A stretch of DNA of 64,000 nt. It comes from Solibacillus sp. R5-41. GTDB taxonomy: Bacteria; Bacillota; Bacilli; Bacillales_A; Planococcaceae. The stretch spans positions 798,001 to 862,000 of the forward strand of contig NZ_CP024123.1 of the NCBI RefSeq assembly GCF_002736105.1, in the 5' to 3' direction. The notes under the pieces were generated by a model. That model did not search any database and had not been told where the DNA came from. It saw only the letters and a program-made list of their open reading frames with translations. Below are positions 1 to 64,000 of this stretch, piece by piece (position 1 is the first letter of the stretch; the number at the start of each line of letters is the position of its first letter). The position numbers and the translations under genes are program-made.

Positions 1-304
1 TAATCCAAGAAGGGATAATAATGAGCATTAACCAAAGTCGCTTATGTTTTGTTTTTGTTAATAAATAGGCTGTTGGATATGCAAAAATTAATGTAAATAG
101 TGTAATTAAAAATGCATACCAAAAGCTACTGAGTGTCATTTTTAAATAAACAGGTGTAAAGAATTTTGCATAATTGGCTAATGTGAAATGGCCATTTAAA
201 TCAAGTAGTGAGTAATATAAAATTAAGGCGATTGGTGCGATAACGAATAAAATAATCCAAAATAAATATGGAATTAACGGGGCTTTAGCTGTTTTACTAT
301 TCAT
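1..304 (-). CDS. potB: PotB-type spermidine/putrescine ABC transporter permease (N-terminal part)
   Basis: This is the N-terminal ~101 codons of a membrane permease that runs off the left edge. The start is the ATG at 304, reading [20 protein letters not shown]. At least two hydrophobic segments are visible (about residues 12-30 and 60-82), followed by a Lys-rich cytoplasmic turn (TKTKHKR). Its first 8 bp overlap the end of potA, so the two are translationally coupled. In known PotABCD systems PotB and PotC form the channel energised by PotA. The assignment rests on the PotA neighbour and the N-terminal topology; the EAA loop lies outside the window. Another substrate within the polyamine/Fe/thiamine permease group cannot be excluded. 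Confidence 0.82.
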
Positions 305-1397
305 GTTCTTCATCCCCGTACGCTTCAAGACGCTTATCGAAATCTTCTTCTGTTTCATTTAAACGCATGACATGAATGGCTTCAGGATCAAAGTCCAAAC
401 CGATTTCTTCGCCAACTTCTGCTTTTTTCAGAGAGTGTACGAGCCATTCATTGCCAGCTTCATCATAAGTGGAAAGCTCATAATGCACACCGCGGAATAA
501 TTGCGTATCAACCGTTACAATTAATTTCCCTTTTTCAGGCGTTGTAATTTCTAAATCTTCAGGTCGGATGACAATATCGATTTTCTCGTTTGGTTTCATT
601 CCGCCGTCGACACATTCAAATATTTTGCCAGCAAATCTTACTTTATAGTCTTCAATCATGATACCGTCTACAATATTCGATTCTCCTATGAAATCTGCCA
701 CAAAGCGGTTAATCGGCTCATCATAAATATCTACAGGTGTACCAGATTGTTTTATTTCACCGTGTGATAAAACGAAAATTTCATCACTCATCGCAAGCGC
801 TTCTTCTTGGTCATGTGTAACGAATACAAATGTCTTGCCAAGACGTTGTTGCAACTCACGTAGCTCATATTGCATCTCTGTGCGTAGCTTTAAATCTAGT
901 GCTGATAATGGTTCGTCTAATAAAATCACTTCTGGATCATTGACAATCGCACGAGCAATTGCAACGCGTTGACGTTGCCCACCTGACATTTCTGGAATCT
1001 CACGGTTGCCATAACCAGCTAAGTTGACGAATTTTAACGCCTCTTGTACGCGCTCACGAACTTCAGCTTCTTTTACTTTTTTAATACGTAAACCAAATGC
1101 CACATTTTCGAAAACATTTAAATGTGGGAATAATGCATAATCCTGAAATACAGTATTTACTTGACGTTCATTTGCAGGGATATTGTTAATACGTTTTCCA
1201 TTAAAAAAAACATCACCTGTTGAAGCCTCTGTAAAGCCGGCAATAATACGTAAAATGGTTGTTTTACCACAGCCAGATGGACCGAGTAATGTGTAGAATT
1301 TACCTCGCTCTAATTCGAAGTTAATATTTTTTAATACGACTGTTCCATCGTCGAATGATTTTGTGACATTTTCAAAGCGAATAATCGCGTTATCCAT
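297..1397 (-). CDS. potA: PotA, spermidine/putrescine import ATP-binding protein
   Basis: ATPase subunit of a polyamine ABC importer, acting at the inner face of the membrane. The 366 residues show Walker A GPSGCGKT (39-46), Q-loop Gln85, a signature MSGGQ (137-141, Met instead of the usual Leu), Walker B VILLDE (157-162), D-loop SALD and switch His195 in VTHDQ. A C-terminal TOBE-like regulatory domain covers about residues 270-350. Length and layout match PotA of Bacillales. It lies 17 bp downstream of the XRE-cupin regulator and overlaps potB, so it is the second gene of a left-pointing operon whose remaining genes (potC, potD) would lie beyond the edge. The substrate is inferred from family resemblance and the regulator type. 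Confidence 0.9.
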
Positions 1398-1414
1398 TTC
1401 GTGTACCTCCTAAA

Positions 1415-1957
1415 TTATAAATAAGATTGAGTTGCAACTAATAACAGTTTCGTTATACCATTATGTGCATTAAAAATTTGATGATTTGAAGAAGCTTCAT
1501 AGTAGACAGCGTTTCCTTCACTTGCGATATATTCAGCATTGCCGATGACAACGCGAATGCGACCATTTAAAACATAAATAAAAGTTTCCGCTAAAGATGG
1601 CTCGAATGTTTTAAACTCGGCATCCTTTTGAAGAGTAATGAAGACCGGCTCCATTTCTTTTTCATTGGAAGTTGGAATTAACCATTCGATTTCATATTTT
1701 TTGTCGTGATCGATAAAGCTTTTTTGATCGTCCTTTGTAAAAACAATTTTCTCATTTTCATGCTCATCATCAAAAAAGTCTCGTGGTGTACACCCGAGAA
1801 CTTCTAATAAATTGAATAAAGTTTCAATTGATGGAGAGTTTAAATCGCGTTCTAGTTGTGAAATATAACCTTTTGTCAAATCAGTGCGTTCACCAAGCTC
1901 CTCCTGGGTCAATCCTTTTTTTAATCGGAGCGCCTTGATTTTCGTTCCAATTTGCAT
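1415..1957 (-). CDS. XRE-cupin transcriptional regulator of the pot operon
   Basis: Predicted DNA-binding regulator of 180 residues. The N-terminal helix-turn-helix (about 1-60) contains the XRE pattern LRLKKGLTQEELGERTDLTKGYISQLERD in pieces. A linker follows, then a C-terminal cupin barrel (about 105-175) that normally binds a small effector. This architecture is shared with PuuR-like polyamine-responsive repressors. The start ATG at 1957 follows a clear GGAGAGGAG ribosome site. It is the first gene of the pot operon, with a promoter and two 25-bp repeats directly upstream, which suggests autoregulation together with potAB(CD). The effector (a polyamine) is inference. Confidence 0.85.
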   Translation of the reverse strand: MQIGTKIKALRLKKGLTQEELGERTDLTKGYISQLERDLNSPSIETLFNLLEVLGCTPRDFFDDEHENEKIVFTKDDQKSFIDHDKKYEIEWLIPTSNEKEMEPVFITLQKDAEFKTFEPSLAETFIYVLNGRIRVVIGNAEYIASEGNAVYYEASSNHQIFNAHNGITKLLLVATQSYL

Positions 1958-1975
1958 ACGGTCACGCTCCTCTCC

Positions 1976-2030
1976 AAGTTTACTTTTGTTAAACTTTAAG
2001 TATGGAAGTTTACTTTAACAAAACTTTAAG
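1976..2030 (-). promoter_or_regulatory. Two 25-bp direct operator-like repeats in the pot leader
   Basis: Two near-identical 25-bp boxes lie at 1976-2000 and 2006-2030, exactly 30 bp apart. Both begin AAGTTTACTTT and end AAACTTTAAG; they differ only in the four central bases (21/25 identical). Each contains an internal inverted repeat (AAGTTTA...TAAACTT in the first copy). They lie just downstream of the predicted -10, so a protein bound here would block initiation or elongation. The most likely ligand is the XRE-cupin regulator encoded next to it. Confidence 0.72.
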
Positions 2031-2048
2031 TTTACGAAAACAATTATA

Positions 2049-2076
2049 ATTATACATAATGTCAGCAGATTTTCAA
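2049..2076 (-). promoter_or_regulatory. Sigma-A-type promoter of the regulator-pot operon
   Basis: On the minus strand, -35 TTGAAA (2071-2076) is followed by a 16-bp spacer and -10 TATAAT (2049-2054). A second overlapping TATAAT lies at 2043-2048. The predicted start near 2042 falls next to the 25-bp repeats. Confidence 0.65.
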
Positions 2077-2301
2077 GGGGAATTGTATAGAAAAGCTAAA
2101 CAAATTTACGGCTAGTGATGGAACTGTGTTAAACCTCCCAAATTAAGAAACGTTTAGTTAAAAAGATGTATTGTCGCCGTAAGTTTGGAATGGAAAACAA
2201 CCTTTCGAGTTCGTTGAAGAATGTACGTAAATGTTTAAATGTAATACGAATTGAAGTGACGAAAGAAAGATTGAGACATATTCTAGTGTAAGGAGGGAAA
2301 T

Positions 2302-2733
2302 ATGAAAATACGTAACCCAATGCCTCCACTTGAAGGTGAAGAGGTAATATTAAATGAGCATAAGTTTGAGCGACAAATTGAGGGAAGGCTCGTGCTTATT
2401 TATTTTTGGTCCATTAGCTGTAAACAATGTGAAGGGTCGTTAGTGAAATTAAATGAGCTTAAACAGATTTTTCGGAGTAAGCTCAATATTTTGACTGTCC
2501 ACATGCCAAGAGCTGAAAAGGATAAAGCGATGGATCCAATAAAGGATAAGATAGAAAATCTCGCTATTCCATTTCCAGTATTTGTGGACAGTGAATTAAA
2601 AATATCAGATGCGTTTCAAAATCAAATTGTGCCTGCATTTTATTTATTTGACCAAGAAGGATTGCTTCGGTTTTATAAAGTAGGCTTAATGTCAACAAAA
2701 CAATTAGAACAAAAAATAAGTCGGATAATTTAA
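2302..2733 (+). CDS. Thioredoxin-fold (TlpA/ResA-like) protein, cytoplasmic
   Basis: A 143-residue thioredoxin-fold protein of the AhpC/TSA-TlpA class. It has a redox motif SCKQC (Cys40, Cys43) after the strand VLIYFWS, and a Val-Pro (Pro111) in the position of the cis-proline loop. There is no signal peptide or membrane segment, so unlike ResA/TlpA it appears cytoplasmic. The start is set by an AAGGAGG site 5 bp upstream of the ATG. A role in thiol-disulfide exchange or peroxide reduction is inferred from the fold; the substrate is unknown. It is a single gene between the divergent pot operon and ktrC. Confidence 0.75.
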   Translation: MKIRNPMPPLEGEEVILNEHKFERQIEGRLVLIYFWSISCKQCEGSLVKLNELKQIFRSKLNILTVHMPRAEKDKAMDPIKDKIENLAIPFPVFVDSELKISDAFQNQIVPAFYLFDQEGLLRFYKVGLMSTKQLEQKISRII

Positions 2734-2842
2734 AGTCACAGTCATATTTTGCTTGAGAAGTAAATGATGCGACAATTTTAATAGCGAAAAACCAATTTTT
2801 ACGATAAAATATGGGCAACTGATTTTGCACGGAGGAGAACGG

Positions 2843-3499
2843 ATGAAAAAAGAATTTGTTGTTATCGGCTTAGGTCGATTTGGAGGAAGTATTGTAAGAG
2901 AACTTGTTAAACAAGGTGCAAATGTAATGGCAATTGATACTGATAGTGAACGCGTAGACGAATTTGCACAAATTGCGACGCAGGCAGTAGTGGCTGATAC
3001 GACTGAAGAATCTGTCATTAAGTCTTTGGGGATTTGGAATTTTGAACACGTAATTGTAGCGATTGGTGAGAATATTCAAGCTAGTATATTAACAACTTTA
3101 ATATTGAAAGAACTAGGTGTTCCACAAATTACTGTAAAAGCGCAAAATGATTATCATGAAAAAGTTTTACGTAAAATTGGCGCGGACTATGTTGTGCATC
3201 CTGAGCGTGATATGGGCATTCGTATTGCAAATAATATGATTTCAAACAGTGTGTTAGATTATTTAGAGCTTTCTGGTGAGCACTCGATTATGGAAATTAA
3301 GGCGAGTGATAAAATTGCTGGTAATTCTTTAATTGAACTGGATATTCGTGCGAAATATGGTGTTAATATTGTTGGTATTACACGCGGTGAGGAAATTATG
3401 ATTTCACCTGCTGCAACGGAACGTATTGAGGTAGGAGATGTGCTGCTTATTATTGGTGCGGATGTGGATATTAACCGCTTTGTTCAAAAGGTAATTTAG
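2843..3499 (+). CDS. ktrC: KtrC-type potassium uptake regulatory subunit (RCK/TrkA domain)
   Basis: Cytoplasmic gating subunit of a Ktr potassium channel, 218 residues. The N-terminal RCK_N Rossmann fold has the nucleotide loop GLGRFGGS (9-16) followed by the acidic strand end AIDTD. A RCK_C (TrkA_C) domain occupies about 135-218. The start ATG at 2843 is set by GGAGGAG; an upstream in-frame ATG at 2825 has no ribosome site. KtrA and KtrC are close paralogs. KtrC (YkqB) is chosen because the gene sits next to rnjA-rpoY, as in B. subtilis. Known partners are the membrane subunits KtrD/KtrB, which are not in this window. Confidence 0.85.
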   Translation: MKKEFVVIGLGRFGGSIVRELVKQGANVMAIDTDSERVDEFAQIATQAVVADTTEESVIKSLGIWNFEHVIVAIGENIQASILTTLILKELGVPQITVKAQNDYHEKVLRKIGADYVVHPERDMGIRIANNMISNSVLDYLELSGEHSIMEIKASDKIAGNSLIELDIRAKYGVNIVGITRGEEIMISPAATERIEVGDVLLIIGADVDINRFVQKVI

Positions 3500-3550
3500 C
3501 TTATTTGAGCAGAATCAGGACTCGATTTAGCTGAGGATTAATTGATTTGT

Positions 3551-3600
3551 TAAAAAGAGACATCAACTTGTTCAAGGAGGGACGTGGTTGATGTCTTTTT
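3551..3600 (+). terminator. Intrinsic terminator of ktrC
   Basis: Inverted repeat AGACATCAAC (3558-3567) / GTTGATGTCT (3587-3596) with a 19-nt loop, followed by a T run. Confidence 0.7.
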
Positions 3601-3631
3601 GTGTTTACACACCAATAGCTGAAAGATGATG

Positions 3632-3673
3632 AAAAGGAGAATGTGCACATACGTATGTGCACATTCTCCTTTT
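3632..3673. terminator. Perfect 42-bp palindrome, likely rnjA terminator
   Basis: A perfect 42-bp palindrome with no spacer: 21 bp (3632-3652) followed by their exact reverse complement (3653-3673), with AAAAGGAGAA at one end and TTCTCCTTTT at the other. It lies 2 bp beyond the rnjA stop and could terminate rnjA on the minus strand, although the T run is only four bases. Confidence 0.6.
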
Positions 3674-3674
3674 A

Positions 3675-5342
3675 TTATACTTCCATAATGATTGGTAAAA
3701 TCATGGGACGACGCTTTGTTTTTTCGTATAAATACGGTCCTAAAACGTCTGTAATTTCATTTTTAAGGTCATTCCATTGTGTATCTTTTTCTTGGATACT
3801 GCTATTTAAATGATGGTTTAACATCTTTTGCGCTTCATTAATCATCGTACCTGATTCACGCATGTAGACGAATCCTCGAGAAATAATATCTGGACCTGAC
3901 ACAAGTTTATTTTTTTCCATATCGACACTTACAACAACGATGACTAAACCTTCTTCCGAAAGTATGCGACGATCGCGTAGAACAATATTACCTATATCTC
4001 CGATTCCATTACCATCAATATATACATCACCTGAAGGAATTCGACCAGCAACATGCGCCTCATTTGGACTTAATGCTAATACCTCACCGTTATCCATGAC
4101 AAATGAGTTTTCTAATGGAACTTCACATGCTTCAGCAAGTTCCGTATGGATTTTTAACATACGATATTCACCGTGTATCGGCATGAAAAACTTCGGCTTC
4201 ATTAATCGAAGCATTAATTTTTGTTCTTGTTGAGAACCATGACCAGATGTATGAATATTATTTAATGCTCCGTGAATGACTTCAGCACCAGCACGGAATA
4301 ATAAGTTGATAATTTTGTTTACGCTCATCGTATTACCTGGAACAGGAGAAGATGAGAATACAACTGTATCACCCGGTTGGATTTGAATTTGACGATGTGT
4401 ACCATTTGCGATACGTGATAATGCAGCCATTGGTTCCCCTTGAGAACCGGTACATAAAATCATCACTTCATTGGCTGGTAGACGATTTAAGCTTTGCACA
4501 TCAATGAACGTTTCTTTCGGTGCGGTAATATAACCGAGTTCACGTCCAATTGTAATCGCATTGTCCATTGAACGACCAAATACAGCCACTTTACGTCCGT
4601 ACTTTACGGCTGCATCCGTAGCTTGTTGTAAGCGATGAATATTCGATGCAAATGTTGCAAAAATAATACGGCCATCCACTTTGCGGAAAATTTCGTCGAT
4701 ACTTTTCCCGACTGTACGTTCAGACATCGTGAATTCTGTTTTTTCAGCGTTTGTACTATCAGAAAGTAAGCATAGTACACCATCACGACCGATTTCAGCC
4801 ATTTTTGTTAAGTTTGCTGGCTCGCCAACCGGTGTAAAGTCAAATTTAAAATCTCCTGTATGGACAATATTACCTGGTGGTGTTTTTACAACAACTCCAA
4901 ATGCGTCAGGAATACTGTGCGTTGTACGGAAGAAGCTAACAGATGTTTTTCTAAATTTGATAATGTCATCTTCTTTAAATTCAATTAGCTTTGTCGTGCG
5001 TAATAAGCCGTGCTCATCTAATTTGTTACGAAGTAGACCTAGCGCCAACTTCCCGCCATATACAGGTACATTTACTTGACGTAATAAATAGGGAATACCA
5101 CCAATATGATCTTCATGACCATGTGTAATGAAAAGCCCTTTTATTTTGTCAACGTTTCGTACTAAATAAGTATAATCTGGGATAACGTAGTCAATGCCGA
5201 GTAAATCATCTTCCGGGAATTTAATACCAGCATCAATTAAAATAATTTCATCCTGGAATTGAACTCCATATGTGTTCTTGCCGATTTCGCCCAGTCCGCC
5301 GAGCGCGAAAACAGCTGCTTGATCATTCTTAACGAATTTCAT
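3675..5342 (-). CDS. rnjA: Ribonuclease J1
   Basis: Endo- and 5'-3' exoribonuclease central to mRNA turnover and rRNA maturation in Firmicutes, 555 residues as usual. The metallo-beta-lactamase core has the zinc motif HGHEDH (74-79), with the beta-CASP domain in the middle and a C-terminal dimerisation domain. It starts with [23 protein letters not shown]. It lies 5 bp downstream of rpoY in the same operon, the arrangement of ykzG-ykqC in B. subtilis. Confidence 0.96.
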
Positions 5343-5347
5343 AAGGA

Positions 5348-5557
5348 TTAAGCATTCTCCACAGTGAAATTAGGGCTTGCTTGTTCATATTCTAGGTAGT
5401 TACCTTCTAATAGTTGAACAAGCTCAATGTTATAATTACGGTCTTTTAAATAGTGACGAACTTCACGTTCAGAAGAAGCCTCTAAATAAAGAGTTTTTGT
5501 GTTTTCGCGAACTGGAATGTCATTGATGTTTTGTTGATAATACACTTTGTAAATCAT
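5348..5557 (-). CDS. rpoY: RNA polymerase epsilon subunit (RpoY/YkzG)
   Basis: A 69-residue small subunit of Firmicute RNA polymerase, family DUF1447. The sequence begins [20 protein letters not shown] and has the typical acidic C-terminus. The ribosome site is AAGGAGAG before the ATG. The function of epsilon is associated with core polymerase; it has been proposed to protect against phage-encoded inhibitors, which is family knowledge and not visible here. It is co-transcribed with rnjA. Confidence 0.93.
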
Positions 5558-5704
5558 AGTTACTCTCCTTTAGTTACGAACATAATTATTGCACTTCTAT
5601 AATAGAAAAAATGCATTTCCTTTATCTTATCATGCGAGTCCTTTAAAATAAAGAAAAGCTCATCAAATTACTTTACAATTGAGAAGAACCATTTAGGATT
5701 AAGA

Positions 5705-5749
5705 AGAAAAAAATGGCGTAACCTCAATGCTTAAATTGAGGCACGCCAT
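5705..5749 (-). terminator. Terminator of the 23-codon peptide unit
   Basis: On the minus strand, a stem ATGGCGT..CCTCAAT / ATTGAGG..ACGCCAT (5713-5749) with a 6-nt loop and one small internal bulge, followed by a T-rich tract. It begins 16 nt after the stop codon of the small peptide gene. Confidence 0.8.
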
Positions 5750-5765
5750 GAATAGTAAAATTTCT

Positions 5766-5837
5766 TTAGGCAATCAATTTTTTCCCGAGGATGCCATTTA
5801 ACTGTTTCAATACCTTCTTTTTGAGACGTTTTAACAT
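5766..5837 (-). CDS. Small cationic amphipathic peptide (23 aa)
   Basis: A 23-residue reading frame beginning MLKRLKKKVLKQLNG and ending GKKLIA. It contains two runs of leucine/lysine alternation, eight basic residues, no acidic residue, and a predicted amphipathic helix. Three signals support it as a gene. There is an AAGGAG ribosome site 9 nt before the ATG. A consensus-like promoter (TTTACA-17 bp-TATAAT) lies 20 bp upstream. A strong hairpin-T terminator begins 16 nt after the stop. The whole unit is about 150 bp, divergent from ykrA. No function is known to me. Possibilities are an antimicrobial or cytolytic-type peptide, a ribosome/RNA-binding micro-protein, or the coding part of a dual-function sRNA. 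Confidence 0.6.
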   Translation of the reverse strand: MLKRLKKKVLKQLNGILGKKLIA

Positions 5838-5858
5838 AGGTCATCACTCCTTAAATTA

Positions 5859-5887
5859 ATTATACAGAAAATTCAATCTCTTGTAAA
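5859..5887 (-). promoter_or_regulatory. Promoter of the 23-aa peptide gene
   Basis: Minus strand -35 TTTACA (5882-5887), 17-bp spacer, -10 TATAAT (5859-5864). The transcript would start near 5852, giving a leader of about 15 nt that carries the AAGGAG site. Confidence 0.65.
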
Positions 5888-5915
5888 GAGACTAATAAAA
5901 AGTGAGGAAAAAACA

Positions 5916-6686
5916 ATGAAAAAGATACTATTTTTTGATGTAGATGGAACGTTATATAATGCACAAAAAGTGTTACCGATCTCTGCAAAGGAAGCTATTT
6001 TTAAAGCACGTGAAAATGGGCACGAGGTGGCAATTGCAACAGGGCGTGCACCATTTATGATTCGAGAGTTGTTAGAGGAGCTTGAAATCGATACATATAT
6101 TACTTTTAACGGGCAATATGTTGTGCATAAAGGGGAAGTTATTTATACAGACCAAATCGCCAATGATGAGCTACAAAAAATCATTGCTTTTGGTGAATCT
6201 CGTAATCACCCGTTTGTCTTTTTAAATGAATACGAAATGATTGCCTCCGTAGATAAACAACTAACTATTGAAGAAAGTTTGAATTCGCTGCATTATCCAT
6301 ATCCAAAGATTGATGCCACGTATTTTTTACAAAATCCAGTTTATCAAACGTTATTATTTGCAGAGTCGCATGAGCAAGAACAGTATGAAAAAGAGTTTCC
6401 TAATGTTCAATTCGTTAGATGGCATAAATTTTCTTGTGATATGTTGCCAAAGGAAGGTTCGAAATCAAGAGGGATTCAAAAATTGACCGAGCATTTACAA
6501 GTTTCAATGGAAGATGTAATTGCATTTGGCGATGGTTTGAATGATGTCGAAATGCTGAGCGCTGTTGGAATAGGCGTAGCGATGGGGAATGGCCACGAAG
6601 AAGCAAAAGCAGCTGCTTCTATTATAACGAAGCATGTTGATGAGGATGGCTTAGCATTTGCTATGAAACAATTAAATCTAATCTAA
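5916..6686 (+). CDS. ykrA: Cof-type HAD-superfamily phosphatase (YkrA)
   Basis: A 256-residue haloacid-dehalogenase-type sugar/nucleotide phosphatase of the Cof subfamily, soluble. The catalytic motif DVDGT (nucleophile Asp8, acid/base Asp10) is at the N-terminus. Motif II lies in AIATGRAP, and motif IV is FGDGLNDVEML near residues 204-214 with a preceding Lys. The cap domain is inserted between motifs II and III. A GTGAGG ribosome site precedes the ATG. Position between rpoY and defB matches B. subtilis ykrA. The substrate is unknown. Confidence 0.88.
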   Translation: MKKILFFDVDGTLYNAQKVLPISAKEAIFKARENGHEVAIATGRAPFMIRELLEELEIDTYITFNGQYVVHKGEVIYTDQIANDELQKIIAFGESRNHPFVFLNEYEMIASVDKQLTIEESLNSLHYPYPKIDATYFLQNPVYQTLLFAESHEQEQYEKEFPNVQFVRWHKFSCDMLPKEGSKSRGIQKLTEHLQVSMEDVIAFGDGLNDVEMLSAVGIGVAMGNGHEEAKAAASIITKHVDEDGLAFAMKQLNLI

Positions 6687-6747
6687 TCTAATCTTGTATC
6701 TGATTTCGTACGCAATTATGCCTTGGTGTGCGATTTGAGCATAACTA

Positions 6748-6790
6748 AAAAGACGACCCTCGTGCCATTGTAGCGAGAGGGCCGTCTTTC
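6748..6790. terminator. Bidirectional terminator between ykrA and defB
   Basis: Stem AAAGACGACCCTCG / CGAGAGGGCCGTCTTT with one mismatch, flanked by an A run on the left and a short T run on the right, between convergent genes. Confidence 0.75.
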
Positions 6791-6817
6791 ATTAAAGGTT
6801 TTTATGGGATGAAAAGA

Positions 6818-7375
6818 TCAATCTCTGCCAAATGGTACGCTGTTTTCGATTTCTTCAAATGGATCTTTTTTATTGATGCGATCATAAAACATAACACCGT
6901 TTAAATGATCGAGTTCATGTTGAAATGCAATTGCTGGTAATCCAGATAGGCGCATTTTCTTTTCTTCACCGTCAATGGTCATAAATTTCACCGTAATACG
7001 AGCATAGCGCGGAACGTAACCTGGTACAGCGCGATCTACGGATAAACAACCTTCACCATTTGTAAGGTATGTTTGCTCAACTGAATGACTAACAATTTTC
7101 GGATTGCATGCTACGAAGCTTAATTGCTCGCCATGTTCGTCTTCTAAATGAAGTGCAAACATTCGTTTAAGACAATTTACTTGATTCGCAGCTAAGCCAA
7201 TCCCACCGCGCAAACCATATTTTTCTGCTAATTCGTCATCCTGGCTATTAATTAAATATTGCAGCATATCCTTAGCTAGTTTTTTATCTTCCGCAGTAAG
7301 AGGGAACGTAAATTCCTCAGCTCGTGTACGCAATGTTGGATGACCATCACGAATTATATTTTCCATTAAAATCAT
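6818..7375 (-). CDS. defB: Peptide deformylase
   Basis: Removes the N-formyl group from nascent proteins; metal-dependent and soluble. All three family motifs are present in the 185 residues: GIGLAANQ (58-65), EGCLS (108-112, metal-ligand Cys110) and HELDH (153-157). The start MILMENIIRDG at 7375 has GAAAGGAAG upstream. It corresponds by position to B. subtilis ykrB (defB), just upstream of pdhA. The ykyA gene that separates them in B. subtilis is missing here. Confidence 0.95.
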   Translation of the reverse strand: MILMENIIRDGHPTLRTRAEEFTFPLTAEDKKLAKDMLQYLINSQDDELAEKYGLRGGIGLAANQVNCLKRMFALHLEDEHGEQLSFVACNPKIVSHSVEQTYLTNGEGCLSVDRAVPGYVPRYARITVKFMTIDGEEKKMRLSGLPAIAFQHELDHLNGVMFYDRINKKDPFEEIENSVPFGRD

Positions 7376-8995
<1,620 letters not shown>

Positions 8996-8998
8996 GCC

Positions 8999-9976
8999 AT
9001 GGCACAAATGACGATGATTCAAGCAATTACAGACGCATTACGCTGCGAAATGAAAAATGATGAAAATGTTTTAGTATTCGGTGAAGATGTTGGTGTAAAC
9101 GGTGGGGTTTTCCGTGCAACAGAAGGTCTTCAAAAAGAATTTGGCGTAGAGCGCGTTTTTGATACACCACTTGCAGAATCGGGTATCGGTGGTTTAGCAA
9201 TTGGTTTAGCTTTAACAGGTTACCGACCAGTTCCTGAAATTCAATTCTTTGGATTTGTGTATGAAGTGATGGACTCGATTAGCGGTCAGCTTGCTCGTAT
9301 GCGCTACCGTTCAGGTGGTACGTATAATGCACCTGTAACGATTCGTTCACCATTTGGTGGTGGCGTACACACACCTGAAATGCACTCGGATTCATTAGAA
9401 GGGTTAATGGCGCAGCAACCTGGTTTAAAAGTTGTTATTCCATCAACGCCATATGACGCAAAAGGTTTATTAATTGCATCTATTCGTGATAATGACCCAG
9501 TTATTTTCTTAGAGCATTTAAAACTATACCGTTCATTCCGAGAAGAAGTTCCGGAAGAAGCATATACAGTAGAAATTGGTAAAGCCGATGTAAAGCGTGA
9601 AGGTAAAGATTTATCAATTATTGCATACGGTTTAATGGTTCACGAAAGCTTAAAAGCAGCGGAAGAACTTGAAAAAGAAGGCTACTCAGTAGAAGTAGTT
9701 GACTTACGTACAATTCAACCGTTAGATATCGAAACAATTATTGCTTCAGTTGAAAAAACGGGCCGTGCAATTGTTGTTCAAGAAGCGCAAAAACAAGCGG
9801 GAATAGCGGCAAATGTTGTTTCAGAAATTACAGAGCGTGCCATTTTATCTTTAGAAGCGCCAGTACTACGTGTCGCAGCGCCAGATACAATTTATCCATT
9901 CCCTCAAGCAGAAGGTGTATGGTTACCAACGTATAAAGATGTAATGGAAACGGCAAAGAAAGTATTAACATTCTAA
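8999..9976 (+). CDS. pdhB: Pyruvate dehydrogenase E1 beta subunit
   Basis: Second half of the E1 heterotetramer, 325 residues, the family length. It has the transketolase pyrimidine-binding domain ([18 protein letters not shown] near residues 27-45, [15 protein letters not shown]) and the C-terminal transketolase domain ([11 protein letters not shown]). The start ATG at 8999 lies 3 bp after the pdhA stop, with AAGGAG inside the pdhA end. The product acts with PdhA on pyruvate and transfers acetyl groups to the lipoyl arm of PdhC. Confidence 0.97.
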
Positions 9977-9994
9977 GAATTGAAGGTGAGATAA

Positions 9995-11341
9995 ATGGCG
10001 TTTACGTTTCGTTTACCAGATATCGGTGAAGGTATTCATGAAGGGGAAGTTGTAAAGTGGTTCGTTAAACCGGGTGATCAAGTAAAAGAGGATGACATTT
10101 TAGCAGAAGTTCAAAACGATAAGGCTGTTGTAGAAATCCCATCACCTGTTGAAGGAACAGTGGAAGAAATTTTTGTAGCAGAAGGTACTGTTGCGATAGT
10201 AGGTGACGCATTGATTCGTTTCGATGCACCTGGCTACGAAGACCTAAAGCTAAAAGGTGATGAACATCACGATGCAAATGAATCTGCCAAAACGGAGGCA
10301 CAAGTGCAAGCGACTGCTGAAGTTGGACAAGAATTAAAAAAAGAAGAGACACCAAAAGAAACGGCTAAAACAGAGCCAACTCCAACTTCAATTGAAGCAG
10401 TTGAGGGAACTTCACAACGTATTATTGCGATGCCATCTGTTCGTAAATATGCACGTGAAAAAGGTGTAGCTATTCTTCAAGTAACAGGTACAGGGAAAAA
10501 CGGTCGTGTGTTAAAAGAAGATATTGAAAGCTACTTAACAGGGGGCAATGAAGTTGCAGCTCCTTCTGAAGAGACGGTTTCAGTTCAAGAACAAACACAG
10601 GAAACAAAGCAAGTAGCTCCAGTTGTGCTTGAAGGAGACTTCCCTGAAACACGGGAAAAAATGAGCGGTATTCGCAAAGCGATTGCAAAAGCGATGGTGC
10701 ATTCAAAACAAACAGCCCCTCATGTAACGTTAATGGATGAGGTAGATGTATCGGCTTTAGTCGCGCACCGTAAAAAATTCAAAGATATCGCCGCGGAGCA
10801 AGGTGTAAAATTAACGTATTTACCTTATGTTGTGAAGGCATTAATCTCGACGTTGCGCAAATATCCTGAATTCAATCGATCATTAGATGACGCGACACAG
10901 GAAATTATTCAAAAACATTATTATAATATAGGTATTGCCGCTGATACTGAAAAAGGATTATTAGTTCCAGTCATTAAACATGCAGATCGTCAGTCTGTTT
11001 TTGGATTATCAGCTGCAATTAATGAACTTGCGGTAAAAGCTCGTGATGGTAAATTAGCACCGAACGAAATGAAAGGCGCTTCTATATCTATTACAAATAT
11101 TGGTTCGGCAGGAGGCCAATGGTTTACTCCGGTAATTAACCATCCTGAAGTCGCAATTTTAGGAATTGGTCGTATATCAGAGAAACCGGTAATAAAAAAT
11201 GGTGAAATTGTAGCCGCACATGTGTTAGCATTGTCTTTGAGCTTTGATCATCGCATGATCGATGGGGCAACTGCGCAAAATGCTTTAAATCATTTAAAAC
11301 GTTTGCTAAGTGAGCCAGACTTATTATTAATGGAGGCGTAA
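9995..11341 (+). CDS. pdhC: Dihydrolipoamide acetyltransferase (PDH E2)
   Basis: Core of the pyruvate dehydrogenase complex, 448 residues. A single lipoyl domain (1-80) carries the lipoylated lysine in NDKAVVEI (Lys43). An Ala/Glu/Thr/Pro-rich linker follows, then the peripheral-subunit-binding domain (about 143-180, [12 protein letters not shown] and [12 protein letters not shown]). The C-terminal acyltransferase domain has the active-site motif FDHRMIDG. It lies 18 bp after pdhB with a GAAGGTGAG site. Confidence 0.97.
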
Positions 11342-11346
11342 ACAAA

Positions 11347-12759
11347 ATGGTAGTAGGAGATTTTCCAATCGAATTAGAAACACTTGTAGTTGGTTCAGGT
11401 CCTGGGGGATATGTTGCAGCAATCCGTGCAGCACAAACTGGACAAAAAGTAACAATCGTTGAGAAAGGCCAATTAGGGGGCGTTTGCTTAAACGTAGGAT
11501 GTATTCCATCAAAAGCGTTAATTTCAGTTGGTCACCGCTTTGAACATGCACAACACTCAGATGATATGGGTGTTGTAGCTTCAGACGTTAAACTTGATTG
11601 GTCTAAAGCACAAGCATTCAAAGATAGCGTTGTAAAGAAATTAGTAGGCGGCGTTGAAGGCTTATTAAAAGGTAATAAAGTGGATATCGTTAAAGGGGAA
11701 GCATACTTTGTAGATGCTAACACTGTACGTGTAATCGATGGCGATCATGCACAAACATATACATTTAAAAATGCAATTTTAGCAACTGGTTCTCGTCCAA
11801 TCGAGATTCCAACGTTCAAATTCACTAAGCGCGTAGTAAGTTCAACTGGTGCATTATCATTCCCAGAAGTTCCTGCTAAATTAGTCGTAATTGGTGGAGG
11901 TTACATTGGTACGGAATTAGGTTCTGCCTATGCAAACCTAGGTTCACAAGTAACAATCATCGAAGGCGGCAAAGATATCTTAGCTGGTTTCGAAAAACAA
12001 ATGACGCAAATCGTTAAAAAAGGTCTTAAGAAAAAAGGCGTTGAAATTGAAGTAAACGCATCTGCTAAAGGCGTTGAAGAAAACGAAAATGGCGTAATCG
12101 TTACTTATGAAGTAGCTGGTGAAGAGAAGAAGGTTGAAGCAGATTACGTTTTAGTAACTGTAGGTCGTCGTCCAAATACGGATGAAATGGGCTTAGAAGA
12201 AATCGGTATTAAATATGCAGAACGTGGCTTATTAGAAGTAGACAAACAATGCCGTACTTCTTTATCAAACATTTATGCAATCGGTGATATCGTATCAGGT
12301 CCACAATTAGCACATAAAGCTTCTTATGAAGGTAAAGTAGCTGCAGAAGCAATCGCAGGTGAACCATCAGTAGTAGATTACTTAGCGATTCCAGCTGTGT
12401 GCTTCACTAGCCCAGAGATGGCAACGGTAGGTTACTCTGAAGAATCAGCAAAAGCTGAAGGTTTAGAAGTAAAAGCTGCTAAATTCCCATTCGCTGCAAA
12501 TGGTCGTGCTTTAGCGTTAAACGAAACAGATGGCTTCGTGAAGTTAGTTGCACGTAAAGAGGATGGTTTATTAGTTGGTGCTCAAATCGTTGGTGCTGGT
12601 GCATCTGATATGATCGCTGAAATGGGTCTTGCAATCGAAGCGGGTATGACTGCAGAAGATATCGCATTAACAATCCATGCTCACCCAACATTAGGTGAAA
12701 TTACGATGGAAGCTGCTGAAGTTTTATTAGGCAACCCAATCCATATCGTAACGAAATAA
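11347..12759 (+). CDS. pdhD: Dihydrolipoamide dehydrogenase (E3)
   Basis: Flavoprotein reoxidising the lipoyl group and reducing NAD+, 470 residues. FAD-binding GSGPGG (16-21), redox-active disulfide [13 protein letters not shown] (Cys47, Cys52), NAD-binding [12 protein letters not shown], second FAD motif AIGDI, and the C-terminal interface with the catalytic dyad HAHPTLGE. Likely shared with other 2-oxoacid dehydrogenases. Last gene of the operon, followed by a hairpin at 12777-12827. Confidence 0.97.
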
Positions 12760-12776
12760 TTTCTCTTTACAAAACT

Positions 12777-12828
12777 GTACCCTATAGCGTAGAACTTTGA
12801 AAAAAGTCTATCCTATGGGGTACTTTTG
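12777..12828 (+). terminator. Probable pdh operon terminator
   Basis: Inverted repeat GTACCCTATAG (12777-12787) / CTATGGGGTAC (12813-12823) with one G-T type mismatch and a 25-nt loop, followed by TTTTGTTATT. Confidence 0.55.
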
Positions 12829-12908
12829 TTATTGTGGGAGCAAAAATAAGAATAGACAGAAAATTCGAGTAGACGTAAAATGAAGGGTAATAAAGGGGGG
12901 AGAGGAAC

Positions 12909-13319
12909 ATGGATATTATTCGAACGATAGCTCAAATAGGTATTTTAATATTGTATTATTTGCTAGGGATGGCGATTGTTGAAGCAACAGGTATTATCAT
13001 TCCTGGAAGTATAATTGGGTTACTTTTATTATGGTTATCACTTTATTTCAATCTCATCAAAGTGCAGCATGTTCAAAAGGGCGCAAACTTCATGTTAGCA
13101 TTTTTAAGTTTATTTTTTATTCCTTCAACTGTGGCCATTATCGACTATCCAGAGTTGCTTACAAAAGAAGGTGCCGTTCTAATGATTGCTGTCATACTCA
13201 GCACGTTATTTACAATCATTGTAACGGGAAAGGTAAGTCAATACATAGAAAAACGCGAAATAGGTCAGGAGGAGAAGAAACATGCTTCAGCTACTTCAAG
13301 TGCTAGCCATCATAGTTAG
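12909..13319 (+). CDS. LrgA/CidA-family membrane protein
   Basis: Small holin-like membrane protein, 136 residues, with four hydrophobic segments (about 5-25, 30-48, 60-80, 90-112) and a charged, His/Ser-rich C-terminal tail. It carries the family hallmark VEATGIIIPGSIIGLLLL. Its 3' end overlaps the start of the LrgB-type gene by 38 bp. In B. subtilis the homologous pair YsbAB (PftAB) imports pyruvate; other members are linked to cell lysis control. Its position directly after the pyruvate dehydrogenase operon favours a pyruvate role, which is inference. Ribosome site GGGGGGAGAGG. Confidence 0.85.
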   Translation: MDIIRTIAQIGILILYYLLGMAIVEATGIIIPGSIIGLLLLWLSLYFNLIKVQHVQKGANFMLAFLSLFFIPSTVAIIDYPELLTKEGAVLMIAVILSTLFTIIVTGKVSQYIEKREIGQEEKKHASATSSASHHS

Positions 13320-13971
13320 TACGGTGCTGCTATTTATCGCTTTCGATAAACTTTACTTAAAAGTAGGCCACCCGTTTTTGTTGCCGATTTTAACGGCGAC
13401 ATGCACGATTGCGATTGTATTGCTTGTCTTTAATATTCCATATGAACAATACATGGAAGGGGGGCAATGGATTTCAAAAATGCTCGGTCCCGCGGTAGTG
13501 GCATTAGCATTCCCACTGTATACACAGCGTGAAATTATTTTTAAATATAAGTATTCGATCGTAATTAGTATTGTAGTTGCATTATGTGCAGGGTTAGTAA
13601 GTGTATTTACACTTTTGAAAATTAGCGGTGCGGAGGACTCCTTTATATTAACCGCTTTACCGAAATCGTTAACGACACCCGTTGCGATGCAAGTGAGTGA
13701 TTCTGTCGCGGGTGTTCCACCATTAACGGTTGTTTTGGTCATGATTGCCGGATTTACAGGCGCTTTTTTAGGGCCCGTACTATTTAAGTTATTTAAAATT
13801 GATTCTGTAATTAGTCGTGGTGTAGCTATGGGAAGTGCATCGCATGGTGTGGGGTTAACAAAGCTTAAGGAGTACAGTGACGAGGATTTATCAATCGGCT
13901 CGTTAGCAATGGGATTGAGCGCTGTATTCGGTGCATTTATTGTGCCGTTATTTGCTCTCATATTTCTTTAA
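13282..13971 (+). CDS. LrgB/CidB-family membrane protein
   Basis: Partner of the upstream LrgA-type protein, 229 residues with about six membrane segments. Family signatures include ALPKSLTTPVAMQVSD and GSASHGVGLTKL. The start ATG at 13282 is set by CAGGAGGAG inside the preceding gene, so the two are translationally coupled through a 38-bp overlap. Together they are expected to form a bipartite pyruvate/small-acid transporter or lysis-modulating complex in the membrane. Confidence 0.88.
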   Translation: MLQLLQVLAIIVSTVLLFIAFDKLYLKVGHPFLLPILTATCTIAIVLLVFNIPYEQYMEGGQWISKMLGPAVVALAFPLYTQREIIFKYKYSIVISIVVALCAGLVSVFTLLKISGAEDSFILTALPKSLTTPVAMQVSDSVAGVPPLTVVLVMIAGFTGAFLGPVLFKLFKIDSVISRGVAMGSASHGVGLTKLKEYSDEDLSIGSLAMGLSAVFGAFIVPLFALIFL

Positions 13972-13990
13972 TAAAAAGGGTATATTTGAA

Positions 13991-14387
13991 GTGAATGGAG
14001 AGGGAGTTGTTAGGTTAGTCTTAGCACTTACCATTATAGGTTGTAATTATTTGCCGGTTTCTTTATACCTAAAAAAAAATCCCTATATGGGTTTCTGCGA
14101 TTGGCATGGCGCTTTTAATTCTGGTTGTAGTGAATAGCTTTGTGTTTTTAATCTATCATTTTATTATTATCTTTTTGCCGTTTGAAACAGCAGATGGTAT
14201 TCCTTTTGCGGGAGGGTTTATGGTAGTGTTTCTTGCTTTTCATACAAATATCATTTTTGTTTTAGGGGTAATTTTTAATGTTTTTACATTTAATTGTAAT
14301 GAACTAAAGGGTGAAAAGGTCTACTTAATAAGTCCTATATTCAACCAAATACTTGAATTAAAAAATGCCGAAACGCTGTTAAATTAA
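13991..14387 (+). pseudogene. Multi-pass membrane protein gene interrupted at an A9 tract
   Basis: Two overlapping frames join into one membrane protein if a single A is removed from the nine-A run at 14071-14079. The first frame (GTG at 13991) gives GVVRLVLALTIIGCNYLPVS and LYLKK; the second continues IPIWVSAIGMALLILVVVNS and FETADGIPFAGGFMVVF. The joined product would be about 131 residues with three to four membrane helices. As written, the first frame ends at 14137 after a short nonsense tail. It could be a true pseudogene, a phase-variable or slippage-translated gene, or a homopolymer base-call error. Function unknown. Confidence 0.6.
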
Positions 14388-14407
14388 CGTTTCGGCAATT
14401 TTTTTTA
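14361..14407. terminator. Bidirectional terminator
   Basis: GCCGAAACG (14367-14375) / CGTTTCGGC (14388-14396) with a 12-nt loop, flanked by five A on the left and eight T on the right. It serves the broken membrane gene (+) and speA (-). Confidence 0.88.
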
Positions 14408-14453
14408 CAGATTTCATGCTCAAATATCCCTTGTGGGACACTTCTTTTTAGCG

Positions 14454-15923
14454 TTAATAAATTGCTTTTCTCTCTTTGATGACGCGTATATTTTTTAATG
14501 AATCATCTTCTGGACCTTGCACAGGTAATCCAGCCGCGATATTCATCAATATGAAATCAATATTATCTTGAGTAATTATTTCCCCGGGAATAAAAATAGG
14601 AATTCCAGGTGGATAGACCATAATAAATTCTGCGCAAATATAGCCCTCAGCTTCCTTAAGTGGAATGCTTTCTGTTGGTGCGTAAAAAGCATCACGAGGC
14701 GTCATAGCAAGTGCCGGAATTTCAGGGATGTTCACATTCGTTTCCGTAATTGTAGCCTCTGAATCGAATGTTTGTGACATACGATTTAATGCATGAATTA
14801 ATAGATTAATTTCTTTTTTAGAATCGCCTAATGTCACAACGCATAAAATATTATAAAGGTCGGATAACTCAACTTCTAAATTGGCATTATGACGTAACCA
14901 TTCTTCTGCAACATGACCTGTAATGCCTAAGTCTTTCACGCTAATCAACAACTTTAATGGATCCATATCATAGGTTGCAGAAGAGCCTAACCTTTCACGG
15001 CCTACACAGTGTAAATGTGGAATTGCGTTTATTCGTTTTCGAGCATTTTTTGCTAAACGAATGGCCTCCTCTAATAAGTCATGTCCATGAACGGCTAATT
15101 GACGACGTGCCGTATCTAGTGATGCAAGCAACGGATATGAAGTAGAGGTTGTTGTTAGCATAGAAAAGACTGATTGAACACGCTTTGCGGATACAAGGCC
15201 TTCTTTGACATTAAGCACAGAGCTTCCTGTCATCGAGCCACCAAGTTTATGAACGCTTGTTGCAGCCATATCTGCTCCAGCCTGCATCGCAGATAAAGGT
15301 AAATCATCATGGAACTTAATATGAACACCATGAGCTTCATCGACAACGACCGGAATATTTTTTTCATGGGCAATATCAATAATACGCTTTAAATCAGCAA
15401 CGAATCCAAAATAAGTTGGATTAATGACAAGTACGGCCTTTGCATCTGGATATTTTGTTAGTGCACGTTCCACCGATTCGGGTGAAATACCATGGGAAAT
15501 ACCGAGCTCACTATCTACTTCAGGATGGATAAAAATAGGAATCGCACCGGCAAATACAATCGCAGACATAATGGATTTATGTACATTCCGCGGTACTATT
15601 ATTTTATCGCCTGGACCGACGACGGTTAGAATCATCGTCATAATGGCGCCACTAGTACCTTGCACGGAAAAAAATGTATGATCGGCTCCAAAGGCTTCAG
15701 CAGCAAGTTTTTGCGCTTCCATAATGACACCTTTTGGAGAATGTAAATCATCTAGTGGAGCAATATTAATTAAATCTATTGATAAAACGTTGTCGCCTAC
15801 AAATTCTCGATAGGCTGGATCCATTCCTTGCCCTTTTTTATGACCTGGGATATGGAACTGAATAGGATGTCTGTTTCGATGTTTAAGTAGTGCATCGAAC
15901 AAAGGAGTCTCTAATTGTGACAA
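14454..15923 (-). CDS. speA: Orn/Lys/Arg decarboxylase family protein, probable arginine decarboxylase
   Basis: PLP-dependent decarboxylase of fold type I, 489 residues. The N-terminus ETPLFDALLKHRNRHPIQFHIPGHKKGQG is the family hallmark (here split across two motifs). The PLP lysine lies in SVHKLGGS, with VDEAHG upstream. The start is most likely the TTG at 15923, which has a GAGGTGG ribosome site 8 nt upstream and gives MSQLETPL, closely resembling B. subtilis SpeA MSQHETPL. A GTG at 15935 overlaps that ribosome site. In B. subtilis SpeA makes agmatine for polyamine synthesis. Lysine decarboxylation is the alternative. Confidence 0.9.
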   Translation of the reverse strand: MSQLETPLFDALLKHRNRHPIQFHIPGHKKGQGMDPAYREFVGDNVLSIDLINIAPLDDLHSPKGVIMEAQKLAAEAFGADHTFFSVQGTSGAIMTMILTVVGPGDKIIVPRNVHKSIMSAIVFAGAIPIFIHPEVDSELGISHGISPESVERALTKYPDAKAVLVINPTYFGFVADLKRIIDIAHEKNIPVVVDEAHGVHIKFHDDLPLSAMQAGADMAATSVHKLGGSMTGSSVLNVKEGLVSAKRVQSVFSMLTTTSTSYPLLASLDTARRQLAVHGHDLLEEAIRLAKNARKRINAIPHLHCVGRERLGSSATYDMDPLKLLISVKDLGITGHVAEEWLRHNANLEVELSDLYNILCVVTLGDSKKEINLLIHALNRMSQTFDSEATITETNVNIPEIPALAMTPRDAFYAPTESIPLKEAEGYICAEFIMVYPPGIPIFIPGEIITQDNIDFILMNIAAGLPVQGPEDDSLKNIRVIKERKAIY

Positions 15924-16204
15924 CGCAGGTACCACCTCACTATATAGTATTTTTTAAAAACAAGTGAATTATAGCACCTATTAAACAGGCTGACTATATA
16001 AATGTTTTAAATTATTTTATTTTATTTTTAGGAATGCGCGTATTCCTTGCCTTGGGCTTGTGATTCGTGAAGTTTGGTTAATTGAATAATTCGTTTTTGT
16101 GATTCAAGAAATTTCAAAAAGAACGGTATATAATGCAGATATTTGCAGAAGCGGAGAGCATCCGTTTAAAATGAGAATAGTAAAAGAAAAGGTAGGTAAA
16201 CATT

Positions 16205-16477
16205 ATGGAATACTCATACCCACTATCAACAGATTGGTCAACACAAGAAATGGTTGATGTCGTTCATTTTTTTGAAGCAGTAGAAATGGCTTATGAAAAA
16301 GGGATAAAACGTGAAGTGATGATGGCGCGTTATAAACGCTTTAAACAAATTGTCCCTTCTCAAGCAGAGGAAAAGACGATTTGTCGTGAATTTGAAGAAG
16401 CGAGCACATACATCCCATACCGAGTTGTGAAATTAGCAAAAGAATTAGAAGACGGGCAAATCGTTCGTTTGAAATAA
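16205..16477 (+). CDS. yktA: UPF0223 family protein YktA
   Basis: A 90-residue, helical, soluble protein beginning MEYSYPLSTDWSTQEMVDVV, typical of the YktA/UPF0223 family of Bacillales. The function is not known. It is a single gene divergent from speA and convergent with yktB, as in B. subtilis. Ribosome site AGGTAGG. Confidence 0.85.
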   Translation: MEYSYPLSTDWSTQEMVDVVHFFEAVEMAYEKGIKREVMMARYKRFKQIVPSQAEEKTICREFEEASTYIPYRVVKLAKELEDGQIVRLK

Positions 16478-16567
16478 AAAATAAGTAAAAACAAACAAAG
16501 CGCTTTGTAAACATTAGGGACAACCTAATCGTTACAGGGTGTTTTTCCTTTTTATGAGCAAAAATTA

Positions 16568-16614
16568 AAAAAAGCTAACAAACATTCAAATGACTGGAAT
16601 GTTTGTTAGCTAAT
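16568..16614 (-). terminator. Terminator of yktB
   Basis: Perfect 15-bp stem (16574-16588 / 16598-16612) with a 9-nt loop. The minus strand then runs into a T-rich stretch. Confidence 0.85.
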
Positions 16615-16639
16615 TGTACATATTAATAATATAGACACT

Positions 16640-17266
16640 TTATTTTCCTATGATGACATTATAAACGGGAATTAAATCCTCAAAGGTTTGTTCTGCCAAT
16701 TGCATAAATTGCTCAGAAGACAAATTTGCTGCATCTTCTGCTAGGATATGACGACCGATTAAAAATTCACCTTTTTTCACATCACGGAGACGAACAAGGA
16801 GTTGGTTTAGTATTTTATTGCGGGCTGTTTCAAGTGAAATTGCGTCAGGTGACATATGATCACCTGAAACAATGAAATCATCGGACAATTGATCGAAAAT
16901 TTCAATCTGATTTAACAGGCGAGTGGCCATTTCTTGTTTATGTGGCGCTTCGTAAATGATTGCAACGATGATAAATACATGTGTACCCCATAAGCCAATT
17001 TGAAAATGTGGTAACGCTTTATAACCACGTTTATATGGTGCAAAGGCAACCCATGAATCTTTAGGAGGATTAACTGTGCGACGTGCATGTTTTGCTACAT
17101 GCGCAAAAAACTCTTCCCCCGTTATTGTACTAAAGTAGGATGAAAAAAATTCGCCAAGTGTAAAAAATTTAGGTCTTATCATTGACGTTAAAGCTTCCAT
17201 TCGTTCGTCTAATCCGTTAATTTCAAAAACCTGAAAGTCATCTAATTTCCATTTTACCTGAGTCAA
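16640..17266 (-). CDS. yktB: DUF1054 (UPF0637) family protein YktB
   Basis: A 208-residue soluble protein recognised by length, position and the family segments KHARRTVNPPKDSWVAFAP and FQIGLWGTHVFIIVAIIYE (given as separate pieces). The function is unknown. Ribosome site AAAGGAG before the ATG at 17266. It ends in a strong hairpin shared with no other gene. Confidence 0.88.
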   Translation of the reverse strand: MTQVKWKLDDFQVFEINGLDERMEALTSMIRPKFFTLGEFFSSYFSTITGEEFFAHVAKHARRTVNPPKDSWVAFAPYKRGYKALPHFQIGLWGTHVFIIVAIIYEAPHKQEMATRLLNQIEIFDQLSDDFIVSGDHMSPDAISLETARNKILNQLLVRLRDVKKGEFLIGRHILAEDAANLSSEQFMQLAEQTFEDLIPVYNVIIGK

Positions 17267-17511
17267 AATAATAAACTCCTTTCAATATTAATGTTTATTT
17301 TAATTCATTTTTGGGAAAAAATCTGTTAAGAGAAACTTTTTTACGGTGAGGATAGTTGAAGGGGTTCGGTGGTATTTTGGATAAAAAATTTTTAGGGTTG
17401 TATTCAACAATAGTAGCAATTAATCATATGAAGTCAAATTTTACCGAATGAAATCATGAACTAACTCACATGAAAAAAGTTATAAAAAAAGACTGAGGAA
17501 GTGATATTTGT

Positions 17512-17709
17512 ATGAAACAGATGATTAAAATTATACGCAAAGTGGATATTGAAAAGCAATATGAAGAGGTTTTATTATTAGAAATGGATTATGAATTGGC
17601 TTCTTTGTATGTAGCAATGAATGAAAAAAATAAAAATGAAATGGATAAATCTAAGAAGCGCTTAATTGAGATTCAAGAGGAGTTAAATGGATTACATGCA
17701 TATGCGTAA
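17512..17709 (+). CDS. Small conserved protein, YkzI-like
   Basis: A 65-residue, charged, mostly helical peptide (MKQMIKIIRKVDIEKQYEEV...) with no Cys and no membrane segment. It lies between yktB and suhB, where B. subtilis has ykzI, and has a similar length. A GAGGAAGTG site precedes the ATG, and a clear terminator follows at 17731-17769. The function is unknown; the YkzI link rests mainly on position. Confidence 0.7.
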   Translation: MKQMIKIIRKVDIEKQYEEVLLLEMDYELASLYVAMNEKNKNEMDKSKKRLIEIQEELNGLHAYA

Positions 17710-17730
17710 CAAGAAAAAATATTCAAAATA

Positions 17731-17769
17731 AAAAATCACTTGCTTATTATAAAAAGCAAGTGATTTTTT
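17731..17769 (+). terminator. Terminator of the ykzI-like gene
   Basis: AAAAATCACTTGCT / AGCAAGTGATTTTT stem with a 10-nt loop and T run. Confidence 0.88.
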
Positions 17770-17849
17770 GCTATAATAAGGTTATTTATATTACGCGTAA
17801 TTGATTTCAATAAAAATATAATTGGGCTTGTAGATTGGAAGGTGGACAA

Positions 17850-18644
17850 ATGATGGATGTAAAACAGGTTGATCAATTTGCGAAAGAAATACTATTTGAA
17901 GCAGGGAAAAGAATTCGAGCTGCATTCTCGTATGACATAGAAATTGAAACAAAATCAAATGCGAATGATTTAGTAACAAATATTGATCGAGATACGGAAC
18001 TATTTTTTATTGAGCAAATAAAAGGCTTTGACTCAACTCATCGAATTTTAGGTGAAGAAGGGATGGGTGAAAAAGTAGATAGCTTAGAAGGTGTAGTTTG
18101 GATTATTGATCCAATTGACGGTACGATGAATTTCGTAAAGCAACATCGCCATTTTATGATTTCTATCGGTGTATTTGAGGATGGAGTTGGTATTTTAGGA
18201 TACATATATGATGTCATGCGTGAGGATTTGTTTTATGCGATTGCGGGTGAAGGGGCATGGTACAATGACTCGTCGCTACGCAAACTACAACCGTTAAGCA
18301 TTAACGAAGCTGTAATCGGAATTAATGCCAATTGGGTTACACCGAATAACAAAATTAATCATGATAAAATTATTGATTTAGTTCGCACAGTGCGTGGTAC
18401 ACGTTCGTATGGATCGGCTGCTATGGAAATAGCCTTTGTTGTCAGTGGTAAATTAGATGCTTATATTTCAATGCGATTAGCACCATGGGATATTGGTGGG
18501 GGCACGATTATCGCAAAAGAAGTCGGTGCAATTGCGACGAATTTTAATGGTAATGCATTCGATTTTTTAACTACCGATACATTTTTAATTGCAAATCCAT
18601 CCATTCATCAACTGATTTTAGATCAATATATTGAAGAAAAATAA
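17850..18644 (+). CDS. suhB: Inositol-1-monophosphatase family protein (SuhB/YktC)
   Basis: Mg2+-dependent, Li+-sensitive-type phosphomonoesterase, about 264 residues. Metal-binding motifs are LGEEG, the signature WIIDPIDGTMNF, and the C-terminal WDIGGG. The start is one of two adjacent ATGs (17850 or 17853) behind AAGGTGG; the TTG at 17835 lies ahead of that site and is unlikely. Bacterial homologs also act on NADP or fructose-1,6-bisphosphate, so the substrate is open. Position corresponds to yktC in B. subtilis. Confidence 0.9.
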   Translation: MMDVKQVDQFAKEILFEAGKRIRAAFSYDIEIETKSNANDLVTNIDRDTELFFIEQIKGFDSTHRILGEEGMGEKVDSLEGVVWIIDPIDGTMNFVKQHRHFMISIGVFEDGVGILGYIYDVMREDLFYAIAGEGAWYNDSSLRKLQPLSINEAVIGINANWVTPNNKINHDKIIDLVRTVRGTRSYGSAAMEIAFVVSGKLDAYISMRLAPWDIGGGTIIAKEVGAIATNFNGNAFDFLTTDTFLIANPSIHQLILDQYIEEK

Positions 18645-18647
18645 AAA

Positions 18648-18680
18648 AACTTCGGTGCTTATCGCGCCGAAGCTTTCTTA
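18648..18680 (+). terminator. Terminator of suhB
   Basis: CTTCGGTGC / GCGCCGAAG stem with one G-T pair and a 5-nt loop, preceded by A7 and followed by CTTTCTT. Confidence 0.7.
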
Positions 18681-18687
18681 AATAAAA

Positions 18688-18842
18688 TCAATTATGCCTT
18701 GGCATAGTTGCCTCCAGATTCGGCTTTGTGCTAGCACAAAGAACTCCATACCGAATCCGGGACATCCGCCAAATAGTAACTTAAAACCAACATCATCAGA
18801 CCACCTATTAAGGTGGGAGACTTTTGCTGAAAGAAGTTAAAG
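18688..18842 (-). repeat. Modular hairpin repeat, copy R1
   Basis: Minus-strand copy of the window-wide intergenic repeat. Read on the minus strand it begins with the stop codon of ylaF (TTTAACTT), then TTTCAGC (degenerate module A), GGCGGATGTCC and a C-type hairpin CGGATTCGG...CCGAATCTGG with an inner CTTTGTGCTAGCACAAAG palindrome. It ends in module D (AACTATGCC...GGCATAATTGA). Confidence 0.75.
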
Positions 18843-19052
18843 TAGGCCTTGTTCTCTAAATTTTCGTTTTGTTACAAATCCTAAACCGAAAATGGCGCAC
18901 ATGGCGATCAATCCTACAATAATCCCGATAATTCCAGTCGTTTCAAAATTTGTTCCAGTCATAAACACAAGTGCAACTGAGAAGCCGATACCAACCATTG
19001 AAAGAATCGCAGAGAGTGCATAGATGAACATGACTGCTTTTGCTTTATTCAT
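18837..19052 (-). CDS. ylaF: Small membrane protein YlaF (DUF5325-like)
   Basis: A 71-residue protein with two membrane helices (about 5-28 and 36-60) and a basic C-terminus TKRKFREQGLL, matching YlaF of Bacillales, which lies beside typA. The start ATG at 19052 has an excellent GGAGG site. The frame stays open another 49 codons upstream, but that extension lies in repeat R2 and is not protein-like. The gene is flanked by direct copies R2 (upstream) and R1 (its stop codon is inside R1). Function unknown. Confidence 0.8.
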   Translation of the reverse strand: MNKAKAVMFIYALSAILSMVGIGFSVALVFMTGTNFETTGIIGIIVGLIAMCAIFGLGFVTKRKFREQGLL

Positions 19053-19086
19053 ACGATAATAACCTCCATTCTTAACGATTATATGT

Positions 19087-19236
19087 GAATCAATTACGCC
19101 TCGGCGTAATTGTGTCCAGATTTTTTTCGAGTTTGCTTGAAAAAAATCTGTGACATCCCCCGGGGCTTTAACTTGATTCAGCCGGGGGTGATCCCCCACT
19201 AATAAAAGTGGAGGACTTCTGCTGAATCAAGTTAAA
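19087..19236 (-). repeat. Modular hairpin repeat, copy R2
   Basis: Minus-strand copy with all of A, C and D. Module A runs from TTAACTTGATTCAGC to GCTGAATCAAGTTAA, then GGGGGATGTCACAG. The C hairpin is GATTTTTTTC...GAAAAAAATC, then TGGACA, and D is CAATTACGCC...GGCGTAATTGA. D ends about 15 bp before the ylaF ribosome site. Confidence 0.85.
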
Positions 19237-19259
19237 AAATGATATTCATCTTTACAAAA

Positions 19260-19287
19260 AGACAATTAATCTTTCTTGTGCTATAAT
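19260..19287 (+). promoter_or_regulatory. Promoter of typA
   Basis: -10 TATAAT (19282-19287) with -35-like AGACAA (19260-19265) at 16 bp. The start of transcription near 19294 leaves a short leader with the site GGAGTGG before the ATG at 19329. Confidence 0.5.
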
Positions 19288-19328
19288 ATCACAGTTAAAC
19301 AATTGAAAAAAGAATATGGAGTGGAACA

Positions 19329-21176
19329 ATGACAAACTTACGTCAAGACATTCGCAATATCGCAATTATTGCACACGTTGACCATGGTAAAACAACTTTA
19401 GTAGACCAATTATTAAAACAATCGGGTACTTTCCGTTCAAATGAACGTGTTGAAGAACGTGCGATGGACTCAAATGATATTGAGCGCGAGCGCGGTATTA
19501 CGATTTTAGCAAAAAATACAGCAGTAAATTATAATGATACACGTATCAACATCCTTGATACGCCTGGACACGCCGACTTTGGTGGTGAGGTAGAACGTAT
19601 CCTGAAAATGGTAGATGGCGTTGTACTAGTTGTCGATGCGTATGAGGGTTGTATGCCTCAAACTCGTTTCGTACTAAAAAAAGCATTAGAACAAAAAATT
19701 ACACCAATCGTAGTTGTAAACAAAGTCGATAAAGATTCAGCTCGTCCTGCAGAAGTAGTAGACGAGGTATTAGAATTATTCATCGAGCTTGGCGCAGAAG
19801 ATGATCAATTAGACTTCCCTGTAGTTTATGCTTCAGGTGTAAATGGTACAGCTTCATTAAGCGATAATCCTGCTGATCAAGAAGAAGACATGAAGTGTTT
19901 ATTCGAAAAAATTATTGAAGCAATTCCAGCGCCAGTTGACAATTCTGACGAACCATTACAATTCCAAGTAGCACTACTTGACTATAATGATTTCGTTGGT
20001 CGTATTGGTATCGGTCGCGTATTCCGCGGTACGATTTCAGTAGGACAACAAGTTTCATTAATGAAGCTTGATGGTACAGTGAAAAACTTCCGTGTTACAA
20101 AAATCTTTGGTTTCTTCGGTCTTAAGCGTGAAGAAGTTCAAACAGCTAAAGCTGGTGACTTAATTGCCGTTTCTGGTATGGAAGACATCAACGTAGGTGA
20201 AACTGTTTGTCCAACTGAGCACCCAGAAGCGTTAACACCATTACGTATCGATGAGCCAACTTTACAAATGAGATTCTTAGTAAATAACTCACCATTCGCA
20301 GGTCGCGAAGGTAAATGGGTAACATCTCGTAAAATTGAAGATCGTTTACGTGCACAATTACAAACAGACGTATCTTTACGCGTTGAAGATACTAACTCTC
20401 CTGATGCTTGGACGGTTTCTGGTCGTGGTGAGCTTCACTTATCGATCTTAATCGAAAACATGCGTCGTGAAGGTTATGAATTACAAGTGTCTAAACCAGA
20501 AGTAATCATCCGCGTAGTTGATGGCGTTAGATGTGAGCCAATCGAGCGCGTTCAAATCGATGTTCCTGAAGATGCTGTTGGTTCTATTATTGAATCAATC
20601 GGTACGCGTAAAGGTGAAATGTTAGATATGGTTAACAACGGTTCTGGACAAGTTCGTTTAATCTTTAACGTACCAGCACGTGGTTTAATCGGTTACTCAA
20701 CTGAATTCATGTCAATCACAAAAGGTTTCGGTATTATTAACCACACATTCGATTCTTACCAACCAGTAGTTGCAGGTAAAGTTGGCGGACGTCACCAAGG
20801 TGTATTAGTATCTATGGAAAACGGTAAATCAACTACTTACGGTATGATGGGTATCGAGGACCGTGGTACATTATTCATCGAGCCAGGTACTGAAGTATAC
20901 GAAGGTATGGTTGTTGGTGAAAATAACCGTGACGGTGATATCACTGTAAACGTTGTTAAAATGAAACAAAAAACAAACATTCGTTCAGCTAACAAAGACG
21001 CGACGAATGTTATTAAAAAGCCTCGTATTTTAACGCTTGAAGAAGCTTTAGAATATTTAGGTGACGATGAGTACCTAGAAGTAACACCAGAATCTATCCG
21101 TTTACGTAAACAAATTTTAGATAAAAACGAACGTGAGCGTATGGCTAAAAAGAAAAAAACTGCTGAAAACGAATAA
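19329..21176 (+). CDS. typA: Translational GTPase TypA/BipA
   Basis: Ribosome-associated GTPase of the EF-G class, involved in ribosome assembly and stress growth; 615 residues, full length. G1 [10 protein letters not shown]2 [13 protein letters not shown]3 DTPGHADF and G4 NKVDK are all present. Domain II, III and V-like regions follow, then the BipA-specific C-terminal domain ([20 protein letters not shown] in part). The start is set by GGAGTGG. Confidence 0.97.
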
Positions 21177-21204
21177 TAATTCGGCATAAATAGGGAAAGG
21201 ATGA

Positions 21205-21624
21205 ATGATGTTGAATATGATGGCTGTAACAAGTAGCGCATTAAATTTAGTATTAGCATCTGCATCTACTGTAAGTTTAGATGAAAAGGATCGCGTTTTT
21301 GAACGTATGTCTGGAATCACAAGATTTTTATATGAAAATTTGCCAAGCTATGATATAGCCGGGTATGCAACGTTTATTATCGTGTTCCTTATGTCAGCAA
21401 TTGTCTACAAATTAGGTTTTGCCAAAAAGCTTTCATTCGGTAGAAATGTAATCATCTATACATTCTTGTTTTTTGGGTGTATCGTATTAACGTTCTTAGC
21501 GTTATTTTTACCAATGATTGAAGGTTTGATCGTAGCTGCCTTAATCTTAATCGTCTATAAATCACGTTTATGGCGTGAAAAGCGAGAAGAAGCTAAAGCA
21601 GTCAATGCGGCAAAAGAAATATAA
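21205..21624 (+). CDS. ylaH: YlaH-like membrane protein
   Basis: A 139-residue membrane protein with three hydrophobic segments (about 50-68, 80-98, 102-120) and a basic C-terminal tail. The core IVYKLGFAKKLSFGRNVIIY is typical of YlaH. B. subtilis YlaH is shorter, the extra part here being an N-terminal extension. Either of two consecutive ATGs (21205, 21208) could start translation behind AGGGAAAGG; spacing favours 21208. It lies 28 bp after typA and is probably co-transcribed. Function unknown. Confidence 0.85.
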   Translation: MMLNMMAVTSSALNLVLASASTVSLDEKDRVFERMSGITRFLYENLPSYDIAGYATFIIVFLMSAIVYKLGFAKKLSFGRNVIIYTFLFFGCIVLTFLALFLPMIEGLIVAALILIVYKSRLWREKREEAKAVNAAKEI

Positions 21625-21632
21625 ATTAATAG

Positions 21633-21672
21633 AGGTATAGAGAAACGATTTGTTTTTCTATACCTTTTTTTC
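21633..21672 (+). terminator. Terminator of typA-ylaH
   Basis: AGGTATAGAGAAA / TTTTTCTATACCT stem with one mismatch and a 7-nt loop, then seven T. Confidence 0.82.
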
Positions 21673-21730
21673 ATTGAAGTAATACATAATAATTGAGTAA
21701 AGTAGAATAAAAAAATGGGAGTAGATCGCA

Positions 21731-22363
21731 ATGACATTTACAAAGAAGCAAGTAGTCATTAGTACAAGTATAGTGTTAGCAATTATAGCGATAATCGTAT
21801 TTATACCAGCATTAATAACATCTTCTAAAGAAGATCAAGCGGCAGAGAAGTTAAGTAACATGTATCAAGAGAATTTTATTGTAGCAAAATCAACGGCGAG
21901 TATATTTAGCGATAATTTTGAATTGACTGTACAATCAAAGGACTCGAAAATTGTGTATGATTTCAATGTTCAAGATGATAAATTTATAGGAAACTATTAT
22001 GAAGAAAATATTAATGTGCAAATTAATGACTTATTGAAGCAACAAATGAATGGTCTTGTTATGACGAATGCACAGATCGAGCCTTTAACAAAACCAAGTA
22101 CATATAAAGACGTAACGATTGAAAGTTTAACGGTAAGAATGATTTTACCAGAGCCCCTTTCGGAGAAGGATGCGGCTACGATTGCACAAACTTTAAAAAC
22201 TGAGGTTGCGGATGTATCTGTTAAATTAGAAACATTTGTAGTAGAAGATGAACGAGATTATGAAGGAGTTTCATATGAAGTTATACAATTCTTCCAACTA
22301 AGCGCGATTACTGCAAAAAGTTTTGGGGATATAGCATTTGACACGCAACAATTTGAATTTTAA
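21731..22363 (+). CDS. Membrane-anchored hypothetical protein
   Basis: A 210-residue protein with one N-terminal membrane segment (VVISTSIVLAIIAIIVFIPA, about 8-28). The rest is an extracellular, acidic domain of about 180 residues rich in Asp, Glu, Lys and Thr, with no Cys. No motif is recognised. It has a GGGAG site before the ATG and its own spacing from ylaH (a terminator lies between). B. subtilis has other genes here (ylaJ-ylaM region), so this is a lineage-specific gene in a conserved location. Its stop codon is the first triplet of repeat R3. Confidence 0.75.
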   Translation: MTFTKKQVVISTSIVLAIIAIIVFIPALITSSKEDQAAEKLSNMYQENFIVAKSTASIFSDNFELTVQSKDSKIVYDFNVQDDKFIGNYYEENINVQINDLLKQQMNGLVMTNAQIEPLTKPSTYKDVTIESLTVRMILPEPLSEKDAATIAQTLKTEVADVSVKLETFVVEDERDYEGVSYEVIQFFQLSAITAKSFGDIAFDTQQFEF

Positions 22364-22611
22364 CTTGATTCAGCAGTGGTCCTTCGCTTCTAAAAGTGGG
22401 GGGTGAATGCCAAATATGCACTTAATTTAGTGGGGGTTTAAACCGCAGCTGAAGTAGGAGAACTTTGGCCAAGAACGCTGCGTCATGCGGTAACGCCTGA
22501 GTGCCCAACATTGTGTTGGCCTAATGCCCAGGCGGATGTCACAGATTTTTAAGTGGATTTTTTCGAGCCAGCTCGAAAAAATCTGGACGTAATTAGTCGA
22601 GACGTAATTGA
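22361..22611 (+). repeat. Modular hairpin repeat, copy R3 (long form A-B-C-D)
   Basis: Begins at the stop codon of the preceding gene (TAACTTGATTCAGC). Module B holds AAGAACGCTGCGTCATGCGG, TAACGCCTGAGTG and the hairpin CCAACATTGTGTTGG. Module C is GGCGGATGTCACAG then GATTTTTTCGAGC...GCTCGAAAAAATC. Module D is GTAATTAGTC...GACGTAATTGA. Confidence 0.85.
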
Positions 22612-22616
22612 GTTAA

Positions 22617-22652
22617 AAAAAGTGCCGATTTGACTGCAATCGGCACTTTTTT
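22617..22652. terminator. Bidirectional terminator between R3 and ylaI
   Basis: AAGTGCCGATT / AATCGGCACTT stem with a 7-nt loop, flanked by A and T runs, between convergent genes. Confidence 0.88.
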
Positions 22653-22677
22653 ATATAAGCATTTAGAAATTTCACAC

Positions 22678-22881
22678 TTAGAACTCTTCATCAAATTTTG
22701 ACGATGTTCGGAAAAATTTGAATTTCCCAGTGTCTAAACGCTTTCCTGTATTTTCTGCAATGCGCGCAGAACAAGTGCGGCACATAAACGTATGAATTGG
22801 GCGATTACGCAGTTTTTTAGCTAATGGTAAATCATCTTGTAAATCATGTATCGTATCGCAAATAACACATTTTACACGCAT
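22678..22881 (-). CDS. ylaI: Zinc-ribbon protein YlaI (DUF2197)
   Basis: A 67-residue protein with two CxxC knuckles, VKCVICD (Cys5, Cys8) and FMCRTCS (about Cys34, Cys37), forming a zinc ribbon. A basic C-terminus follows. It matches YlaI in length and motif. The ribosome site TAGGAGG is in the 11-bp gap after the upstream gene, so both form a two-gene operon. Function unknown. Confidence 0.88.
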   Translation of the reverse strand: MRVKCVICDTIHDLQDDLPLAKKLRNRPIHTFMCRTCSARIAENTGKRLDTGKFKFFRTSSKFDEEF

Positions 22882-22892
22882 GAATTTTCCTC

Positions 22893-23393
22893 CTATTGAA
22901 TACGAATCGCTATTACGTTTTTGATTGGATTGTCAATGTTTGAACCGTTAGCAAGTAGAATGTGAACAGGTCCATCTTCTACTAATGGTTTCCCATCTTG
23001 ACTGAATTTTAAAATGAGCGTGATAGCTTCTTCAATCGAGAAAGAATGTTCTTCATTTGTCGAGCATTCAAAAACGACCTCAGTAGCGCATTCATTCATT
23101 TCCGCATTTTTAAGGAATGGCTTTAATTCCATCCCAAATGTCCCTGTTAACATCCCTTTTCGGTCGAATTTACGCTCCGTTTTCAATGTCGGTGGGAATA
23201 CCGCACCTTCCATTATTTCGCGTGACCAGTGTGCGCCCATATCTCGTAAATATTTTTCATTATCTTCTTCTACTTTTTCCGTAATGAAATATGTAGTAAG
23301 ATCAAGTTTTCGATCATCAAAAATCCAGACGGTTGGATCCAATGTTAATTGGTATGTTACCTCACCTTTAATTGGAATAATTGTTTCACCCAT
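22893..23393 (-). CDS. Conserved hypothetical protein upstream of ylaI
   Basis: A 166-residue soluble protein, acidic, with the segment WIFDDRKLDLTTYF near residues 23-36 and a C-terminal GPVHILLANGSNIDNPIKNV. I do not recognise a catalytic motif. A Bacillales family in this position (possibly YlaL-like) is sometimes labelled peptidyl-prolyl isomerase, which I cannot support from the sequence. It is co-directional with ylaI, which follows by 11 bp. Confidence 0.75.
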   Translation of the reverse strand: MGETIIPIKGEVTYQLTLDPTVWIFDDRKLDLTTYFITEKVEEDNEKYLRDMGAHWSREIMEGAVFPPTLKTERKFDRKGMLTGTFGMELKPFLKNAEMNECATEVVFECSTNEEHSFSIEEAITLILKFSQDGKPLVEDGPVHILLANGSNIDNPIKNVIAIRIQ

Positions 23394-23562
23394 GGCTAAG
23401 TCCCCCTTACCTAATATCGTTTCTATTATAACGCTATTTAATCTAGAAAGAAATATAATTGAATTGCTCGTAAATCATACAAAGACACTTGCATTTTTGA
23501 ATGTAAAAAGATACACTTTACTAAGGTAGAATCGAAGAAATATCATAGATGGGGGCGTCCTC

Positions 23563-23844
23563 ATGGATACGAAAGCACAGATTTCATTTCAGGAAAAAGC
23601 ATTCGAGCTATTAACTGCGGATGCAGATAAAATTGCTCAATTAATTCGAGTACAAATGGATAATTTAACAATGCCATCTTGTCCATTATATGAAGAAGTT
23701 TTAGATACACAAATGTTTGGCTTATCACGTGAAATTGATTTTGCAGTAAAACTTGGGTTGATTGAACGTGAGCAAGGAAAGGGAATTTTAAGTTCACTTG
23801 AAAAAGAACTTTCTTTATTGCACGAAGCGTATACAGACAAATAA
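23563..23844 (+). CDS. ylaN: UPF0358 family protein YlaN
   Basis: A 93-residue all-helical protein. The family core [20 protein letters not shown] and [16 protein letters not shown] is well conserved. In B. subtilis and Staphylococcus YlaN binds ferrous iron and modulates Fur; this is family knowledge. The ribosome site is a G-rich GGGGGCG before the ATG. It is immediately upstream of ftsW, as in B. subtilis, with a terminator between them. Confidence 0.93.
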
Positions 23845-23846
23845 AA

Positions 23847-23885
23847 GAAAACTCAAACGCTCCAAGCGGTTTGGGTTTTTTTTTC
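23847..23885 (+). terminator. Terminator of ylaN
   Basis: AAACTCAAACGC / GCGGTTTGGGTTT stem with a 6-nt loop followed by a run of T, 20 bp before the ftsW start. Confidence 0.82.
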
Positions 23886-23904
23886 AAAAAAGAGGTTTTG
23901 ATGA

Positions 23905-25074
23905 ATGAAAAGTTATTTTAAACAGTATTTACGTAATTTTGATTATGGGTTATTTTTTGTCTATATCTTCCTAACTCTATTCGGGTTAGTGATGATTTAT
24001 AGTGCAAGTATTTGGGTGTCCATAGTCCTTTTTGATCAAGCTCCTGACCATTATTACAAACGCCAATTATTAAATATTTGTTTGGCGTTTATCTTGTTTT
24101 TAGTTGCGGTTATTTTTCCGTATAAAAAATTTGCAGATAAGAAGATATTGGGGCTATTATTTGGGATGATGTTTTTCCTTGAAGTGGCGCTAATGATTGC
24201 TGGTAAAAATGTAAATGGTGCGAGAAGTTGGATTGATATAGGAATCATGAACTTTCAACCGTCAGAATTTGCTAAGCTCTTTATTATTATCTACTTTGCG
24301 GGTACCTTTTACCGTAAAAGTATTCATAAAGGTTCCATGCAGCTCTTATCTTTTGACGATGTTATGCCTCCGTTAGGTATGTGGCTCTTTATCGTACTTA
24401 TGGTAGGTTTTGAAACCGATCTAGGGGCGCTTGGCATCATTGTTTGTATTGCGATGTCAGTCGTTATAGCAAGTGGTATGAAGGGGAAAACACTGCAAAA
24501 GATTTTCGGCTTATTAAGTGCACTTGGTGTTGTTGGTGCAATTGGAATTTTAATTTTCAAATGGGATACCGTATTTAACCCGAGTCGTCGAGGTCGAATT
24601 ACGTCTTATTTAGATCCATTTAGTGATCCACTCGACACAGGATATCATGTAATAAATGGCTATTATGCAATTGGGGCTGGTGGCTTAGAAGGACGTGGAC
24701 TTGGGCAATCCATCCAAAAGCTCGGCTATGTACCAGAGCCACAAACCGACTTTATTATGGCTATTATTGCAGAGGAACTTGGCATTGTTGGTGTTTCCAT
24801 TGTTATTTTTGGTTTAGGTTTTATTGTAATGCGCGGTCTGTACATTGCAATGACAACAAAAGACCCGCTTGCACGTATGCTCGCGGCGGGCATTTCGACT
24901 TGGATAGGGGTTCAAACTTTTATTAATTTAGGTGGTTTATCGGGCATCATCCCGTTAACTGGGGTAACGTTACCTTTTATTAGCTATGGCGGTACTTCTA
25001 TACTATTGCTATCAATCGCAATGGGGATATTAATCAATGTCTCCACGTATCACAAATTAGAGAAAAGAAAGTAA
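23905..25074 (+). CDS. ftsW: Peptidoglycan glycosyltransferase FtsW (SEDS)
   Basis: Polytopic SEDS-family glycosyltransferase of the divisome, 389 residues, about ten membrane helices. Family motifs include GARSWIDIG and FQPSEFAKL, with the catalytic-region Asp in TDLGALGI. DFIMAIIAEELG and the C-terminal GVTLPFISYGGTS follow. It cooperates with a class B PBP (PbpB is encoded in the dcw cluster downstream). It is followed 18 bp later by pyc, the B. subtilis order. Confidence 0.95.
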   Translation: MKSYFKQYLRNFDYGLFFVYIFLTLFGLVMIYSASIWVSIVLFDQAPDHYYKRQLLNICLAFILFLVAVIFPYKKFADKKILGLLFGMMFFLEVALMIAGKNVNGARSWIDIGIMNFQPSEFAKLFIIIYFAGTFYRKSIHKGSMQLLSFDDVMPPLGMWLFIVLMVGFETDLGALGIIVCIAMSVVIASGMKGKTLQKIFGLLSALGVVGAIGILIFKWDTVFNPSRRGRITSYLDPFSDPLDTGYHVINGYYAIGAGGLEGRGLGQSIQKLGYVPEPQTDFIMAIIAEELGIVGVSIVIFGLGFIVMRGLYIAMTTKDPLARMLAAGISTWIGVQTFINLGGLSGIIPLTGVTLPFISYGGTSILLLSIAMGILINVSTYHKLEKRK

Positions 25075-25092
25075 TTAGGGGGATGAGGAGAA

Positions 25093-28000
25093 ATGAAGTC
25101 GATTCAAAAGATTTTAGTAGCAAATCGTGGAGAAATTGCGATTCGAATTTTACGCGCGTGTAATGAATTACATATTAAAACGGTGGCGATTTACTCGCGT
25201 GAAGACAGCGGCTCCTATCACCGTTTTAAAGCGGACGAGGCTTACATTGTAGGGGTGGGTAAAAAGCCGATTGATGCCTATTTGGATATTGAGGGGATCA
25301 TCAAAATAGCTAAAGATGCTGATGTTGATGCGATCCATCCAGGGTATGGCTTTTTATCTGAAAATGTAGAATTTGCTCGTCGTTGTGAAGAAGAAGGAAT
25401 TCAATTTATCGGACCAACTTCTTCTCATTTAGATATGTTTGGAGATAAAGTGAAAGCCCGAAAACAAGCGATTCTTGCAGATATTCCAGTCATTCCGGGT
25501 ACAGACGGTCCAGTTGACGGTCTCGATGAAGTGAGCGCTTTTGGTGAAACGTATGGTTACCCGATTATGATTAAAGCGGCACTTGGTGGCGGTGGACGTG
25601 GCATGCGTTTAGTGCAACGTGCGGAGGAATTAGCTTCTGCTTATGAGCGTGCAAAATCAGAGGCAAAGGCGGCATTCGGTTCAGATGAAGTGTATGTTGA
25701 AAAAGCGATTATTAAGCCAAAGCATATCGAAGTGCAAATTATTGGTGACGAACACGGGAATATTGTTCATTTATATGAGCGTGACTGTTCAATCCAACGT
25801 CGTCATCAAAAAGTTGTAGAGATAGCTCCATCGAATTCGATTTCAGAAAATTTGCGCAATAGTATTTGCGATGCAGCAGTAAAACTAATGAAAAACGTCG
25901 ACTATATTAATGCTGGTACAGTAGAATTTTTAGTGGCGGATGAAGCGTTTTATTTCATCGAAGTAAATCCACGCATTCAAGTTGAGCATACAATTACTGA
26001 AATGATTACAGGAATTGATATTGTTCATGCTCAAATAAAAGTAGCGCAGGGACAAGATTTACATTCTGCAGAGGTAGGAGTTCCGACGCAAGAAAAAATA
26101 CCATTATTTGGATTCGCTATTCAATCTCGTGTAACGACAGAAGATGCAGCGAATGACTTTATGCCGGATACTGGAAAATTAATGGTGTATCGGTCAAGTG
26201 GGGGATTTGGTGTCCGATTAGACGCAGGGAATGGCTTCCAAGGGGCAGTTGTTACGCCGTATTACGATTCATTGCTTGTCAAAATTTCAACATGGGGTAT
26301 GACGTTTGCCGAAGCCGCTGCTAAAATGGATCGAAACTTACGTGAATTCCGTATTCGTGGCGTAAAAACAAATATTCCGTTTTTAGGGAATGTCGTGCTT
26401 CATGACAAATTTTTAACAGGTAAATTTGACACAAGCTTTATTGATACGACACCAGAATTATTTGAGTTTCATGAGCGAAAAGACCGTGGAACAAAACTAT
26501 TAAACTATATCGGTAATGTCACATTAAACGGATTTCCAGGTGTTGAAAAACGGTCGAAGCCAATTTTTGTACAACCTGAAAAGCCAAAAGTGGACATATT
26601 GATTCCACCGTTAAGTGGGACAAAGCAAATTTTAGATTCGCGGGGTGCGGATGGTTTAGTAAAGTGGATTAAAGAACAAGAAGATGTATTATTAACGGAT
26701 ACAACATTCCGTGATGCGCACCAATCATTATTAGCAACACGTATTCGTTCGCAAGATATGTTCCAAATTGCGGATGAAACGGCGCGACTTATGCATAATT
26801 ACTTTTCACTTGAAATGTGGGGCGGGGCTACATTTGATGTCGCGTATCGCTTCTTAAAAGAAAATCCGTGGCATCGCTTAGAAAAATTACGTAAGCAAAT
26901 GCCAAATGTGCTGTTCCAAATGTTATTGCGCGGCGCAAATGCGGTCGGTTATACAAACTATCCGGATAATTTAATTCGTGAATTTATTCAAGAGTCGGCT
27001 TCATCAGGCATTGATGTATTCCGTATTTTCGACTCGTTAAACTGGATTAAAGGGATGGAAGTAGCGATCGATGAAGTACGTAATAGTGGGAAAATAGCGG
27101 AAGCCTCTATTTGTTACACTGGGGATATTTTGGATGACACGCGTTCGAAATATACCGTGCAATATTACAAAGACATGGCACGTGAACTAGAGTCGACAGG
27201 TGCTCATATTTTAGCGATCAAAGATATGGCAGGGTTGTTGAAACCACAGGCAGCTTACCGATTAATTTCGGAATTAAAAGAAGCAACAAGCTTACCAATT
27301 CATTTGCACACGCATGATACGAGTGGGAATGGAATTTATGTATACGCAAAAGCAATTGAAGCGGGTGTAGATATTATTGATACAGCATTAGGCTCTATGG
27401 CTGGCTTAACATCACAACCAAGTGCGAACTCATTGTACTATGCAATGAAAGGTTCGGATCGTACTGTACGTGCAGATATTGAAAGTTTAGAAAAGCTTTC
27501 TTATTACTGGGAAGATGTTCGTAAATATTACGTAGACTTTGAAAGTGGGATGAATGCACCACACTCTGAAGTTTATGTACATGAAATGCCAGGTGGTCAA
27601 TACAGTAATTTGCAGCAACAAGCGAAGGCGGTTGGGCTAGGGGATCGCTGGGATGAAGTAAAAACAATGTATTCGACAGTGAACTTAATGTTTGGCGATA
27701 TTGTTAAAGTAACACCATCATCGAAGGTTGTCGGTGATATGGCTTTATTTATGGTGCAAAATGATTTAACAGAAGATAATGTGTTAGAGCGCGGCGTTGC
27801 CATTGATTTCCCAGAGTCTGTTATTGAATTTTTCCAAGGTTATTTAGGACAGCCACATGGGGGGTTCCCAAAAGAGCTTCAGCAAGTGGTGTTAAAAGAA
27901 CGTGAAGCGATTACAGTGCGACCAGGAGAGTTACTTGCGCCTGTCGATTTTGAAGTGCTATCCGTCGAGCTGGAAGGAAAATTAAAACGTACACCTTCGA

Positions 28001-28527
28001 AGCAAGAAATTTTAGCTTATGCCCTTTATCCGAAAGTGTTTGAACAATTTGTACAAGCATTCGATTTATTTGGTGATATTTCTGTATTGGATACGCCTAC
28101 GTTTTTATACGGTTTGAAATTGGGCGAAGAAATTGAAGTAGAAATCGAAAAAGGGAAAACATTAATTATTAAACTCGTTTCAATTGGAGAGCCTCAGCAT
28201 GATGGTACACGTGTCCTTTATTTTGAAATGAATGGTCAATCACGTGAGCTTGTCATTCAAGATTTAACTGTAGAAGTAGATGGTAGCATTGCTTTAAAAG
28301 CGGACCCTGCAAATCCGAACCAAATTGGTGCAACAATGCCAGGAACAGTATTAAAAGTTGTTGTTAACAAGGGGAGTACGGTAAAACGTGGGGACCATTT
28401 ATTAATTACAGAGGCTATGAAAATGGAAACAACCGTTCAAGCACCGAAAGATGGTGTCGTAAAAGAAGTGTACGCATTAGCTGGTGACGCTATTTCAACA
28501 GGTGATCTATTAATTGAATTAGAGTAA
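25093..28527 (+). CDS. pyc: Pyruvate carboxylase
   Basis: Anaplerotic, biotin-dependent carboxylation of pyruvate to oxaloacetate, 1144 residues, the full-length alpha4 type. The biotin carboxylase domain (1-455) has the glycine-rich ATP loop KAALGGGGRGMR. The carboxyltransferase domain (about 530-800) starts DTTFRDAHQSLLATR and has the zinc ligands LHTHDTSGNG. The C-terminal BCCP has EAMKMETTV with the biotinylated Lys. With PDH in the same window it sets the pyruvate branch point. Ribosome site GGGGATGAGG. Confidence 0.97.
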   Translation: MKSIQKILVANRGEIAIRILRACNELHIKTVAIYSREDSGSYHRFKADEAYIVGVGKKPIDAYLDIEGIIKIAKDADVDAIHPGYGFLSENVEFARRCEEEGIQFIGPTSSHLDMFGDKVKARKQAILADIPVIPGTDGPVDGLDEVSAFGETYGYPIMIKAALGGGGRGMRLVQRAEELASAYERAKSEAKAAFGSDEVYVEKAIIKPKHIEVQIIGDEHGNIVHLYERDCSIQRRHQKVVEIAPSNSISENLRNSICDAAVKLMKNVDYINAGTVEFLVADEAFYFIEVNPRIQVEHTITEMITGIDIVHAQIKVAQGQDLHSAEVGVPTQEKIPLFGFAIQSRVTTEDAANDFMPDTGKLMVYRSSGGFGVRLDAGNGFQGAVVTPYYDSLLVKISTWGMTFAEAAAKMDRNLREFRIRGVKTNIPFLGNVVLHDKFLTGKFDTSFIDTTPELFEFHERKDRGTKLLNYIGNVTLNGFPGVEKRSKPIFVQPEKPKVDILIPPLSGTKQILDSRGADGLVKWIKEQEDVLLTDTTFRDAHQSLLATRIRSQDMFQIADETARLMHNYFSLEMWGGATFDVAYRFLKENPWHRLEKLRKQMPNVLFQMLLRGANAVGYTNYPDNLIREFIQESASSGIDVFRIFDSLNWIKGMEVAIDEVRNSGKIAEASICYTGDILDDTRSKYTVQYYKDMARELESTGAHILAIKDMAGLLKPQAAYRLISELKEATSLPIHLHTHDTSGNGIYVYAKAIEAGVDIIDTALGSMAGLTSQPSANSLYYAMKGSDRTVRADIESLEKLSYYWEDVRKYYVDFESGMNAPHSEVYVHEMPGGQYSNLQQQAKAVGLGDRWDEVKTMYSTVNLMFGDIVKVTPSSKVVGDMALFMVQNDLTEDNVLERGVAIDFPESVIEFFQGYLGQPHGGFPKELQQVVLKEREAITVRPGELLAPVDFEVLSVELEGKLKRTPSKQEILAYALYPKVFEQFVQAFDLFGDISVLDTPTFLYGLKLGEEIEVEIEKGKTLIIKLVSIGEPQHDGTRVLYFEMNGQSRELVIQDLTVEVDGSIALKADPANPNQIGATMPGTVLKVVVNKGSTVKRGDHLLITEAMKMETTVQAPKDGVVKEVYALAGDAISTGDLLIELE

Positions 28528-28536
28528 GAATTCGAA

Positions 28537-28566
28537 GACAATCCTATTTGTAGGGTTGTCTTTTTT
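28537..28566 (+). terminator. Terminator of pyc
   Basis: GACAATCCTA / TAGGGTTGTC stem with a 4-nt loop followed by six T. Confidence 0.88.
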
Positions 28567-28741
28567 AGTTAAAACTTAAATGTATGATTTCTCCTTTAAA
28601 TTAGGGTCAACACCAGAATCTGTTCTTACAATAAATTCGCGCGGTCTTGCAGCATGTTTCTGTTATGAAAACTAAATAAATTGAAGTGTTGCGCTAGTTT
28701 GGGATGGGGAATTTAGGGAAGTTCTTGTGAGGTGGTGAAAT

Positions 28742-28888
28742 GGTCTAATGAAACGTTGCTTGTCTATTAACTGCCCTATTTTGTCTGTTAAATGCCGTGA
28801 AATAGATTATAAATTTGCAATTGTGAACTAAATTGTATAATGATAGAGGGGAAAGGTCTATTAAACTACGCAATTTGTCTATTACCTT
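28742..28888. repeat. Degenerate ~21-bp tandem motif in the pyc-ctaA gap
   Basis: Five occurrences of a GTCTATTAA-like unit at 28743, 28762, 28783, 28856 and 28877. The spacings within the two groups are 19, 21 and 21 bp. The unit reads roughly GTCTATTAAACTGC then CATTTT. It lies in otherwise non-coding sequence and no known element is recognised. Confidence 0.45.
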
Positions 28889-28975
28889 AGAGTAAGTTCG
28901 GAATCCTTAAAAATGGAAGTTGATGTATGGGAAGAATCTTTCTAAGAATACGTCGCCTCCCATAGCAGCGACGCA

Positions 28976-29140
28976 CTATATGCAGTAGGTTTCAGAAGTC
29001 CAAACTTTCATAGAGGCTGGCCTTGCACAAAGCACAAAGCTGTGTGACTCATGTGCTTAGCCAGCCTAAACAAGCATGCACTGTATTAGAATCCATATTA
29101 GAAAACATACTTCTGCAGAAGGTTTATTCAATTTATATAG
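28976..29140 (-). repeat. Second repeat family, copy S1
   Basis: The right ~80 bp (29060-29140), read on the minus strand, matches 38296-38380. Shared pieces are CTATAT, TTCTGCAGAAGT, GTTTTCTAATA, GGATTC, AGTGC, TGCTTGTTT and GGCT in the same order. CTATAT occurs at both outer ends in inverted orientation. An internal hairpin AGGCTGGCC...AGCCAGCCT spans about 29015-29067. The left boundary is uncertain. Confidence 0.5.
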
Positions 29141-29180
29141 TCCACCGGATATTTAGGTAAAGACCAAAAATAGAAACCAA

Positions 29181-29219
29181 AAAAATCTGACCCAACAAAA
29201 AGTGGGTCAGATTTTTTTC
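29181..29219 (-). terminator. Terminator of ctaA
   Basis: AAATCTGACCCA / TGGGTCAGATTT stem with an 8-nt loop. On the minus strand it runs into a T tract; A and T runs on both sides make it potentially bidirectional. Confidence 0.88.
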
Positions 29220-29220
29220 G

Positions 29221-30132
29221 TTATTTACTTCGAGATACAAGTAAAATCATATAACAAAGAAGTCCGAATAATAATGTAATTAATAATGAGTGCATTAATG
29301 CCACGAATAATTGTAATTTTAATAGTACAACAAGCATCCCTGCTAGCACTTGTAAAACGACAATGATAGCTGCGATGACCCAGCCCCAATAAATAACACG
29401 TTGTTGCTTGTAATTTTTCATAACATAAATTGTAATATATGCAATCCAAACTACTAATAATAATACAGCAAAACGATGTCCCATTTGCACCCATTCATAC
29501 AAATTATATGGAATGGCGAATGGTTGATCATTTCGGCACAATGGCCAGTCAGGACAAACTAAACTTGCATCCGTATGGCGTACTAGCGCGCCTGAATAAA
29601 CGACGACATATGAATATAAGGTAATGCTAATCGTATGTAATTTTAACTTTTTGCTCATAAAAATCTTATCTGCATTGAATTTTGTATCGACTTCAAATAC
29701 GATTAATGTGAGCAATAATACAGCTGCAAACGAGATTAGCGAAATGCCGAAGTGTAACGCTAAAATAAAGTCACCTTGTCCCCATAAAACTTGTGCAGCC
29801 CCGATTAAAGCCTGCAAAATGAGGAAGAACATAGCCGTAATCCCTAAAAACTTCACTTCACGAATATGCCCTAAAGTGCGCCAAGTCCAAACTGTTAATA
29901 CAAGAATGAAGATGGAAACAGAACCTGTCACAACGCGGTGCGAAAATTCAATTAAAACTTCCGTTGTTATTTCCTTAGGTATTAATGAACCGTTACAGTC
30001 AGGCCAATTTCGCCCACAGCCTAACCCGCTATCCGTTTTTGTAACGAGTGCACCACCTAAAAGAATGAGTAACATTCCAATTGTTGCTGCGACAGCAAAC
30101 CATTTTAAATATTTACTATACTTGTGCTGCAT
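29221..30132 (-). CDS. ctaA: Heme A synthase
   Basis: Membrane enzyme converting heme O to heme A for the aa3-type oxidase, 303 residues and eight predicted helices. The two extracellular disulfide pairs typical of Bacillus CtaA are seen: CGRNWPDC (Cys39, Cys46) and CPDWPLC. Heme-ligand histidines lie in EFSHR, ALHFG, GALVRHTDAS and MGHRFA. The start ATG at 30132 is set by AGGTGG 8 nt upstream; the GTG at 30144 overlaps that site. It is divergent from ctaC, with three ResD-like boxes upstream. Confidence 0.93.
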   Translation of the reverse strand: MQHKYSKYLKWFAVAATIGMLLILLGGALVTKTDSGLGCGRNWPDCNGSLIPKEITTEVLIEFSHRVVTGSVSIFILVLTVWTWRTLGHIREVKFLGITAMFFLILQALIGAAQVLWGQGDFILALHFGISLISFAAVLLLTLIVFEVDTKFNADKIFMSKKLKLHTISITLYSYVVVYSGALVRHTDASLVCPDWPLCRNDQPFAIPYNLYEWVQMGHRFAVLLLVVWIAYITIYVMKNYKQQRVIYWGWVIAAIIVVLQVLAGMLVVLLKLQLFVALMHSLLITLLFGLLCYMILLVSRSK

Positions 30133-30193
30133 AAAGTGAGCCACCTACTTTGATAATCAACATCGCTCAAAAAAAAAGCGTCTCTAGTTTTAG

Positions 30194-30222
30194 ATAATAG
30201 CGAATAAATGGATAAAAGACAA
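30194..30222 (-). promoter_or_regulatory. Promoter of ctaA
   Basis: Minus strand -35 TTGTCT (30217-30222), 17-bp spacer, -10 TATTAT (30194-30199). The start lies near 30187, about 55 nt before the ATG. Confidence 0.5.
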
Positions 30223-30259
30223 CTTCAATCATAAAATCTACCAAATTAGTAACCAGTTT

Positions 30260-30301
30260 TTCACAAATTGTTCATAAATTTGTCTCCTATCCTTCACAAA
30301 T
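30260..30301 (-). promoter_or_regulatory. Three phased ResD-like boxes upstream of ctaA
   Basis: On the minus strand ATTTGTGAA occurs at 30293-30301 and 30260-30268, and ATTTATGAA at 30271-30279. The start-to-start distances are 11 and 22 bp, so all face one side of the helix. They resemble the B. subtilis ResD consensus TTTGTGAAT and lie upstream of the ctaA -35. ctaA is ResD-activated in B. subtilis; activation here is inferred. Confidence 0.55.
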
Positions 30302-30468
30302 ATTGTAAGAAAATGCATTACTATATATATGTTGATTTACATTTCTAAACGCTTCACTGGCATTTCGATGTGTGTTCGTCGAAATTTAACGAAACGTCTA
30401 GAAATCCGTTACAAATTTAGATATAGTTATGGTAGCGGAAAATGCTTACAAATTTGAAAGGAGAGGTA

Positions 30469-30501
30469 ATGTATTGTAAGATTTTGTTATTACTCTGCTG
30501 A
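30469..30501 (+). CDS. Possible 10-codon leader peptide in the ctaC leader
   Basis: A very short frame, MYCKILLLLC then TGA, preceded by a strong AAAGGAGAGG site. It sits about 400 bp before ctaC where B. subtilis has ctaB. It could be a translated leader peptide, a remnant of a lost gene start, or chance; the strength of the ribosome site is the only support. Confidence 0.25.
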   Translation: MYCKILLLLC

Positions 30502-30797
30502 AATCCGAATCTAAATGCCAAAACTTTAATGAATGATCTTCTTGCACTCATAAGATTGGGATTTGTTCATTCAAACTTAATCACAACATTCAAAAGGATT
30601 TGGTATATTTTCTAAATACATTGACTTAAATGATTTCACGTACTTGTGCATTTATTTTTCATAGCGTGATCGATTCACGTTATGTCATGTTTAAGGTCAA
30701 TAAAATAGAGGCAGATTAAAAGCATCCAAAATTTCAATACAAGTACTCTAATCAAAAAGTAAGTAGAATTGTTTTTAACGGCATAGTTCGCGGCCGA

Positions 30798-30864
30798 CAT
30801 GTGAGGACTAAAAGGATATTAATCTATGTAACATAGAACATAACCATAGTCCTGGTTACACATG
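30798..30864 (+). promoter_or_regulatory. Structured RNA leader before ctaC
   Basis: Nested inverted repeats: outer CATGTG (30798-30803) / CACATG (30859-30864), middle AGGACTA (30804-30810) / TAGTCCT (30847-30853), inner 15-bp palindrome TCTATGT-A-ACATAGA (30823-30837). The fold ends about 20 nt before the ctaC ribosome site and has no T run, so it is not a simple terminator. The remainder of 30145-30898 shows no gene. Confidence 0.5.
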
Positions 30865-30898
30865 AAAATACAGTAAAGAAAGAGGGGTTTATTAAGCT

Positions 30899-31969
30899 AT
30901 GATGAAAGGGCTTAAAAAATGGCGTTTATTCTCGCTATTAACAGTAATGACAGTTTTCCTTTCAGCATGTGGTGAAGATTATATTTCTACACTTCGCCCA
31001 GCAGGTGCAGTAGGTAAAGAGCAGTTAAATCTTCTATTACTTACATCTATAATCATGTTCGCTGTAGTAATTGTAGTATCGGTTATCTATTTAGTTGCTT
31101 TCTTTAAGTTCCGCCGTTCAAGAACTGGCGAAAACCACATGCCAAAGCAAGTTGAAGGAAGTCACACACTTGAAGTGATTTGGACAGTCATTCCGATTAT
31201 CTTATTATTAATCTTAGCTGTTCCAACGTTAAGCTCTACTTATAAATTTGCGGATGTTGCTGCAATGGATGAAGTAGATGAGAACGGAAATAAAACAGCG
31301 CTTACAGTAAATGTAACAGCAAAATTATATTGGTGGGAATTTGAGTATCCAGAGCAAGGTATTATTACTGCACAAGAATTAGTAGTACCAACTGATGAAA
31401 AAGTATACTTCAATTTAATCGCAACTGATGTAAAACACTCATTCTGGATTCCAGCTGTTGGTGGGAAAATGGACACGAACGTTGATGGAATTAACAAGTT
31501 CTACTTAGAGTTTGGTAAAGAATCAAAAGATTTAAATGAAGGTGAAGGCGTATTCTACGGTAAATGTGCTGAGTTATGTGGCCCTTCCCACGCATTAATG
31601 GATTTCAAAGTGAAAACACTTGATCGCCCAGCGTTCGATACTTGGGTAGCATCAATGCAAGCAACTGAAGGTAACACGGCGAGCGCAGAATCTGCTAACG
31701 TTGGTGAAGCAACATTTGCAAACTCATGTCTAGGCTGTCACGCAGTTTCGGCTGTTGCGGGTCCTGGTATGGGTCCAAACTTAAGTACATTTGGTGATCG
31801 TAACCGTTTAGCTGGTTTCATGGATCACACAGTTGAGGATACAACGGATTGGATTATGGATCCCGAGTATTACAAGCCAGGTAATACAATGACTGGTAAA
31901 TACAACGTTACTGAAGAAGAAGCGAAAGCAATCGCTGAATACTTAATGACGTTATCTATTGAAAAATAA
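30899..31969 (+). CDS. ctaC: Cytochrome caa3 oxidase subunit II with fused cytochrome c
   Basis: Lipoprotein subunit II, 356 residues. The signal peptide ends in lipobox LSAC (lipidated Cys24). Two membrane helices follow (about 42-68 and 88-108). The CuA domain has DVKHSFWIP and the ligand set CAELCGPSHALM. The C-terminal cytochrome c domain has the heme motif CLGCH and an axial Met in the GNTMTGKY region. The fused cytochrome c marks a caa3-type oxidase. The site AGAGGGG precedes the ATG. Confidence 0.97.
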   Translation: MMKGLKKWRLFSLLTVMTVFLSACGEDYISTLRPAGAVGKEQLNLLLLTSIIMFAVVIVVSVIYLVAFFKFRRSRTGENHMPKQVEGSHTLEVIWTVIPIILLLILAVPTLSSTYKFADVAAMDEVDENGNKTALTVNVTAKLYWWEFEYPEQGIITAQELVVPTDEKVYFNLIATDVKHSFWIPAVGGKMDTNVDGINKFYLEFGKESKDLNEGEGVFYGKCAELCGPSHALMDFKVKTLDRPAFDTWVASMQATEGNTASAESANVGEATFANSCLGCHAVSAVAGPGMGPNLSTFGDRNRLAGFMDHTVEDTTDWIMDPEYYKPGNTMTGKYNVTEEEAKAIAEYLMTLSIEK

Positions 31970-32008
31970 TCAAATAATTAGATAGAAACTTTGAAGGAGG
32001 TTAATGTT

Positions 32009-33949
32009 GTGAGCTCTGTTACACAGAAAAAGGGCTTCGGGGCACATGTATGGGACTATTTAACAACGGTCGATCATAAGAAAATCGCCATTATGTATTT
32101 AGCTGCCGGTACATTGTTCTTCGCTATTGCAGGTTTTGAAGCGTTACTGATGCGTATTCAGTTAATGTTCCCTGAAAGTACGTTCATCTCTGCAGGCCTA
32201 TTTAACGAACTATTAACTATGCATGGTACAACGATGCTATTCTTAGCAGCGACACCATTATTATTTGCATTTATGAATGCGATTGTACCGCTCCAAATTG
32301 GTGCGCGTGACGTTGCATTCCCATTCTTAAACTCGCTAGGATTTTGGTTGTTCTTTTTAGGTGCTATTTTCCTTCACCTATCATTCTTCCTAGGCGGAGC
32401 ACCTGATGCAGGGTGGACATCATATGCATCCTTATCTTTATATTCACCAGGACATGGTATTGACTTCTATATTCTAGGTCTACAAATTTCTGGTGCAGGT
32501 ACATTAATTTCTGGTATTAACTTCATCGTAACAATTATTACAATGCGTGCACCTGGTATGACGTTCATGCGTATGCCGTTATTTACTTGGACATCTTTAG
32601 TATCAAGTTCACTAATTTTATTTGCATTCCCTCCACTTACTGGTGGATTATTCTTAATGTTAGTTGACCGTATGTTCGGAGCAAACTTCTTCGATCATAC
32701 AATGGGTGGTAACACAATTATTTGGGAGCACTTATTCTGGATTTTCGGTCACCCTGAAGTATACATTTTAGTATTACCAGCGTTTGGATTATTCTCTGAA
32801 ATCATTCCAGTATTCGCTCGTAAACGTTTATTCGGATATTCTTCAATGGTATTCGCAACAATTTTAATCGGTTTCTTAGGGTTCATGGTATGGGCTCACC
32901 ACATGTTCACAGTTGGTTTAGGTGCTACTGCGAACGCTATCTTCGCTGTTGCAACAATGGCGATTGCCGTTCCAACAGGTATGAAGGTATTCAACTGGAT
33001 CTTAACGATTTGGGGTGGATCGATTAAAGTTACAGTACCAATGCTTTATGCACTTGGTTTCATCCCGTCATTCGTTGCGGGTGGTGTTACGGGGATCATG
33101 CAAGCAACGGCACCTCTTGACTACCAATTACACGATTCTTATTTCATCGTAGCTCATTTCCACTACGTAATTGTTGGTGGTATCGTAACTGCGTTATTTG
33201 GTTCAGCTCACTTCTACTGGCCGATTATGTTTAACCGTACGTTAAATCATAAATTAGGAGTACTTACTTTCTGGGTATTCTTCACTGGTTTCCATTTAAC
33301 GTTCTTCTTACAGCACTTCTTAGGATTAATGGGTATGCCACGTCGTGTATTCACGTATATGGACGGCCAAGGATGGGATTTATTCAACTTCATATCAACG
33401 ATCGGTGCCATGATGATGGGTGTTGGGGTTATTTTATTAGTAGTAGACGTATTATTATCGATTAAATCTGAACCAGTTAACCGTCGCGATTACTGGGGAG
33501 ATGGTCGTTCACTTGAGTGGGCAATCGAAACTCCACTACCATTCTATAACTTTAAACAAACGCCACTTGTTCGTGGATACGATCCATATTGGATTGAAAA
33601 AGAAGAGGGTAATAAAGAAGGTATGGTATATGCTGAGCCACTAGGCGAAATTCACATGCCAAACAACTCGATTTTACCTTTAGTTATGTCAATTGGTACG
33701 TTCATCGCTGCATTCGGTGCGCTTTATAGTCCGTGGGGCGATCAAGTACAGGCAGGTACAGCGCCAGGTACTTCACCAGCAGTTTCATTAGCATTAATCA
33801 TTGGTGGTTTAGGTTTAACAATTGCATGTATGATTATTCGTTCATTCAAAGATGACCTTGGTTTCCATGTAACAGTGAAGGAAATTGAAGCAATTGAAGC
33901 AGATTTAGCTCACTACCGTGCAACAGGTAAAAAAGGGGGTAGCAAGTAA
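32009..33949 (+). CDS. ctaD: Cytochrome caa3 oxidase subunit I
   Basis: Catalytic heme-copper subunit, 646 residues, at least twelve helices. Heme a ligand region LLTMHGTTMLF, the CuB His-Tyr site WIFGHPEVYILVLPAFG, the HH pair in VWAHHMFTVG, and HFHYVIVGG for heme a/a3 are all present. The start is taken as GTG at 32009, which has AAGGAGG 8 nt upstream; upstream in-frame TTG at 31991 precedes that site. It overlaps ctaE by one base. Confidence 0.97.
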   Translation: MSSVTQKKGFGAHVWDYLTTVDHKKIAIMYLAAGTLFFAIAGFEALLMRIQLMFPESTFISAGLFNELLTMHGTTMLFLAATPLLFAFMNAIVPLQIGARDVAFPFLNSLGFWLFFLGAIFLHLSFFLGGAPDAGWTSYASLSLYSPGHGIDFYILGLQISGAGTLISGINFIVTIITMRAPGMTFMRMPLFTWTSLVSSSLILFAFPPLTGGLFLMLVDRMFGANFFDHTMGGNTIIWEHLFWIFGHPEVYILVLPAFGLFSEIIPVFARKRLFGYSSMVFATILIGFLGFMVWAHHMFTVGLGATANAIFAVATMAIAVPTGMKVFNWILTIWGGSIKVTVPMLYALGFIPSFVAGGVTGIMQATAPLDYQLHDSYFIVAHFHYVIVGGIVTALFGSAHFYWPIMFNRTLNHKLGVLTFWVFFTGFHLTFFLQHFLGLMGMPRRVFTYMDGQGWDLFNFISTIGAMMMGVGVILLVVDVLLSIKSEPVNRRDYWGDGRSLEWAIETPLPFYNFKQTPLVRGYDPYWIEKEEGNKEGMVYAEPLGEIHMPNNSILPLVMSIGTFIAAFGALYSPWGDQVQAGTAPGTSPAVSLALIIGGLGLTIACMIIRSFKDDLGFHVTVKEIEAIEADLAHYRATGKKGGSK

Positions 33950-34575
33950 TGGATCTTAATCAAAAATTTACTCCACAAACTTGGCCAAAACACCCTGAAC
34001 AAGCAACATTAGAAGGGAAAAACAAGATTGTAGGTCTTTGGATTTTCCTTGCTTCTGATACCGTTTTATTCGCAAGTGTGTTTGCTACTTATATCGCACT
34101 AAAAGACCATGGTCCAGCGGGTATGACATTTGCTGCCAAAGATTTGTATGAGTTACCATTAGCGTTCATTATGACGATGTTACTTTTAACATCATCTTTA
34201 ACTTCTGTGTATGCAATGTATCATATGAAGAATTATAACTATAGTGGCGTTCGTACTTGGATGGGAATTACAGTTCTTTTAGGTTTAGGATTCTTAGGTT
34301 TAGAAATTTATGAGTTCCAACACTATGTTCATATTGGTTTTGGTTATACTCAGTCAGCATTCTCTTCGGCGTTCTTTACCCTCGTTGGAATGCACGGGAT
34401 ACACGTTATCATTGGTTTAATTTGGATTTCTAGTTTAATCATCCGCAACAGCGGTCGTGGATTAAACTTATACAACGCACCGAAGTTCTTTGCGGCCTCT
34501 TTATACTGGCACTTCATCGACGTTGTATGGGTATTCATCTTTACAGTAGTATATCTGATGGGAGTGTTGGGATAA
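33949..34575 (+). CDS. ctaE: Cytochrome caa3 oxidase subunit III
   Basis: Membrane subunit III, 208 residues, five predicted helices, with family segments FLASDTVLFASVFATY, TLVGMHGIHVIIGLIW and the C-terminal SLYWHFIDVVWVFIFTVVY. The ATG overlaps the ctaD TAA by one base (TAATG), indicating coupling. It is followed by ctaF after 1 bp. Confidence 0.95.
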   Translation: MDLNQKFTPQTWPKHPEQATLEGKNKIVGLWIFLASDTVLFASVFATYIALKDHGPAGMTFAAKDLYELPLAFIMTMLLLTSSLTSVYAMYHMKNYNYSGVRTWMGITVLLGLGFLGLEIYEFQHYVHIGFGYTQSAFSSAFFTLVGMHGIHVIIGLIWISSLIIRNSGRGLNLYNAPKFFAASLYWHFIDVVWVFIFTVVYLMGVLG

Positions 34576-34576
34576 T

Positions 34577-34921
34577 ATGTCACACGAAACTCATTTCGAA
34601 GTACGTACTCAAGCGCAATACGAATATGACAGAGCGCATTCAAAAGCACATATGCGGAAGCAAGTAGTAAACTTTGCGATAATGATTTTCTTAACATTTA
34701 TCGCGTTTTCTACAGTTGTAGCAGGCTTTCCAGCAACATATATTGTGCCGGTAGTTTTATTATTAGCTGGTATTCAAGTAGTATTACAACTTTATGCATT
34801 CATGCACTTAGAAGACCGTTCTACACATATGGTTGGTGTCATTGAGTTCTTTATTTGGAGTGGAGCCTTCCTTGCGTTCACGTTCTTTGTAGCGTTTACG
34901 ACAATTATTTGGTGGGGCTAA
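34577..34921 (+). CDS. ctaF: Cytochrome caa3 oxidase subunit IV
   Basis: A 114-residue subunit IV with three membrane helices. The segment LAGIQVVLQLYAFMHLEDR is characteristic of the COX4-pro/CtaF family. It is last in ctaCDEF and is followed by a terminator at 34931-34967. Confidence 0.93.
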   Translation: MSHETHFEVRTQAQYEYDRAHSKAHMRKQVVNFAIMIFLTFIAFSTVVAGFPATYIVPVVLLLAGIQVVLQLYAFMHLEDRSTHMVGVIEFFIWSGAFLAFTFFVAFTTIIWWG

Positions 34922-34930
34922 TCATTCAGA

Positions 34931-34967
34931 AAAAACCGTTCTTAGCATAAGCTAGGGACGGTTTTTG
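34931..34967 (+). terminator. Terminator of ctaCDEF
   Basis: AAAAACCGTTCTTAGC / GCTAGGGACGGTTTTT stem with two mismatches and a 4-nt loop, then GTAT. Confidence 0.8.
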
Positions 34968-35078
34968 TATTAGACTTTTTATAAGAAGCCCTTTTTGAAA
35001 ACTTATACCTAATGAATTTCAATTTAAGCAATACATAAAATACATGTTTGAATTCAACCAATTGTCATAGTTATTCCA

Positions 35079-35107
35079 TTGAAGTTAAAGAATAGGCAAT
35101 CTATAAT
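35079..35107 (+). promoter_or_regulatory. Promoter of ctaG-ctaM
   Basis: -35 TTGAAG (35079-35084), 17-bp spacer, -10 TATAAT (35102-35107), 33 bp before the ctaG ATG. This shows the assembly-factor genes have their own transcription start. Confidence 0.6.
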
Positions 35108-35139
35108 AAAGTAACTGATGTTTAAAGGAGCATGATTAT

Positions 35140-36054
35140 ATGCCAATTAGTATATTTGGTTTCCAAGCTTTATGGAGCCCATACTTAATCGGAATTATCG
35201 TTTTTTTGACCGTAGTCTATTTTTTAGTAACGATTACATGGAGGAAAGATTTTAAAGTAAGCGAACCATTAAAGAAGAGTGAGGCAATTTACTTCATTCT
35301 TGGTATGATTGTGCTGTATATTATAAAAGGCTCGCCAATTGATTTACTAGGTCATATTATGTTTACAATGCATATGGCACAGATGGCCATACTATTACTT
35401 TTAGTACCGATATTCGTTATTAGAGGTATTCCTTGGTGGGTTTGGAAAGTAGTAGTGGAAGCGCCTGTTATACGGACAATCGTTAAAATCTTTACAAGAC
35501 CATTAGTGGGTATTTTAGGTTTCACTGGTTTATTCTCGATTTATCATTTACCTTTAATCTTTGATGCCATTAAATTGAACGAGACGTTTCATGGCGTTTT
35601 CACGATGATTTTATTTATTTCCGCACTGTTTATGTATTGGCCTTTACTAAATGAGGTCGATGGTCAGCATGAAATGAAAAATATCCATAAGCTTGGCTAT
35701 ATTGCATCGAATGCGGTATTAATTACACCGGCATGTGCGTTGATCATTTTTGCTTCAAGTCCAATGTATCTTACATACAGTGATAGTGCGATGTGGTTAA
35801 AGGCGATGGAATTATGTGTGCCATCATCAACACTTTCAGGTCTTTCTTTATCAGGACCAGAATTATTCTCGAATATGGACTTATTATCAGACCAACAAGT
35901 GGGTGGCGTGTTAATGAAGATTATTCAAGAAATTATTTTTGGTGTATTATTGTTCCGTATTTTCCGTAAATGGTGGGATACAGAGCGTACTAGTCAAAAG
36001 GAAATTACAGAAAATGCTTTAAAGGAATTCCAAAATCGAACACGATATCAATAG
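35140..36054 (+). CDS. ctaG: Cytochrome c oxidase assembly factor CtaG
   Basis: Polytopic caa3 assembly protein, 304 residues with about seven helices (Caa3_CtaG family). It has the family-type helix-end motifs HIMFTMHMAQM and FHGVFTMILFISALFMYWPLL. In B. subtilis CtaG is needed for active caa3 and probably helps deliver copper. Ribosome site AAAGGAG. It is followed by ctaM in the same orientation. Confidence 0.93.
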   Translation: MPISIFGFQALWSPYLIGIIVFLTVVYFLVTITWRKDFKVSEPLKKSEAIYFILGMIVLYIIKGSPIDLLGHIMFTMHMAQMAILLLLVPIFVIRGIPWWVWKVVVEAPVIRTIVKIFTRPLVGILGFTGLFSIYHLPLIFDAIKLNETFHGVFTMILFISALFMYWPLLNEVDGQHEMKNIHKLGYIASNAVLITPACALIIFASSPMYLTYSDSAMWLKAMELCVPSSTLSGLSLSGPELFSNMDLLSDQQVGGVLMKIIQEIIFGVLLFRIFRKWWDTERTSQKEITENALKEFQNRTRYQ

Positions 36055-36109
36055 CAAATTCAGATCGTATTCATTGGAATTTTACTTTATGTAGATTGGG
36101 GAATTTAGA

Positions 36110-36571
36110 ATGGGCGTACCTATGTTACCGACAATTAGTACATTCTTCATCGTTGTTAGTGCAGTATTAGTAGCGATTGGTTGGGTATTAATTGCACAAA
36201 GAAAAATTGAGGCACATAAAAAGGTAATGATGGCAGCAGGTGTATCAGCACTTACTTTCTTTATTATTTATGTTTCACGAACTGTTTTCATTGGCAATAC
36301 AGCGTTTGGTGGACCAGATGAATTAAAAGGATACTATACATTCTTCTTAGTTTTCCATATTACGTTGGCGACAGTTGGAGCTGTATTTGGATTGACAAGT
36401 TTATTATCAGGATTTAAAAATAACTTAAAATTACACCGTCGAATCGGTCCAATTACAAGTATTATTTGGTTCTTTGTTGCAATTACAGGTGTACTAGTTT
36501 ATTTACTTTTATATGTGATTTATGAAGGTGGAGAAACGACATCGGTAATTAAAGCAATTTTAGGTTTTTAG
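36110..36571 (+). CDS. ctaM: DUF420 oxidase assembly protein CtaM (YozB-like)
   Basis: A 153-residue membrane protein with four helices (about 5-25, 38-58, 75-97, 120-142) and conserved histidines (KIEAHKKVM, FHITLA, LKLHRRIG). This is the DUF420 family; CtaM is needed for heme-copper oxidase function in Staphylococcus and Bacillus. In B. subtilis yozB lies elsewhere, so linkage to ctaG here strengthens the functional link. Confidence 0.85.
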   Translation: MGVPMLPTISTFFIVVSAVLVAIGWVLIAQRKIEAHKKVMMAAGVSALTFFIIYVSRTVFIGNTAFGGPDELKGYYTFFLVFHITLATVGAVFGLTSLLSGFKNNLKLHRRIGPITSIIWFFVAITGVLVYLLLYVIYEGGETTSVIKAILGF

Positions 36572-36577
36572 ATGAAA

Positions 36578-36610
36578 GAAGGCTTCCTATTTTAATGTAG
36601 GGAGCCTTTT
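36578..36610 (+). terminator. Terminator of ctaG-ctaM
   Basis: AAGGCTTCCTA / TAGGGAGCCTT stem with one mismatch, 8-nt loop and a short T run. Confidence 0.75.
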
Positions 36611-36649
36611 ATGTATATTTTAAAGAGTAGTAAAATAATTAAACATATA

Positions 36650-36678
36650 AAAAAAGCTGGATAATGTACCAGCTTTTT
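36650..36678 (-). terminator. Terminator of the yugN-like gene
   Basis: AAAAAAGCTGG / CCAGCTTTTTT stem with an 8-nt loop. It is bidirectional in principle and lies 9 bp beyond the minus-strand stop codon. Confidence 0.8.
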
Positions 36679-36686
36679 TAGGTGTA

Positions 36687-37043
36687 TTAAATTCCGTATG
36701 CAGAAAGTTCATTACGAACATTAGATAATACTGTTTCGCATTCTTTTACAAGATGTGCGGGGAACACTTCGTCAGTATACTCTACACCGTGTGGGTAGTA
36801 GTATTTACCGATAGCTGGTTTGTTAATGTTTAACATTGCATTATGAGCTCCTACATCACCAGTTACGGCATTGCAGAAAACGCGTAAATAAAAACGACCT
36901 TCACGTACATCGAAACAACGGTCAAATGTCATACGATCATAATCCCATGCGCCATGGCATTCTAAACCGAATTTGCCCATTACTGTAGATAAAACTTCTT
37001 GATCAACTTTTACTTCTTCAAGTTGTGTGTTTTCAAAATACAT
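36687..37043 (-). CDS. YugN-like family protein
   Basis: A 118-residue soluble protein. The segment HGAWDYDRMTFD near residues 30-41 and RFYLRVFCNAVTGDVGAHNA match the YugN-like fold as I recall it. The function is unknown. Ribosome site AGGAGG before the ATG. It is divergent from ylbC and has its own terminator. Confidence 0.72.
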   Translation of the reverse strand: MYFENTQLEEVKVDQEVLSTVMGKFGLECHGAWDYDRMTFDRCFDVREGRFYLRVFCNAVTGDVGAHNAMLNINKPAIGKYYYPHGVEYTDEVFPAHLVKECETVLSNVRNELSAYGI

Positions 37044-37192
37044 CTAGATATCCTCCTTTTGCATATCGTACATAAATATACGCTCAAATTTAATAATAGA
37101 GCAAAATGGTAATTCTTGCAATGACAACATTGTGTCATAGTGTCTACAATTGGTATAATTATGAGGAGGAAGTTGCACTTAAGGAGGGGCAC

Positions 37193-38257
37193 ATGAAAGC
37201 GCTATTTCGTATTTTAATTGTTGCAACATTTTTGGGGATGGTTTATTATTATTCGGATTTTGATACTACAACGACAGAATTATTAGAAGGACCTAATCAA
37301 ATTACACAACCAGTATCCAATGTACTACATGAAAATCTAGATGGGGATGAATTACCAAGACCGACAACCGGTATTTCTACGTATATTGGAAAATCTAGCG
37401 AAGAAATAGTGAAACGGTACGGAAAACCAAATCGAGTGGATGTTTCTGCATTTGGCTATGAATGGTGGGTCTATCAGTTAAACGGTCATACATTAATGGT
37501 CGGAGTTGATCATGAGATGGTAACTCAAGTGTATACAAATGATTTGAATTATAATATAGCACCATATCAAATTGGTCAATCATTGGATGATGTATATCGT
37601 ATGACCATTTTTGAACAAGAAGTATCTGTTGAAATTGCAGAAAATATATATATGTTCGCGATGAATGAAAAGGATATGCAGAATCGAATTTTAGTAAAGT
37701 ATGAAGATGTTTTTGCACAATTATACATAGATGAAGAAAAACAGCAGCTGGATGGCATTCGATTTTTGGATGGAAAAACATTAGTACTGCATAAGCCTTA
37801 TGAAATGCAATTTGCTGGAGAGCTGTTAGAAGCAAGTACACCGTCTAGTTTCAAACAAATCGAAATTAATTTAGCAAACGGCAAGCAATTAACGGAACTT
37901 GTCAATTCTTACCGTCAGAAAAATGATTTGCCTATTTTACAGTACATGGGGCAGTTAGCGACAGTTGCCGGGGATCGCAGTGAAAAGATGTTTTTGGAAA
38001 AGATGATAACGCATGAAAAGATAACAGATTCATTAACAGAACGTCTCGATATGCATGAAATCGTCTATCAGGGTTCGGGAGAAAATATTGCAACCAATTA
38101 TGTAGATGCAATCGAAGTCGTACATGGTTGGATTAATTCAAAAGAACATCGAGATTTAATTTTAAATGACCAATTTAATCAAATTGGATCTGGGGCATTT
38201 GTGGATTATTATACACAAATTTATATTAGTACACCAGAAGACGCCCACCTCAATTGA
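37193..38257 (+). CDS. ylbC: CAP-domain protein YlbC
   Basis: A 354-residue envelope protein. N-terminal membrane segment (FRILIVATFLGMVYYY, 5-20), a CAP-associated N-terminal domain (about 70-215, IGKSSEEIVKRYGKPNRVD), then a cysteine-rich-secretory/SCP (CAP) domain (about 235-350) with LVNSYRQKNDLPILQ, HEKI, GENIA and VVHGWINSKEHRDLIL. The start ATG has AAGGAGG; upstream in-frame codons lie in the promoter (-10 TATAAT 37154-37159, -35 TTGTGT 37130-37135). Function unknown; extracellular anchoring is inferred. Confidence 0.88.
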   Translation: MKALFRILIVATFLGMVYYYSDFDTTTTELLEGPNQITQPVSNVLHENLDGDELPRPTTGISTYIGKSSEEIVKRYGKPNRVDVSAFGYEWWVYQLNGHTLMVGVDHEMVTQVYTNDLNYNIAPYQIGQSLDDVYRMTIFEQEVSVEIAENIYMFAMNEKDMQNRILVKYEDVFAQLYIDEEKQQLDGIRFLDGKTLVLHKPYEMQFAGELLEASTPSSFKQIEINLANGKQLTELVNSYRQKNDLPILQYMGQLATVAGDRSEKMFLEKMITHEKITDSLTERLDMHEIVYQGSGENIATNYVDAIEVVHGWINSKEHRDLILNDQFNQIGSGAFVDYYTQIYISTPEDAHLN

Positions 38258-38295
38258 AGGTGAGATGAAGAGTCTTAGTCAAAATATGCGCTTGC

Positions 38296-38520
38296 CTATA
38301 TTAAGTAAAAAAATCTTCTGCAGAAGTAAGTTTTCTAATACGGATTCGAATAAAGTGCGTGCTTGTTTTGGCTTGAAAATCCACTTGTTTCGAGAACCAT
38401 CTCGAAACAAGTTAGCTGGAGCCGTGTCCGCGGAAAGTGTCTGGACTGGAGTGGAAATCAATCGCCTTGTTATGGAAAATTTCTAAAAGAAAGGAATTCT
38501 TTAATATTCAATTTATATAG
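38296..38520 (+). repeat. Second repeat family, copy S2 (MITE-like)
   Basis: A 225-bp segment with imperfect terminal inverted repeats (left CTATATTAAGTAAA, right end TTCAATTTATATAG; about 11 of 14 positions). The first 80 bp match S1. It contains the hairpin CTTGTTTCGAG-AACCAT-CTCGAAACAAG (38380-38410) and a GTCCGCGGAAAGTGTCTGGA stretch with CTGGAGTGGAAATCAA, a motif common in Bacillaceae intergenic repeats. There is no coding capacity. Confidence 0.6.
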
Positions 38521-38608
38521 CAATAAAATTAACGTTTATCTAATGTGGTGAACGTTTTTTTGTGTCGTTTTTACATTCGTTTCATATAGTAAATGGAGGA
38601 GTGTGGGC

Positions 38609-40075
38609 GTGCAACTAGCAGAACTAGTAAAAGATTGGCCTTGCACAGTGAAGGGTTCTATTCGAACAGAAATTAATCACGTTGAAGATGATGCAAGAAG
38701 AGTAAAATCGGGCGATTTATTTATCGCGCGAAAAGGAAAACATTATCATGGACTAACATTTTTGGATGAGGCAATGGAAAACGGTGCGGTAGCGATTGCC
38801 GTTGAAGATGAAATGCAGTTTGATTCATTGAAGCTTCCTATTCCCATCATATGGGTGCCCAATTGTTTAAGTTTTTTAGCTTTTGCTAGCGCCAAATTAT
38901 ATGGGTTTCCTTCCGAAGCGTTAACCGTCATTGCTGTAACAGGAACAAATGGGAAAACGACGGTAACACATTTCATCGGGCAACTATTAAATAAATTGCA
39001 ACATCGGGTTATGGTCATTGGAACAAACGGGGTATTTATCGACGGTGAAAAATGTTATCAAGAATTGGAGTCATTAACAACGTTACAAGCAAAACATTTA
39101 CAATTTTTATTATCGAAAGCGTTAGAACAAAAAATTGATTATGTTGTATTAGAAGCTTCGTCAATGGGTTTAGCCAACCATCGACTCGATTATTGTGATG
39201 TTGCATTAGGTGTATTTTTAAACGTTACAGAAGATCATATCGAGGATCATGGCAGTTTTGATGAGTATAAAAAATCCAAACAAATTTTAACAAAGCTTAC
39301 GAAAAAAATCGTCATAAATAATGATGATGCTGTTTGTCGTTCCATTGGAATTATTGCGAAAAACAAAAAATATTATTTTGGAACAGGTAATAAAGTCGAT
39401 GTTCATTTACAACTTTTATATGAAACGAACAATGTTTCGGTATGTTGTATTCAAGCTGATAGCGAAAAACATGTCGTGACACTGCCGATTATCGGTGAAT
39501 ATCAAAGAAATAATGTGCTTGCGGCGCTCTCAAGTCTTGTCATACTAGGACTCCCATTTCATAATCTTTGTCAGGCTGCACAATCTTTGTCATTACCTAA
39601 AGGAAGATTTGAACAAATTCCAAATCCACTTGGAATGGCCATTTATATTGATTACGCTCATACAGCAGACGCGATGAAAGGTATTTTGCAAACATTAAAA
39701 AAACATACGTCAAATAAATTAATTGTTGTTTTTAGTTGTGGTGGAGATAGAGATCAAGCGAAACGACCGAAAATGGGCATGGTTGCTTCGGCTTTTGCAG
39801 ATTACATTATTTTAACGACAGATAACTCGAGAGGGGAATCTCCCCAAAAAATTAATGAACAAATAAAAAAGGGATTTTCATCTTTGCAACAATTTGAAAG
39901 CGTGTTAGATCGGCAACAGGCCATTGAAAAGGCAATCAAAATGGCACAGCAAGGGGATACAGTTGTTATTTTAGGGAAAGGTCATGAGCAAACGCAACAG
40001 ATTGGAAAGCAAACTACGCACTTCTCTGATAAAGAATGTGTGGAACGGATTTTAAAGCAGTTGGAAGTTTCGTGA
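38609..40075 (+). CDS. MurE-family UDP-MurNAc-tripeptide synthetase, outside the dcw cluster
   Basis: ATP-dependent Mur ligase adding the third amino acid to UDP-MurNAc-L-Ala-D-Glu, 488 residues. The N-terminal UDP-binding domain is about 1-95. The central domain has VTGTNGKTT; the C-terminal domain has YIDYAHTADAM, GGDRDQAKRPKMG, a substrate loop TDNSRGESP and GKGHEQTQ. In the diaminopimelate type the loop is DNPR with a following GKGHE; here Pro is Ser but Arg and GKGHE are kept, pointing to diaminopimelate rather than lysine. The start is GTG 38609, 7 nt after GGAGGAG; GTG 38603 is too close. It lies between ylbC and ylbF, an abnormal place. Confidence 0.85.
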   Translation: MQLAELVKDWPCTVKGSIRTEINHVEDDARRVKSGDLFIARKGKHYHGLTFLDEAMENGAVAIAVEDEMQFDSLKLPIPIIWVPNCLSFLAFASAKLYGFPSEALTVIAVTGTNGKTTVTHFIGQLLNKLQHRVMVIGTNGVFIDGEKCYQELESLTTLQAKHLQFLLSKALEQKIDYVVLEASSMGLANHRLDYCDVALGVFLNVTEDHIEDHGSFDEYKKSKQILTKLTKKIVINNDDAVCRSIGIIAKNKKYYFGTGNKVDVHLQLLYETNNVSVCCIQADSEKHVVTLPIIGEYQRNNVLAALSSLVILGLPFHNLCQAAQSLSLPKGRFEQIPNPLGMAIYIDYAHTADAMKGILQTLKKHTSNKLIVVFSCGGDRDQAKRPKMGMVASAFADYIILTTDNSRGESPQKINEQIKKGFSSLQQFESVLDRQQAIEKAIKMAQQGDTVVILGKGHEQTQQIGKQTTHFSDKECVERILKQLEVS

Positions 40076-40153
40076 ATCTATTTTGAAGAGATGTTTCGCT
40101 TTATTTCCTTATTTTTTCTGTTATGATTAAGTGATAGATTGGGGGAATATACA

Positions 40154-40603
40154 ATGCTCATGACTTCTGAATGGGTTTTCATTTTAGATGAGGTCGATGA
40201 ATTAAGTGCGATGATTCTTTCCTCTGAGCAGGCTCAAAAACTTCGCCAAGCGTATAAGGCTGTTTATGAGGATATCGAACTTTCAGAAAGAATTAAGGCT
40301 TTCCAACGTATAAAAGATCAATACGAGGATGTACAGCGTTTTGGTAAGTACCATCCAGATTACAATATAATTATGAAACAAATACGAACAGAAAAACGCC
40401 ATCTCGATTTAAACGAGCAAGTTGCGACATTAAAGCTAGCGGAAAATGATTATCAAGATTTACTCGATGAAATTAGTCTCATTATTGGGCATTCTGTTTC
40501 AGAAGCGGTAAAGGTACCTGTGAGTAATCCGTTTTTTGCAAGTTCGGGCTCTTCTTGTAGTACGGGCTGCGGAACGGGTGGCGGCTGTTCTTGTTCAGCA
40601 TAA
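40154..40603 (+). CDS. ylbF: YlbF (RicF) regulator, Y-complex subunit
   Basis: A 149-residue helical protein, a member of the YlbF/YmcA family and partner of RicA and RicT (YaaT) in the complex that promotes mRNA processing, competence, sporulation and biofilm development in B. subtilis. The C-terminal tail is cysteine rich (CSTGCGTGGGCSCSA), consistent with the iron-sulfur cluster reported for that complex. The start is ATG 40154 behind GGGGGAA; a TTG at 40139 is unlikely. Its stop codon is the first triplet of repeat R4. Confidence 0.88.
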   Translation: MLMTSEWVFILDEVDELSAMILSSEQAQKLRQAYKAVYEDIELSERIKAFQRIKDQYEDVQRFGKYHPDYNIIMKQIRTEKRHLDLNEQVATLKLAENDYQDLLDEISLIIGHSVSEAVKVPVSNPFFASSGSSCSTGCGTGGGCSCSA

Positions 40604-40734
40604 TTTGATTCAGCAGGGGTTTAAATCCTAGCTGAATCAAATTAATGCCCCCAGCGGATGTCACAGATTTTTAGAGGAGTTTTTCGAGCAAGCTCGAAAA
40701 AAATCTGGACGTAATTACGCCGAGGTGTAATTGA
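40601..40734 (+). repeat. Modular hairpin repeat, copy R4 (short form A-C-D)
   Basis: Starts at the ylbF stop codon (TAATTTGATTCAGC). Module A closes with GCTGAATCAAATTA, then AGCGGATGTCACAG. Module C is TTTTTCGAGC...GCTCGAAAAA, then TGGAC. Module D is GTAATTACGCC...GGTGTAATTGA. Module B is absent. The rest of the ylbF-gdpD gap holds only the terminator at 40871-40913. Confidence 0.85.
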
Positions 40735-40870
40735 TTTTAGGGAAACAAATACGTCATTTGCGCATATTGCAGATGGCGTTTTTTGTATAGAGGGTATTTC
40801 GTTCAGCAAAATGTTGGTCGCTCAACTCGCCCTTGCAAAAATTCAAACCTAAGTTACGGTGTGAAATCTA

Positions 40871-40913
40871 AAAAAAGGTTACCCCTTCCGTTTTTTCGCA
40901 AGGGGTAACCTTC
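40871..40913 (-). terminator. Terminator of the GDPD-family gene
   Basis: AAGGTTACCCCTT (40875-40887) / AAGGGGTAACCTT (40900-40912) stem with a 12-nt loop. The minus strand continues into T7. Confidence 0.85.
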
Positions 40914-40918
40914 TATAG

Positions 40919-41827
40919 TTATTGCGTTACTTTTTGAATTAATAATTCTGCGATATCTGGTCGATTTGTCACGACACCAATAGCCCCTTGACGAACAACG
41001 CGGCTCATTGTCACTAAATCGTCAATTTCAGAATATAAAACAGGTACATTTAAATCTGCTAAAAATTTAATGAACTTTTGTGAGTCAAAGTTGAAAACAC
41101 CAGATTTTAATGGTACCTGGAATAAATCAACCTTAGGATTGTAAAGATGCCCGAATTGACTTGTGTAGGCTGTAATCGCTTTTTTAATATCGGCTTCACC
41201 GGCACCTAATGCAATGCTGTTGCGTGCATAAAGGTTAAAGCGGTCAATTTGCTCGCTATGTGGGCTCGTCACAATAATTTGATTTTGGACAGCTAATTCT
41301 TCAATTAATCGCCATAATTTTGAAGGCATTAAGCTACCTTCATACGTATCAGGACTGTCTTGAATACTAATGATAAACAGTTTATCTGTATACGTCTCAA
41401 GCAATTCGCGAAGTGACACAATTGCGACGCTTTCTTCACGGTAAGGTTTGTTGCCTTCTAAGCATTCAAAATTGTACCCATTGTTTAATTGTTGTAGCTC
41501 TGTTAAAGTCATATCTTTTACATAGCCAGAGCTATTCGTAGTTCGATCTACTGTGGCATCATGAAAGGCGATAATTTCCTCATCCTTCGTGAGGCGGATG
41601 CAAATACTGAAGCCATCTACACCAAATGATACCGCTTTTTCAAATGCTTGTAATGAGTGTTCAGGAGCTAAACCAGCCCCGCCGTGATGGGCAATGACAA
41701 CTGGACGTTCAAATTGTAGCGCCTCTTTTAATTCACGTTTTTGTGGTTTAGAAATCGCTTTTGATCCTGCCCAAGCAGCTGCACTTGCTGCAGCGATAGC
41801 AATTGCAATGTTCGTTTTTTTACCCAT
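40919..41827 (-). CDS. Glycerophosphodiester phosphodiesterase family protein
   Basis: A 302-residue TIM-barrel GDPD protein with an N-terminal hydrophobic Ala-rich segment (about 5-22) that could anchor it or act as a signal. Catalytic-type motifs IAHHGGAGLAPEHSLQAFEKA, FHDATVDRTTNSSG and a C-terminal TNRPD are present. The usual AHRG motif is AHHG, and the residue pair usually seen as E-D before the FHD motif reads SICIRLTKDEE. Substitutions in those positions make catalysis less certain. Start ATG 41827 behind AAAGGAGG. Confidence 0.83.
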   Translation of the reverse strand: MGKKTNIAIAIAAASAAAWAGSKAISKPQKRELKEALQFERPVVIAHHGGAGLAPEHSLQAFEKAVSFGVDGFSICIRLTKDEEIIAFHDATVDRTTNSSGYVKDMTLTELQQLNNGYNFECLEGNKPYREESVAIVSLRELLETYTDKLFIISIQDSPDTYEGSLMPSKLWRLIEELAVQNQIIVTSPHSEQIDRFNLYARNSIALGAGEADIKKAITAYTSQFGHLYNPKVDLFQVPLKSGVFNFDSQKFIKFLADLNVPVLYSEIDDLVTMSRVVRQGAIGVVTNRPDIAELLIQKVTQ

Positions 41828-42098
41828 AATATCGTCCTCCTTTAACCGTAAATCATTCATTTTAATAATCTAAATTGGTGTAATAAAAATAGAGCGTACA
41901 TGGTTGATTTAGCGCATGAGGCGTATCGTCACTCTACTGATTTCCATTATAACGGAAAATATACTGAGATGTCTAAACTCTGTTGCTATCAAATTGTACA
42001 TTTGGTATTCTTTTATTGGATATGTAAGTAAAAAATTAGCGGAAATGCACATATGAAAAGACATCAACTTGCGTTATTTAGCGCAAGTTATGTTTTTC

Positions 42099-42246
42099 TA
42101 ACTTGCTTCAGCAAAAGTCCCTCACTTCCATAAGTGGCAGGATGAATGCCGAGTATGCATTCCATTCAGTTGGGATTCAAACCCTGGCTGAATCAAGTTA
42201 AAGCCTCCGGCCGATTCCGGACGCAATTATACCGAGGCATAATTGA
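42099..42246 (+). repeat. Modular hairpin repeat, copy R5
   Basis: Begins TAACTTGCTTCAGC. Module A is long, with CCCTCACTTCC...GTGGCAGG, ending GGCTGAATCAAGTTAA. Module C is reduced to CCGGCCGATTCCGGAC. Module D is GCAATTATACC...GGCATAATTGA. It ends about 10 bp before the ylbG ribosome site. The left part of the gap (41828-42098) contains an unassigned hairpin AACTTGCG...GCGCAAGTT with T5 at 42065-42097. Confidence 0.78.
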
Positions 42247-42268
42247 TATAAGAAAAGAGGGATTTTAC

Positions 42269-42541
42269 ATGAACGAAAGACAAGGGCTGATTGTGTATGT
42301 GCATCAAATGAAGCATGCCAAATCATTACGAAAATATGGTCACGTGAACTTTATTTCGAGAAAGTTGAAATATGTAGTTATTTATTGTAACCGTGATGAA
42401 ATCGAATCACTTAAAAATAAAATACAACGCCTTCCATTTGTGAAAGACGTTGTAGAATCGTATCGACCACTCCTAAAGACGGAATTTGAAAATTCAAAAC
42501 CAGATAAAGCAAAGGAATATGATTATAAAGTCGGCCTTTGA
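42269..42541 (+). CDS. ylbG: UPF0298 family protein YlbG
   Basis: A 90-residue basic cytoplasmic protein beginning [20 protein letters not shown], with [14 protein letters not shown] and [13 protein letters not shown], typical of YlbG. The function is unknown. The start ATG 42269 has AAGAGGGA. An upstream in-frame extension of 41 codons lies inside repeat R5 and is rejected. The gene sits between direct repeats R5 and R6; its TGA stop starts R6. Confidence 0.88.
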
Positions 42542-42790
42542 CTTGTTTGGGCAATAATCCACTTCTTCTTTCAGTGCGGATGGATGCCGACTATGAATTT
42601 AACTATCAGTGGGGTTCAGACCCCAGCTGAAATAGTAGAAATCAGGCTAAGAACGCCGCGTAGTGCGGCAACGCCTAAGTGACCAACGTCCTGTTGGCCC
42701 AAGCTTCCAGCGGATGTCACAGATTTTAAGTGGATTTTTTCGAGCAATCTCGAAAAAATATGGACGCAATTCCGCCAAGACAGAATTGAT
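42539..42790 (+). repeat. Modular hairpin repeat, copy R6 (long form A-B-C-D)
   Basis: Starts at the ylbG stop (TGACTTG), with a degenerate module A ending CAGCTGAAATAG. Module B is AAGAACGCCGCGTAGTGCGG, CAACGCCTAAGTG and the hairpin CCAACGTCCTGTTGG. Module C is AGCGGATGTCACAG then GATTTTTTCGAGC...CTCGAAAAAAT. Module D is GCAATTCCGCC...CAGAATTGAT. Its last base abuts the stop codon of the convergent gene. Confidence 0.85.
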
Positions 42791-43180
42791 TTAGTGCATT
42801 GGTGGCAAATAGTGATTTAGCCGTAAAATTCCAATTAGGTATTGATAAAACTGATTTGTTTCCGAAAAAATAGATGAATGCTTTATTTCGAAAGTATTTT
42901 CTTGCTTGTTTGCGGTATGCACAACTTGCTGGAATATTTCGATCCGCTTCGAAGGTTTTTCTTCATTGAATGGAATCCCTTCGCGGCAAATATAAATCGG
43001 CATGAATTTGCTTTCACCAGATGGCTTAAACGCTACTGCAAGTGAAGCAACCATGCTACCATTATGATTAGCAGTGAAGATGAACGCGTTATGGATACGG
43101 TGCTCATTCGTTTGGATTAATTCGCAAAGCTCGAAAACATCGCCATAGCCTTGACCTAGTTCAATAAATTGTTGAATCAT
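42791..43180 (-). CDS. Conserved hypothetical protein (DUF7147-like)
   Basis: A 129-residue soluble protein beginning MIQQFIELGQGYGDVFELCEL, with FMPIYICREGIPFNEEKPSKR in the middle. I recall a Bacillales family with this core that is sometimes mislabelled methylthioribose kinase. It is too short for a kinase and has no nucleotide motif. Ribosome site AAAGGATG. It has no B. subtilis counterpart between ylbG and rsmD. Function unknown. Confidence 0.72.
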   Translation of the reverse strand: MIQQFIELGQGYGDVFELCELIQTNEHRIHNAFIFTANHNGSMVASLAVAFKPSGESKFMPIYICREGIPFNEEKPSKRIEIFQQVVHTANKQENTFEIKHSSIFSETNQFYQYLIGILRLNHYLPPMH

Positions 43181-43231
43181 TAAGACACATCCTTTCTATA
43201 CAATAGTATCATGATGCAGGAGGACAGGCAC

Positions 43232-44650
43232 ATGAAAATTGCCGTAAGTATTTTTTCGTTTTTAGTAGTATTAATAGGGACGATGCTATTTGTGCAGTAT
43301 CAAGTCTATTCGGAACAAGTTGACACTGTTGATAAAGGCTATCATTATTCCCAGGAGATTGAAATTGTGTACCGTGGTGAAAGTTTAGATATTCGACAAC
43401 ATTTTAAAAACTTACCGACTGAGGAAATTGCGATTCAGTGGCCAAAAAATGCTGTAAATCCAAATTGTTTCCTTGAAAGTGAGCATAGCTGTTCACGTCT
43501 TAATGAAGACTCTATAAAATTTAAAGCGGGAGAAACGCGTGCGCAATCGATTTCGTATGTGATACCGCTTGAAAATGGTTTGCAATCAGGAAAGTTAATG
43601 AAAAATATTTTTGCCACATTAAATAATGGAGATGTTTTATTTTCGACTGTACATATTACAACGGATCACGATGTAGAGGGTCAATGGGTAACTGGTTTAC
43701 CGCTAATTGGTGAGCAGCAATTATCCCACGTAAATTACTCGATGTTTAGTGGGAAAGGCCCTGTTAAAGATATTTTCTGGCAATCAGGAAATTTTGATTT
43801 ACAAAAGCAAACAGATATACTTTCCGTTTATTCCCAAGAACCATTGCAAGCAGCATTTTATGACAAGCTTGAGCAAGTAAATTTCTTAAGTGAGGACCAC
43901 TTAGCTGTTATTAATGGTTCGAATACGGATGGTCTAGAAGGCTATCGTATGCTGTTTTTACCTGATATCACGGTAGCAAAAGTGCAGCAAAAAGTCATTA
44001 TTTCACAGCTTGAAACGAGTTATCAATTTGGCGATAGCCCACATTGGATTAAGGAACTTGTCGCATCCTACTTAACAGGCACTGTATTTGGAAGCGAAAA
44101 AACAAAAGAAGTGGCTTCAACAATGACGGCACAAATGACCGATCAACAATTAGAGGATTGGAATGAGCGTTTAATCGCGCTAGAAGGTGAAAAGATAAAT
44201 GCAAAAGTTTTAGATGAACAACTGTCAGCCGTACTCGGAGCTTCAACAAATTTCGTTACAATGAATGCTGCATCTAAATCATTTTATCCTTTTTTATATA
44301 TTGACTCACGAGAGATTTTTGTCAATTTGCATGAACAAAAGGATATCCATGTTATTTTAAAAGATGGCGAAGTGTTATATGCTGCTGATGCGCTATTAAA
44401 TGCGATTGGCTATCAAGTTGAAATTGGGGAAAATGGATATTATGTGAAGAGTGAAACACGTGCATTCCGTTTCCCAAGCGAGCCCGGCTTTTATGTATTC
44501 AATCAACGACGGTATAACACCGTTTCTACACCGGTTAAAATCATTGCGGATCAATATTATATTGAAGAATCATGGCTACAACGATTATTTTTAATTGAAT
44601 TAACAAAATCGGATAATCGCATCACGATTAAAACATCTGAAGAATTATAA
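43232..44650 (+). CDS. Membrane-anchored extracellular protein of unknown function
   Basis: A 472-residue protein with an N-terminal membrane segment (VSIFSFLVVLIGTMLFVQY, about 5-23) and no further helices, so the bulk is extracellular. An early beta-rich domain has two Cys (NPNCFLESEHSCSR) that could form a disulfide. The middle region (about 250-330) is helical. The last 120 residues (LYIDSREIFVNL, DALLNAIGYQVEI, WLQRLFLIEL, DNRITI) resemble the copper-amine-oxidase N-terminal-like stalk domain of cell-wall proteins. Start ATG 43232 has AGGAGG at 8 nt. It is not present at this locus in B. subtilis. It is followed by rsmD after 27 bp. Confidence 0.78.
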   Translation: MKIAVSIFSFLVVLIGTMLFVQYQVYSEQVDTVDKGYHYSQEIEIVYRGESLDIRQHFKNLPTEEIAIQWPKNAVNPNCFLESEHSCSRLNEDSIKFKAGETRAQSISYVIPLENGLQSGKLMKNIFATLNNGDVLFSTVHITTDHDVEGQWVTGLPLIGEQQLSHVNYSMFSGKGPVKDIFWQSGNFDLQKQTDILSVYSQEPLQAAFYDKLEQVNFLSEDHLAVINGSNTDGLEGYRMLFLPDITVAKVQQKVIISQLETSYQFGDSPHWIKELVASYLTGTVFGSEKTKEVASTMTAQMTDQQLEDWNERLIALEGEKINAKVLDEQLSAVLGASTNFVTMNAASKSFYPFLYIDSREIFVNLHEQKDIHVILKDGEVLYAADALLNAIGYQVEIGENGYYVKSETRAFRFPSEPGFYVFNQRRYNTVSTPVKIIADQYYIEESWLQRLFLIELTKSDNRITIKTSEEL

Positions 44651-44677
44651 CGATGATAGAGAAAGTTTGGTGAAAAT

Positions 44678-45728
<1,051 letters not shown>

Positions 45729-45733
45729 TTAAA

Positions 45734-45772
45734 ACGACAAGACCAAAATAAATGGTCTTGTCGTTTTTTTTT
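45734..45772 (+). terminator. Terminator of rsmD-coaD
   Basis: ACGACAAGACCA / TGGTCTTGTCGT perfect 12-bp stem with a 7-nt loop followed by eight T. Confidence 0.92.
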
Positions 45773-45788
45773 ATTAGAAAATTGAACC

Positions 45789-46682
45789 TCAAAGGAAAAT
45801 TAGGAAGAACAATATCGGGATGACTATACTGTATAATAATCGAATCCAAATATAAGGACGAATCGCAATTTTTGCAGAACGGGCAATGACAATTACTTGC
45901 AAATGAATACTTAAACTTTGTGTTGTTAATAGTGCGACAGTCGCAAGGAGCAATGTATTTCCAGTAAGAACATTGTGCAATAAAAATAAACCATTCGTCA
46001 TTTCAAGTAAGCCAGCAACCGCTAAATGAAAGTATTCAGGTAAAGTTTTGAACAATGAATCCGTACTATGTAAAAACACACTATATACAGTTGTGAAAAA
46101 AACGATTGTTGCTGCTACGATAAGAACGGTTGGCACACTATCTTTAATACTATTTGTAAAGGGTTCGGTATCCTTTTTAAAAGGCTGGGCAGTAAAATTT
46201 GCTTTCGGAAGATAAAAATAAGAAAGGGTTAATATAATCAAAGAAAAAGCATGGACTAACAGTAAATAGTTCCAAGCAATCGTAGTGGATTGAAATAAGT
46301 CATGTCCAACGAAACCAAAAACAAATAACGGGCTTGGACTATGACAAATACCGAGTAAATAAGCGGCTTGTTTTGGTGTGAGCTGCCCTTGTTTTGAAAG
46401 ATGGGCAATCGTAGCGGCACCGGTTGGAAAGCCACCAACAGCACTGATGAGGTATGTTTTAAAAAATAAGAAATAGGAAGCCGTTTTTGCTGGCTGTGCG
46501 GTTAATCGAATAAACCAATTCGTTAATATTAAGTAAGGTAATAAATATGGAAATAATGCTTCCATGAACAAAGCAACGCCTAAATCGGCACCTTCATGAG
46601 CAACTTGAGGAAACATCAATAATAAAACGATAAGGGAAATGCATAAAATGATTGTCCAAATGGCGGTTTTCATCCTCTTCAT
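45789..46682 (-). CDS. YlbJ-like nucleoside-recognition (Gate) membrane protein
   Basis: A 297-residue polytopic membrane protein with about eight helices. The Gate-type segments SAVGGFPTGAATIAHLS and LGICHSPSPLFVFGFVG match YlbJ/SpoVV-like proteins. B. subtilis YlbJ, at the same position and orientation, is about 400 residues and is needed for spore cortex formation, where it probably moves dipicolinate into the forespore. This protein is about 100 residues shorter, so orthology is uncertain. The start has no strong ribosome site (two in-frame ATGs at 46682 and 46673). Confidence 0.72.
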   Translation of the reverse strand: MKRMKTAIWTIILCISLIVLLLMFPQVAHEGADLGVALFMEALFPYLLPYLILTNWFIRLTAQPAKTASYFLFFKTYLISAVGGFPTGAATIAHLSKQGQLTPKQAAYLLGICHSPSPLFVFGFVGHDLFQSTTIAWNYLLLVHAFSLIILTLSYFYLPKANFTAQPFKKDTEPFTNSIKDSVPTVLIVAATIVFFTTVYSVFLHSTDSLFKTLPEYFHLAVAGLLEMTNGLFLLHNVLTGNTLLLATVALLTTQSLSIHLQVIVIARSAKIAIRPYIWIRLLYSIVIPILFFLIFL

Positions 46683-46774
46683 TTTTTGTCATTCTTTTGT
46701 CCAAGTGCTACACTTGATTATATGCGAATACAAAATAGAATAGTCGTACAAAGATGGTGGGGGCGAGTTATTAT

Positions 46775-47824
46775 ATGAATAAGTTAACGAAAGTTTTATT
46801 AGGTTTGTTCGTCATTATTTTTGGGGTGCTGTCATTTTATCGCCTCGATTATTACGTAACAAAACCAGGTGGCACGTATAATATTGCAGACTTTATTTCC
46901 GTTCAAAAAGGAGATGTAGACGATGTAGGGACTTTTAATATGACAACCGTTTCAATGGGACGTGCAACTCCGATTACTTATGCGCTTGCACATGTGTTGG
47001 ATTTTTATGATGTTATTAAAATGACCGATGTCCGCCAAGAAGAAGAGGATGATGAAGAATATAATTTACGACAATTAAAATACATGACGGATTCACAATT
47101 CAACGCGACTTATGTTGCTTTTAATCGAGCGGGATTAGACTACCGTATCACGTACAAAGGTTTATATGTTTTAAATGTCATTTCTGGTGGTGCGGCAGAG
47201 GGAATATTAAAGCCAGGCGACGAAATTGTGGAGGCAGATGGCAAGCGGATTGAAAGTTTAAAAGAATTTTTTGAAATAATTAAACCGAAAACAAAAGGTG
47301 ATGAAGTTCAGCTTGTTGTAAAGCGCGCGAATAAATTAATTGATGAGAAGCTTACAATCAAAGAAATTCCAGGAACAGAAGGACGTTACGGAATTGGCAT
47401 TACGTATTCAGAGAGTAAATCGATTAAAACAGACCCTAAAGTAACGGTTAAAACAGAGGATATAGGGGGGCCGTCAGCAGGCCTAATGTTTACACTTGAA
47501 TTACTAAACCAATTACTCGAGGAGGACTTAACGAAGGGCTACAAAATTGCAGGTACAGGTGAGATGCATGAAGATGGGCAAGTGGGACGAATCGGTGGGA
47601 TCGAAAAAAAGGTCGTAACGGCTGATAAAGAAGGTATGGAGATTTTCTTTGCACCAGACGATGACATAACAGAAGCGATGCTTGAGCGTAACCCAACCAT
47701 CGTTTCAAATTATAAGAAGGCTCAGGAAACTGCAGAACAGATTGGGACAAAAATGAAAATTGTCCCAGTGAAAACAATTGATGATGCTTTGCAGTATTTA
47801 GAGAAGCTAGAGCCCAAAAATTAA
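46775..47824 (+). CDS. ddcP: PDZ-Lon-type membrane protease DdcP (YlbL)
   Basis: Membrane-anchored S16-type protease of 349 residues. N-terminal helix (VLLGLFVIIFGVLSFY), a PDZ domain (about 125-210, GLYVLNVISGGAAEGILKPGD), and a C-terminal Lon-like proteolytic domain with the Ser region GGPSAGLMFTLELL and a catalytic Lys in GYKIAGTGEM or GIEKKV. In B. subtilis it degrades the division inhibitor YneA to end the DNA-damage checkpoint. The start ATG 46775 has GGTGGGGG; ATG 46754 has none. -35 TTGATT (46714) / -10 TAGAAT (46736) lie upstream. Its stop overlaps that of tmcAL by 2 bp. Confidence 0.9.
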   Translation: MNKLTKVLLGLFVIIFGVLSFYRLDYYVTKPGGTYNIADFISVQKGDVDDVGTFNMTTVSMGRATPITYALAHVLDFYDVIKMTDVRQEEEDDEEYNLRQLKYMTDSQFNATYVAFNRAGLDYRITYKGLYVLNVISGGAAEGILKPGDEIVEADGKRIESLKEFFEIIKPKTKGDEVQLVVKRANKLIDEKLTIKEIPGTEGRYGIGITYSESKSIKTDPKVTVKTEDIGGPSAGLMFTLELLNQLLEEDLTKGYKIAGTGEMHEDGQVGRIGGIEKKVVTADKEGMEIFFAPDDDITEAMLERNPTIVSNYKKAQETAEQIGTKMKIVPVKTIDDALQYLEKLEPKN

Positions 47825-49029
47825 AAACGGATAGGCGGAGATTGATAATCTTCGTCTATTTTTTTGTTTGAAAATTGTTCAATGCCCAAACGATACATTT
47901 GTGTAGCCTTTAAATCAAGCTCCAAAATAGGGTCGGAAACAGCAGCAACACGGCTGATGAGAGGTAAGGATAACGATTTTTTTATTGTTGAAATATAGCG
48001 CTGGCCATTCGCGCTCATGCCTAAAATGCGCAAATAAGAAGGCTCAGTATGCGAGTGTAATTGCTCTTTTGTTATACCTGTATAAATATGTGTAATCATT
48101 CGCTGTAAGCGGGCCCAAGTGTAACGCTTTGATTTAAGTGCATTCATAAATTCACTATAAGTGCCACTTTGGGCAGCATGTTTGATTAATGAGTTTTGCA
48201 AACCTTCCGCAACATCTGCATATTGGAGTAACTGTGCAGGTGTATGACGTAAAATTGCATATTTTACGAGCGGCCAAAAGTTTTCCCATGATGCAAATTG
48301 TTGATGATTTTGCTGCCATTGTACTAATTGCTGAAAGCTAGCAGTCGGAAGGAATTGCGAAATATCCTCTAATGAATCCCCGCTAAATAATGCTTTTCGA
48401 ATTCCTGTTGCACTTGCAATTTCTTTATGAACATCAATGGAATCATGATAGCCCGCAGCAATTCTTTGGATTGTTGTAGGTACCATCGGGCTGTTTATTT
48501 GTTGGATTGCCTCCACATAGTGAAGGCCCAAAATATTGTTCGGTTGCGCTAAATCGATGTATGAATTGGGATGTTGTTGTTTAAGCTGTTCATAAGCGAA
48601 AAACAGCGCTTGTGGATAGCTTTTACCAAGTTGAATATGCTCTTTAATTGTGTGGTTGTACTGTGTCCGATTGTTTTCAATTAAATGATAGCTATTTAAA
48701 AAGGGCTCGATGCTGCCTTGTTCACTTCCAAATGCCAATGTGGTGCATTGAATCGCATGAAGTAATTTTACAGCACCAGCAGCAAACTGATTCGCCTGTG
48801 CTGTACTAAAAATATATGGGAGCTCAATAACAACATCAACACCACTCGCCAATGCCATTTTTGTGCGATGCCACTTGTCAACGAGTGCTGGCTCTCCACG
48901 TTGAAGAAATTGTCCGCTCATTACTGCGACAGCCACATCTGAATTTGTTGTACGCTTTGCTTCTTGTACATGATGTAAATGTCCATTGTGAAAAGGGTTG
49001 TACTCTACGACAATTCCGACGGCTTGCAT
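47821..49029 (-). CDS. tmcAL: tRNA(Met) cytidine acetate ligase TmcAL (YlbM)
   Basis: ATP-dependent enzyme making N4-acetylcytidine at the wobble position of elongator tRNA-Met, 402 residues. The nucleotidyltransferase motif VVEYNPFHNGHLHHV lies at residues 7-21, GQFLQRGEPA near 40 and SGVDVVIELP near 66. The start ATG 49029 has AAGGAGG 6 nt upstream; ATG 49035 overlaps this site. Convergent with ddcP, as in B. subtilis. Confidence 0.93.
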   Translation of the reverse strand: MQAVGIVVEYNPFHNGHLHHVQEAKRTTNSDVAVAVMSGQFLQRGEPALVDKWHRTKMALASGVDVVIELPYIFSTAQANQFAAGAVKLLHAIQCTTLAFGSEQGSIEPFLNSYHLIENNRTQYNHTIKEHIQLGKSYPQALFFAYEQLKQQHPNSYIDLAQPNNILGLHYVEAIQQINSPMVPTTIQRIAAGYHDSIDVHKEIASATGIRKALFSGDSLEDISQFLPTASFQQLVQWQQNHQQFASWENFWPLVKYAILRHTPAQLLQYADVAEGLQNSLIKHAAQSGTYSEFMNALKSKRYTWARLQRMITHIYTGITKEQLHSHTEPSYLRILGMSANGQRYISTIKKSLSLPLISRVAAVSDPILELDLKATQMYRLGIEQFSNKKIDEDYQSPPIRF

Positions 49030-49161
49030 AAACATCCTCCTTACGATAAAATAAGTTGTTATTAATACAAATAATCATCCAAAAGGGTGATTGCTTTTTT
49101 TCAAATTTATACAATTCATATTGATTATAAGCGTGAATTGAATGAGTGACAAGAAATTATC

Positions 49162-49190
49162 TTGACATCTATTTTTGTTCACTATATAAT
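49162..49190 (+). promoter_or_regulatory. Promoter of ylbN-rpmF
   Basis: -35 TTGACA (49162-49167), 17-bp spacer, -10 TATAAT (49185-49190): a perfect sigma-A consensus, the strongest promoter seen in the window, fitting a ribosomal protein operon. Confidence 0.85.
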
Positions 49191-49219
49191 CAACAGTGTT
49201 GTCTCGAGGTGATTAACGA

Positions 49220-49753
49220 ATGAAATGGTCAATTCATCAATTATCTAAGTATCGTAAAGAGGGAATGCCACTTGATACAAATGTACAATTGGATAACCTA
49301 GAAATCCGAAACTCAGATATTCGTAACGTTTCACCCGTTCATGTAAAAGGGCTATGTACTTTTGGTGCATCGCAAATGACTTGTCAACTAACGATTAGCG
49401 CTACATTGACGCTTCCATGTGCGCGCACGTGGGAAGATGTTGAATATCCCGTGAATATTGAAACAGTTGAAATTTTCAGCTGGGTTGATAAGGAACAACG
49501 CGGGGATGTTTTTAGCGATATTCATTTTATAGATGGAGACGTTATTGACATGAAGCCAGTTCTTGAAGAATTAATTCTTCTTGAAGTACCGATGCAAGTA
49601 TTCAAAGAGAATACCGAAGGACAAGTGCAAAGTGGTAAAAACTGGTCCTATTCAACGGATGAAGAAGTAGAGTTAGCGAAAAAAGTTGACGAACCAAAAT
49701 TGGATCCAAGACTGGCTGCTTTAGCTAAGTATTTTGATCAAACAGATAAATAG
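49220..49753 (+). CDS. ylbN: YceD/DUF177 family protein YlbN
   Basis: A 177-residue acidic protein. It has the C-P-C type segment LTLPCARTWEDVEYPV and ends KLDPRLAALAKYFDQTDK, both typical of DUF177 proteins encoded before rpmF. In E. coli and chloroplasts the family supports 23S rRNA accumulation. It forms a two-gene operon with rpmF. Confidence 0.92.
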   Translation: MKWSIHQLSKYRKEGMPLDTNVQLDNLEIRNSDIRNVSPVHVKGLCTFGASQMTCQLTISATLTLPCARTWEDVEYPVNIETVEIFSWVDKEQRGDVFSDIHFIDGDVIDMKPVLEELILLEVPMQVFKENTEGQVQSGKNWSYSTDEEVELAKKVDEPKLDPRLAALAKYFDQTDK

Positions 49754-49777
49754 ATAATCTGTAAGGAGGTGCCATCA

Positions 49778-49951
49778 ATGGCTGTACCATTTAGAAGAAC
49801 TTCTAAAACTGCAAAAAGAAAGCGTCGTACGCATTTCAAATTATCATTACCTGGTATGGTAGCTTGCCCAAACTGTGGAGAAGCTAAATTATCTCACCAT
49901 GTTTGCAAAGCTTGCGGACAATACAAGGGTAAAGAAGTAGTAGCGAAATAA
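49778..49951 (+). CDS. rpmF: 50S ribosomal protein L32
   Basis: A 57-residue ribosomal protein beginning [17 protein letters not shown]. Zinc-binding cysteine pairs CPNC and CKAC show this is the zinc-containing form. The start is fixed by TAAGGAGGTG; upstream in-frame codons precede that site. Preceded by ylbN, the near-universal bacterial pair. Confidence 0.97.
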
Positions 49952-49970
49952 TTCAGTATTTACGCTATAT

Positions 49971-50012
49971 AAAGGCTAGATGAGAGACCATGGCTCTCGT
50001 CTAGTCTTTTTT
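49971..50012 (+). terminator. Terminator of ylbN-rpmF
   Basis: GGCTAGATGAGAG / CTCTCGTCTAGTC stem with two G-T-type mismatches, followed by six T. Confidence 0.85.
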
Positions 50013-50196
50013 CTCGTTGTATTATGCTCATTCAAAACCAAATTAATTAATGCATTGTCAAAATAAAAAGTCTACATTACTATAATATTATGTGGGTTTT
50101 CTTGGTAGATAGGAATTATTTTATTTCAGGGGAAGCTGCATAGGGGAAAATAGGGATTCAATTTTGATGACAAATGATAATAAGGGGGATGGGGAA

Positions 50197-50961
50197 ATGG
50201 ATTATTTAATTGAAAATAAAGATGGAATTTTAACATTTACAATAAATCGTGAAGAAAAGCGTAACGCAATTAATTATGCCGTTATGGATGGGTTAAAGGA
50301 AGTCATTACATACATTAAAGAACACCAAAATGTTCGTTTTTTAGTTATAACAGGGGCTGGTGAGAAGTCGTTTTGCTCGGGGGGCGATTTATCAGAGTTC
50401 CACTCGCTTGAAACGGAAGAGCAAGCTTTTGGTATGTTGAGTAAAATGGGGAATATTTTATATGATCTAGCCACATTACCAGTACCGACAATCGCGCTTA
50501 TTAATGGTACTGCGGTTGGCGGTGGCTGTGAGATTGCAACGGCATGTGATTTCCGAATTATGGCGTCACATGCAAAGGCTGGATTTATTCAAGGGTCGTT
50601 AGCGATTACTTCTGGATGGGGTGGGGGAACTTATTTATTTGAACGCGGGCTAAGGCATGACCGTGCGCTAAAAATGCTCGTGGATGCTAAAGCATATGAT
50701 GCCCAAACGTTATATGAAATTGGTTGGGCAATGCGCGTCTATATTGAAGGGACAAAGGAACAAGCGCTTGCTGATTTTATTGAACATATGGCAAAAATTC
50801 ACCCTTCAGTACACCAAGCGTATAAAGAAATTGAACTTCGAAAATGGCGTGAACGTAATATGTATGAACGCGTTATGGAAGAGATTCATTTGTGCGCGAA
50901 ATTATGGGAATCCGAAGCGCATCATGAAGCGGTAAATAACTTCTTAAATAAATCCAAATAA
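50197..50961 (+). CDS. Enoyl-CoA hydratase/isomerase family protein
   Basis: Crotonase-fold protein of 254 residues. Oxyanion-hole motifs SFCSGGDLSEF and GTAVGGGCEIATACDFR are clear. The catalytic-loop region reads ITSGWGGGTYL, without the double Glu pattern of classical enoyl-CoA hydratase. That makes a decarboxylase or isomerase role possible. The start ATG 50197 has a G-rich site; TTG 50164 and ATG 50167 lie ahead of it. Co-oriented acyl-CoA carboxylase genes follow 700 bp later, suggesting a shared acyl-CoA or branched-chain degradation pathway (compare the yng cluster of B. subtilis). Confidence 0.85.
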   Translation: MDYLIENKDGILTFTINREEKRNAINYAVMDGLKEVITYIKEHQNVRFLVITGAGEKSFCSGGDLSEFHSLETEEQAFGMLSKMGNILYDLATLPVPTIALINGTAVGGGCEIATACDFRIMASHAKAGFIQGSLAITSGWGGGTYLFERGLRHDRALKMLVDAKAYDAQTLYEIGWAMRVYIEGTKEQALADFIEHMAKIHPSVHQAYKEIELRKWRERNMYERVMEEIHLCAKLWESEAHHEAVNNFLNKSK

Positions 50962-50970
50962 AAATGATGG

Positions 50971-51009
50971 AACGTCTCTTAATTTATAACCAAATTAAGA
51001 GGCGTTTTT
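50971..51009 (+). terminator. Terminator of the crotonase-family gene
   Basis: AACGTCTCTTAATTT / AAATTAAGAGGCGTT stem with one mismatch, a 6-nt loop and T5. Confidence 0.85.
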
Positions 51010-51022
51010 CTCTCGCTTTTTA

Positions 51023-51050
51023 TTCTATTTCAACCATCCTCGCATATAGT
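51023..51050 (+). promoter_or_regulatory. Possible sigma-E promoter of the gerR-like gene
   Basis: -10 CATATAGT (51043-51050) fits the sporulation sigma-E pattern CATAnnnT. A -35-like TTCTATT (51023-51029) lies 13 bp upstream (5 of 7 positions of the consensus). B. subtilis ylbO/gerR is a sigma-E gene. Confidence 0.4.
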
Positions 51051-51075
51051 AGTAAAAAATGTGAGGTGGTTTAAC

Positions 51076-51459
51076 ATGGAACAAAAGAGAAGAAAAGATC
51101 AATGGACAGCTATGGATGACGAAAAATTAGCGGAAATTGTCATTCAGGCGGTGCAAAATGGCCGAACGCAGCTAGAAGCATTTGAGCAAGCGGCGCGTGA
51201 ATTAAATCGAACGAAGCAAGCTTGTGGGTTTCGATGGAATAAAACTTTAAGATTACAGTACGGGCAAGTATTAAATAGTGTTCGTAAGCGCCCGAAACAA
51301 TTGATGCGCAGTCATTTAAAACTAGCGTTATCCAGTTTTGAGGAATTAACGGAAGCTTATAATGAGCTGGAAATTAAACATACCGAGTTACAATCTGAAT
51401 ATGAAAAAGTATTAAAGTGGGTACAGCAAGGTGTTAATTTAGTTGGAGATAAGAAATGA
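51076..51459 (+). CDS. gerR: RsfA-family sporulation regulator, GerR/YlbO-like
   Basis: A 127-residue putative transcription factor. The N-terminal Myb/SANT-like domain (1-65) has QWTAMDDEKLAEIVIQAVQNG and the Trp pattern CGFRWNK. A basic stretch KRPKQLMR and a C-terminal coiled coil (85-120) follow. In B. subtilis GerR adjusts the sigma-E regulon in the mother cell. This version is shorter than GerR (about 190), lacking a C-terminal part. Synteny (rpmF then panE) supports the call. Start ATG 51076 with GAGGTGG. Confidence 0.78.
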   Translation: MEQKRRKDQWTAMDDEKLAEIVIQAVQNGRTQLEAFEQAARELNRTKQACGFRWNKTLRLQYGQVLNSVRKRPKQLMRSHLKLALSSFEELTEAYNELEIKHTELQSEYEKVLKWVQQGVNLVGDKK

Positions 51460-51691
51460 AAATTACGTGAATGCTGATTTTAGTAGAAAATAACTTATTT
51501 TTCGAGAAAATAGACGAAATTATTTGAATTTAAATTTAATGGTAGCTTACAATAGAAGTAGAAGCATAGTGTTTTCTTTGTAAATAACAAAGTATCACTT
51601 GCTTATCTACATAAGTAGGGGCATCATCTTGTGTTATTCAAAGAGAGAGATGTCATTCTAAGGAAAATATCTACTAAGGGGGCATTTTAAA

Positions 51692-51904
51692 ATGGCAGAA
51701 GTTAAAGCACAAATGGCGGGAACAGTTTTTGAGGTAAGTGTTAAAGAAGGGGACGGCGTAACGAAGGGGCAAACATTAATTATTTTGGAATCAATGAAAA
51801 TGGAAATTCCGCATGATGCTGAAGGGGACGGAACAGTAACGAAAATTCGCGTCGTTGAAGGCGATTTTGTTGAAGAAAATGATGTACTTGTGGAACTAGC
51901 ATAA
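51692..51904 (+). CDS. Biotin/lipoyl-carrier protein (YngHB-like)
   Basis: A 70-residue single-domain carrier. The modification motif ESMKMEIP places the biotinyl (or lipoyl) Lys near residue 35, and the beginning VKAQMAGTVFEVSVKEGD is typical. It is the same size as BLAP/YngHB. The carboxyltransferase follows 19 bp later, so it should carry the carboxyl group for that enzyme. Ribosome site AAGGGGGC. Confidence 0.9.
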   Translation: MAEVKAQMAGTVFEVSVKEGDGVTKGQTLIILESMKMEIPHDAEGDGTVTKIRVVEGDFVEENDVLVELA

Positions 51905-51923
51905 ATGCAAAGGGGAGAAATAC

Positions 51924-53462
51924 GTGACGCAGCAAACGTACAATACACATTTACAGCAGAAAATTGATTCAATCTATGCGGGTGGACATTCGAAATATCA
52001 TGACAAATTGAAAGAAACAAATAAATTATTTGTTCGTGATCGATTAAAGCTTTTATTTGACGATGGTAAATATGAAGAAGATGGTAGATTTGCAAACTGT
52101 GAGGCAGGCGATTTACCAGCGGATGGTGTTGTGACGGCTATTGGACAAATTGATGGTCAAACGGTTTGTGTAATGGCGAATGATTCGACGATAAAAGCTG
52201 GTTCATGGGGTTCTAGAACTGTTGAGAAAATTATCCGTATTCAAGAAAAGGCTGAAAAACTTCAAGTACCGATTCTTTATTTAGTCGATTCGGCGGGGGC
52301 ACGTATTACAGATCAACTCGAAATGTTTCCGGGAAGGCGAGGGGCGGGGCGGATTTTCCATAATCAAGTTCGCATGAGTGGCGTAGTCCCGCAAATTTGT
52401 ATTTTATTTGGCCCTTCAGCAGCCGGTGGCGCTTATATTCCAGCATTTTGCGATATTGTTATTATGGTAGAAGGCAATGCATCGATGTACTTAGGTTCCC
52501 CTCGAATGGCGGAGAAAGTGATTGGTGAAAAGGTAACGCTAGAAGAAATGGGTGGCGCGCGTATGCACTGCACAGTAAGCGGCTGTGGAGATGTTCTTGC
52601 TGATAATGAAGAACAAGCGATTGAAGAGGCACGCCGGTACATTGGGTACTTTCCAGCGAACTTTTCAGAATATCCGCCACTTGTTGAAATGAAGCCGCCA
52701 AAAAGTGGGGAAGCATTGGAAGAAATCATTCCTGAAAATCAAAATGCACCGTTTGATATGTATGATTGCATCGATCGATTAATTGATGAAAATAGTTTTT
52801 TTGAAATAAAGAAGCTATTCGCACCGGAGTTAATTACAGGGCTTGCGCGCATAGATGGTCAAGTAGTTGGTATTATTGCGAATCAACCGAAAATAAAAGG
52901 TGGCGTGTTGTTTATTGATTCTGCTGATAAGGCAGCGAAGTTTATTACATTATGTGATGCATTTTCAATCCCGCTATTATTTTTAGCGGATGTCCCTGGT
53001 TTTATGATTGGGACGAAGGTTGAGCGCGGAGGTATTATCCGTCATGGTGCAAAATTTATTTCCGCTATGAGTTCGGCTACTGTACCAAAAATTTCTGTCA
53101 TTGTCCGTAAAGCATACGGAGCGGGCTTATATGCGATGTGTGGTCCGGCATTTGAACCGGATGTGGTCATAGCTCTTCCTACAGCGCAAATTGCTGTCAT
53201 GGGACCTGAGGCGGCTGTAAATGCTGTTTACTCAAATAAAATTGAAGCGATTGAAGATCCGAAAGAACGCATGCAATTTGTGAAGCAAAAAATAGCAGAA
53301 TATAAAGAAGAAATTGATTTGTATAAGCTGGCATCAGAAATGGTTATTGATGAAATTATTGCACCAAATCAACTTCGAGAAACATTGATTCAACGTTTTA
53401 ATTACTATAATTCAAAGCAAATGACTCTTCCATATCGAAAACATCCAGTCTATCCAGTATAA
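51924..53462 (+). CDS. Acyl-CoA carboxylase carboxyltransferase subunit (YngE/PccB-like)
   Basis: Biotin-dependent carboxyltransferase beta subunit, 512 residues, with two crotonase-like halves. The motifs RITDQLEMFPGRRGAGRIF, FGPSAAGGAYIPAF and the C-terminal RKAYGAGLYAMCG mark the acyl-CoA/propionyl-CoA/methylcrotonyl-CoA class. It starts with GTG 51924 after GGGGAGA. No biotin carboxylase subunit is encoded nearby, so it must borrow one from elsewhere. Substrate uncertain (propionyl-, methylcrotonyl- or glutaconyl-CoA). Confidence 0.9.
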   Translation: MTQQTYNTHLQQKIDSIYAGGHSKYHDKLKETNKLFVRDRLKLLFDDGKYEEDGRFANCEAGDLPADGVVTAIGQIDGQTVCVMANDSTIKAGSWGSRTVEKIIRIQEKAEKLQVPILYLVDSAGARITDQLEMFPGRRGAGRIFHNQVRMSGVVPQICILFGPSAAGGAYIPAFCDIVIMVEGNASMYLGSPRMAEKVIGEKVTLEEMGGARMHCTVSGCGDVLADNEEQAIEEARRYIGYFPANFSEYPPLVEMKPPKSGEALEEIIPENQNAPFDMYDCIDRLIDENSFFEIKKLFAPELITGLARIDGQVVGIIANQPKIKGGVLFIDSADKAAKFITLCDAFSIPLLFLADVPGFMIGTKVERGGIIRHGAKFISAMSSATVPKISVIVRKAYGAGLYAMCGPAFEPDVVIALPTAQIAVMGPEAAVNAVYSNKIEAIEDPKERMQFVKQKIAEYKEEIDLYKLASEMVIDEIIAPNQLRETLIQRFNYYNSKQMTLPYRKHPVYPV

Positions 53463-53530
53463 TATTGTTAGCTGAAGGTCTGTCTTGGAGGCAGACCTTT
53501 TTAATTCGAGCGAATATGGGGGGATCCTGT

Positions 53531-54427
53531 ATGAAAATTGAAATTATTGGTGCTGGTGCAGTAGGTTTGTTAGTGGCGAGCTTTTTGGCGGAAAAGCAGG
53601 CGAGTGTCAAATTGATTACACGAACAGAGCAACAAGCCGTGCAACTAAAAGTAAATAACTTAATGCGAACAAATTGTGATGGGACGACATCTGTTTTCCC
53701 GATTGATGCAGCAGCTAGTTTAAGTGGTGATGCCGATATAATAGTCATTGCGGTAAAATACGGTCAATTACAGGATGTTTTTAAACAGTTGCAAACAGTG
53801 AAGCCGACCACACCTATTTTATTTTTGCAAAATGGCTTAGCGCATTATGACGAAGCTCTTCGGTTGCCGTTTCATCAAATTGCTTTTTGCTCGGTTCAAT
53901 TTGGTGCGCAAAAAATAAATGAATATCATGTTGCGCATAAAGGGATTGGTCCGATGAAAATAGCTGTTGCTAAGGGAGAAAAAATTTTCTTTTCCCACTT
54001 GGGAGCCTATTCATCCGAGCGTTTTCTAATCGTGTTTGAAGGAGATGCGGAAGCGATGTTGCTAGAAAAAGCGTGGTTAAATTGTTTTATAAATCCTTTA
54101 ACAGCTATTTTACAAGTTCCAAATGGGCAACTGATTCAACGAATAGATGCTTTTCAACTGTTAAAAAAATTATATAATGAAATGATAATGGCTTTTCCGC
54201 AATTTGCAGAAAACTTCCATTTTGAACAAGTGGTCGCGCTTTGCGAACGAACGGCCGAAAATACATCTTCTATGCTGGCGGATGTATTAGCAGGTAGGGA
54301 AACGGAAATTGAAACGATTGTCGGAGCAATTATTAAAAAGGCGCATATTGATAATAAGCAATTACCGATTTTGCAAACGCTTTATTTGCTTGTAAAAGCG
54401 TTAGAGGAGAGTGGTGAAAGAATGTGA
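53531..54427 (+). CDS. panE: 2-Dehydropantoate 2-reductase
   Basis: NADPH-dependent ketopantoate reductase of pantothenate synthesis, 298 residues. NADP-binding GAGAVG (7-12), FLQNG, and the catalytic Lys region WLNCFINPLTAIL. Start ATG 53531 with GGGGGGAT; the open frame upstream has no ribosome site. B. subtilis YlbQ (PanE) lies at the same position. It shares 4 bp with the following gene (ATGTGA). With coaD, this makes two CoA-pathway genes in the window. Confidence 0.88.
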   Translation: MKIEIIGAGAVGLLVASFLAEKQASVKLITRTEQQAVQLKVNNLMRTNCDGTTSVFPIDAAASLSGDADIIVIAVKYGQLQDVFKQLQTVKPTTPILFLQNGLAHYDEALRLPFHQIAFCSVQFGAQKINEYHVAHKGIGPMKIAVAKGEKIFFSHLGAYSSERFLIVFEGDAEAMLLEKAWLNCFINPLTAILQVPNGQLIQRIDAFQLLKKLYNEMIMAFPQFAENFHFEQVVALCERTAENTSSMLADVLAGRETEIETIVGAIIKKAHIDNKQLPILQTLYLLVKALEESGERM

Positions 54428-54819
54428 TACATTTTTTGCAATACATAATAGCAACAATCATTTTATGTCCACTTCTTGCATTTCTTATCGTATTTGTAAG
54501 TTGTCGAAAAATGAGAATGGAACAACATAAGGTGATTGGTTTAGCGGCGGATGTCACGACAATTATATTGTTTTTTTCTGTCCCAGTTGCCATTCAAGCG
54601 CTATGGGAGTTATCGTTATTTATCCCGATATACTTACTGGCGCTATCGATTGCCGTTATTTTTACATATATTGATTGGAAAAAGAAAAAAGAAATACAAG
54701 TGATGCTATTGTTAAAGAAAATTTGGCGTGCCTATTTTTTATTATTAGGAACGAGTTATTTCTTTGTCTGGGTCATTGGTTTAGTGCACTCAGTTACGAT
54801 ATACATGGTAGTTATATAA
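54424..54819 (+). CDS. DUF3397 family membrane protein
   Basis: A 131-residue protein with four predicted helices (about 6-26, 40-60, 65-82, 100-125), likely DUF3397. The GTG start overlaps the panE stop (ATGTGA), so translation is coupled. The function is unknown; its location between panE and bshC is common in Bacillales. Confidence 0.72.
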   Translation: MIHFLQYIIATIILCPLLAFLIVFVSCRKMRMEQHKVIGLAADVTTIILFFSVPVAIQALWELSLFIPIYLLALSIAVIFTYIDWKKKKEIQVMLLLKKIWRAYFLLLGTSYFFVWVIGLVHSVTIYMVVI

Positions 54820-54960
54820 ACATTGAAGTTTGAATAAGCATTTTCTTTCCACTACACGGGTAGAACGTATAGAATAAAGATGGCAGCATAAAATGAAAAA
54901 ACGAAATTGAAATTATATAATAATATGCAATCGAGTAGAGGGAAGTAGAGGAGATTTACA

Positions 54961-56577
54961 ATGAAGCTGGAACAAATACAATCCCCAGTGAATACGAAAT
55001 TAGTAACGGATTATTGGTCTGAAAATGCGGATATCCATTCGTTTTTTGAATACAAATACAACGAACAATCTTTTATTGATCGGGCAAATTATTTGCAAAA
55101 TAATATATATCGTTCAAAAGAGCTCACGGAAATTATTCGTAGCTTTATGGAAAAGTACGGAGTTCATGAAAAAACAAACAAACATCTTCTAGAGCTTGAA
55201 CACGGTGCAATGGTAATCGTAGGAGGGCAACAGTCAGGGCTTTTAACGGGTCCGCTTTATTCGATTCATAAAGCGATTTCTGTTATTTTATTGGCACAAG
55301 AGCAACGTGAAAAGCTAAACGAACCAGTCGTTCCAATGTTTTGGATTGCTGGTGAGGATCATGACATTGAAGAAATTAATCATACGTATACAATTTTGGA
55401 TGCGGAAGTTAAAAAGCGTGGGTATAGCGAACGCTCGAAGCTTAAAACGATGGCATCAACGACAAAATTAAATCCAGAAGCAATCGAACAATTTGTTAAA
55501 ACTGTGTTTCAAGATTTTGGTGAAACGGAATACACGGAGCAATTAATGGCAGTTGTTTTAGCTCATGCAAAAAGTAGTGATACGTTTACAGATTTCTTTA
55601 CTGTATTAATGAATGATTTATTTAAAAATCACGGGTTACTATTATTAGATGCTACTTATGCGCCTTTCCGAAAATACGAGCAACGCTATTTTAAAGAGCT
55701 CATTGAAAACAATGAAAAAATTGCAGCGCAAGTAGTCGAGCAAGAAAAGAAATTAGCGCAAGCAGGTTATTCAATGCCGATAGGTGCAACTGAAAATAAT
55801 GCGAACCTCTTTTTCGTAAAAGAGGGGGAACGTTTTTTACTAGAACGAAAAAATGGGCATTTTAGTAATGCACTTGCACAGGTGAAGCTGACTGAAGTGC
55901 AGCTACTGCATCTGGCGGAGGATTGTCCTGAAGTGTTAAGTAATAATGTTGTCACGCGTCCATTAATGCAGGAAATGGCGATTCCGGTATTAGCATTTGT
56001 TGGTGGACCGGGTGAATTGGCGTATTGGGCAACATTAAAGCCTGCGTTCACAACATTACAATTACAAATGCCTATTTTTGCGCCTCGTTTGAATTTGACA
56101 ATCGTGACGAGACAAGTGCAACAAATTCTTGAACAGCAACAATTGACTGTGGCACAGGTCTTCGCTGGGCAAGCAGAAGAGAAGTTGTTGCAATTTATTG
56201 CTGAAATACAAGATCAAGAAGCACAGCAGCTGATTGGGCGAATGAATGAACAGTTAATGGGGCAATATGAAGCGTTGTCTGAGTACTTACAAGATAAAAA
56301 TTATCATGTTGAAAAGTTGCTTGAAAAAAATAAGGCGTATCATGATCGACAATTCCGCTATTTGCAAGCGAAAATTTCGGAGCAAGTATTGCAAAAGCAT
56401 GACGCAGTAATTCGCCAATATAAAACGTTGCTATTGGAACTTTTTCCTAATGGTAGTTATCAAGAGCGTATTTATAATCCGTATCAATATATCAATGCAT
56501 ATGGTTTATCGTTTGTTGATGATTTACTTCAGTTGCCGATGAATCTGTCAGAACAACATCAAATCATATCAATTTAA
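54961..56577 (+). CDS. bshC: Putative cysteine ligase BshC (bacillithiol synthesis)
   Basis: Last enzyme of bacillithiol synthesis, 538 residues, the usual length. VGGQQSGLLTGPLYSIHKAIS, FWIAGEDHDIEEINH and IPVLAFVGGPGELAYWA are clear family motifs. A coiled-coil region is inserted near 430-480. Ribosome site GAGGAGA. B. subtilis yllA at the same place upstream of mraZ. Its stop codon is the first triplet of repeat R7. Confidence 0.95.
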   Translation: MKLEQIQSPVNTKLVTDYWSENADIHSFFEYKYNEQSFIDRANYLQNNIYRSKELTEIIRSFMEKYGVHEKTNKHLLELEHGAMVIVGGQQSGLLTGPLYSIHKAISVILLAQEQREKLNEPVVPMFWIAGEDHDIEEINHTYTILDAEVKKRGYSERSKLKTMASTTKLNPEAIEQFVKTVFQDFGETEYTEQLMAVVLAHAKSSDTFTDFFTVLMNDLFKNHGLLLLDATYAPFRKYEQRYFKELIENNEKIAAQVVEQEKKLAQAGYSMPIGATENNANLFFVKEGERFLLERKNGHFSNALAQVKLTEVQLLHLAEDCPEVLSNNVVTRPLMQEMAIPVLAFVGGPGELAYWATLKPAFTTLQLQMPIFAPRLNLTIVTRQVQQILEQQQLTVAQVFAGQAEEKLLQFIAEIQDQEAQQLIGRMNEQLMGQYEALSEYLQDKNYHVEKLLEKNKAYHDRQFRYLQAKISEQVLQKHDAVIRQYKTLLLELFPNGSYQERIYNPYQYINAYGLSFVDDLLQLPMNLSEQHQIISI

Positions 56578-56784
56578 CTTTTTCAGTGGAAGTTTCTAAA
56601 CTCTACTAGACGATGAATTGAATGTGGTTTTTAAGTTACTATTTAGCGAGTTTTAAAAAAATGCTGAAATAGTGAAAAGCAAACTAAGAACGCTATATCC
56701 TGTGGCAACGCCTGAATTGACCAACATCGTGTTGGTCCAAATCCCCGGCCGATTCTGGACGTAATTATGCCTAGGTATAATTGA
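56575..56784 (+). repeat. Modular hairpin repeat, copy R7
   Basis: Starts at the bshC stop (TAACTTTTTCAGTGG), with a diverged module A. Module B has AAGAACGC, GCAACGCCTGAATTG and the hairpin CCAACATCGTGTTGG. Module C is reduced to CCGGCCGATTCTGGAC (as in R5). Module D is GTAATTATGCC...GGTATAATTGAT. TTTTAAGTTACTATTT at 56632 is also shared with R1. Confidence 0.72.
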
Positions 56785-56791
56785 TTGCGAG

Positions 56792-56825
56792 AGAGTTATC
56801 TTTTAACAAAGATAACTCTTTTTTT
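56792..56825 (+). terminator. Terminator upstream of the dcw cluster
   Basis: AGAGTTATCTTT / AAAGATAACTCT perfect 12-bp stem with a 4-nt loop and T7. It isolates mraZ from bshC/R7. Confidence 0.92.
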
Positions 56826-56908
56826 ACAACTTTTTACACAGAACATATGTATGAGAATATGCCTATTTTCGTAATTTGCAATATACTGCGCTTTAAGTAC
56901 TGAAAATG

Positions 56909-56952
56909 GTGGAGGAAAGTGGGGGGATGTGGTACATTATTTAGTAAAGTGG
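56909..56952 (+). promoter_or_regulatory. mraZ: MraZ operator: GTGG motifs at exact 10-bp spacing
   Basis: GTGG occurs at 56909, 56919, 56929 and 56949, all separated by 10 bp or a multiple of it. MraZ proteins in E. coli and mollicutes bind repeated TGGG-type boxes with this period upstream of mraZ. The last box overlaps the mraZ ribosome site. This is consistent with autoregulation of the cluster. Confidence 0.65.
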
Positions 56953-56962
56953 GGTGAGTAGC

Positions 56963-57394
56963 ATGTTCATGGGAGAATACCAACATTCTATTGATTCTAA
57001 AGGCCGAATGATCGTTCCAGCAAAGTTCCGAGATATTCTTGGAGAAGGTTTTGTGATAACGCGAGGACTTGATCAATGTATTTTTGGATATCCTATGGAA
57101 GAATGGCGAAAACTCGAAGAAAAATTAAAAGATTTACCGATGACTAAAAAAGATGCTCGTGCATTTGCTCGATTCTTCTTTTCTGGTGCAACAGAGGTTG
57201 AAATAGACAAGCAAGGTCGAATTAACATTCCATCCACACTCGTACAATTCGCGAATCTTGAAAAAGACTGCGTCATTGTAGGCGTATCGAGTAAAATAGA
57301 AATTTGGGCAAAAGAAGCTTGGAATAAATACTTTGATGAATCGGCTGAATCCTTTAATGAAATTGCAGAAAATTTAATTGGCTTTGATTTTTAA
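56963..57394 (+). CDS. mraZ: Transcriptional regulator MraZ
   Basis: A 143-residue AbrB-like double-barrel DNA-binding protein. Repeated halves [21 protein letters not shown]... and [16 protein letters not shown] are the two SpoVT/AbrB domains. The start ATG 56963 has GGGGTGAG; GTG 56954 overlaps it. First gene of the division and cell wall cluster. Confidence 0.96.
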
Positions 57395-57421
57395 ATTAAA
57401 GCGTAAGAGGAGCTTCAAGTT

Positions 57422-58372
57422 ATGTTCGATCACACAACTGTATTATTGAAAGAAACTGTTGATGGACTGAACATCAATCCGAATGGTATTTATGTGGATT
57501 GTACTTTAGGCGGTGCAGGTCATAGTGAATACTTAGTTAAACAGTTATCATCACAAGGTCGATTAATTTGTTTCGACCAAGACACAACAGCAATAGAAAA
57601 TGCGAAAGTTCGATTAGCCGAGTATTTAGATCGTGTCACATTTGTACATGCTAATTTCCGATATTTAAAAGAAGAACTATTTAACCTAAACATTCATCAA
57701 GTCGATGGCATTTTATACGATTTAGGGGTTTCATCGCCACAATTAGATACGCCAGAACGTGGATTTAGTTATCACCATGATGCACCGCTTGATATGCGAA
57801 TGGATCAAACAGCAGAGCTTTCTGCATACCATGTTGTGAATGAATGGTCGTATGAAAATTTGGTTCGTATTTTCTTCCGTTATGGAGAAGAAAAGTTTTC
57901 AAAGCAAGTGACGCGTAAGATTGAGCAAGCCAGAGCAATTGCGCCGATTGAGACAACTGGACAATTAGTTGAACTGATTAAAGATGGTATTCCAGCTCCA
58001 GCACGTAGAAAAGGTGGACATCCTGCTAAACGTATTTTCCAAGCGATTCGAATTGCCGTAAATGATGAATTGGGCGCGGCGGAAGATTCGTTAGTAGATG
58101 CGATTGATTTATTAGCGATTGGTGGCCGAATTAGCGTGATTACATTCCATTCTTTAGAGGATCGATTAACGAAAACACTATTTAAAGAGGGTTCGTCATT
58201 ACCGGATTTACCTCCAGGGTTTCCCGTTATTCCAGATCATTTAAAGCCGGTACTTAAATTGGTGACAAGAAAACCAATTTTACCATCAAAAGAGGAGTTA
58301 GAAGCAAATAATCGTTCACGTTCAGCTAAATTACGCATTGCTGAAAAAATTAACGATAAAGGACGTGGGTAA
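57422..58372 (+). CDS. rsmH: 16S rRNA (cytosine-N4) methyltransferase RsmH
   Basis: Methylates C1402 of 16S rRNA; 316 residues. [19 protein letters not shown] motif [41 protein letters not shown] and the C-terminal SFHSLEDR are present. Ribosome site AGAGGAG. Second gene of the dcw cluster. Confidence 0.97.
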
Positions 58373-58375
58373 AAT

Positions 58376-58747
58376 ATGGCATTACGGGCAAGACAACCAT
58401 ATATACAACAGCCAGTGCTACCTGAAACACATCAGCAGCAACAACCAGTCCAACCGAAAAAACATAAACCGGATTGGTTTTCAAAACGGGAAAAATTCTT
58501 ATTTTTAATTTTTGCAGTGGTAATAGTTTCGTTTGCAGTATCTTTATTGCAAACACAAGGAGAAATCCAAACAGTTAGTATAGAAATTCAAAAAATTGAA
58601 AAAGACATTACTGAAATAAATAATAATAACGTAGATTTAAAAGTTCGTGTAAGTGAATTATCTACTCACGAACGTATTTGGGAAAAAGCGAAAGAACTCG
58701 GTTTAACACTCAATGAAAAAAATGTGAAAGTAGTGCCGGGGGAATGA
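58376..58747 (+). CDS. ftsL: Cell division protein FtsL
   Basis: A 123-residue bitopic protein. The Gln/Pro-rich cytoplasmic part (1-45) is followed by KREK, one membrane helix (LFLIFAVVIVSFAVSLL, about 50-66), then an extracellular coiled coil. Member of the FtsL/DivIC/DivIB complex. It overlaps pbpB by 4 bp (ATGA). Confidence 0.88.
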   Translation: MALRARQPYIQQPVLPETHQQQQPVQPKKHKPDWFSKREKFLFLIFAVVIVSFAVSLLQTQGEIQTVSIEIQKIEKDITEINNNNVDLKVRVSELSTHERIWEKAKELGLTLNEKNVKVVPGE

Positions 58748-60960
58748 ACAAGAGAAAATTTCGTTACCAATTGGGAGCCTTTCTAATGTTGTTAATTTAT
58801 GGAGGGCTCTTTTTACTGTTATATTGGCGTTTTGTATCCATTCAAGCGACCGGTGTTGTAAATGGACATGAGCTAGAAGCAGAGGCATTGTTAAAATACG
58901 AACGAAATTTCGTGTTATCAGCGGACCGAGGAAGAATTTTGGACCGTAATGACAATATTATTGCTGAAGATACGCTAAGTTATCGACTTGTCGCAGTGAT
59001 TAAAGAATCTGCTTCGGAAAACCCGAAAAAACCACAGCATGTTGTGGATATAGCAGAAACAGCAAAAGCATTAGCCGAGTATATCCCGATGAGTGAGGAT
59101 GAAATTTATAAAAAGTTATCTGCTGGTAAAGACAAAGACAAATATCAAGTAGAGTTTGGAACGGCTGGTCGGGGCATTAGCCATGAAACTAAAAATCAAA
59201 TCGAGAGTCTTAATTTGCCTGGCATTTTGTTTTTTAGTGACAAAAAGCGTCATTATCCGAATGGTGAATTCGCATCGCATTTAATTGGGTATGCAACACG
59301 TGAAACGGATGAGGACGGCAATTCTGAAGTAGTCGGAAAAATGGGTTTAGAATTGAATTATGATGAACAATTAACGGGCACCGATGGCAGTTTACAATAT
59401 CAAAAGGATGCTAGAAACTATTTATTGCCAAGCAGTGATAAAATTGTACAAGAAGCACAAGATGGCAATGATATTTATTTAACATTGGATAAAACAATTC
59501 AAAGTTTTCTAGATGATGCGATGTCGCGTGTCAATGATCAATACAATCCGCAATCGATGGTCGGTGTTGTTGCCAATCCAAAAACAGGTGAAATTTTAGC
59601 AATGTCACAACGACCTACATTTGATCCAGATACGCGAGTTGGATTGGAAACGAATTGGTTAAATGATGTTGTTGAAAACACAATTGAGCCAGGGTCGACA
59701 TTTAAAGCGTTTACAGTTGCAGCTGCGGTGGATTCAGGGAATTGGCACCCGAATGCAAAGTATCAATCGGGTACGTATAAAGTTTATAAAGATACGATTC
59801 GAGATCATAATCAATACGGTTGGGGACCGATTACTTATTTAGAAGGTCTCCAACGATCATCCAATACAGCGATGACCAACCTGTTGGATATTATGGGCTG
59901 GGAAACATATGAAAAGTATTTAAAAGCTTTCGGATTTGGTCAAAAAACAGGAATTGACTTACCAGGGGAAGCAAGCGGTGTCATTAATTCACGCTACCCA
60001 TTAGAAAAGTATACGACGACGTTTGGTCAAGGTTCGACAGTTACACCAATTCAGTTAATTCAAGGCATAACAGCAATTGCGAATGACGGGAAAATGATGC
60101 AGCCGTACGTCATTGATAAAATTGTTAACCCGAATACGGAAGAGGTTGTCTTACAGTCAAAGCCAACTGAAAAAGGTCAGCCGATTAAACCGGAATCTGC
60201 CAAAACCGTGCGAGAATTGCTTGCTTCAACCGTATATGGAGAAGCAGGGAATGCAAAGCGCTTCCAAATTGAAGGTTACGAGGTTGCAGGGAAAACAGGT
60301 ACTGCACAAATGCCAAAAGCAAATGGACTTCCTGGTTATGACTGGGGTAAAAATGAATTCCTTTATTCGTTTTTAGGGATGGTACCAGTAGATGACCCGC
60401 AATTAGTCGTATATGTCGCAGTAGCAAAACCGAAGCTTGCTGCAACGGAAGCTGGTTCGGAACCGGTATCACAAGTATTTAATTCAGTTGCTTTAAACAG
60501 TTTGAAATACATGAATATTAACCCATCTGATGTTGCTGAAGTTCAGACGAAAACATTACCAAATCTTGTAGGGAATCATACGGATCAAGTAGTAGCAGAG
60601 TTAGAGGGAGACGGCTTAAAACCTATCATTATTGGAGAAGGCGGTCAAATTCTTGAACAATACCCGAAGGCCGATACGGTACTGACAAAAGACAGTATTG
60701 TTTTCTTGAAAACAGATGGAGTCATCACGCTTCCTACTTTTGAAAATTGGTCGTTACGAAATGTGCTTGTTTATAAAACGTTATCGAAACTCCCAATCGA
60801 AATAGTTGGAGAAGGTTATGTCGAAAGTCAAAGTGTTTCTCGTGGGACGATGATTATTGATAATTCACCAATTGTCGTAAAATTAAAAACGCCTCAAGAG
60901 CAATATTCGACACCACCTGAAGAAATAATAAAGGATGACGAATCTTTGCCGCAAGATTAG
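58744..60960 (+). CDS. pbpB: Penicillin-binding protein 2B (divisomal transpeptidase)
   Basis: Class B PBP cross-linking septal peptidoglycan with FtsW, 738 residues. N-terminal helix (12-30), dimerisation domain, transpeptidase motifs STFK (Ser318), SSN (372-374) and KTG (518-520). Two C-terminal PASTA domains (about 592-720). ATG overlaps the ftsL stop (ATGA). The PASTA repeats and position directly after ftsL favour PbpB rather than SpoVD. Confidence 0.94.
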   Translation: MNKRKFRYQLGAFLMLLIYGGLFLLLYWRFVSIQATGVVNGHELEAEALLKYERNFVLSADRGRILDRNDNIIAEDTLSYRLVAVIKESASENPKKPQHVVDIAETAKALAEYIPMSEDEIYKKLSAGKDKDKYQVEFGTAGRGISHETKNQIESLNLPGILFFSDKKRHYPNGEFASHLIGYATRETDEDGNSEVVGKMGLELNYDEQLTGTDGSLQYQKDARNYLLPSSDKIVQEAQDGNDIYLTLDKTIQSFLDDAMSRVNDQYNPQSMVGVVANPKTGEILAMSQRPTFDPDTRVGLETNWLNDVVENTIEPGSTFKAFTVAAAVDSGNWHPNAKYQSGTYKVYKDTIRDHNQYGWGPITYLEGLQRSSNTAMTNLLDIMGWETYEKYLKAFGFGQKTGIDLPGEASGVINSRYPLEKYTTTFGQGSTVTPIQLIQGITAIANDGKMMQPYVIDKIVNPNTEEVVLQSKPTEKGQPIKPESAKTVRELLASTVYGEAGNAKRFQIEGYEVAGKTGTAQMPKANGLPGYDWGKNEFLYSFLGMVPVDDPQLVVYVAVAKPKLAATEAGSEPVSQVFNSVALNSLKYMNINPSDVAEVQTKTLPNLVGNHTDQVVAELEGDGLKPIIIGEGGQILEQYPKADTVLTKDSIVFLKTDGVITLPTFENWSLRNVLVYKTLSKLPIEIVGEGYVESQSVSRGTMIIDNSPIVVKLKTPQEQYSTPPEEIIKDDESLPQD

Positions 60961-61019
60961 CTTGAATTTGAATAGAAAGTTACTTCAAGACATACTTTGT
61001 GTAAAGCGAGGTGTCATTA

Positions 61020-62936
61020 TTGAAGTGGGTATCAAATAATTCAAAAAAACGATTAACATGGATCGCCATCGCATTTGTACTATTCGGCGTGGCGATTTTT
61101 GTTAAGTTGGTAAGCTTACAACTGGTTCAATATAACGAACTATCGACATTAGCGAAACAAAGTTGGGATCGGGAAATAACGTTTAAATCTGAGCGTGGGA
61201 AAATTGTAGATCGTAATGGAGAGGTTATTGTTTCAAATGAGCTTGCTCCGACCTTATATTTTATGCCTTCACAAAATAAAGATAAAGAACAAGTTGCCGA
61301 TGCAATTGCTGATGTTCTTAATAAAGATCGAACGGCGATATTAAAAAAATTAGAGCAACGAATTTCAATAGTAAAAATTGCACCAGAGGGAAAGAATATT
61401 ACGTATGAGCAAGCCGTCACGATTCAACAAAAGCAAATTCCAGGTTTATATACGGGTGTTGACTATGTAAGACATTACCCGAATGGGAATTTACTTGCTC
61501 GATTACTCGGTTTTACAGGTGTAGATAATCAAGGACTTGCAGGAATTGAATATGAGTACGATAAGTTACTTACTGGCTCAGATGCTGCTGTCCGATTATT
61601 CACAGACGCTAAAGGAATAGCGCTTGATCATGCGGATGATGAATGGAAAGATGGTAAAGAGGGCGCAACACTGCAGTTGACGGTTAATTTAGAAATACAA
61701 AAAAATGTTGAACGTGCATTATCAGAGGCGATGCTTAAAAATGATGCCGATCAAGCTTTGGCTATTGCGATGAATCCAAAAACCGGAGAAATATTAGCGC
61801 TTGCCTCGTACCCAACGTACGATCCGGCAAATTTTGCGGAAGTAGAGCCTGCTGTTTATAATCGGAATTTACCAGTTTTTATGTCCTATGAACCGGGTTC
61901 GACATTTAAAATTATTACATTAAGCGCGGCACTTGAAGAAGGCGTTGTAGATTTGGAGAAGGAGCATTTTTATGACCCTGGTTATACAATGGTAGAAGGG
62001 GCAAGATTACGCTGCTGGAACAGAAGTGGACATAAAGATCAAACATTCCTAGAAGTTGTACAAAACTCATGCAACCCTGGCTTCGTTGAACTAGGTCAAC
62101 GAGTAGGTGCGACGAAATTATTAGAATATATTCATCGTTTTGGTTTTGGCAAAAAAACAGGCTCGAATATTGCAGGTGAATCTTCTGGTATTTTATTTTC
62201 AAAAGAAAACTTCGGTCCAGTTGAGCATGCAACAACCTCATTTGGTCAAGGTATATCTGTCACGCCAATTCAACAAATGCAAGCCGTTGCGGCAGTTATT
62301 AATGGGGGAACCTTATATCAGCCATATGTCATTTCAAAAGTGGTCGATCCAAACACGAATGAAGTCCTTATTCAAAATGAGCCGATTGTAAAGGATCAAG
62401 TAGTAAGTGAAAAGACATCAAGCATTGTTCGAGACGCTTTAGAGTCGGTAGTTGCAAATGGCTCTGGGCGACAAGCTTACCGCGATGGGTTAAGAATTGC
62501 AGGTAAAACTGGGACAGCACAAAAGGTTGAAAATGGGCGCTATAAAGATGGGGACTATATCGTATCTTTTATAGGGTTTGCACCAGCGAACGACCCTGAA
62601 ATTCTAGTTTATGTGGCGATTGATCATCCGAAAAGCTCGCTGCAATTTGGAAGCGTAATCGCAGCTCCAGTTGTCGGGCAAATTATTGAAGATGCAGCGC
62701 CGATATTAAACATCGAGAAACAACAGGAGCAACTTGATCGGAAATATGTGTGGGGAGATAAGTTGACGACGCGCGTTACAAACTTTGTCGGACAATCACC
62801 AGAAAAAATTGTTACCTATTTGTATCCGTATAAAATTGAATGGCACGGTACGGGAAGTAAAGTTGTTGAACAAATACCAATTGCTAACAGCCTCATTCAT
62901 GAAGATGATGTAATTCATTTATATTTAGACGATTAA
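61020..62936 (+). CDS. spoVD: Stage V sporulation protein D (SpoVD-type PBP)
   Basis: Class B PBP needed for spore cortex synthesis in B. subtilis, 638 residues. N-terminal helix, transpeptidase motifs STFK (in YEPGSTFKI), SCN (VVQNSCNPGF) and KTG (AGKTGTAQ), and one C-terminal PASTA-like domain (VTNFVGQSPEKIV). The start is probably TTG 61020, 6 nt after GCGAGGTG; GTG 61011 overlaps that site. Its presence implies endospore formation. In B. subtilis murE follows; here mraY does. Confidence 0.9.
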   Translation: MKWVSNNSKKRLTWIAIAFVLFGVAIFVKLVSLQLVQYNELSTLAKQSWDREITFKSERGKIVDRNGEVIVSNELAPTLYFMPSQNKDKEQVADAIADVLNKDRTAILKKLEQRISIVKIAPEGKNITYEQAVTIQQKQIPGLYTGVDYVRHYPNGNLLARLLGFTGVDNQGLAGIEYEYDKLLTGSDAAVRLFTDAKGIALDHADDEWKDGKEGATLQLTVNLEIQKNVERALSEAMLKNDADQALAIAMNPKTGEILALASYPTYDPANFAEVEPAVYNRNLPVFMSYEPGSTFKIITLSAALEEGVVDLEKEHFYDPGYTMVEGARLRCWNRSGHKDQTFLEVVQNSCNPGFVELGQRVGATKLLEYIHRFGFGKKTGSNIAGESSGILFSKENFGPVEHATTSFGQGISVTPIQQMQAVAAVINGGTLYQPYVISKVVDPNTNEVLIQNEPIVKDQVVSEKTSSIVRDALESVVANGSGRQAYRDGLRIAGKTGTAQKVENGRYKDGDYIVSFIGFAPANDPEILVYVAIDHPKSSLQFGSVIAAPVVGQIIEDAAPILNIEKQQEQLDRKYVWGDKLTTRVTNFVGQSPEKIVTYLYPYKIEWHGTGSKVVEQIPIANSLIHEDDVIHLYLDD

Positions 62937-63024
62937 ATCGCAATTGGACCTATTAAAATCCATCTAAAACAACTATTATAGTGAATGATGTTTATACAGA
63001 CAGAAGATTTAAAGGAGATTTATT

Positions 63025-63999
63025 ATGACATTACCAATAACATTGACTATTCTAGCTTCCTCATTCCTTTTGACGGTCATTTTAACCCCAATTGGAATTC
63101 CACTGCTACGCAGGCTGAAGTTTGGTCAGAGTATACGTGAGGAAGGCCCGCAATCTCACATGAAAAAAGCGGGTACACCGACAATGGGTGGTCTCATTTT
63201 TTTACTAGCAATTATTGTAGCAACAACGATTGTTGCAACCCTATATGATTTATTTACAACACAGACAGTCGTACTATTACTTGTTTTAGTTGGATTTGGT
63301 GTAATTGGATTTTTAGATGATGGCTTAAAGGTTATTTTTAAACGAAATTTAGGATTAACATCACTACAAAAACTAATTGGGCAAATTGCAATTGCAGTAG
63401 CCGCCTTTTTACTATTACGATTAGGTGCATTTGAAACTTCGATTGGGCTACCTTATACAGACATTTCCATTGACTTAGGTATTTTCTATGTAGCCTTTTT
63501 AATTTTTTGGTTAGTAGGGTTTTCGAATGCAATCAATTTAACAGATGGGCTTGATGGCTTAGTATCGGGTACTGCATCTATTGCTTTTGCTGCGTTTGGA
63601 GTAATCGCATTATTTAATGAACAAGGCGATATAGCATTATTTTCCTTTTCTGTAACAGGGGCATTACTGGGCTTTTTAATTTTCAATGCAAACCCTGCAA
63701 GAGTGTTTATGGGAGATACTGGTTCGTTAGCACTTGGTGGTGCACTTGCTATGATTTCAGTTTTAGTGAAGCAAGAGCTGTTACTCCTTTTAATTGGTTT
63801 AGTTTTCGTAATTGAAACACTATCCGTTATTTTGCAAGTGGGGAGCTTTAAACTTCGGAAAAAACGTATTTTTAAAATGAGTCCAATTCATCACCATTTC
63901 GAGTTATCAGGATGGTCTGAATGGAAAGTAGTCATCGTATTTTGGTCAACAGGATTAGTCGTAGCATTACTAGCAGTATTAGCGGAGGCGTTATTATGA
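63025..63999 (+). CDS. mraY: Phospho-N-acetylmuramoyl-pentapeptide transferase
   Basis: Makes lipid I on undecaprenyl phosphate; 324 residues and ten helices. FLDDGLKV, NLTDGLDGL, NANPARVFMGDTGSLALGG and SPIHHHFELSGW are the catalytic motifs. Ribosome site AAAGGAG. Begins 88 bp after spoVD, without murE between. It is complete: the TGA ends one base before the window edge. Confidence 0.97.
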   Translation: MTLPITLTILASSFLLTVILTPIGIPLLRRLKFGQSIREEGPQSHMKKAGTPTMGGLIFLLAIIVATTIVATLYDLFTTQTVVLLLVLVGFGVIGFLDDGLKVIFKRNLGLTSLQKLIGQIAIAVAAFLLLRLGAFETSIGLPYTDISIDLGIFYVAFLIFWLVGFSNAINLTDGLDGLVSGTASIAFAAFGVIALFNEQGDIALFSFSVTGALLGFLIFNANPARVFMGDTGSLALGGALAMISVLVKQELLLLLIGLVFVIETLSVILQVGSFKLRKKRIFKMSPIHHHFELSGWSEWKVVIVFWSTGLVVALLAVLAEALL

Positions 64000-64000
64000 T
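63996..64000 (+). CDS. murD: Start of the next dcw gene (probably murD)
   Basis: An ATG at 63996 overlaps the mraY stop (ATGA) and is preceded by GCGGAGGCG. Only five bases are in the window, so identity is from gene order alone (mraY-murD). Confidence 0.45.

Follow-up and report, generated by a model that had tools for sequence, protein, structure and literature searches.

What is the short sequence that recurs between genes in this stretch of the Solibacillus sp. R5-41 chromosome, and how did it come to be there? An earlier note on the window (the whole 64,000-nucleotide stretch analysed) had described seven repeats, R1 to R7, with a fixed module order A-(B)-C-D and long and short alternatives of the modules, and had held that they code for nothing. 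The places and strands of all seven copies were borne out, as was the module order, and the element is indeed non-coding and too short for a transposase gene. Its extents had been drawn slightly too narrowly, as the true unit reaches TTTAA/C at the 5' side and ..TTGAT at the 3' side. We consider it probable, at roughly two chances in three, that R1-R7 represent a mobile element of the IS200/IS605 kind, non-autonomous and without coding capacity, which resembles PATEs or mini-IS605 and has multiplied in Caryophanaceae (Planococcaceae) chromosomes.

Within the window, R1 (18686..18842, minus strand) comprises a degenerate A of the long type, a variant C (GGATTCGG..CCGAATC hairpin) and D, and its 5' TAA serves as stop codon for a DUF5325 gene (18837-19052, minus strand); the corresponding site in the relative G003 has no element and an identical protein end. 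R2 (19087..19238, minus) contains an A with an IS605-like inner hairpin, C and D, and both of its junctions can be read against the empty site of G003, where TTTTTTGA directly adjoins TCACATAT. On the plus strand, R3 (22359..22612) carries a long A, B, C and D, and starts with the TAA stop codon of the ORF at 21731-22363; G003 lacks the element at this site and has an identical protein end followed by TGA. R4 (40599..40736, plus) consists of a short A, C and D without B, its 5' TAA being the stop codon of a YlbF/YmcA-family gene (ORF 40139-40603), and a degraded remnant occupies this position in G003. R5 (42097..42247, plus), with a long A, a short C (CCGGCCGATTCCGG) and D but no B, lies directly upstream of a DUF2129 (YlbG-like) gene and is absent from G003, where the gap exceeds the size of the element. 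That same gene provides, as its stop codon, the 5' TGA of R6 (42537..42791, plus; ORF to 42541), which has a long A, B, C and D; at this site G003 has an element without B and G002 a degenerate one. Finally, R7 (56573..56785, plus) combines a degenerate A, B, a short C (CCGGCCGATTCTGG) and D, begins with the TAA that terminates the BshC gene (ORF 54961-56577), and has a degenerate counterpart in G003.

The sequence is a repeat far beyond chance. A covariance model of the C-D part, scanned over the whole genome and its relatives as the earlier note had suggested, found at least 148 copies in the host genome at E<=0.001 and was positive in each of the 15 congeneric genomes scanned, the host among them, with 3 to at least 148 copies each; these counts are lower bounds, as the 150 best candidates were scored per genome. 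With R3 as a blastn query, at least 45 matches were obtained in its own genome, itself included, from 40 of 212 candidates scored, four of them being stretches of 25-29 nt in which the palindromic C hairpin matched in reverse. The short form was matched in 56 of 121 Caryophanaceae genomes, whereas it had no match in 72,556 plasmid records or in 50,697 phage records. The 18-mer of C is present in one viral contig. A literature search, which extended to a minority of subscription journals, returned no description of the element.

The note had also predicted compensatory base changes in the hairpin arms, and had named the joint lack of these and of further copies as grounds for abandoning the family; both were found. 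Covariation is strong in hairpins A, C and D, with both sides changing in 32 of 44 pairs and 133 cells against 31.5 +/- 4.6 in shuffles. The alignment comprised 40 hand-picked copies of 62 non-redundant short ones (80 full-length of 315 hits), in which 92.0% of cells in A and 94.3% in D are paired, making these near-terminal palindromes; the rows favour a complete 5' arm, which inflates pairing in helix 1, and the structure was drawn from one row. The A arm pair holds as a hairpin module, but it exists in two forms, short in R4 and long with an extra hairpin in R3, R5 and R6, while R2 is intermediate and R1 and R7 are degenerate. Likewise, the long and short forms of C are real, but R1 has a variant C (CGGATTCGG..CCGAATC).

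The picture of a mosaic of exchangeable hairpins gained support from variation of B at orthologous copies and from its nesting, along with the covariation. B is present or absent at one and the same orthologous copy among related species; modules, and B most of all, come and go at a constant position. The Rfam family RF01690, Bacillaceae-1, matches B over its full length, three times in the window and always on the plus strand: in R3 (22453..22519, 48.3 bits against a cut-off of 35), R6 (42631..42697, 61.9 bits) and R7 (56668..56735, 39.8 bits). A scan of the host genome gave 103 matches, 99 of them above the cut-off, whereas A, C and D had no Rfam match at the gathering threshold, those modules of R4-R5 yielding sub-threshold matches only. 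B was also found nested within B and, by eye from the flanks, within two other repeat families. We take Bacillaceae-1 to be a passenger, transferred or swapped between several families of repeats. All 21 full-length copies with B in the own genome have lost the 3' arm of A, yet 18 of the 21 start with TAAC, which argues that TAAC is kept as target or end and not for pairing.

The unit is (C/T)...TTGAT, located 3' of a TTTAA-like pentanucleotide. TT/TAACTTG was read at 127 distinct 5' ends, with the logo TTTAAC, and TAATTGA was exact in 142 of 240 3' ends, the next base being T in 92% of those 142. Young copies delimit the same unit: L251 and L357 of G003, which match copy L344 at 99.5% and 98.5% identity across 195 nt, have only TTTAAC...TTGAT in common with it and with each other, their flanks being unrelated. 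Two of these three start exactly at a stop codon, with 158 and 300 open codons upstream, and for one of these two the host has the site without the element and with an identical protein end; L357 alone could be compared in this way, as the flanks of L344 and L251 are rearranged or missing in the host. Target duplication is absent in all five sites with both flanks aligned among 23 filled/empty comparisons (17 + 5 + 1), namely R2, L162 and the G003 insertions in L238, L239 and L240, although the border in L240 rests on equal spacing and the first four bases right of its junction differ. The pentamers at these five sites are TTTAA twice, ATTAA twice and TTTGA once. At least one flank was diverged, degraded, replaced or rearranged for R1, R3, R5, R7, L126, L130, L131, L137, L142, L152, L158, L165, L166, L202 (twice), L240:3911, L255 and L357. 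Against the favoured reading, the element-free version shows TAG or TGA where R1, R2 and R3 have TAA. Without an outgroup, an "empty" site could also reflect precise excision. One G003 copy (L251:2576-2768), from a repetitive region with no empty site for comparison, is flanked by direct repeats of 16 bp. Insertion 3' of a TTTAA-like pentamer without target duplication points to insertion of the IS200/IS605 type. A classical MITE was ruled out, there being no terminal inverted repeats and no target duplication, and readings as a group II intron or an IS91-like element were dropped because their ends and targets do not fit.

A direct link to IS605-type transposons emerged at the left end. When the element profile was compared with 30 TnpA loci, four matches were obtained at E<=0.01, three to IS605-type left ends (E 1e-5, 5e-5 and 1e-3) and one to a B module. 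Conversely, an IS605 left end used as query matched 16 of 121 genomes, including the own genome (best E 6.8e-10, 86% over 56 nt), and the C/D part of the element was also found in 18 of 30 fetched loci matching that end, from 9 genomes. Long A is homologous to the left end of Caryophanaceae IS605-type (tnpA+tnpB) transposons, with the TTTAAC flank shared. A-short bears no likeness to that end, and none of the three IS605 right ends that were read (L279, L260 and L282) has an equivalent of D: they show a GAAG-hairpin followed by TTCAC, whereas D ends in TTGAT; one IS605 TnpA would thus not obviously recognise both ends.

Set against this, the host genome has no match to PF01797 (Y1 transposase) or to PF07282 (TnpB zinc-ribbon) despite its 148 or more copies, and a Y1 gene occurs in 74 of 121 family genomes, namely 35 of 56 element carriers and 39 of 65 element-free ones (Fisher p 0.85; tallied by hand from match lists, with unlisted genomes counted as negative). 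Scanning of the C-D interval, the one interval covered, revealed no autonomous copy that encodes a transposase: 218 of 279 C-starts were followed on their stretch by a D-like site, and ten pairs were more than 150 nt apart, five at 164-315 nt and five at 3.4-8.7 kb, the latter read as chance pairs. The 61 C-starts without a D-like site may have a variant D or lie at the end of a stretch. The lack of matches to either enzyme in the host and the absence of an association across the 121 genomes, together with the unlike D, the visible swapping of modules and the frequency in other genera of A-short without the IS605-like hairpin (as found with an A-short query), would also suit a non-autonomous element whose ends and target are as described but which is moved by an unrelated, unrecognised enzyme and has captured the IS605-like hairpin of long A as a module. 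We regard this as rather unlikely, because insertion 3' of TTTAA without duplication, together with hairpins at both ends, is typical of IS200/IS605 enzymes, and the long form shares an entire IS605-type left end including TTTAAC. The enzyme search covered PF01797 and PF07282.

The earlier note had guessed at an HUH source such as a REP-associated tyrosine transposase (RAYT). The HUH part of this guess gained partial support, in that long A is homologous to the left end of IS605-type elements, which carry Y1 HUH enzymes, and the insertion pattern fits; the RAYT part did not. Repeats of the REP/BIME type would likewise be palindromic, intergenic and mosaic, and Y1 proteins of RAYT size (about 200 aa) exist in other genera of the family, but only one of 20 RAYT-type loci matched the element profile, other repeats were seen by eye in the eight flanks inspected, the PF01797 matches of the own genus all score in the IS200/IS605 range and the host, as noted, has none. 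A RAYT origin is therefore barely credible.

The position of the copies relative to genes was equally distinctive. The claim that they are always intergenic held in that none of 88 own-genome copies lies within an ORF of at least 90 aa, but it overlooked that R1, R3, R4, R6 and R7, five of the seven in the window, have their 5' end precisely on the stop codon of the gene before them. More generally, the 5' end coincides with an exact stop codon in 45 of 180 ends against 115 of 2159 (5.3%) control TTTAA sites, and lies directly after a terminator-like hairpin in 19 of 135 against 60 of 2044; both counts omit 5' ends that do not fit a short anchor pattern. These excesses, the compensatory constraint on structure and the occupation of the R6 site in the host, G003 and, in degenerate form, G002 are what one would expect of cis-acting 3'-UTR RNA structures, selected and spread for mRNA stability or termination, with mobility secondary. 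However, among 78 copies with both neighbours, 33 are in the same orientation as both flanking genes and 24 opposite to both, a single genus spans copy numbers of 3 to at least 148, orthologous genes commonly differ in the presence of the element, and the covariation is also explained by single-stranded DNA hairpins for a transposase, all of which makes a primary RNA function very unlikely. For an IS608-like enzyme, a lagging-strand bias would be expected. Co-orientation with replication was seen in 59 of 88 own-genome copies, with the terminus taken as opposite the origin, but gene direction accounts for this; no clear bias remained once it was allowed for, 15 of 21 copies between convergent or divergent neighbours being co-oriented.

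For the favoured IS200/IS605-kind element, we propose that a Y1 (HUH) single-strand transposase, provided in trans, would recognise the hairpins at either end, cleave on the 3' side of TTTAA on the left and of TTGAT on the right, and join the excised single strand to the 3' side of another TTTAA. The ..GTTAA arm on the 3' side of A-short pairs with the TTAAC of the flank and may act as a target guide. Since a TAA stop codon often forms the target, the gene upstream remains full-length and the element starts its 3' UTR. A more elaborate model, which we hold to be distinctly unlikely, is a mosaic element tied to gene ends, which would favour exact stop codons and terminator T-tracts well above what the available TTTAA sites would give, and would be moved by an enzyme other than a resident Y1 or by one acting on single strands exposed at the ends of transcription or translation units; its A arm would be a base-pairing target guide, and Bacillaceae-1 a second-order mobile module entering the hairpins of other repeats.

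Among known systems, the closest parallels are the PATEs of Haloquadratum walsbyi, described as short, non-coding elements with near-terminal palindromes related to IS605-type ends; like R1-R7, they lack terminal inverted repeats and target duplication, and occur as many diverged copies with other small elements nested within (PMC3119063). IS605-type insertions in H. walsbyi are described there as strain-specific even though the tnpA genes of one strain are all broken (PMC3119063). The Caryophanaceae element differs in being bacterial, in resembling IS605 at its left end only, in exchanging four module types and in preferring exact stop codons. Mini-IS605 and mini-IS606 of Helicobacter pylori are given as end-only derivatives of 100-150 bp per end, the left end of mini-IS605 adjoining TTTAA as in R1-R7; they keep both parental IS ends, unlike the unmatched right end here, and number six and eight copies against at least 148 in the host (PMC2993954). 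The element can further be likened to BOX of Streptococcus pneumoniae, whose intergenic repeats are modular, in the order A-(B)n-C with a central module that may be missing, and vary between strains (PMC3049150), and to bcr1 of the Bacillus cereus group, which is dispersed and similar in size and whose TTTAT motif is thought to be linked to mobility (PMC6542083). Bacillaceae-1 RNA itself (Weinberg 2010, PMC2864571) is listed as an sRNA gene in Rfam but is an optional module of larger repeats in the host.

The element accounts for a class of intergenic sequence in Caryophanaceae, and the Rfam "small RNA" Bacillaceae-1 is, in the host genome, largely a module of dispersed repeats. With hundreds of natural insertions, related element-free sites and young copies, the target choice of single-strand transposition becomes testable in this family. 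The excess at stop codons represents a way for a TTTAA-targeting element to fill a compact genome while leaving its genes intact.

Each read on its proper strand, the seven window copies R1 to R7 agree with the seven-copy repeat family described in the earlier note. A blastn search with R3 of the host genome, Solibacillus sp. R5-41 (4,283,411 bases in one contig, with the window at 798,001-862,000), gave at least 45 matches, a number that includes R3 itself and four short reverse matches of palindromic sequence. A covariance model of the C-D part of the element, for which 150 candidates were scored per genome and the host and G003 figures are therefore lower bounds, found at least 148 copies in the host, at least 148 in the close same-genus relative G003, 96 in the relative G002, and 3-22 in each of 12 further genus members, all 15 genus genomes being positive. 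The short form R4 was found in 56 of 121 family genomes and 12 of 19 genera. Among the matches listed, the exact 19-mer of C occurs in at least 119 stretches of named genomes, almost all from Solibacillus, Lysinibacillus, Sporosarcina, Psychrobacillus, and their relatives; the host's best match among named stretches is Solibacillus palustris (92.4% over 1.1 kb), the next (87.2% and 85.8%) being from the same species. The 19-mer was also detected in records labeled as unrelated phyla, namely, the loci L050, L088, L099 (Arthrobacter beigongshangensis REN13), and L074 (a Zixiibacteriota MAG), and full-length short elements are present in the first three. These four records are likely foreign or mislabeled contigs.

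The 5′ border of the element reads TT/TAACTTG in 127 distinct 5′ ends (slashes mark the border), and information in the flank stops at position -2. At the opposite end, TAATTGA is exact in 142 of 240 3′ ends, and the next base is T in 92% of those. Over 195 nt, two young G003 copies match a third, L344, at 99.5% (L251) and 98.5% (L357) identity; all that the three have in common is TTTAAC...TTGAT, and their flanks are unrelated. At 17 + 5 + 1 sites, filled and empty states in G003 and the host were set side by side; both flanks align across the site in five. The empty sites are TTTTTTGA/TCACATAT for R2, GATTAA/TCCATG for the copy at L162 (with three mismatches near the border), and, for three G003 insertions without a counterpart in the window, TTTTTAA/AAAATAC, CTTTAAA/CATCAG, and GATTAA/ATCGCAATT, the last of which differs in the first four right-hand bases and has its border placed from spacing. 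At all five sites, the unit is (C/T)...TTGAT, TTAA or TTGA stands in the empty site just left of where the unit would be, and there is no target duplication. IS605 elements are described as inserting 3′ of TTTAA (PMC2993954; PMC11043419), and TTTGA as a weak motif for TnpB of such an IS605 element (PMC11043419). The young copy at L251:2576-2768 (G003:C1:987575) is flanked by direct repeats of 16 bp, AAAGTGTTGGATAGAA; the surrounding region is itself repetitive and offers no empty site for comparison, and the repeats may be either a duplication or older than the insertion.

Neither Y1_Tnp (PF01797) nor PF07282 had a match in the host, with control genomes positive for both. Y1_Tnp is present in 74 of 121 family genomes and shows no association with the element (35/56 genomes with it and 39/65 without; Fisher p 0.85). 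When the element profile was run against 30 fetched TnpA loci, four matches were obtained at E<=0.01; three are left ends of the IS605 type, correctly oriented and lying upstream of tnpA (L263, E 1e-5; L279, 5e-5; L260, 1e-3), and the fourth is an incidental B module. In the reverse search, the L263 left end matched 16 of 121 genomes. These matches comprise near-identical or related left ends in the family genomes G076, G029, G061, and G044, mostly in short loci where tnpA is not displayed, and the element's long A modules in other genomes, including the host (best E there 6.8e-10). C/D was likewise seen in 18 of 30 loci fetched with this query, from 9 genomes. All ten of the IS605-type left ends that were read start with TTTAAC, and none of the three right ends read is like D. 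A single IS605-type element with tnpA and tnpB was observed in G003 (L282; G003:C1:623265-623624), with an in-frame stop in the tnpA frame. As for REP-associated tyrosine transposases (RAYTs), one of 20 loci matches the element. By eye, RAYT-like genes of other genera (L288, L289, L291, and others) adjoin other repeats, of the AATTGTGT..GCACAGGG and GTGCCAGGCACC types.

Across 40 short copies, picked by hand and drawn from many genera, standard pairs fill 93.8% of 1669 cells. Compensatory base changes in the arms, which the earlier note had proposed looking for, were indeed found, with both sides altered in 32 of 44 pairs; double-changed cells number 133, whereas shuffles gave 31.5 +/- 4.6 and slid controls no more than 26. 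The A stem takes in the flank-side TTAAC, an arm GATAA going with a site TTTATC and an arm GTTAA with TTTAAC. This match between arm and site could reflect pairing of the arm with the target, as by a guide, or just an end that travels with the element. In the host's own full-length copies with B, the 3′ arm of A is lost in 21/21 and TAAC is kept in 18/21, and this retention in spite of the lost arm speaks for a target or end role of TAAC.

Module B corresponds to Rfam Bacillaceae-1, with three copies in the window and 103 matches in the host genome, 99 of them over the cut-off. Host copy L121 contains B, which the otherwise near-identical orthologous copy of S. palustris lacks, and the R6 site in G003 is likewise without it. 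B can also be nested within B (L149, L152, L156, and L173), the C loop can hold a B variant in either orientation, and long A carries an extra hairpin that short A does not have. By eye, B was also seen within two other dispersed repeat families, of the GGCGACTCCTGCGGGAACAGC...GCCGTGCCCGCGG and CCGCCGCCTCCC...GGTCTTGCACAAAGC types (L180, L201, L207, L213, and others in the host's own genome; L160, L163, L175, and L194). In a recurrent D variant (L142, L149, L152, L153, L162, and L195), the 5′ arm is of the GACAARAGTTAGCC type, precedes GAGGCGTAATTGA, and forms a poor match to the 3′ arm; the variant looks like an exchanged half-module.

Five of the seven window copies start with a stop codon, namely, that of a DUF5325 gene (R1), an ORF without a Pfam match (R3), a YlbF/YmcA family gene (R4), a DUF2129 gene (R6), and a BshC gene (R7). 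All five encoded proteins have the same end length in G003, which keeps the element or a remnant at R4, R6, and R7 and is element-free only at R1 and R3. The protein end length is also the same with or without the element at six further gene ends (L137, L158, L162, L142, L131, and L240), for which the host ends were read partly by eye from alignments. Within window 42097-42269, R5 lies in the 5′ region of this DUF2129 gene, since it ends ~20 nt before the start codon; G003 has neither R5 nor the terminator-like hairpin preceding it. An exact stop codon was found at 46 of 188 distinct 5′ ends (own genome, 21/58; G003, 5/19; others, 20/111). With at least 300 nt upstream, this holds for 45/180 5′ ends versus 115/2159 non-coding TTTAA controls (Fisher p 4e-16), and there is no excess 1-30 nt past the stop (15/180 versus 150/2159). 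Among the remaining 5′ ends, 19/135 directly follow a terminator-like hairpin and T-tract, versus 60/2044 controls. A stop TAA also opens L357 and L344, two of the three young copies in G003, and is preceded by 158 and 300 open codons, respectively; at the L357 site, the host is without the element and has the same protein end, in a fragment where the frame is open for just 35 codons. None of 88 copies in the host's own genome lies inside an ORF. This absence from genes is attributed to selection against damage, which does not account for the exact stop being preferred to the 30 nt that follow it. Another, unlikely reading would have the copies moved by an unknown mobiliser that itself favours gene ends.

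The simplest account is a palindrome-associated transposable element, or one of the mini-IS605 kind, whose left end derives from IS605, whose right end is unlike the IS605 right ends read, and whose passengers can be exchanged. Such an element would be moved by a Y1 transposase acting in trans, with a parallel in Haloquadratum, where PMC3119063 describes strain-specific insertions although the TnpA genes are almost all broken.
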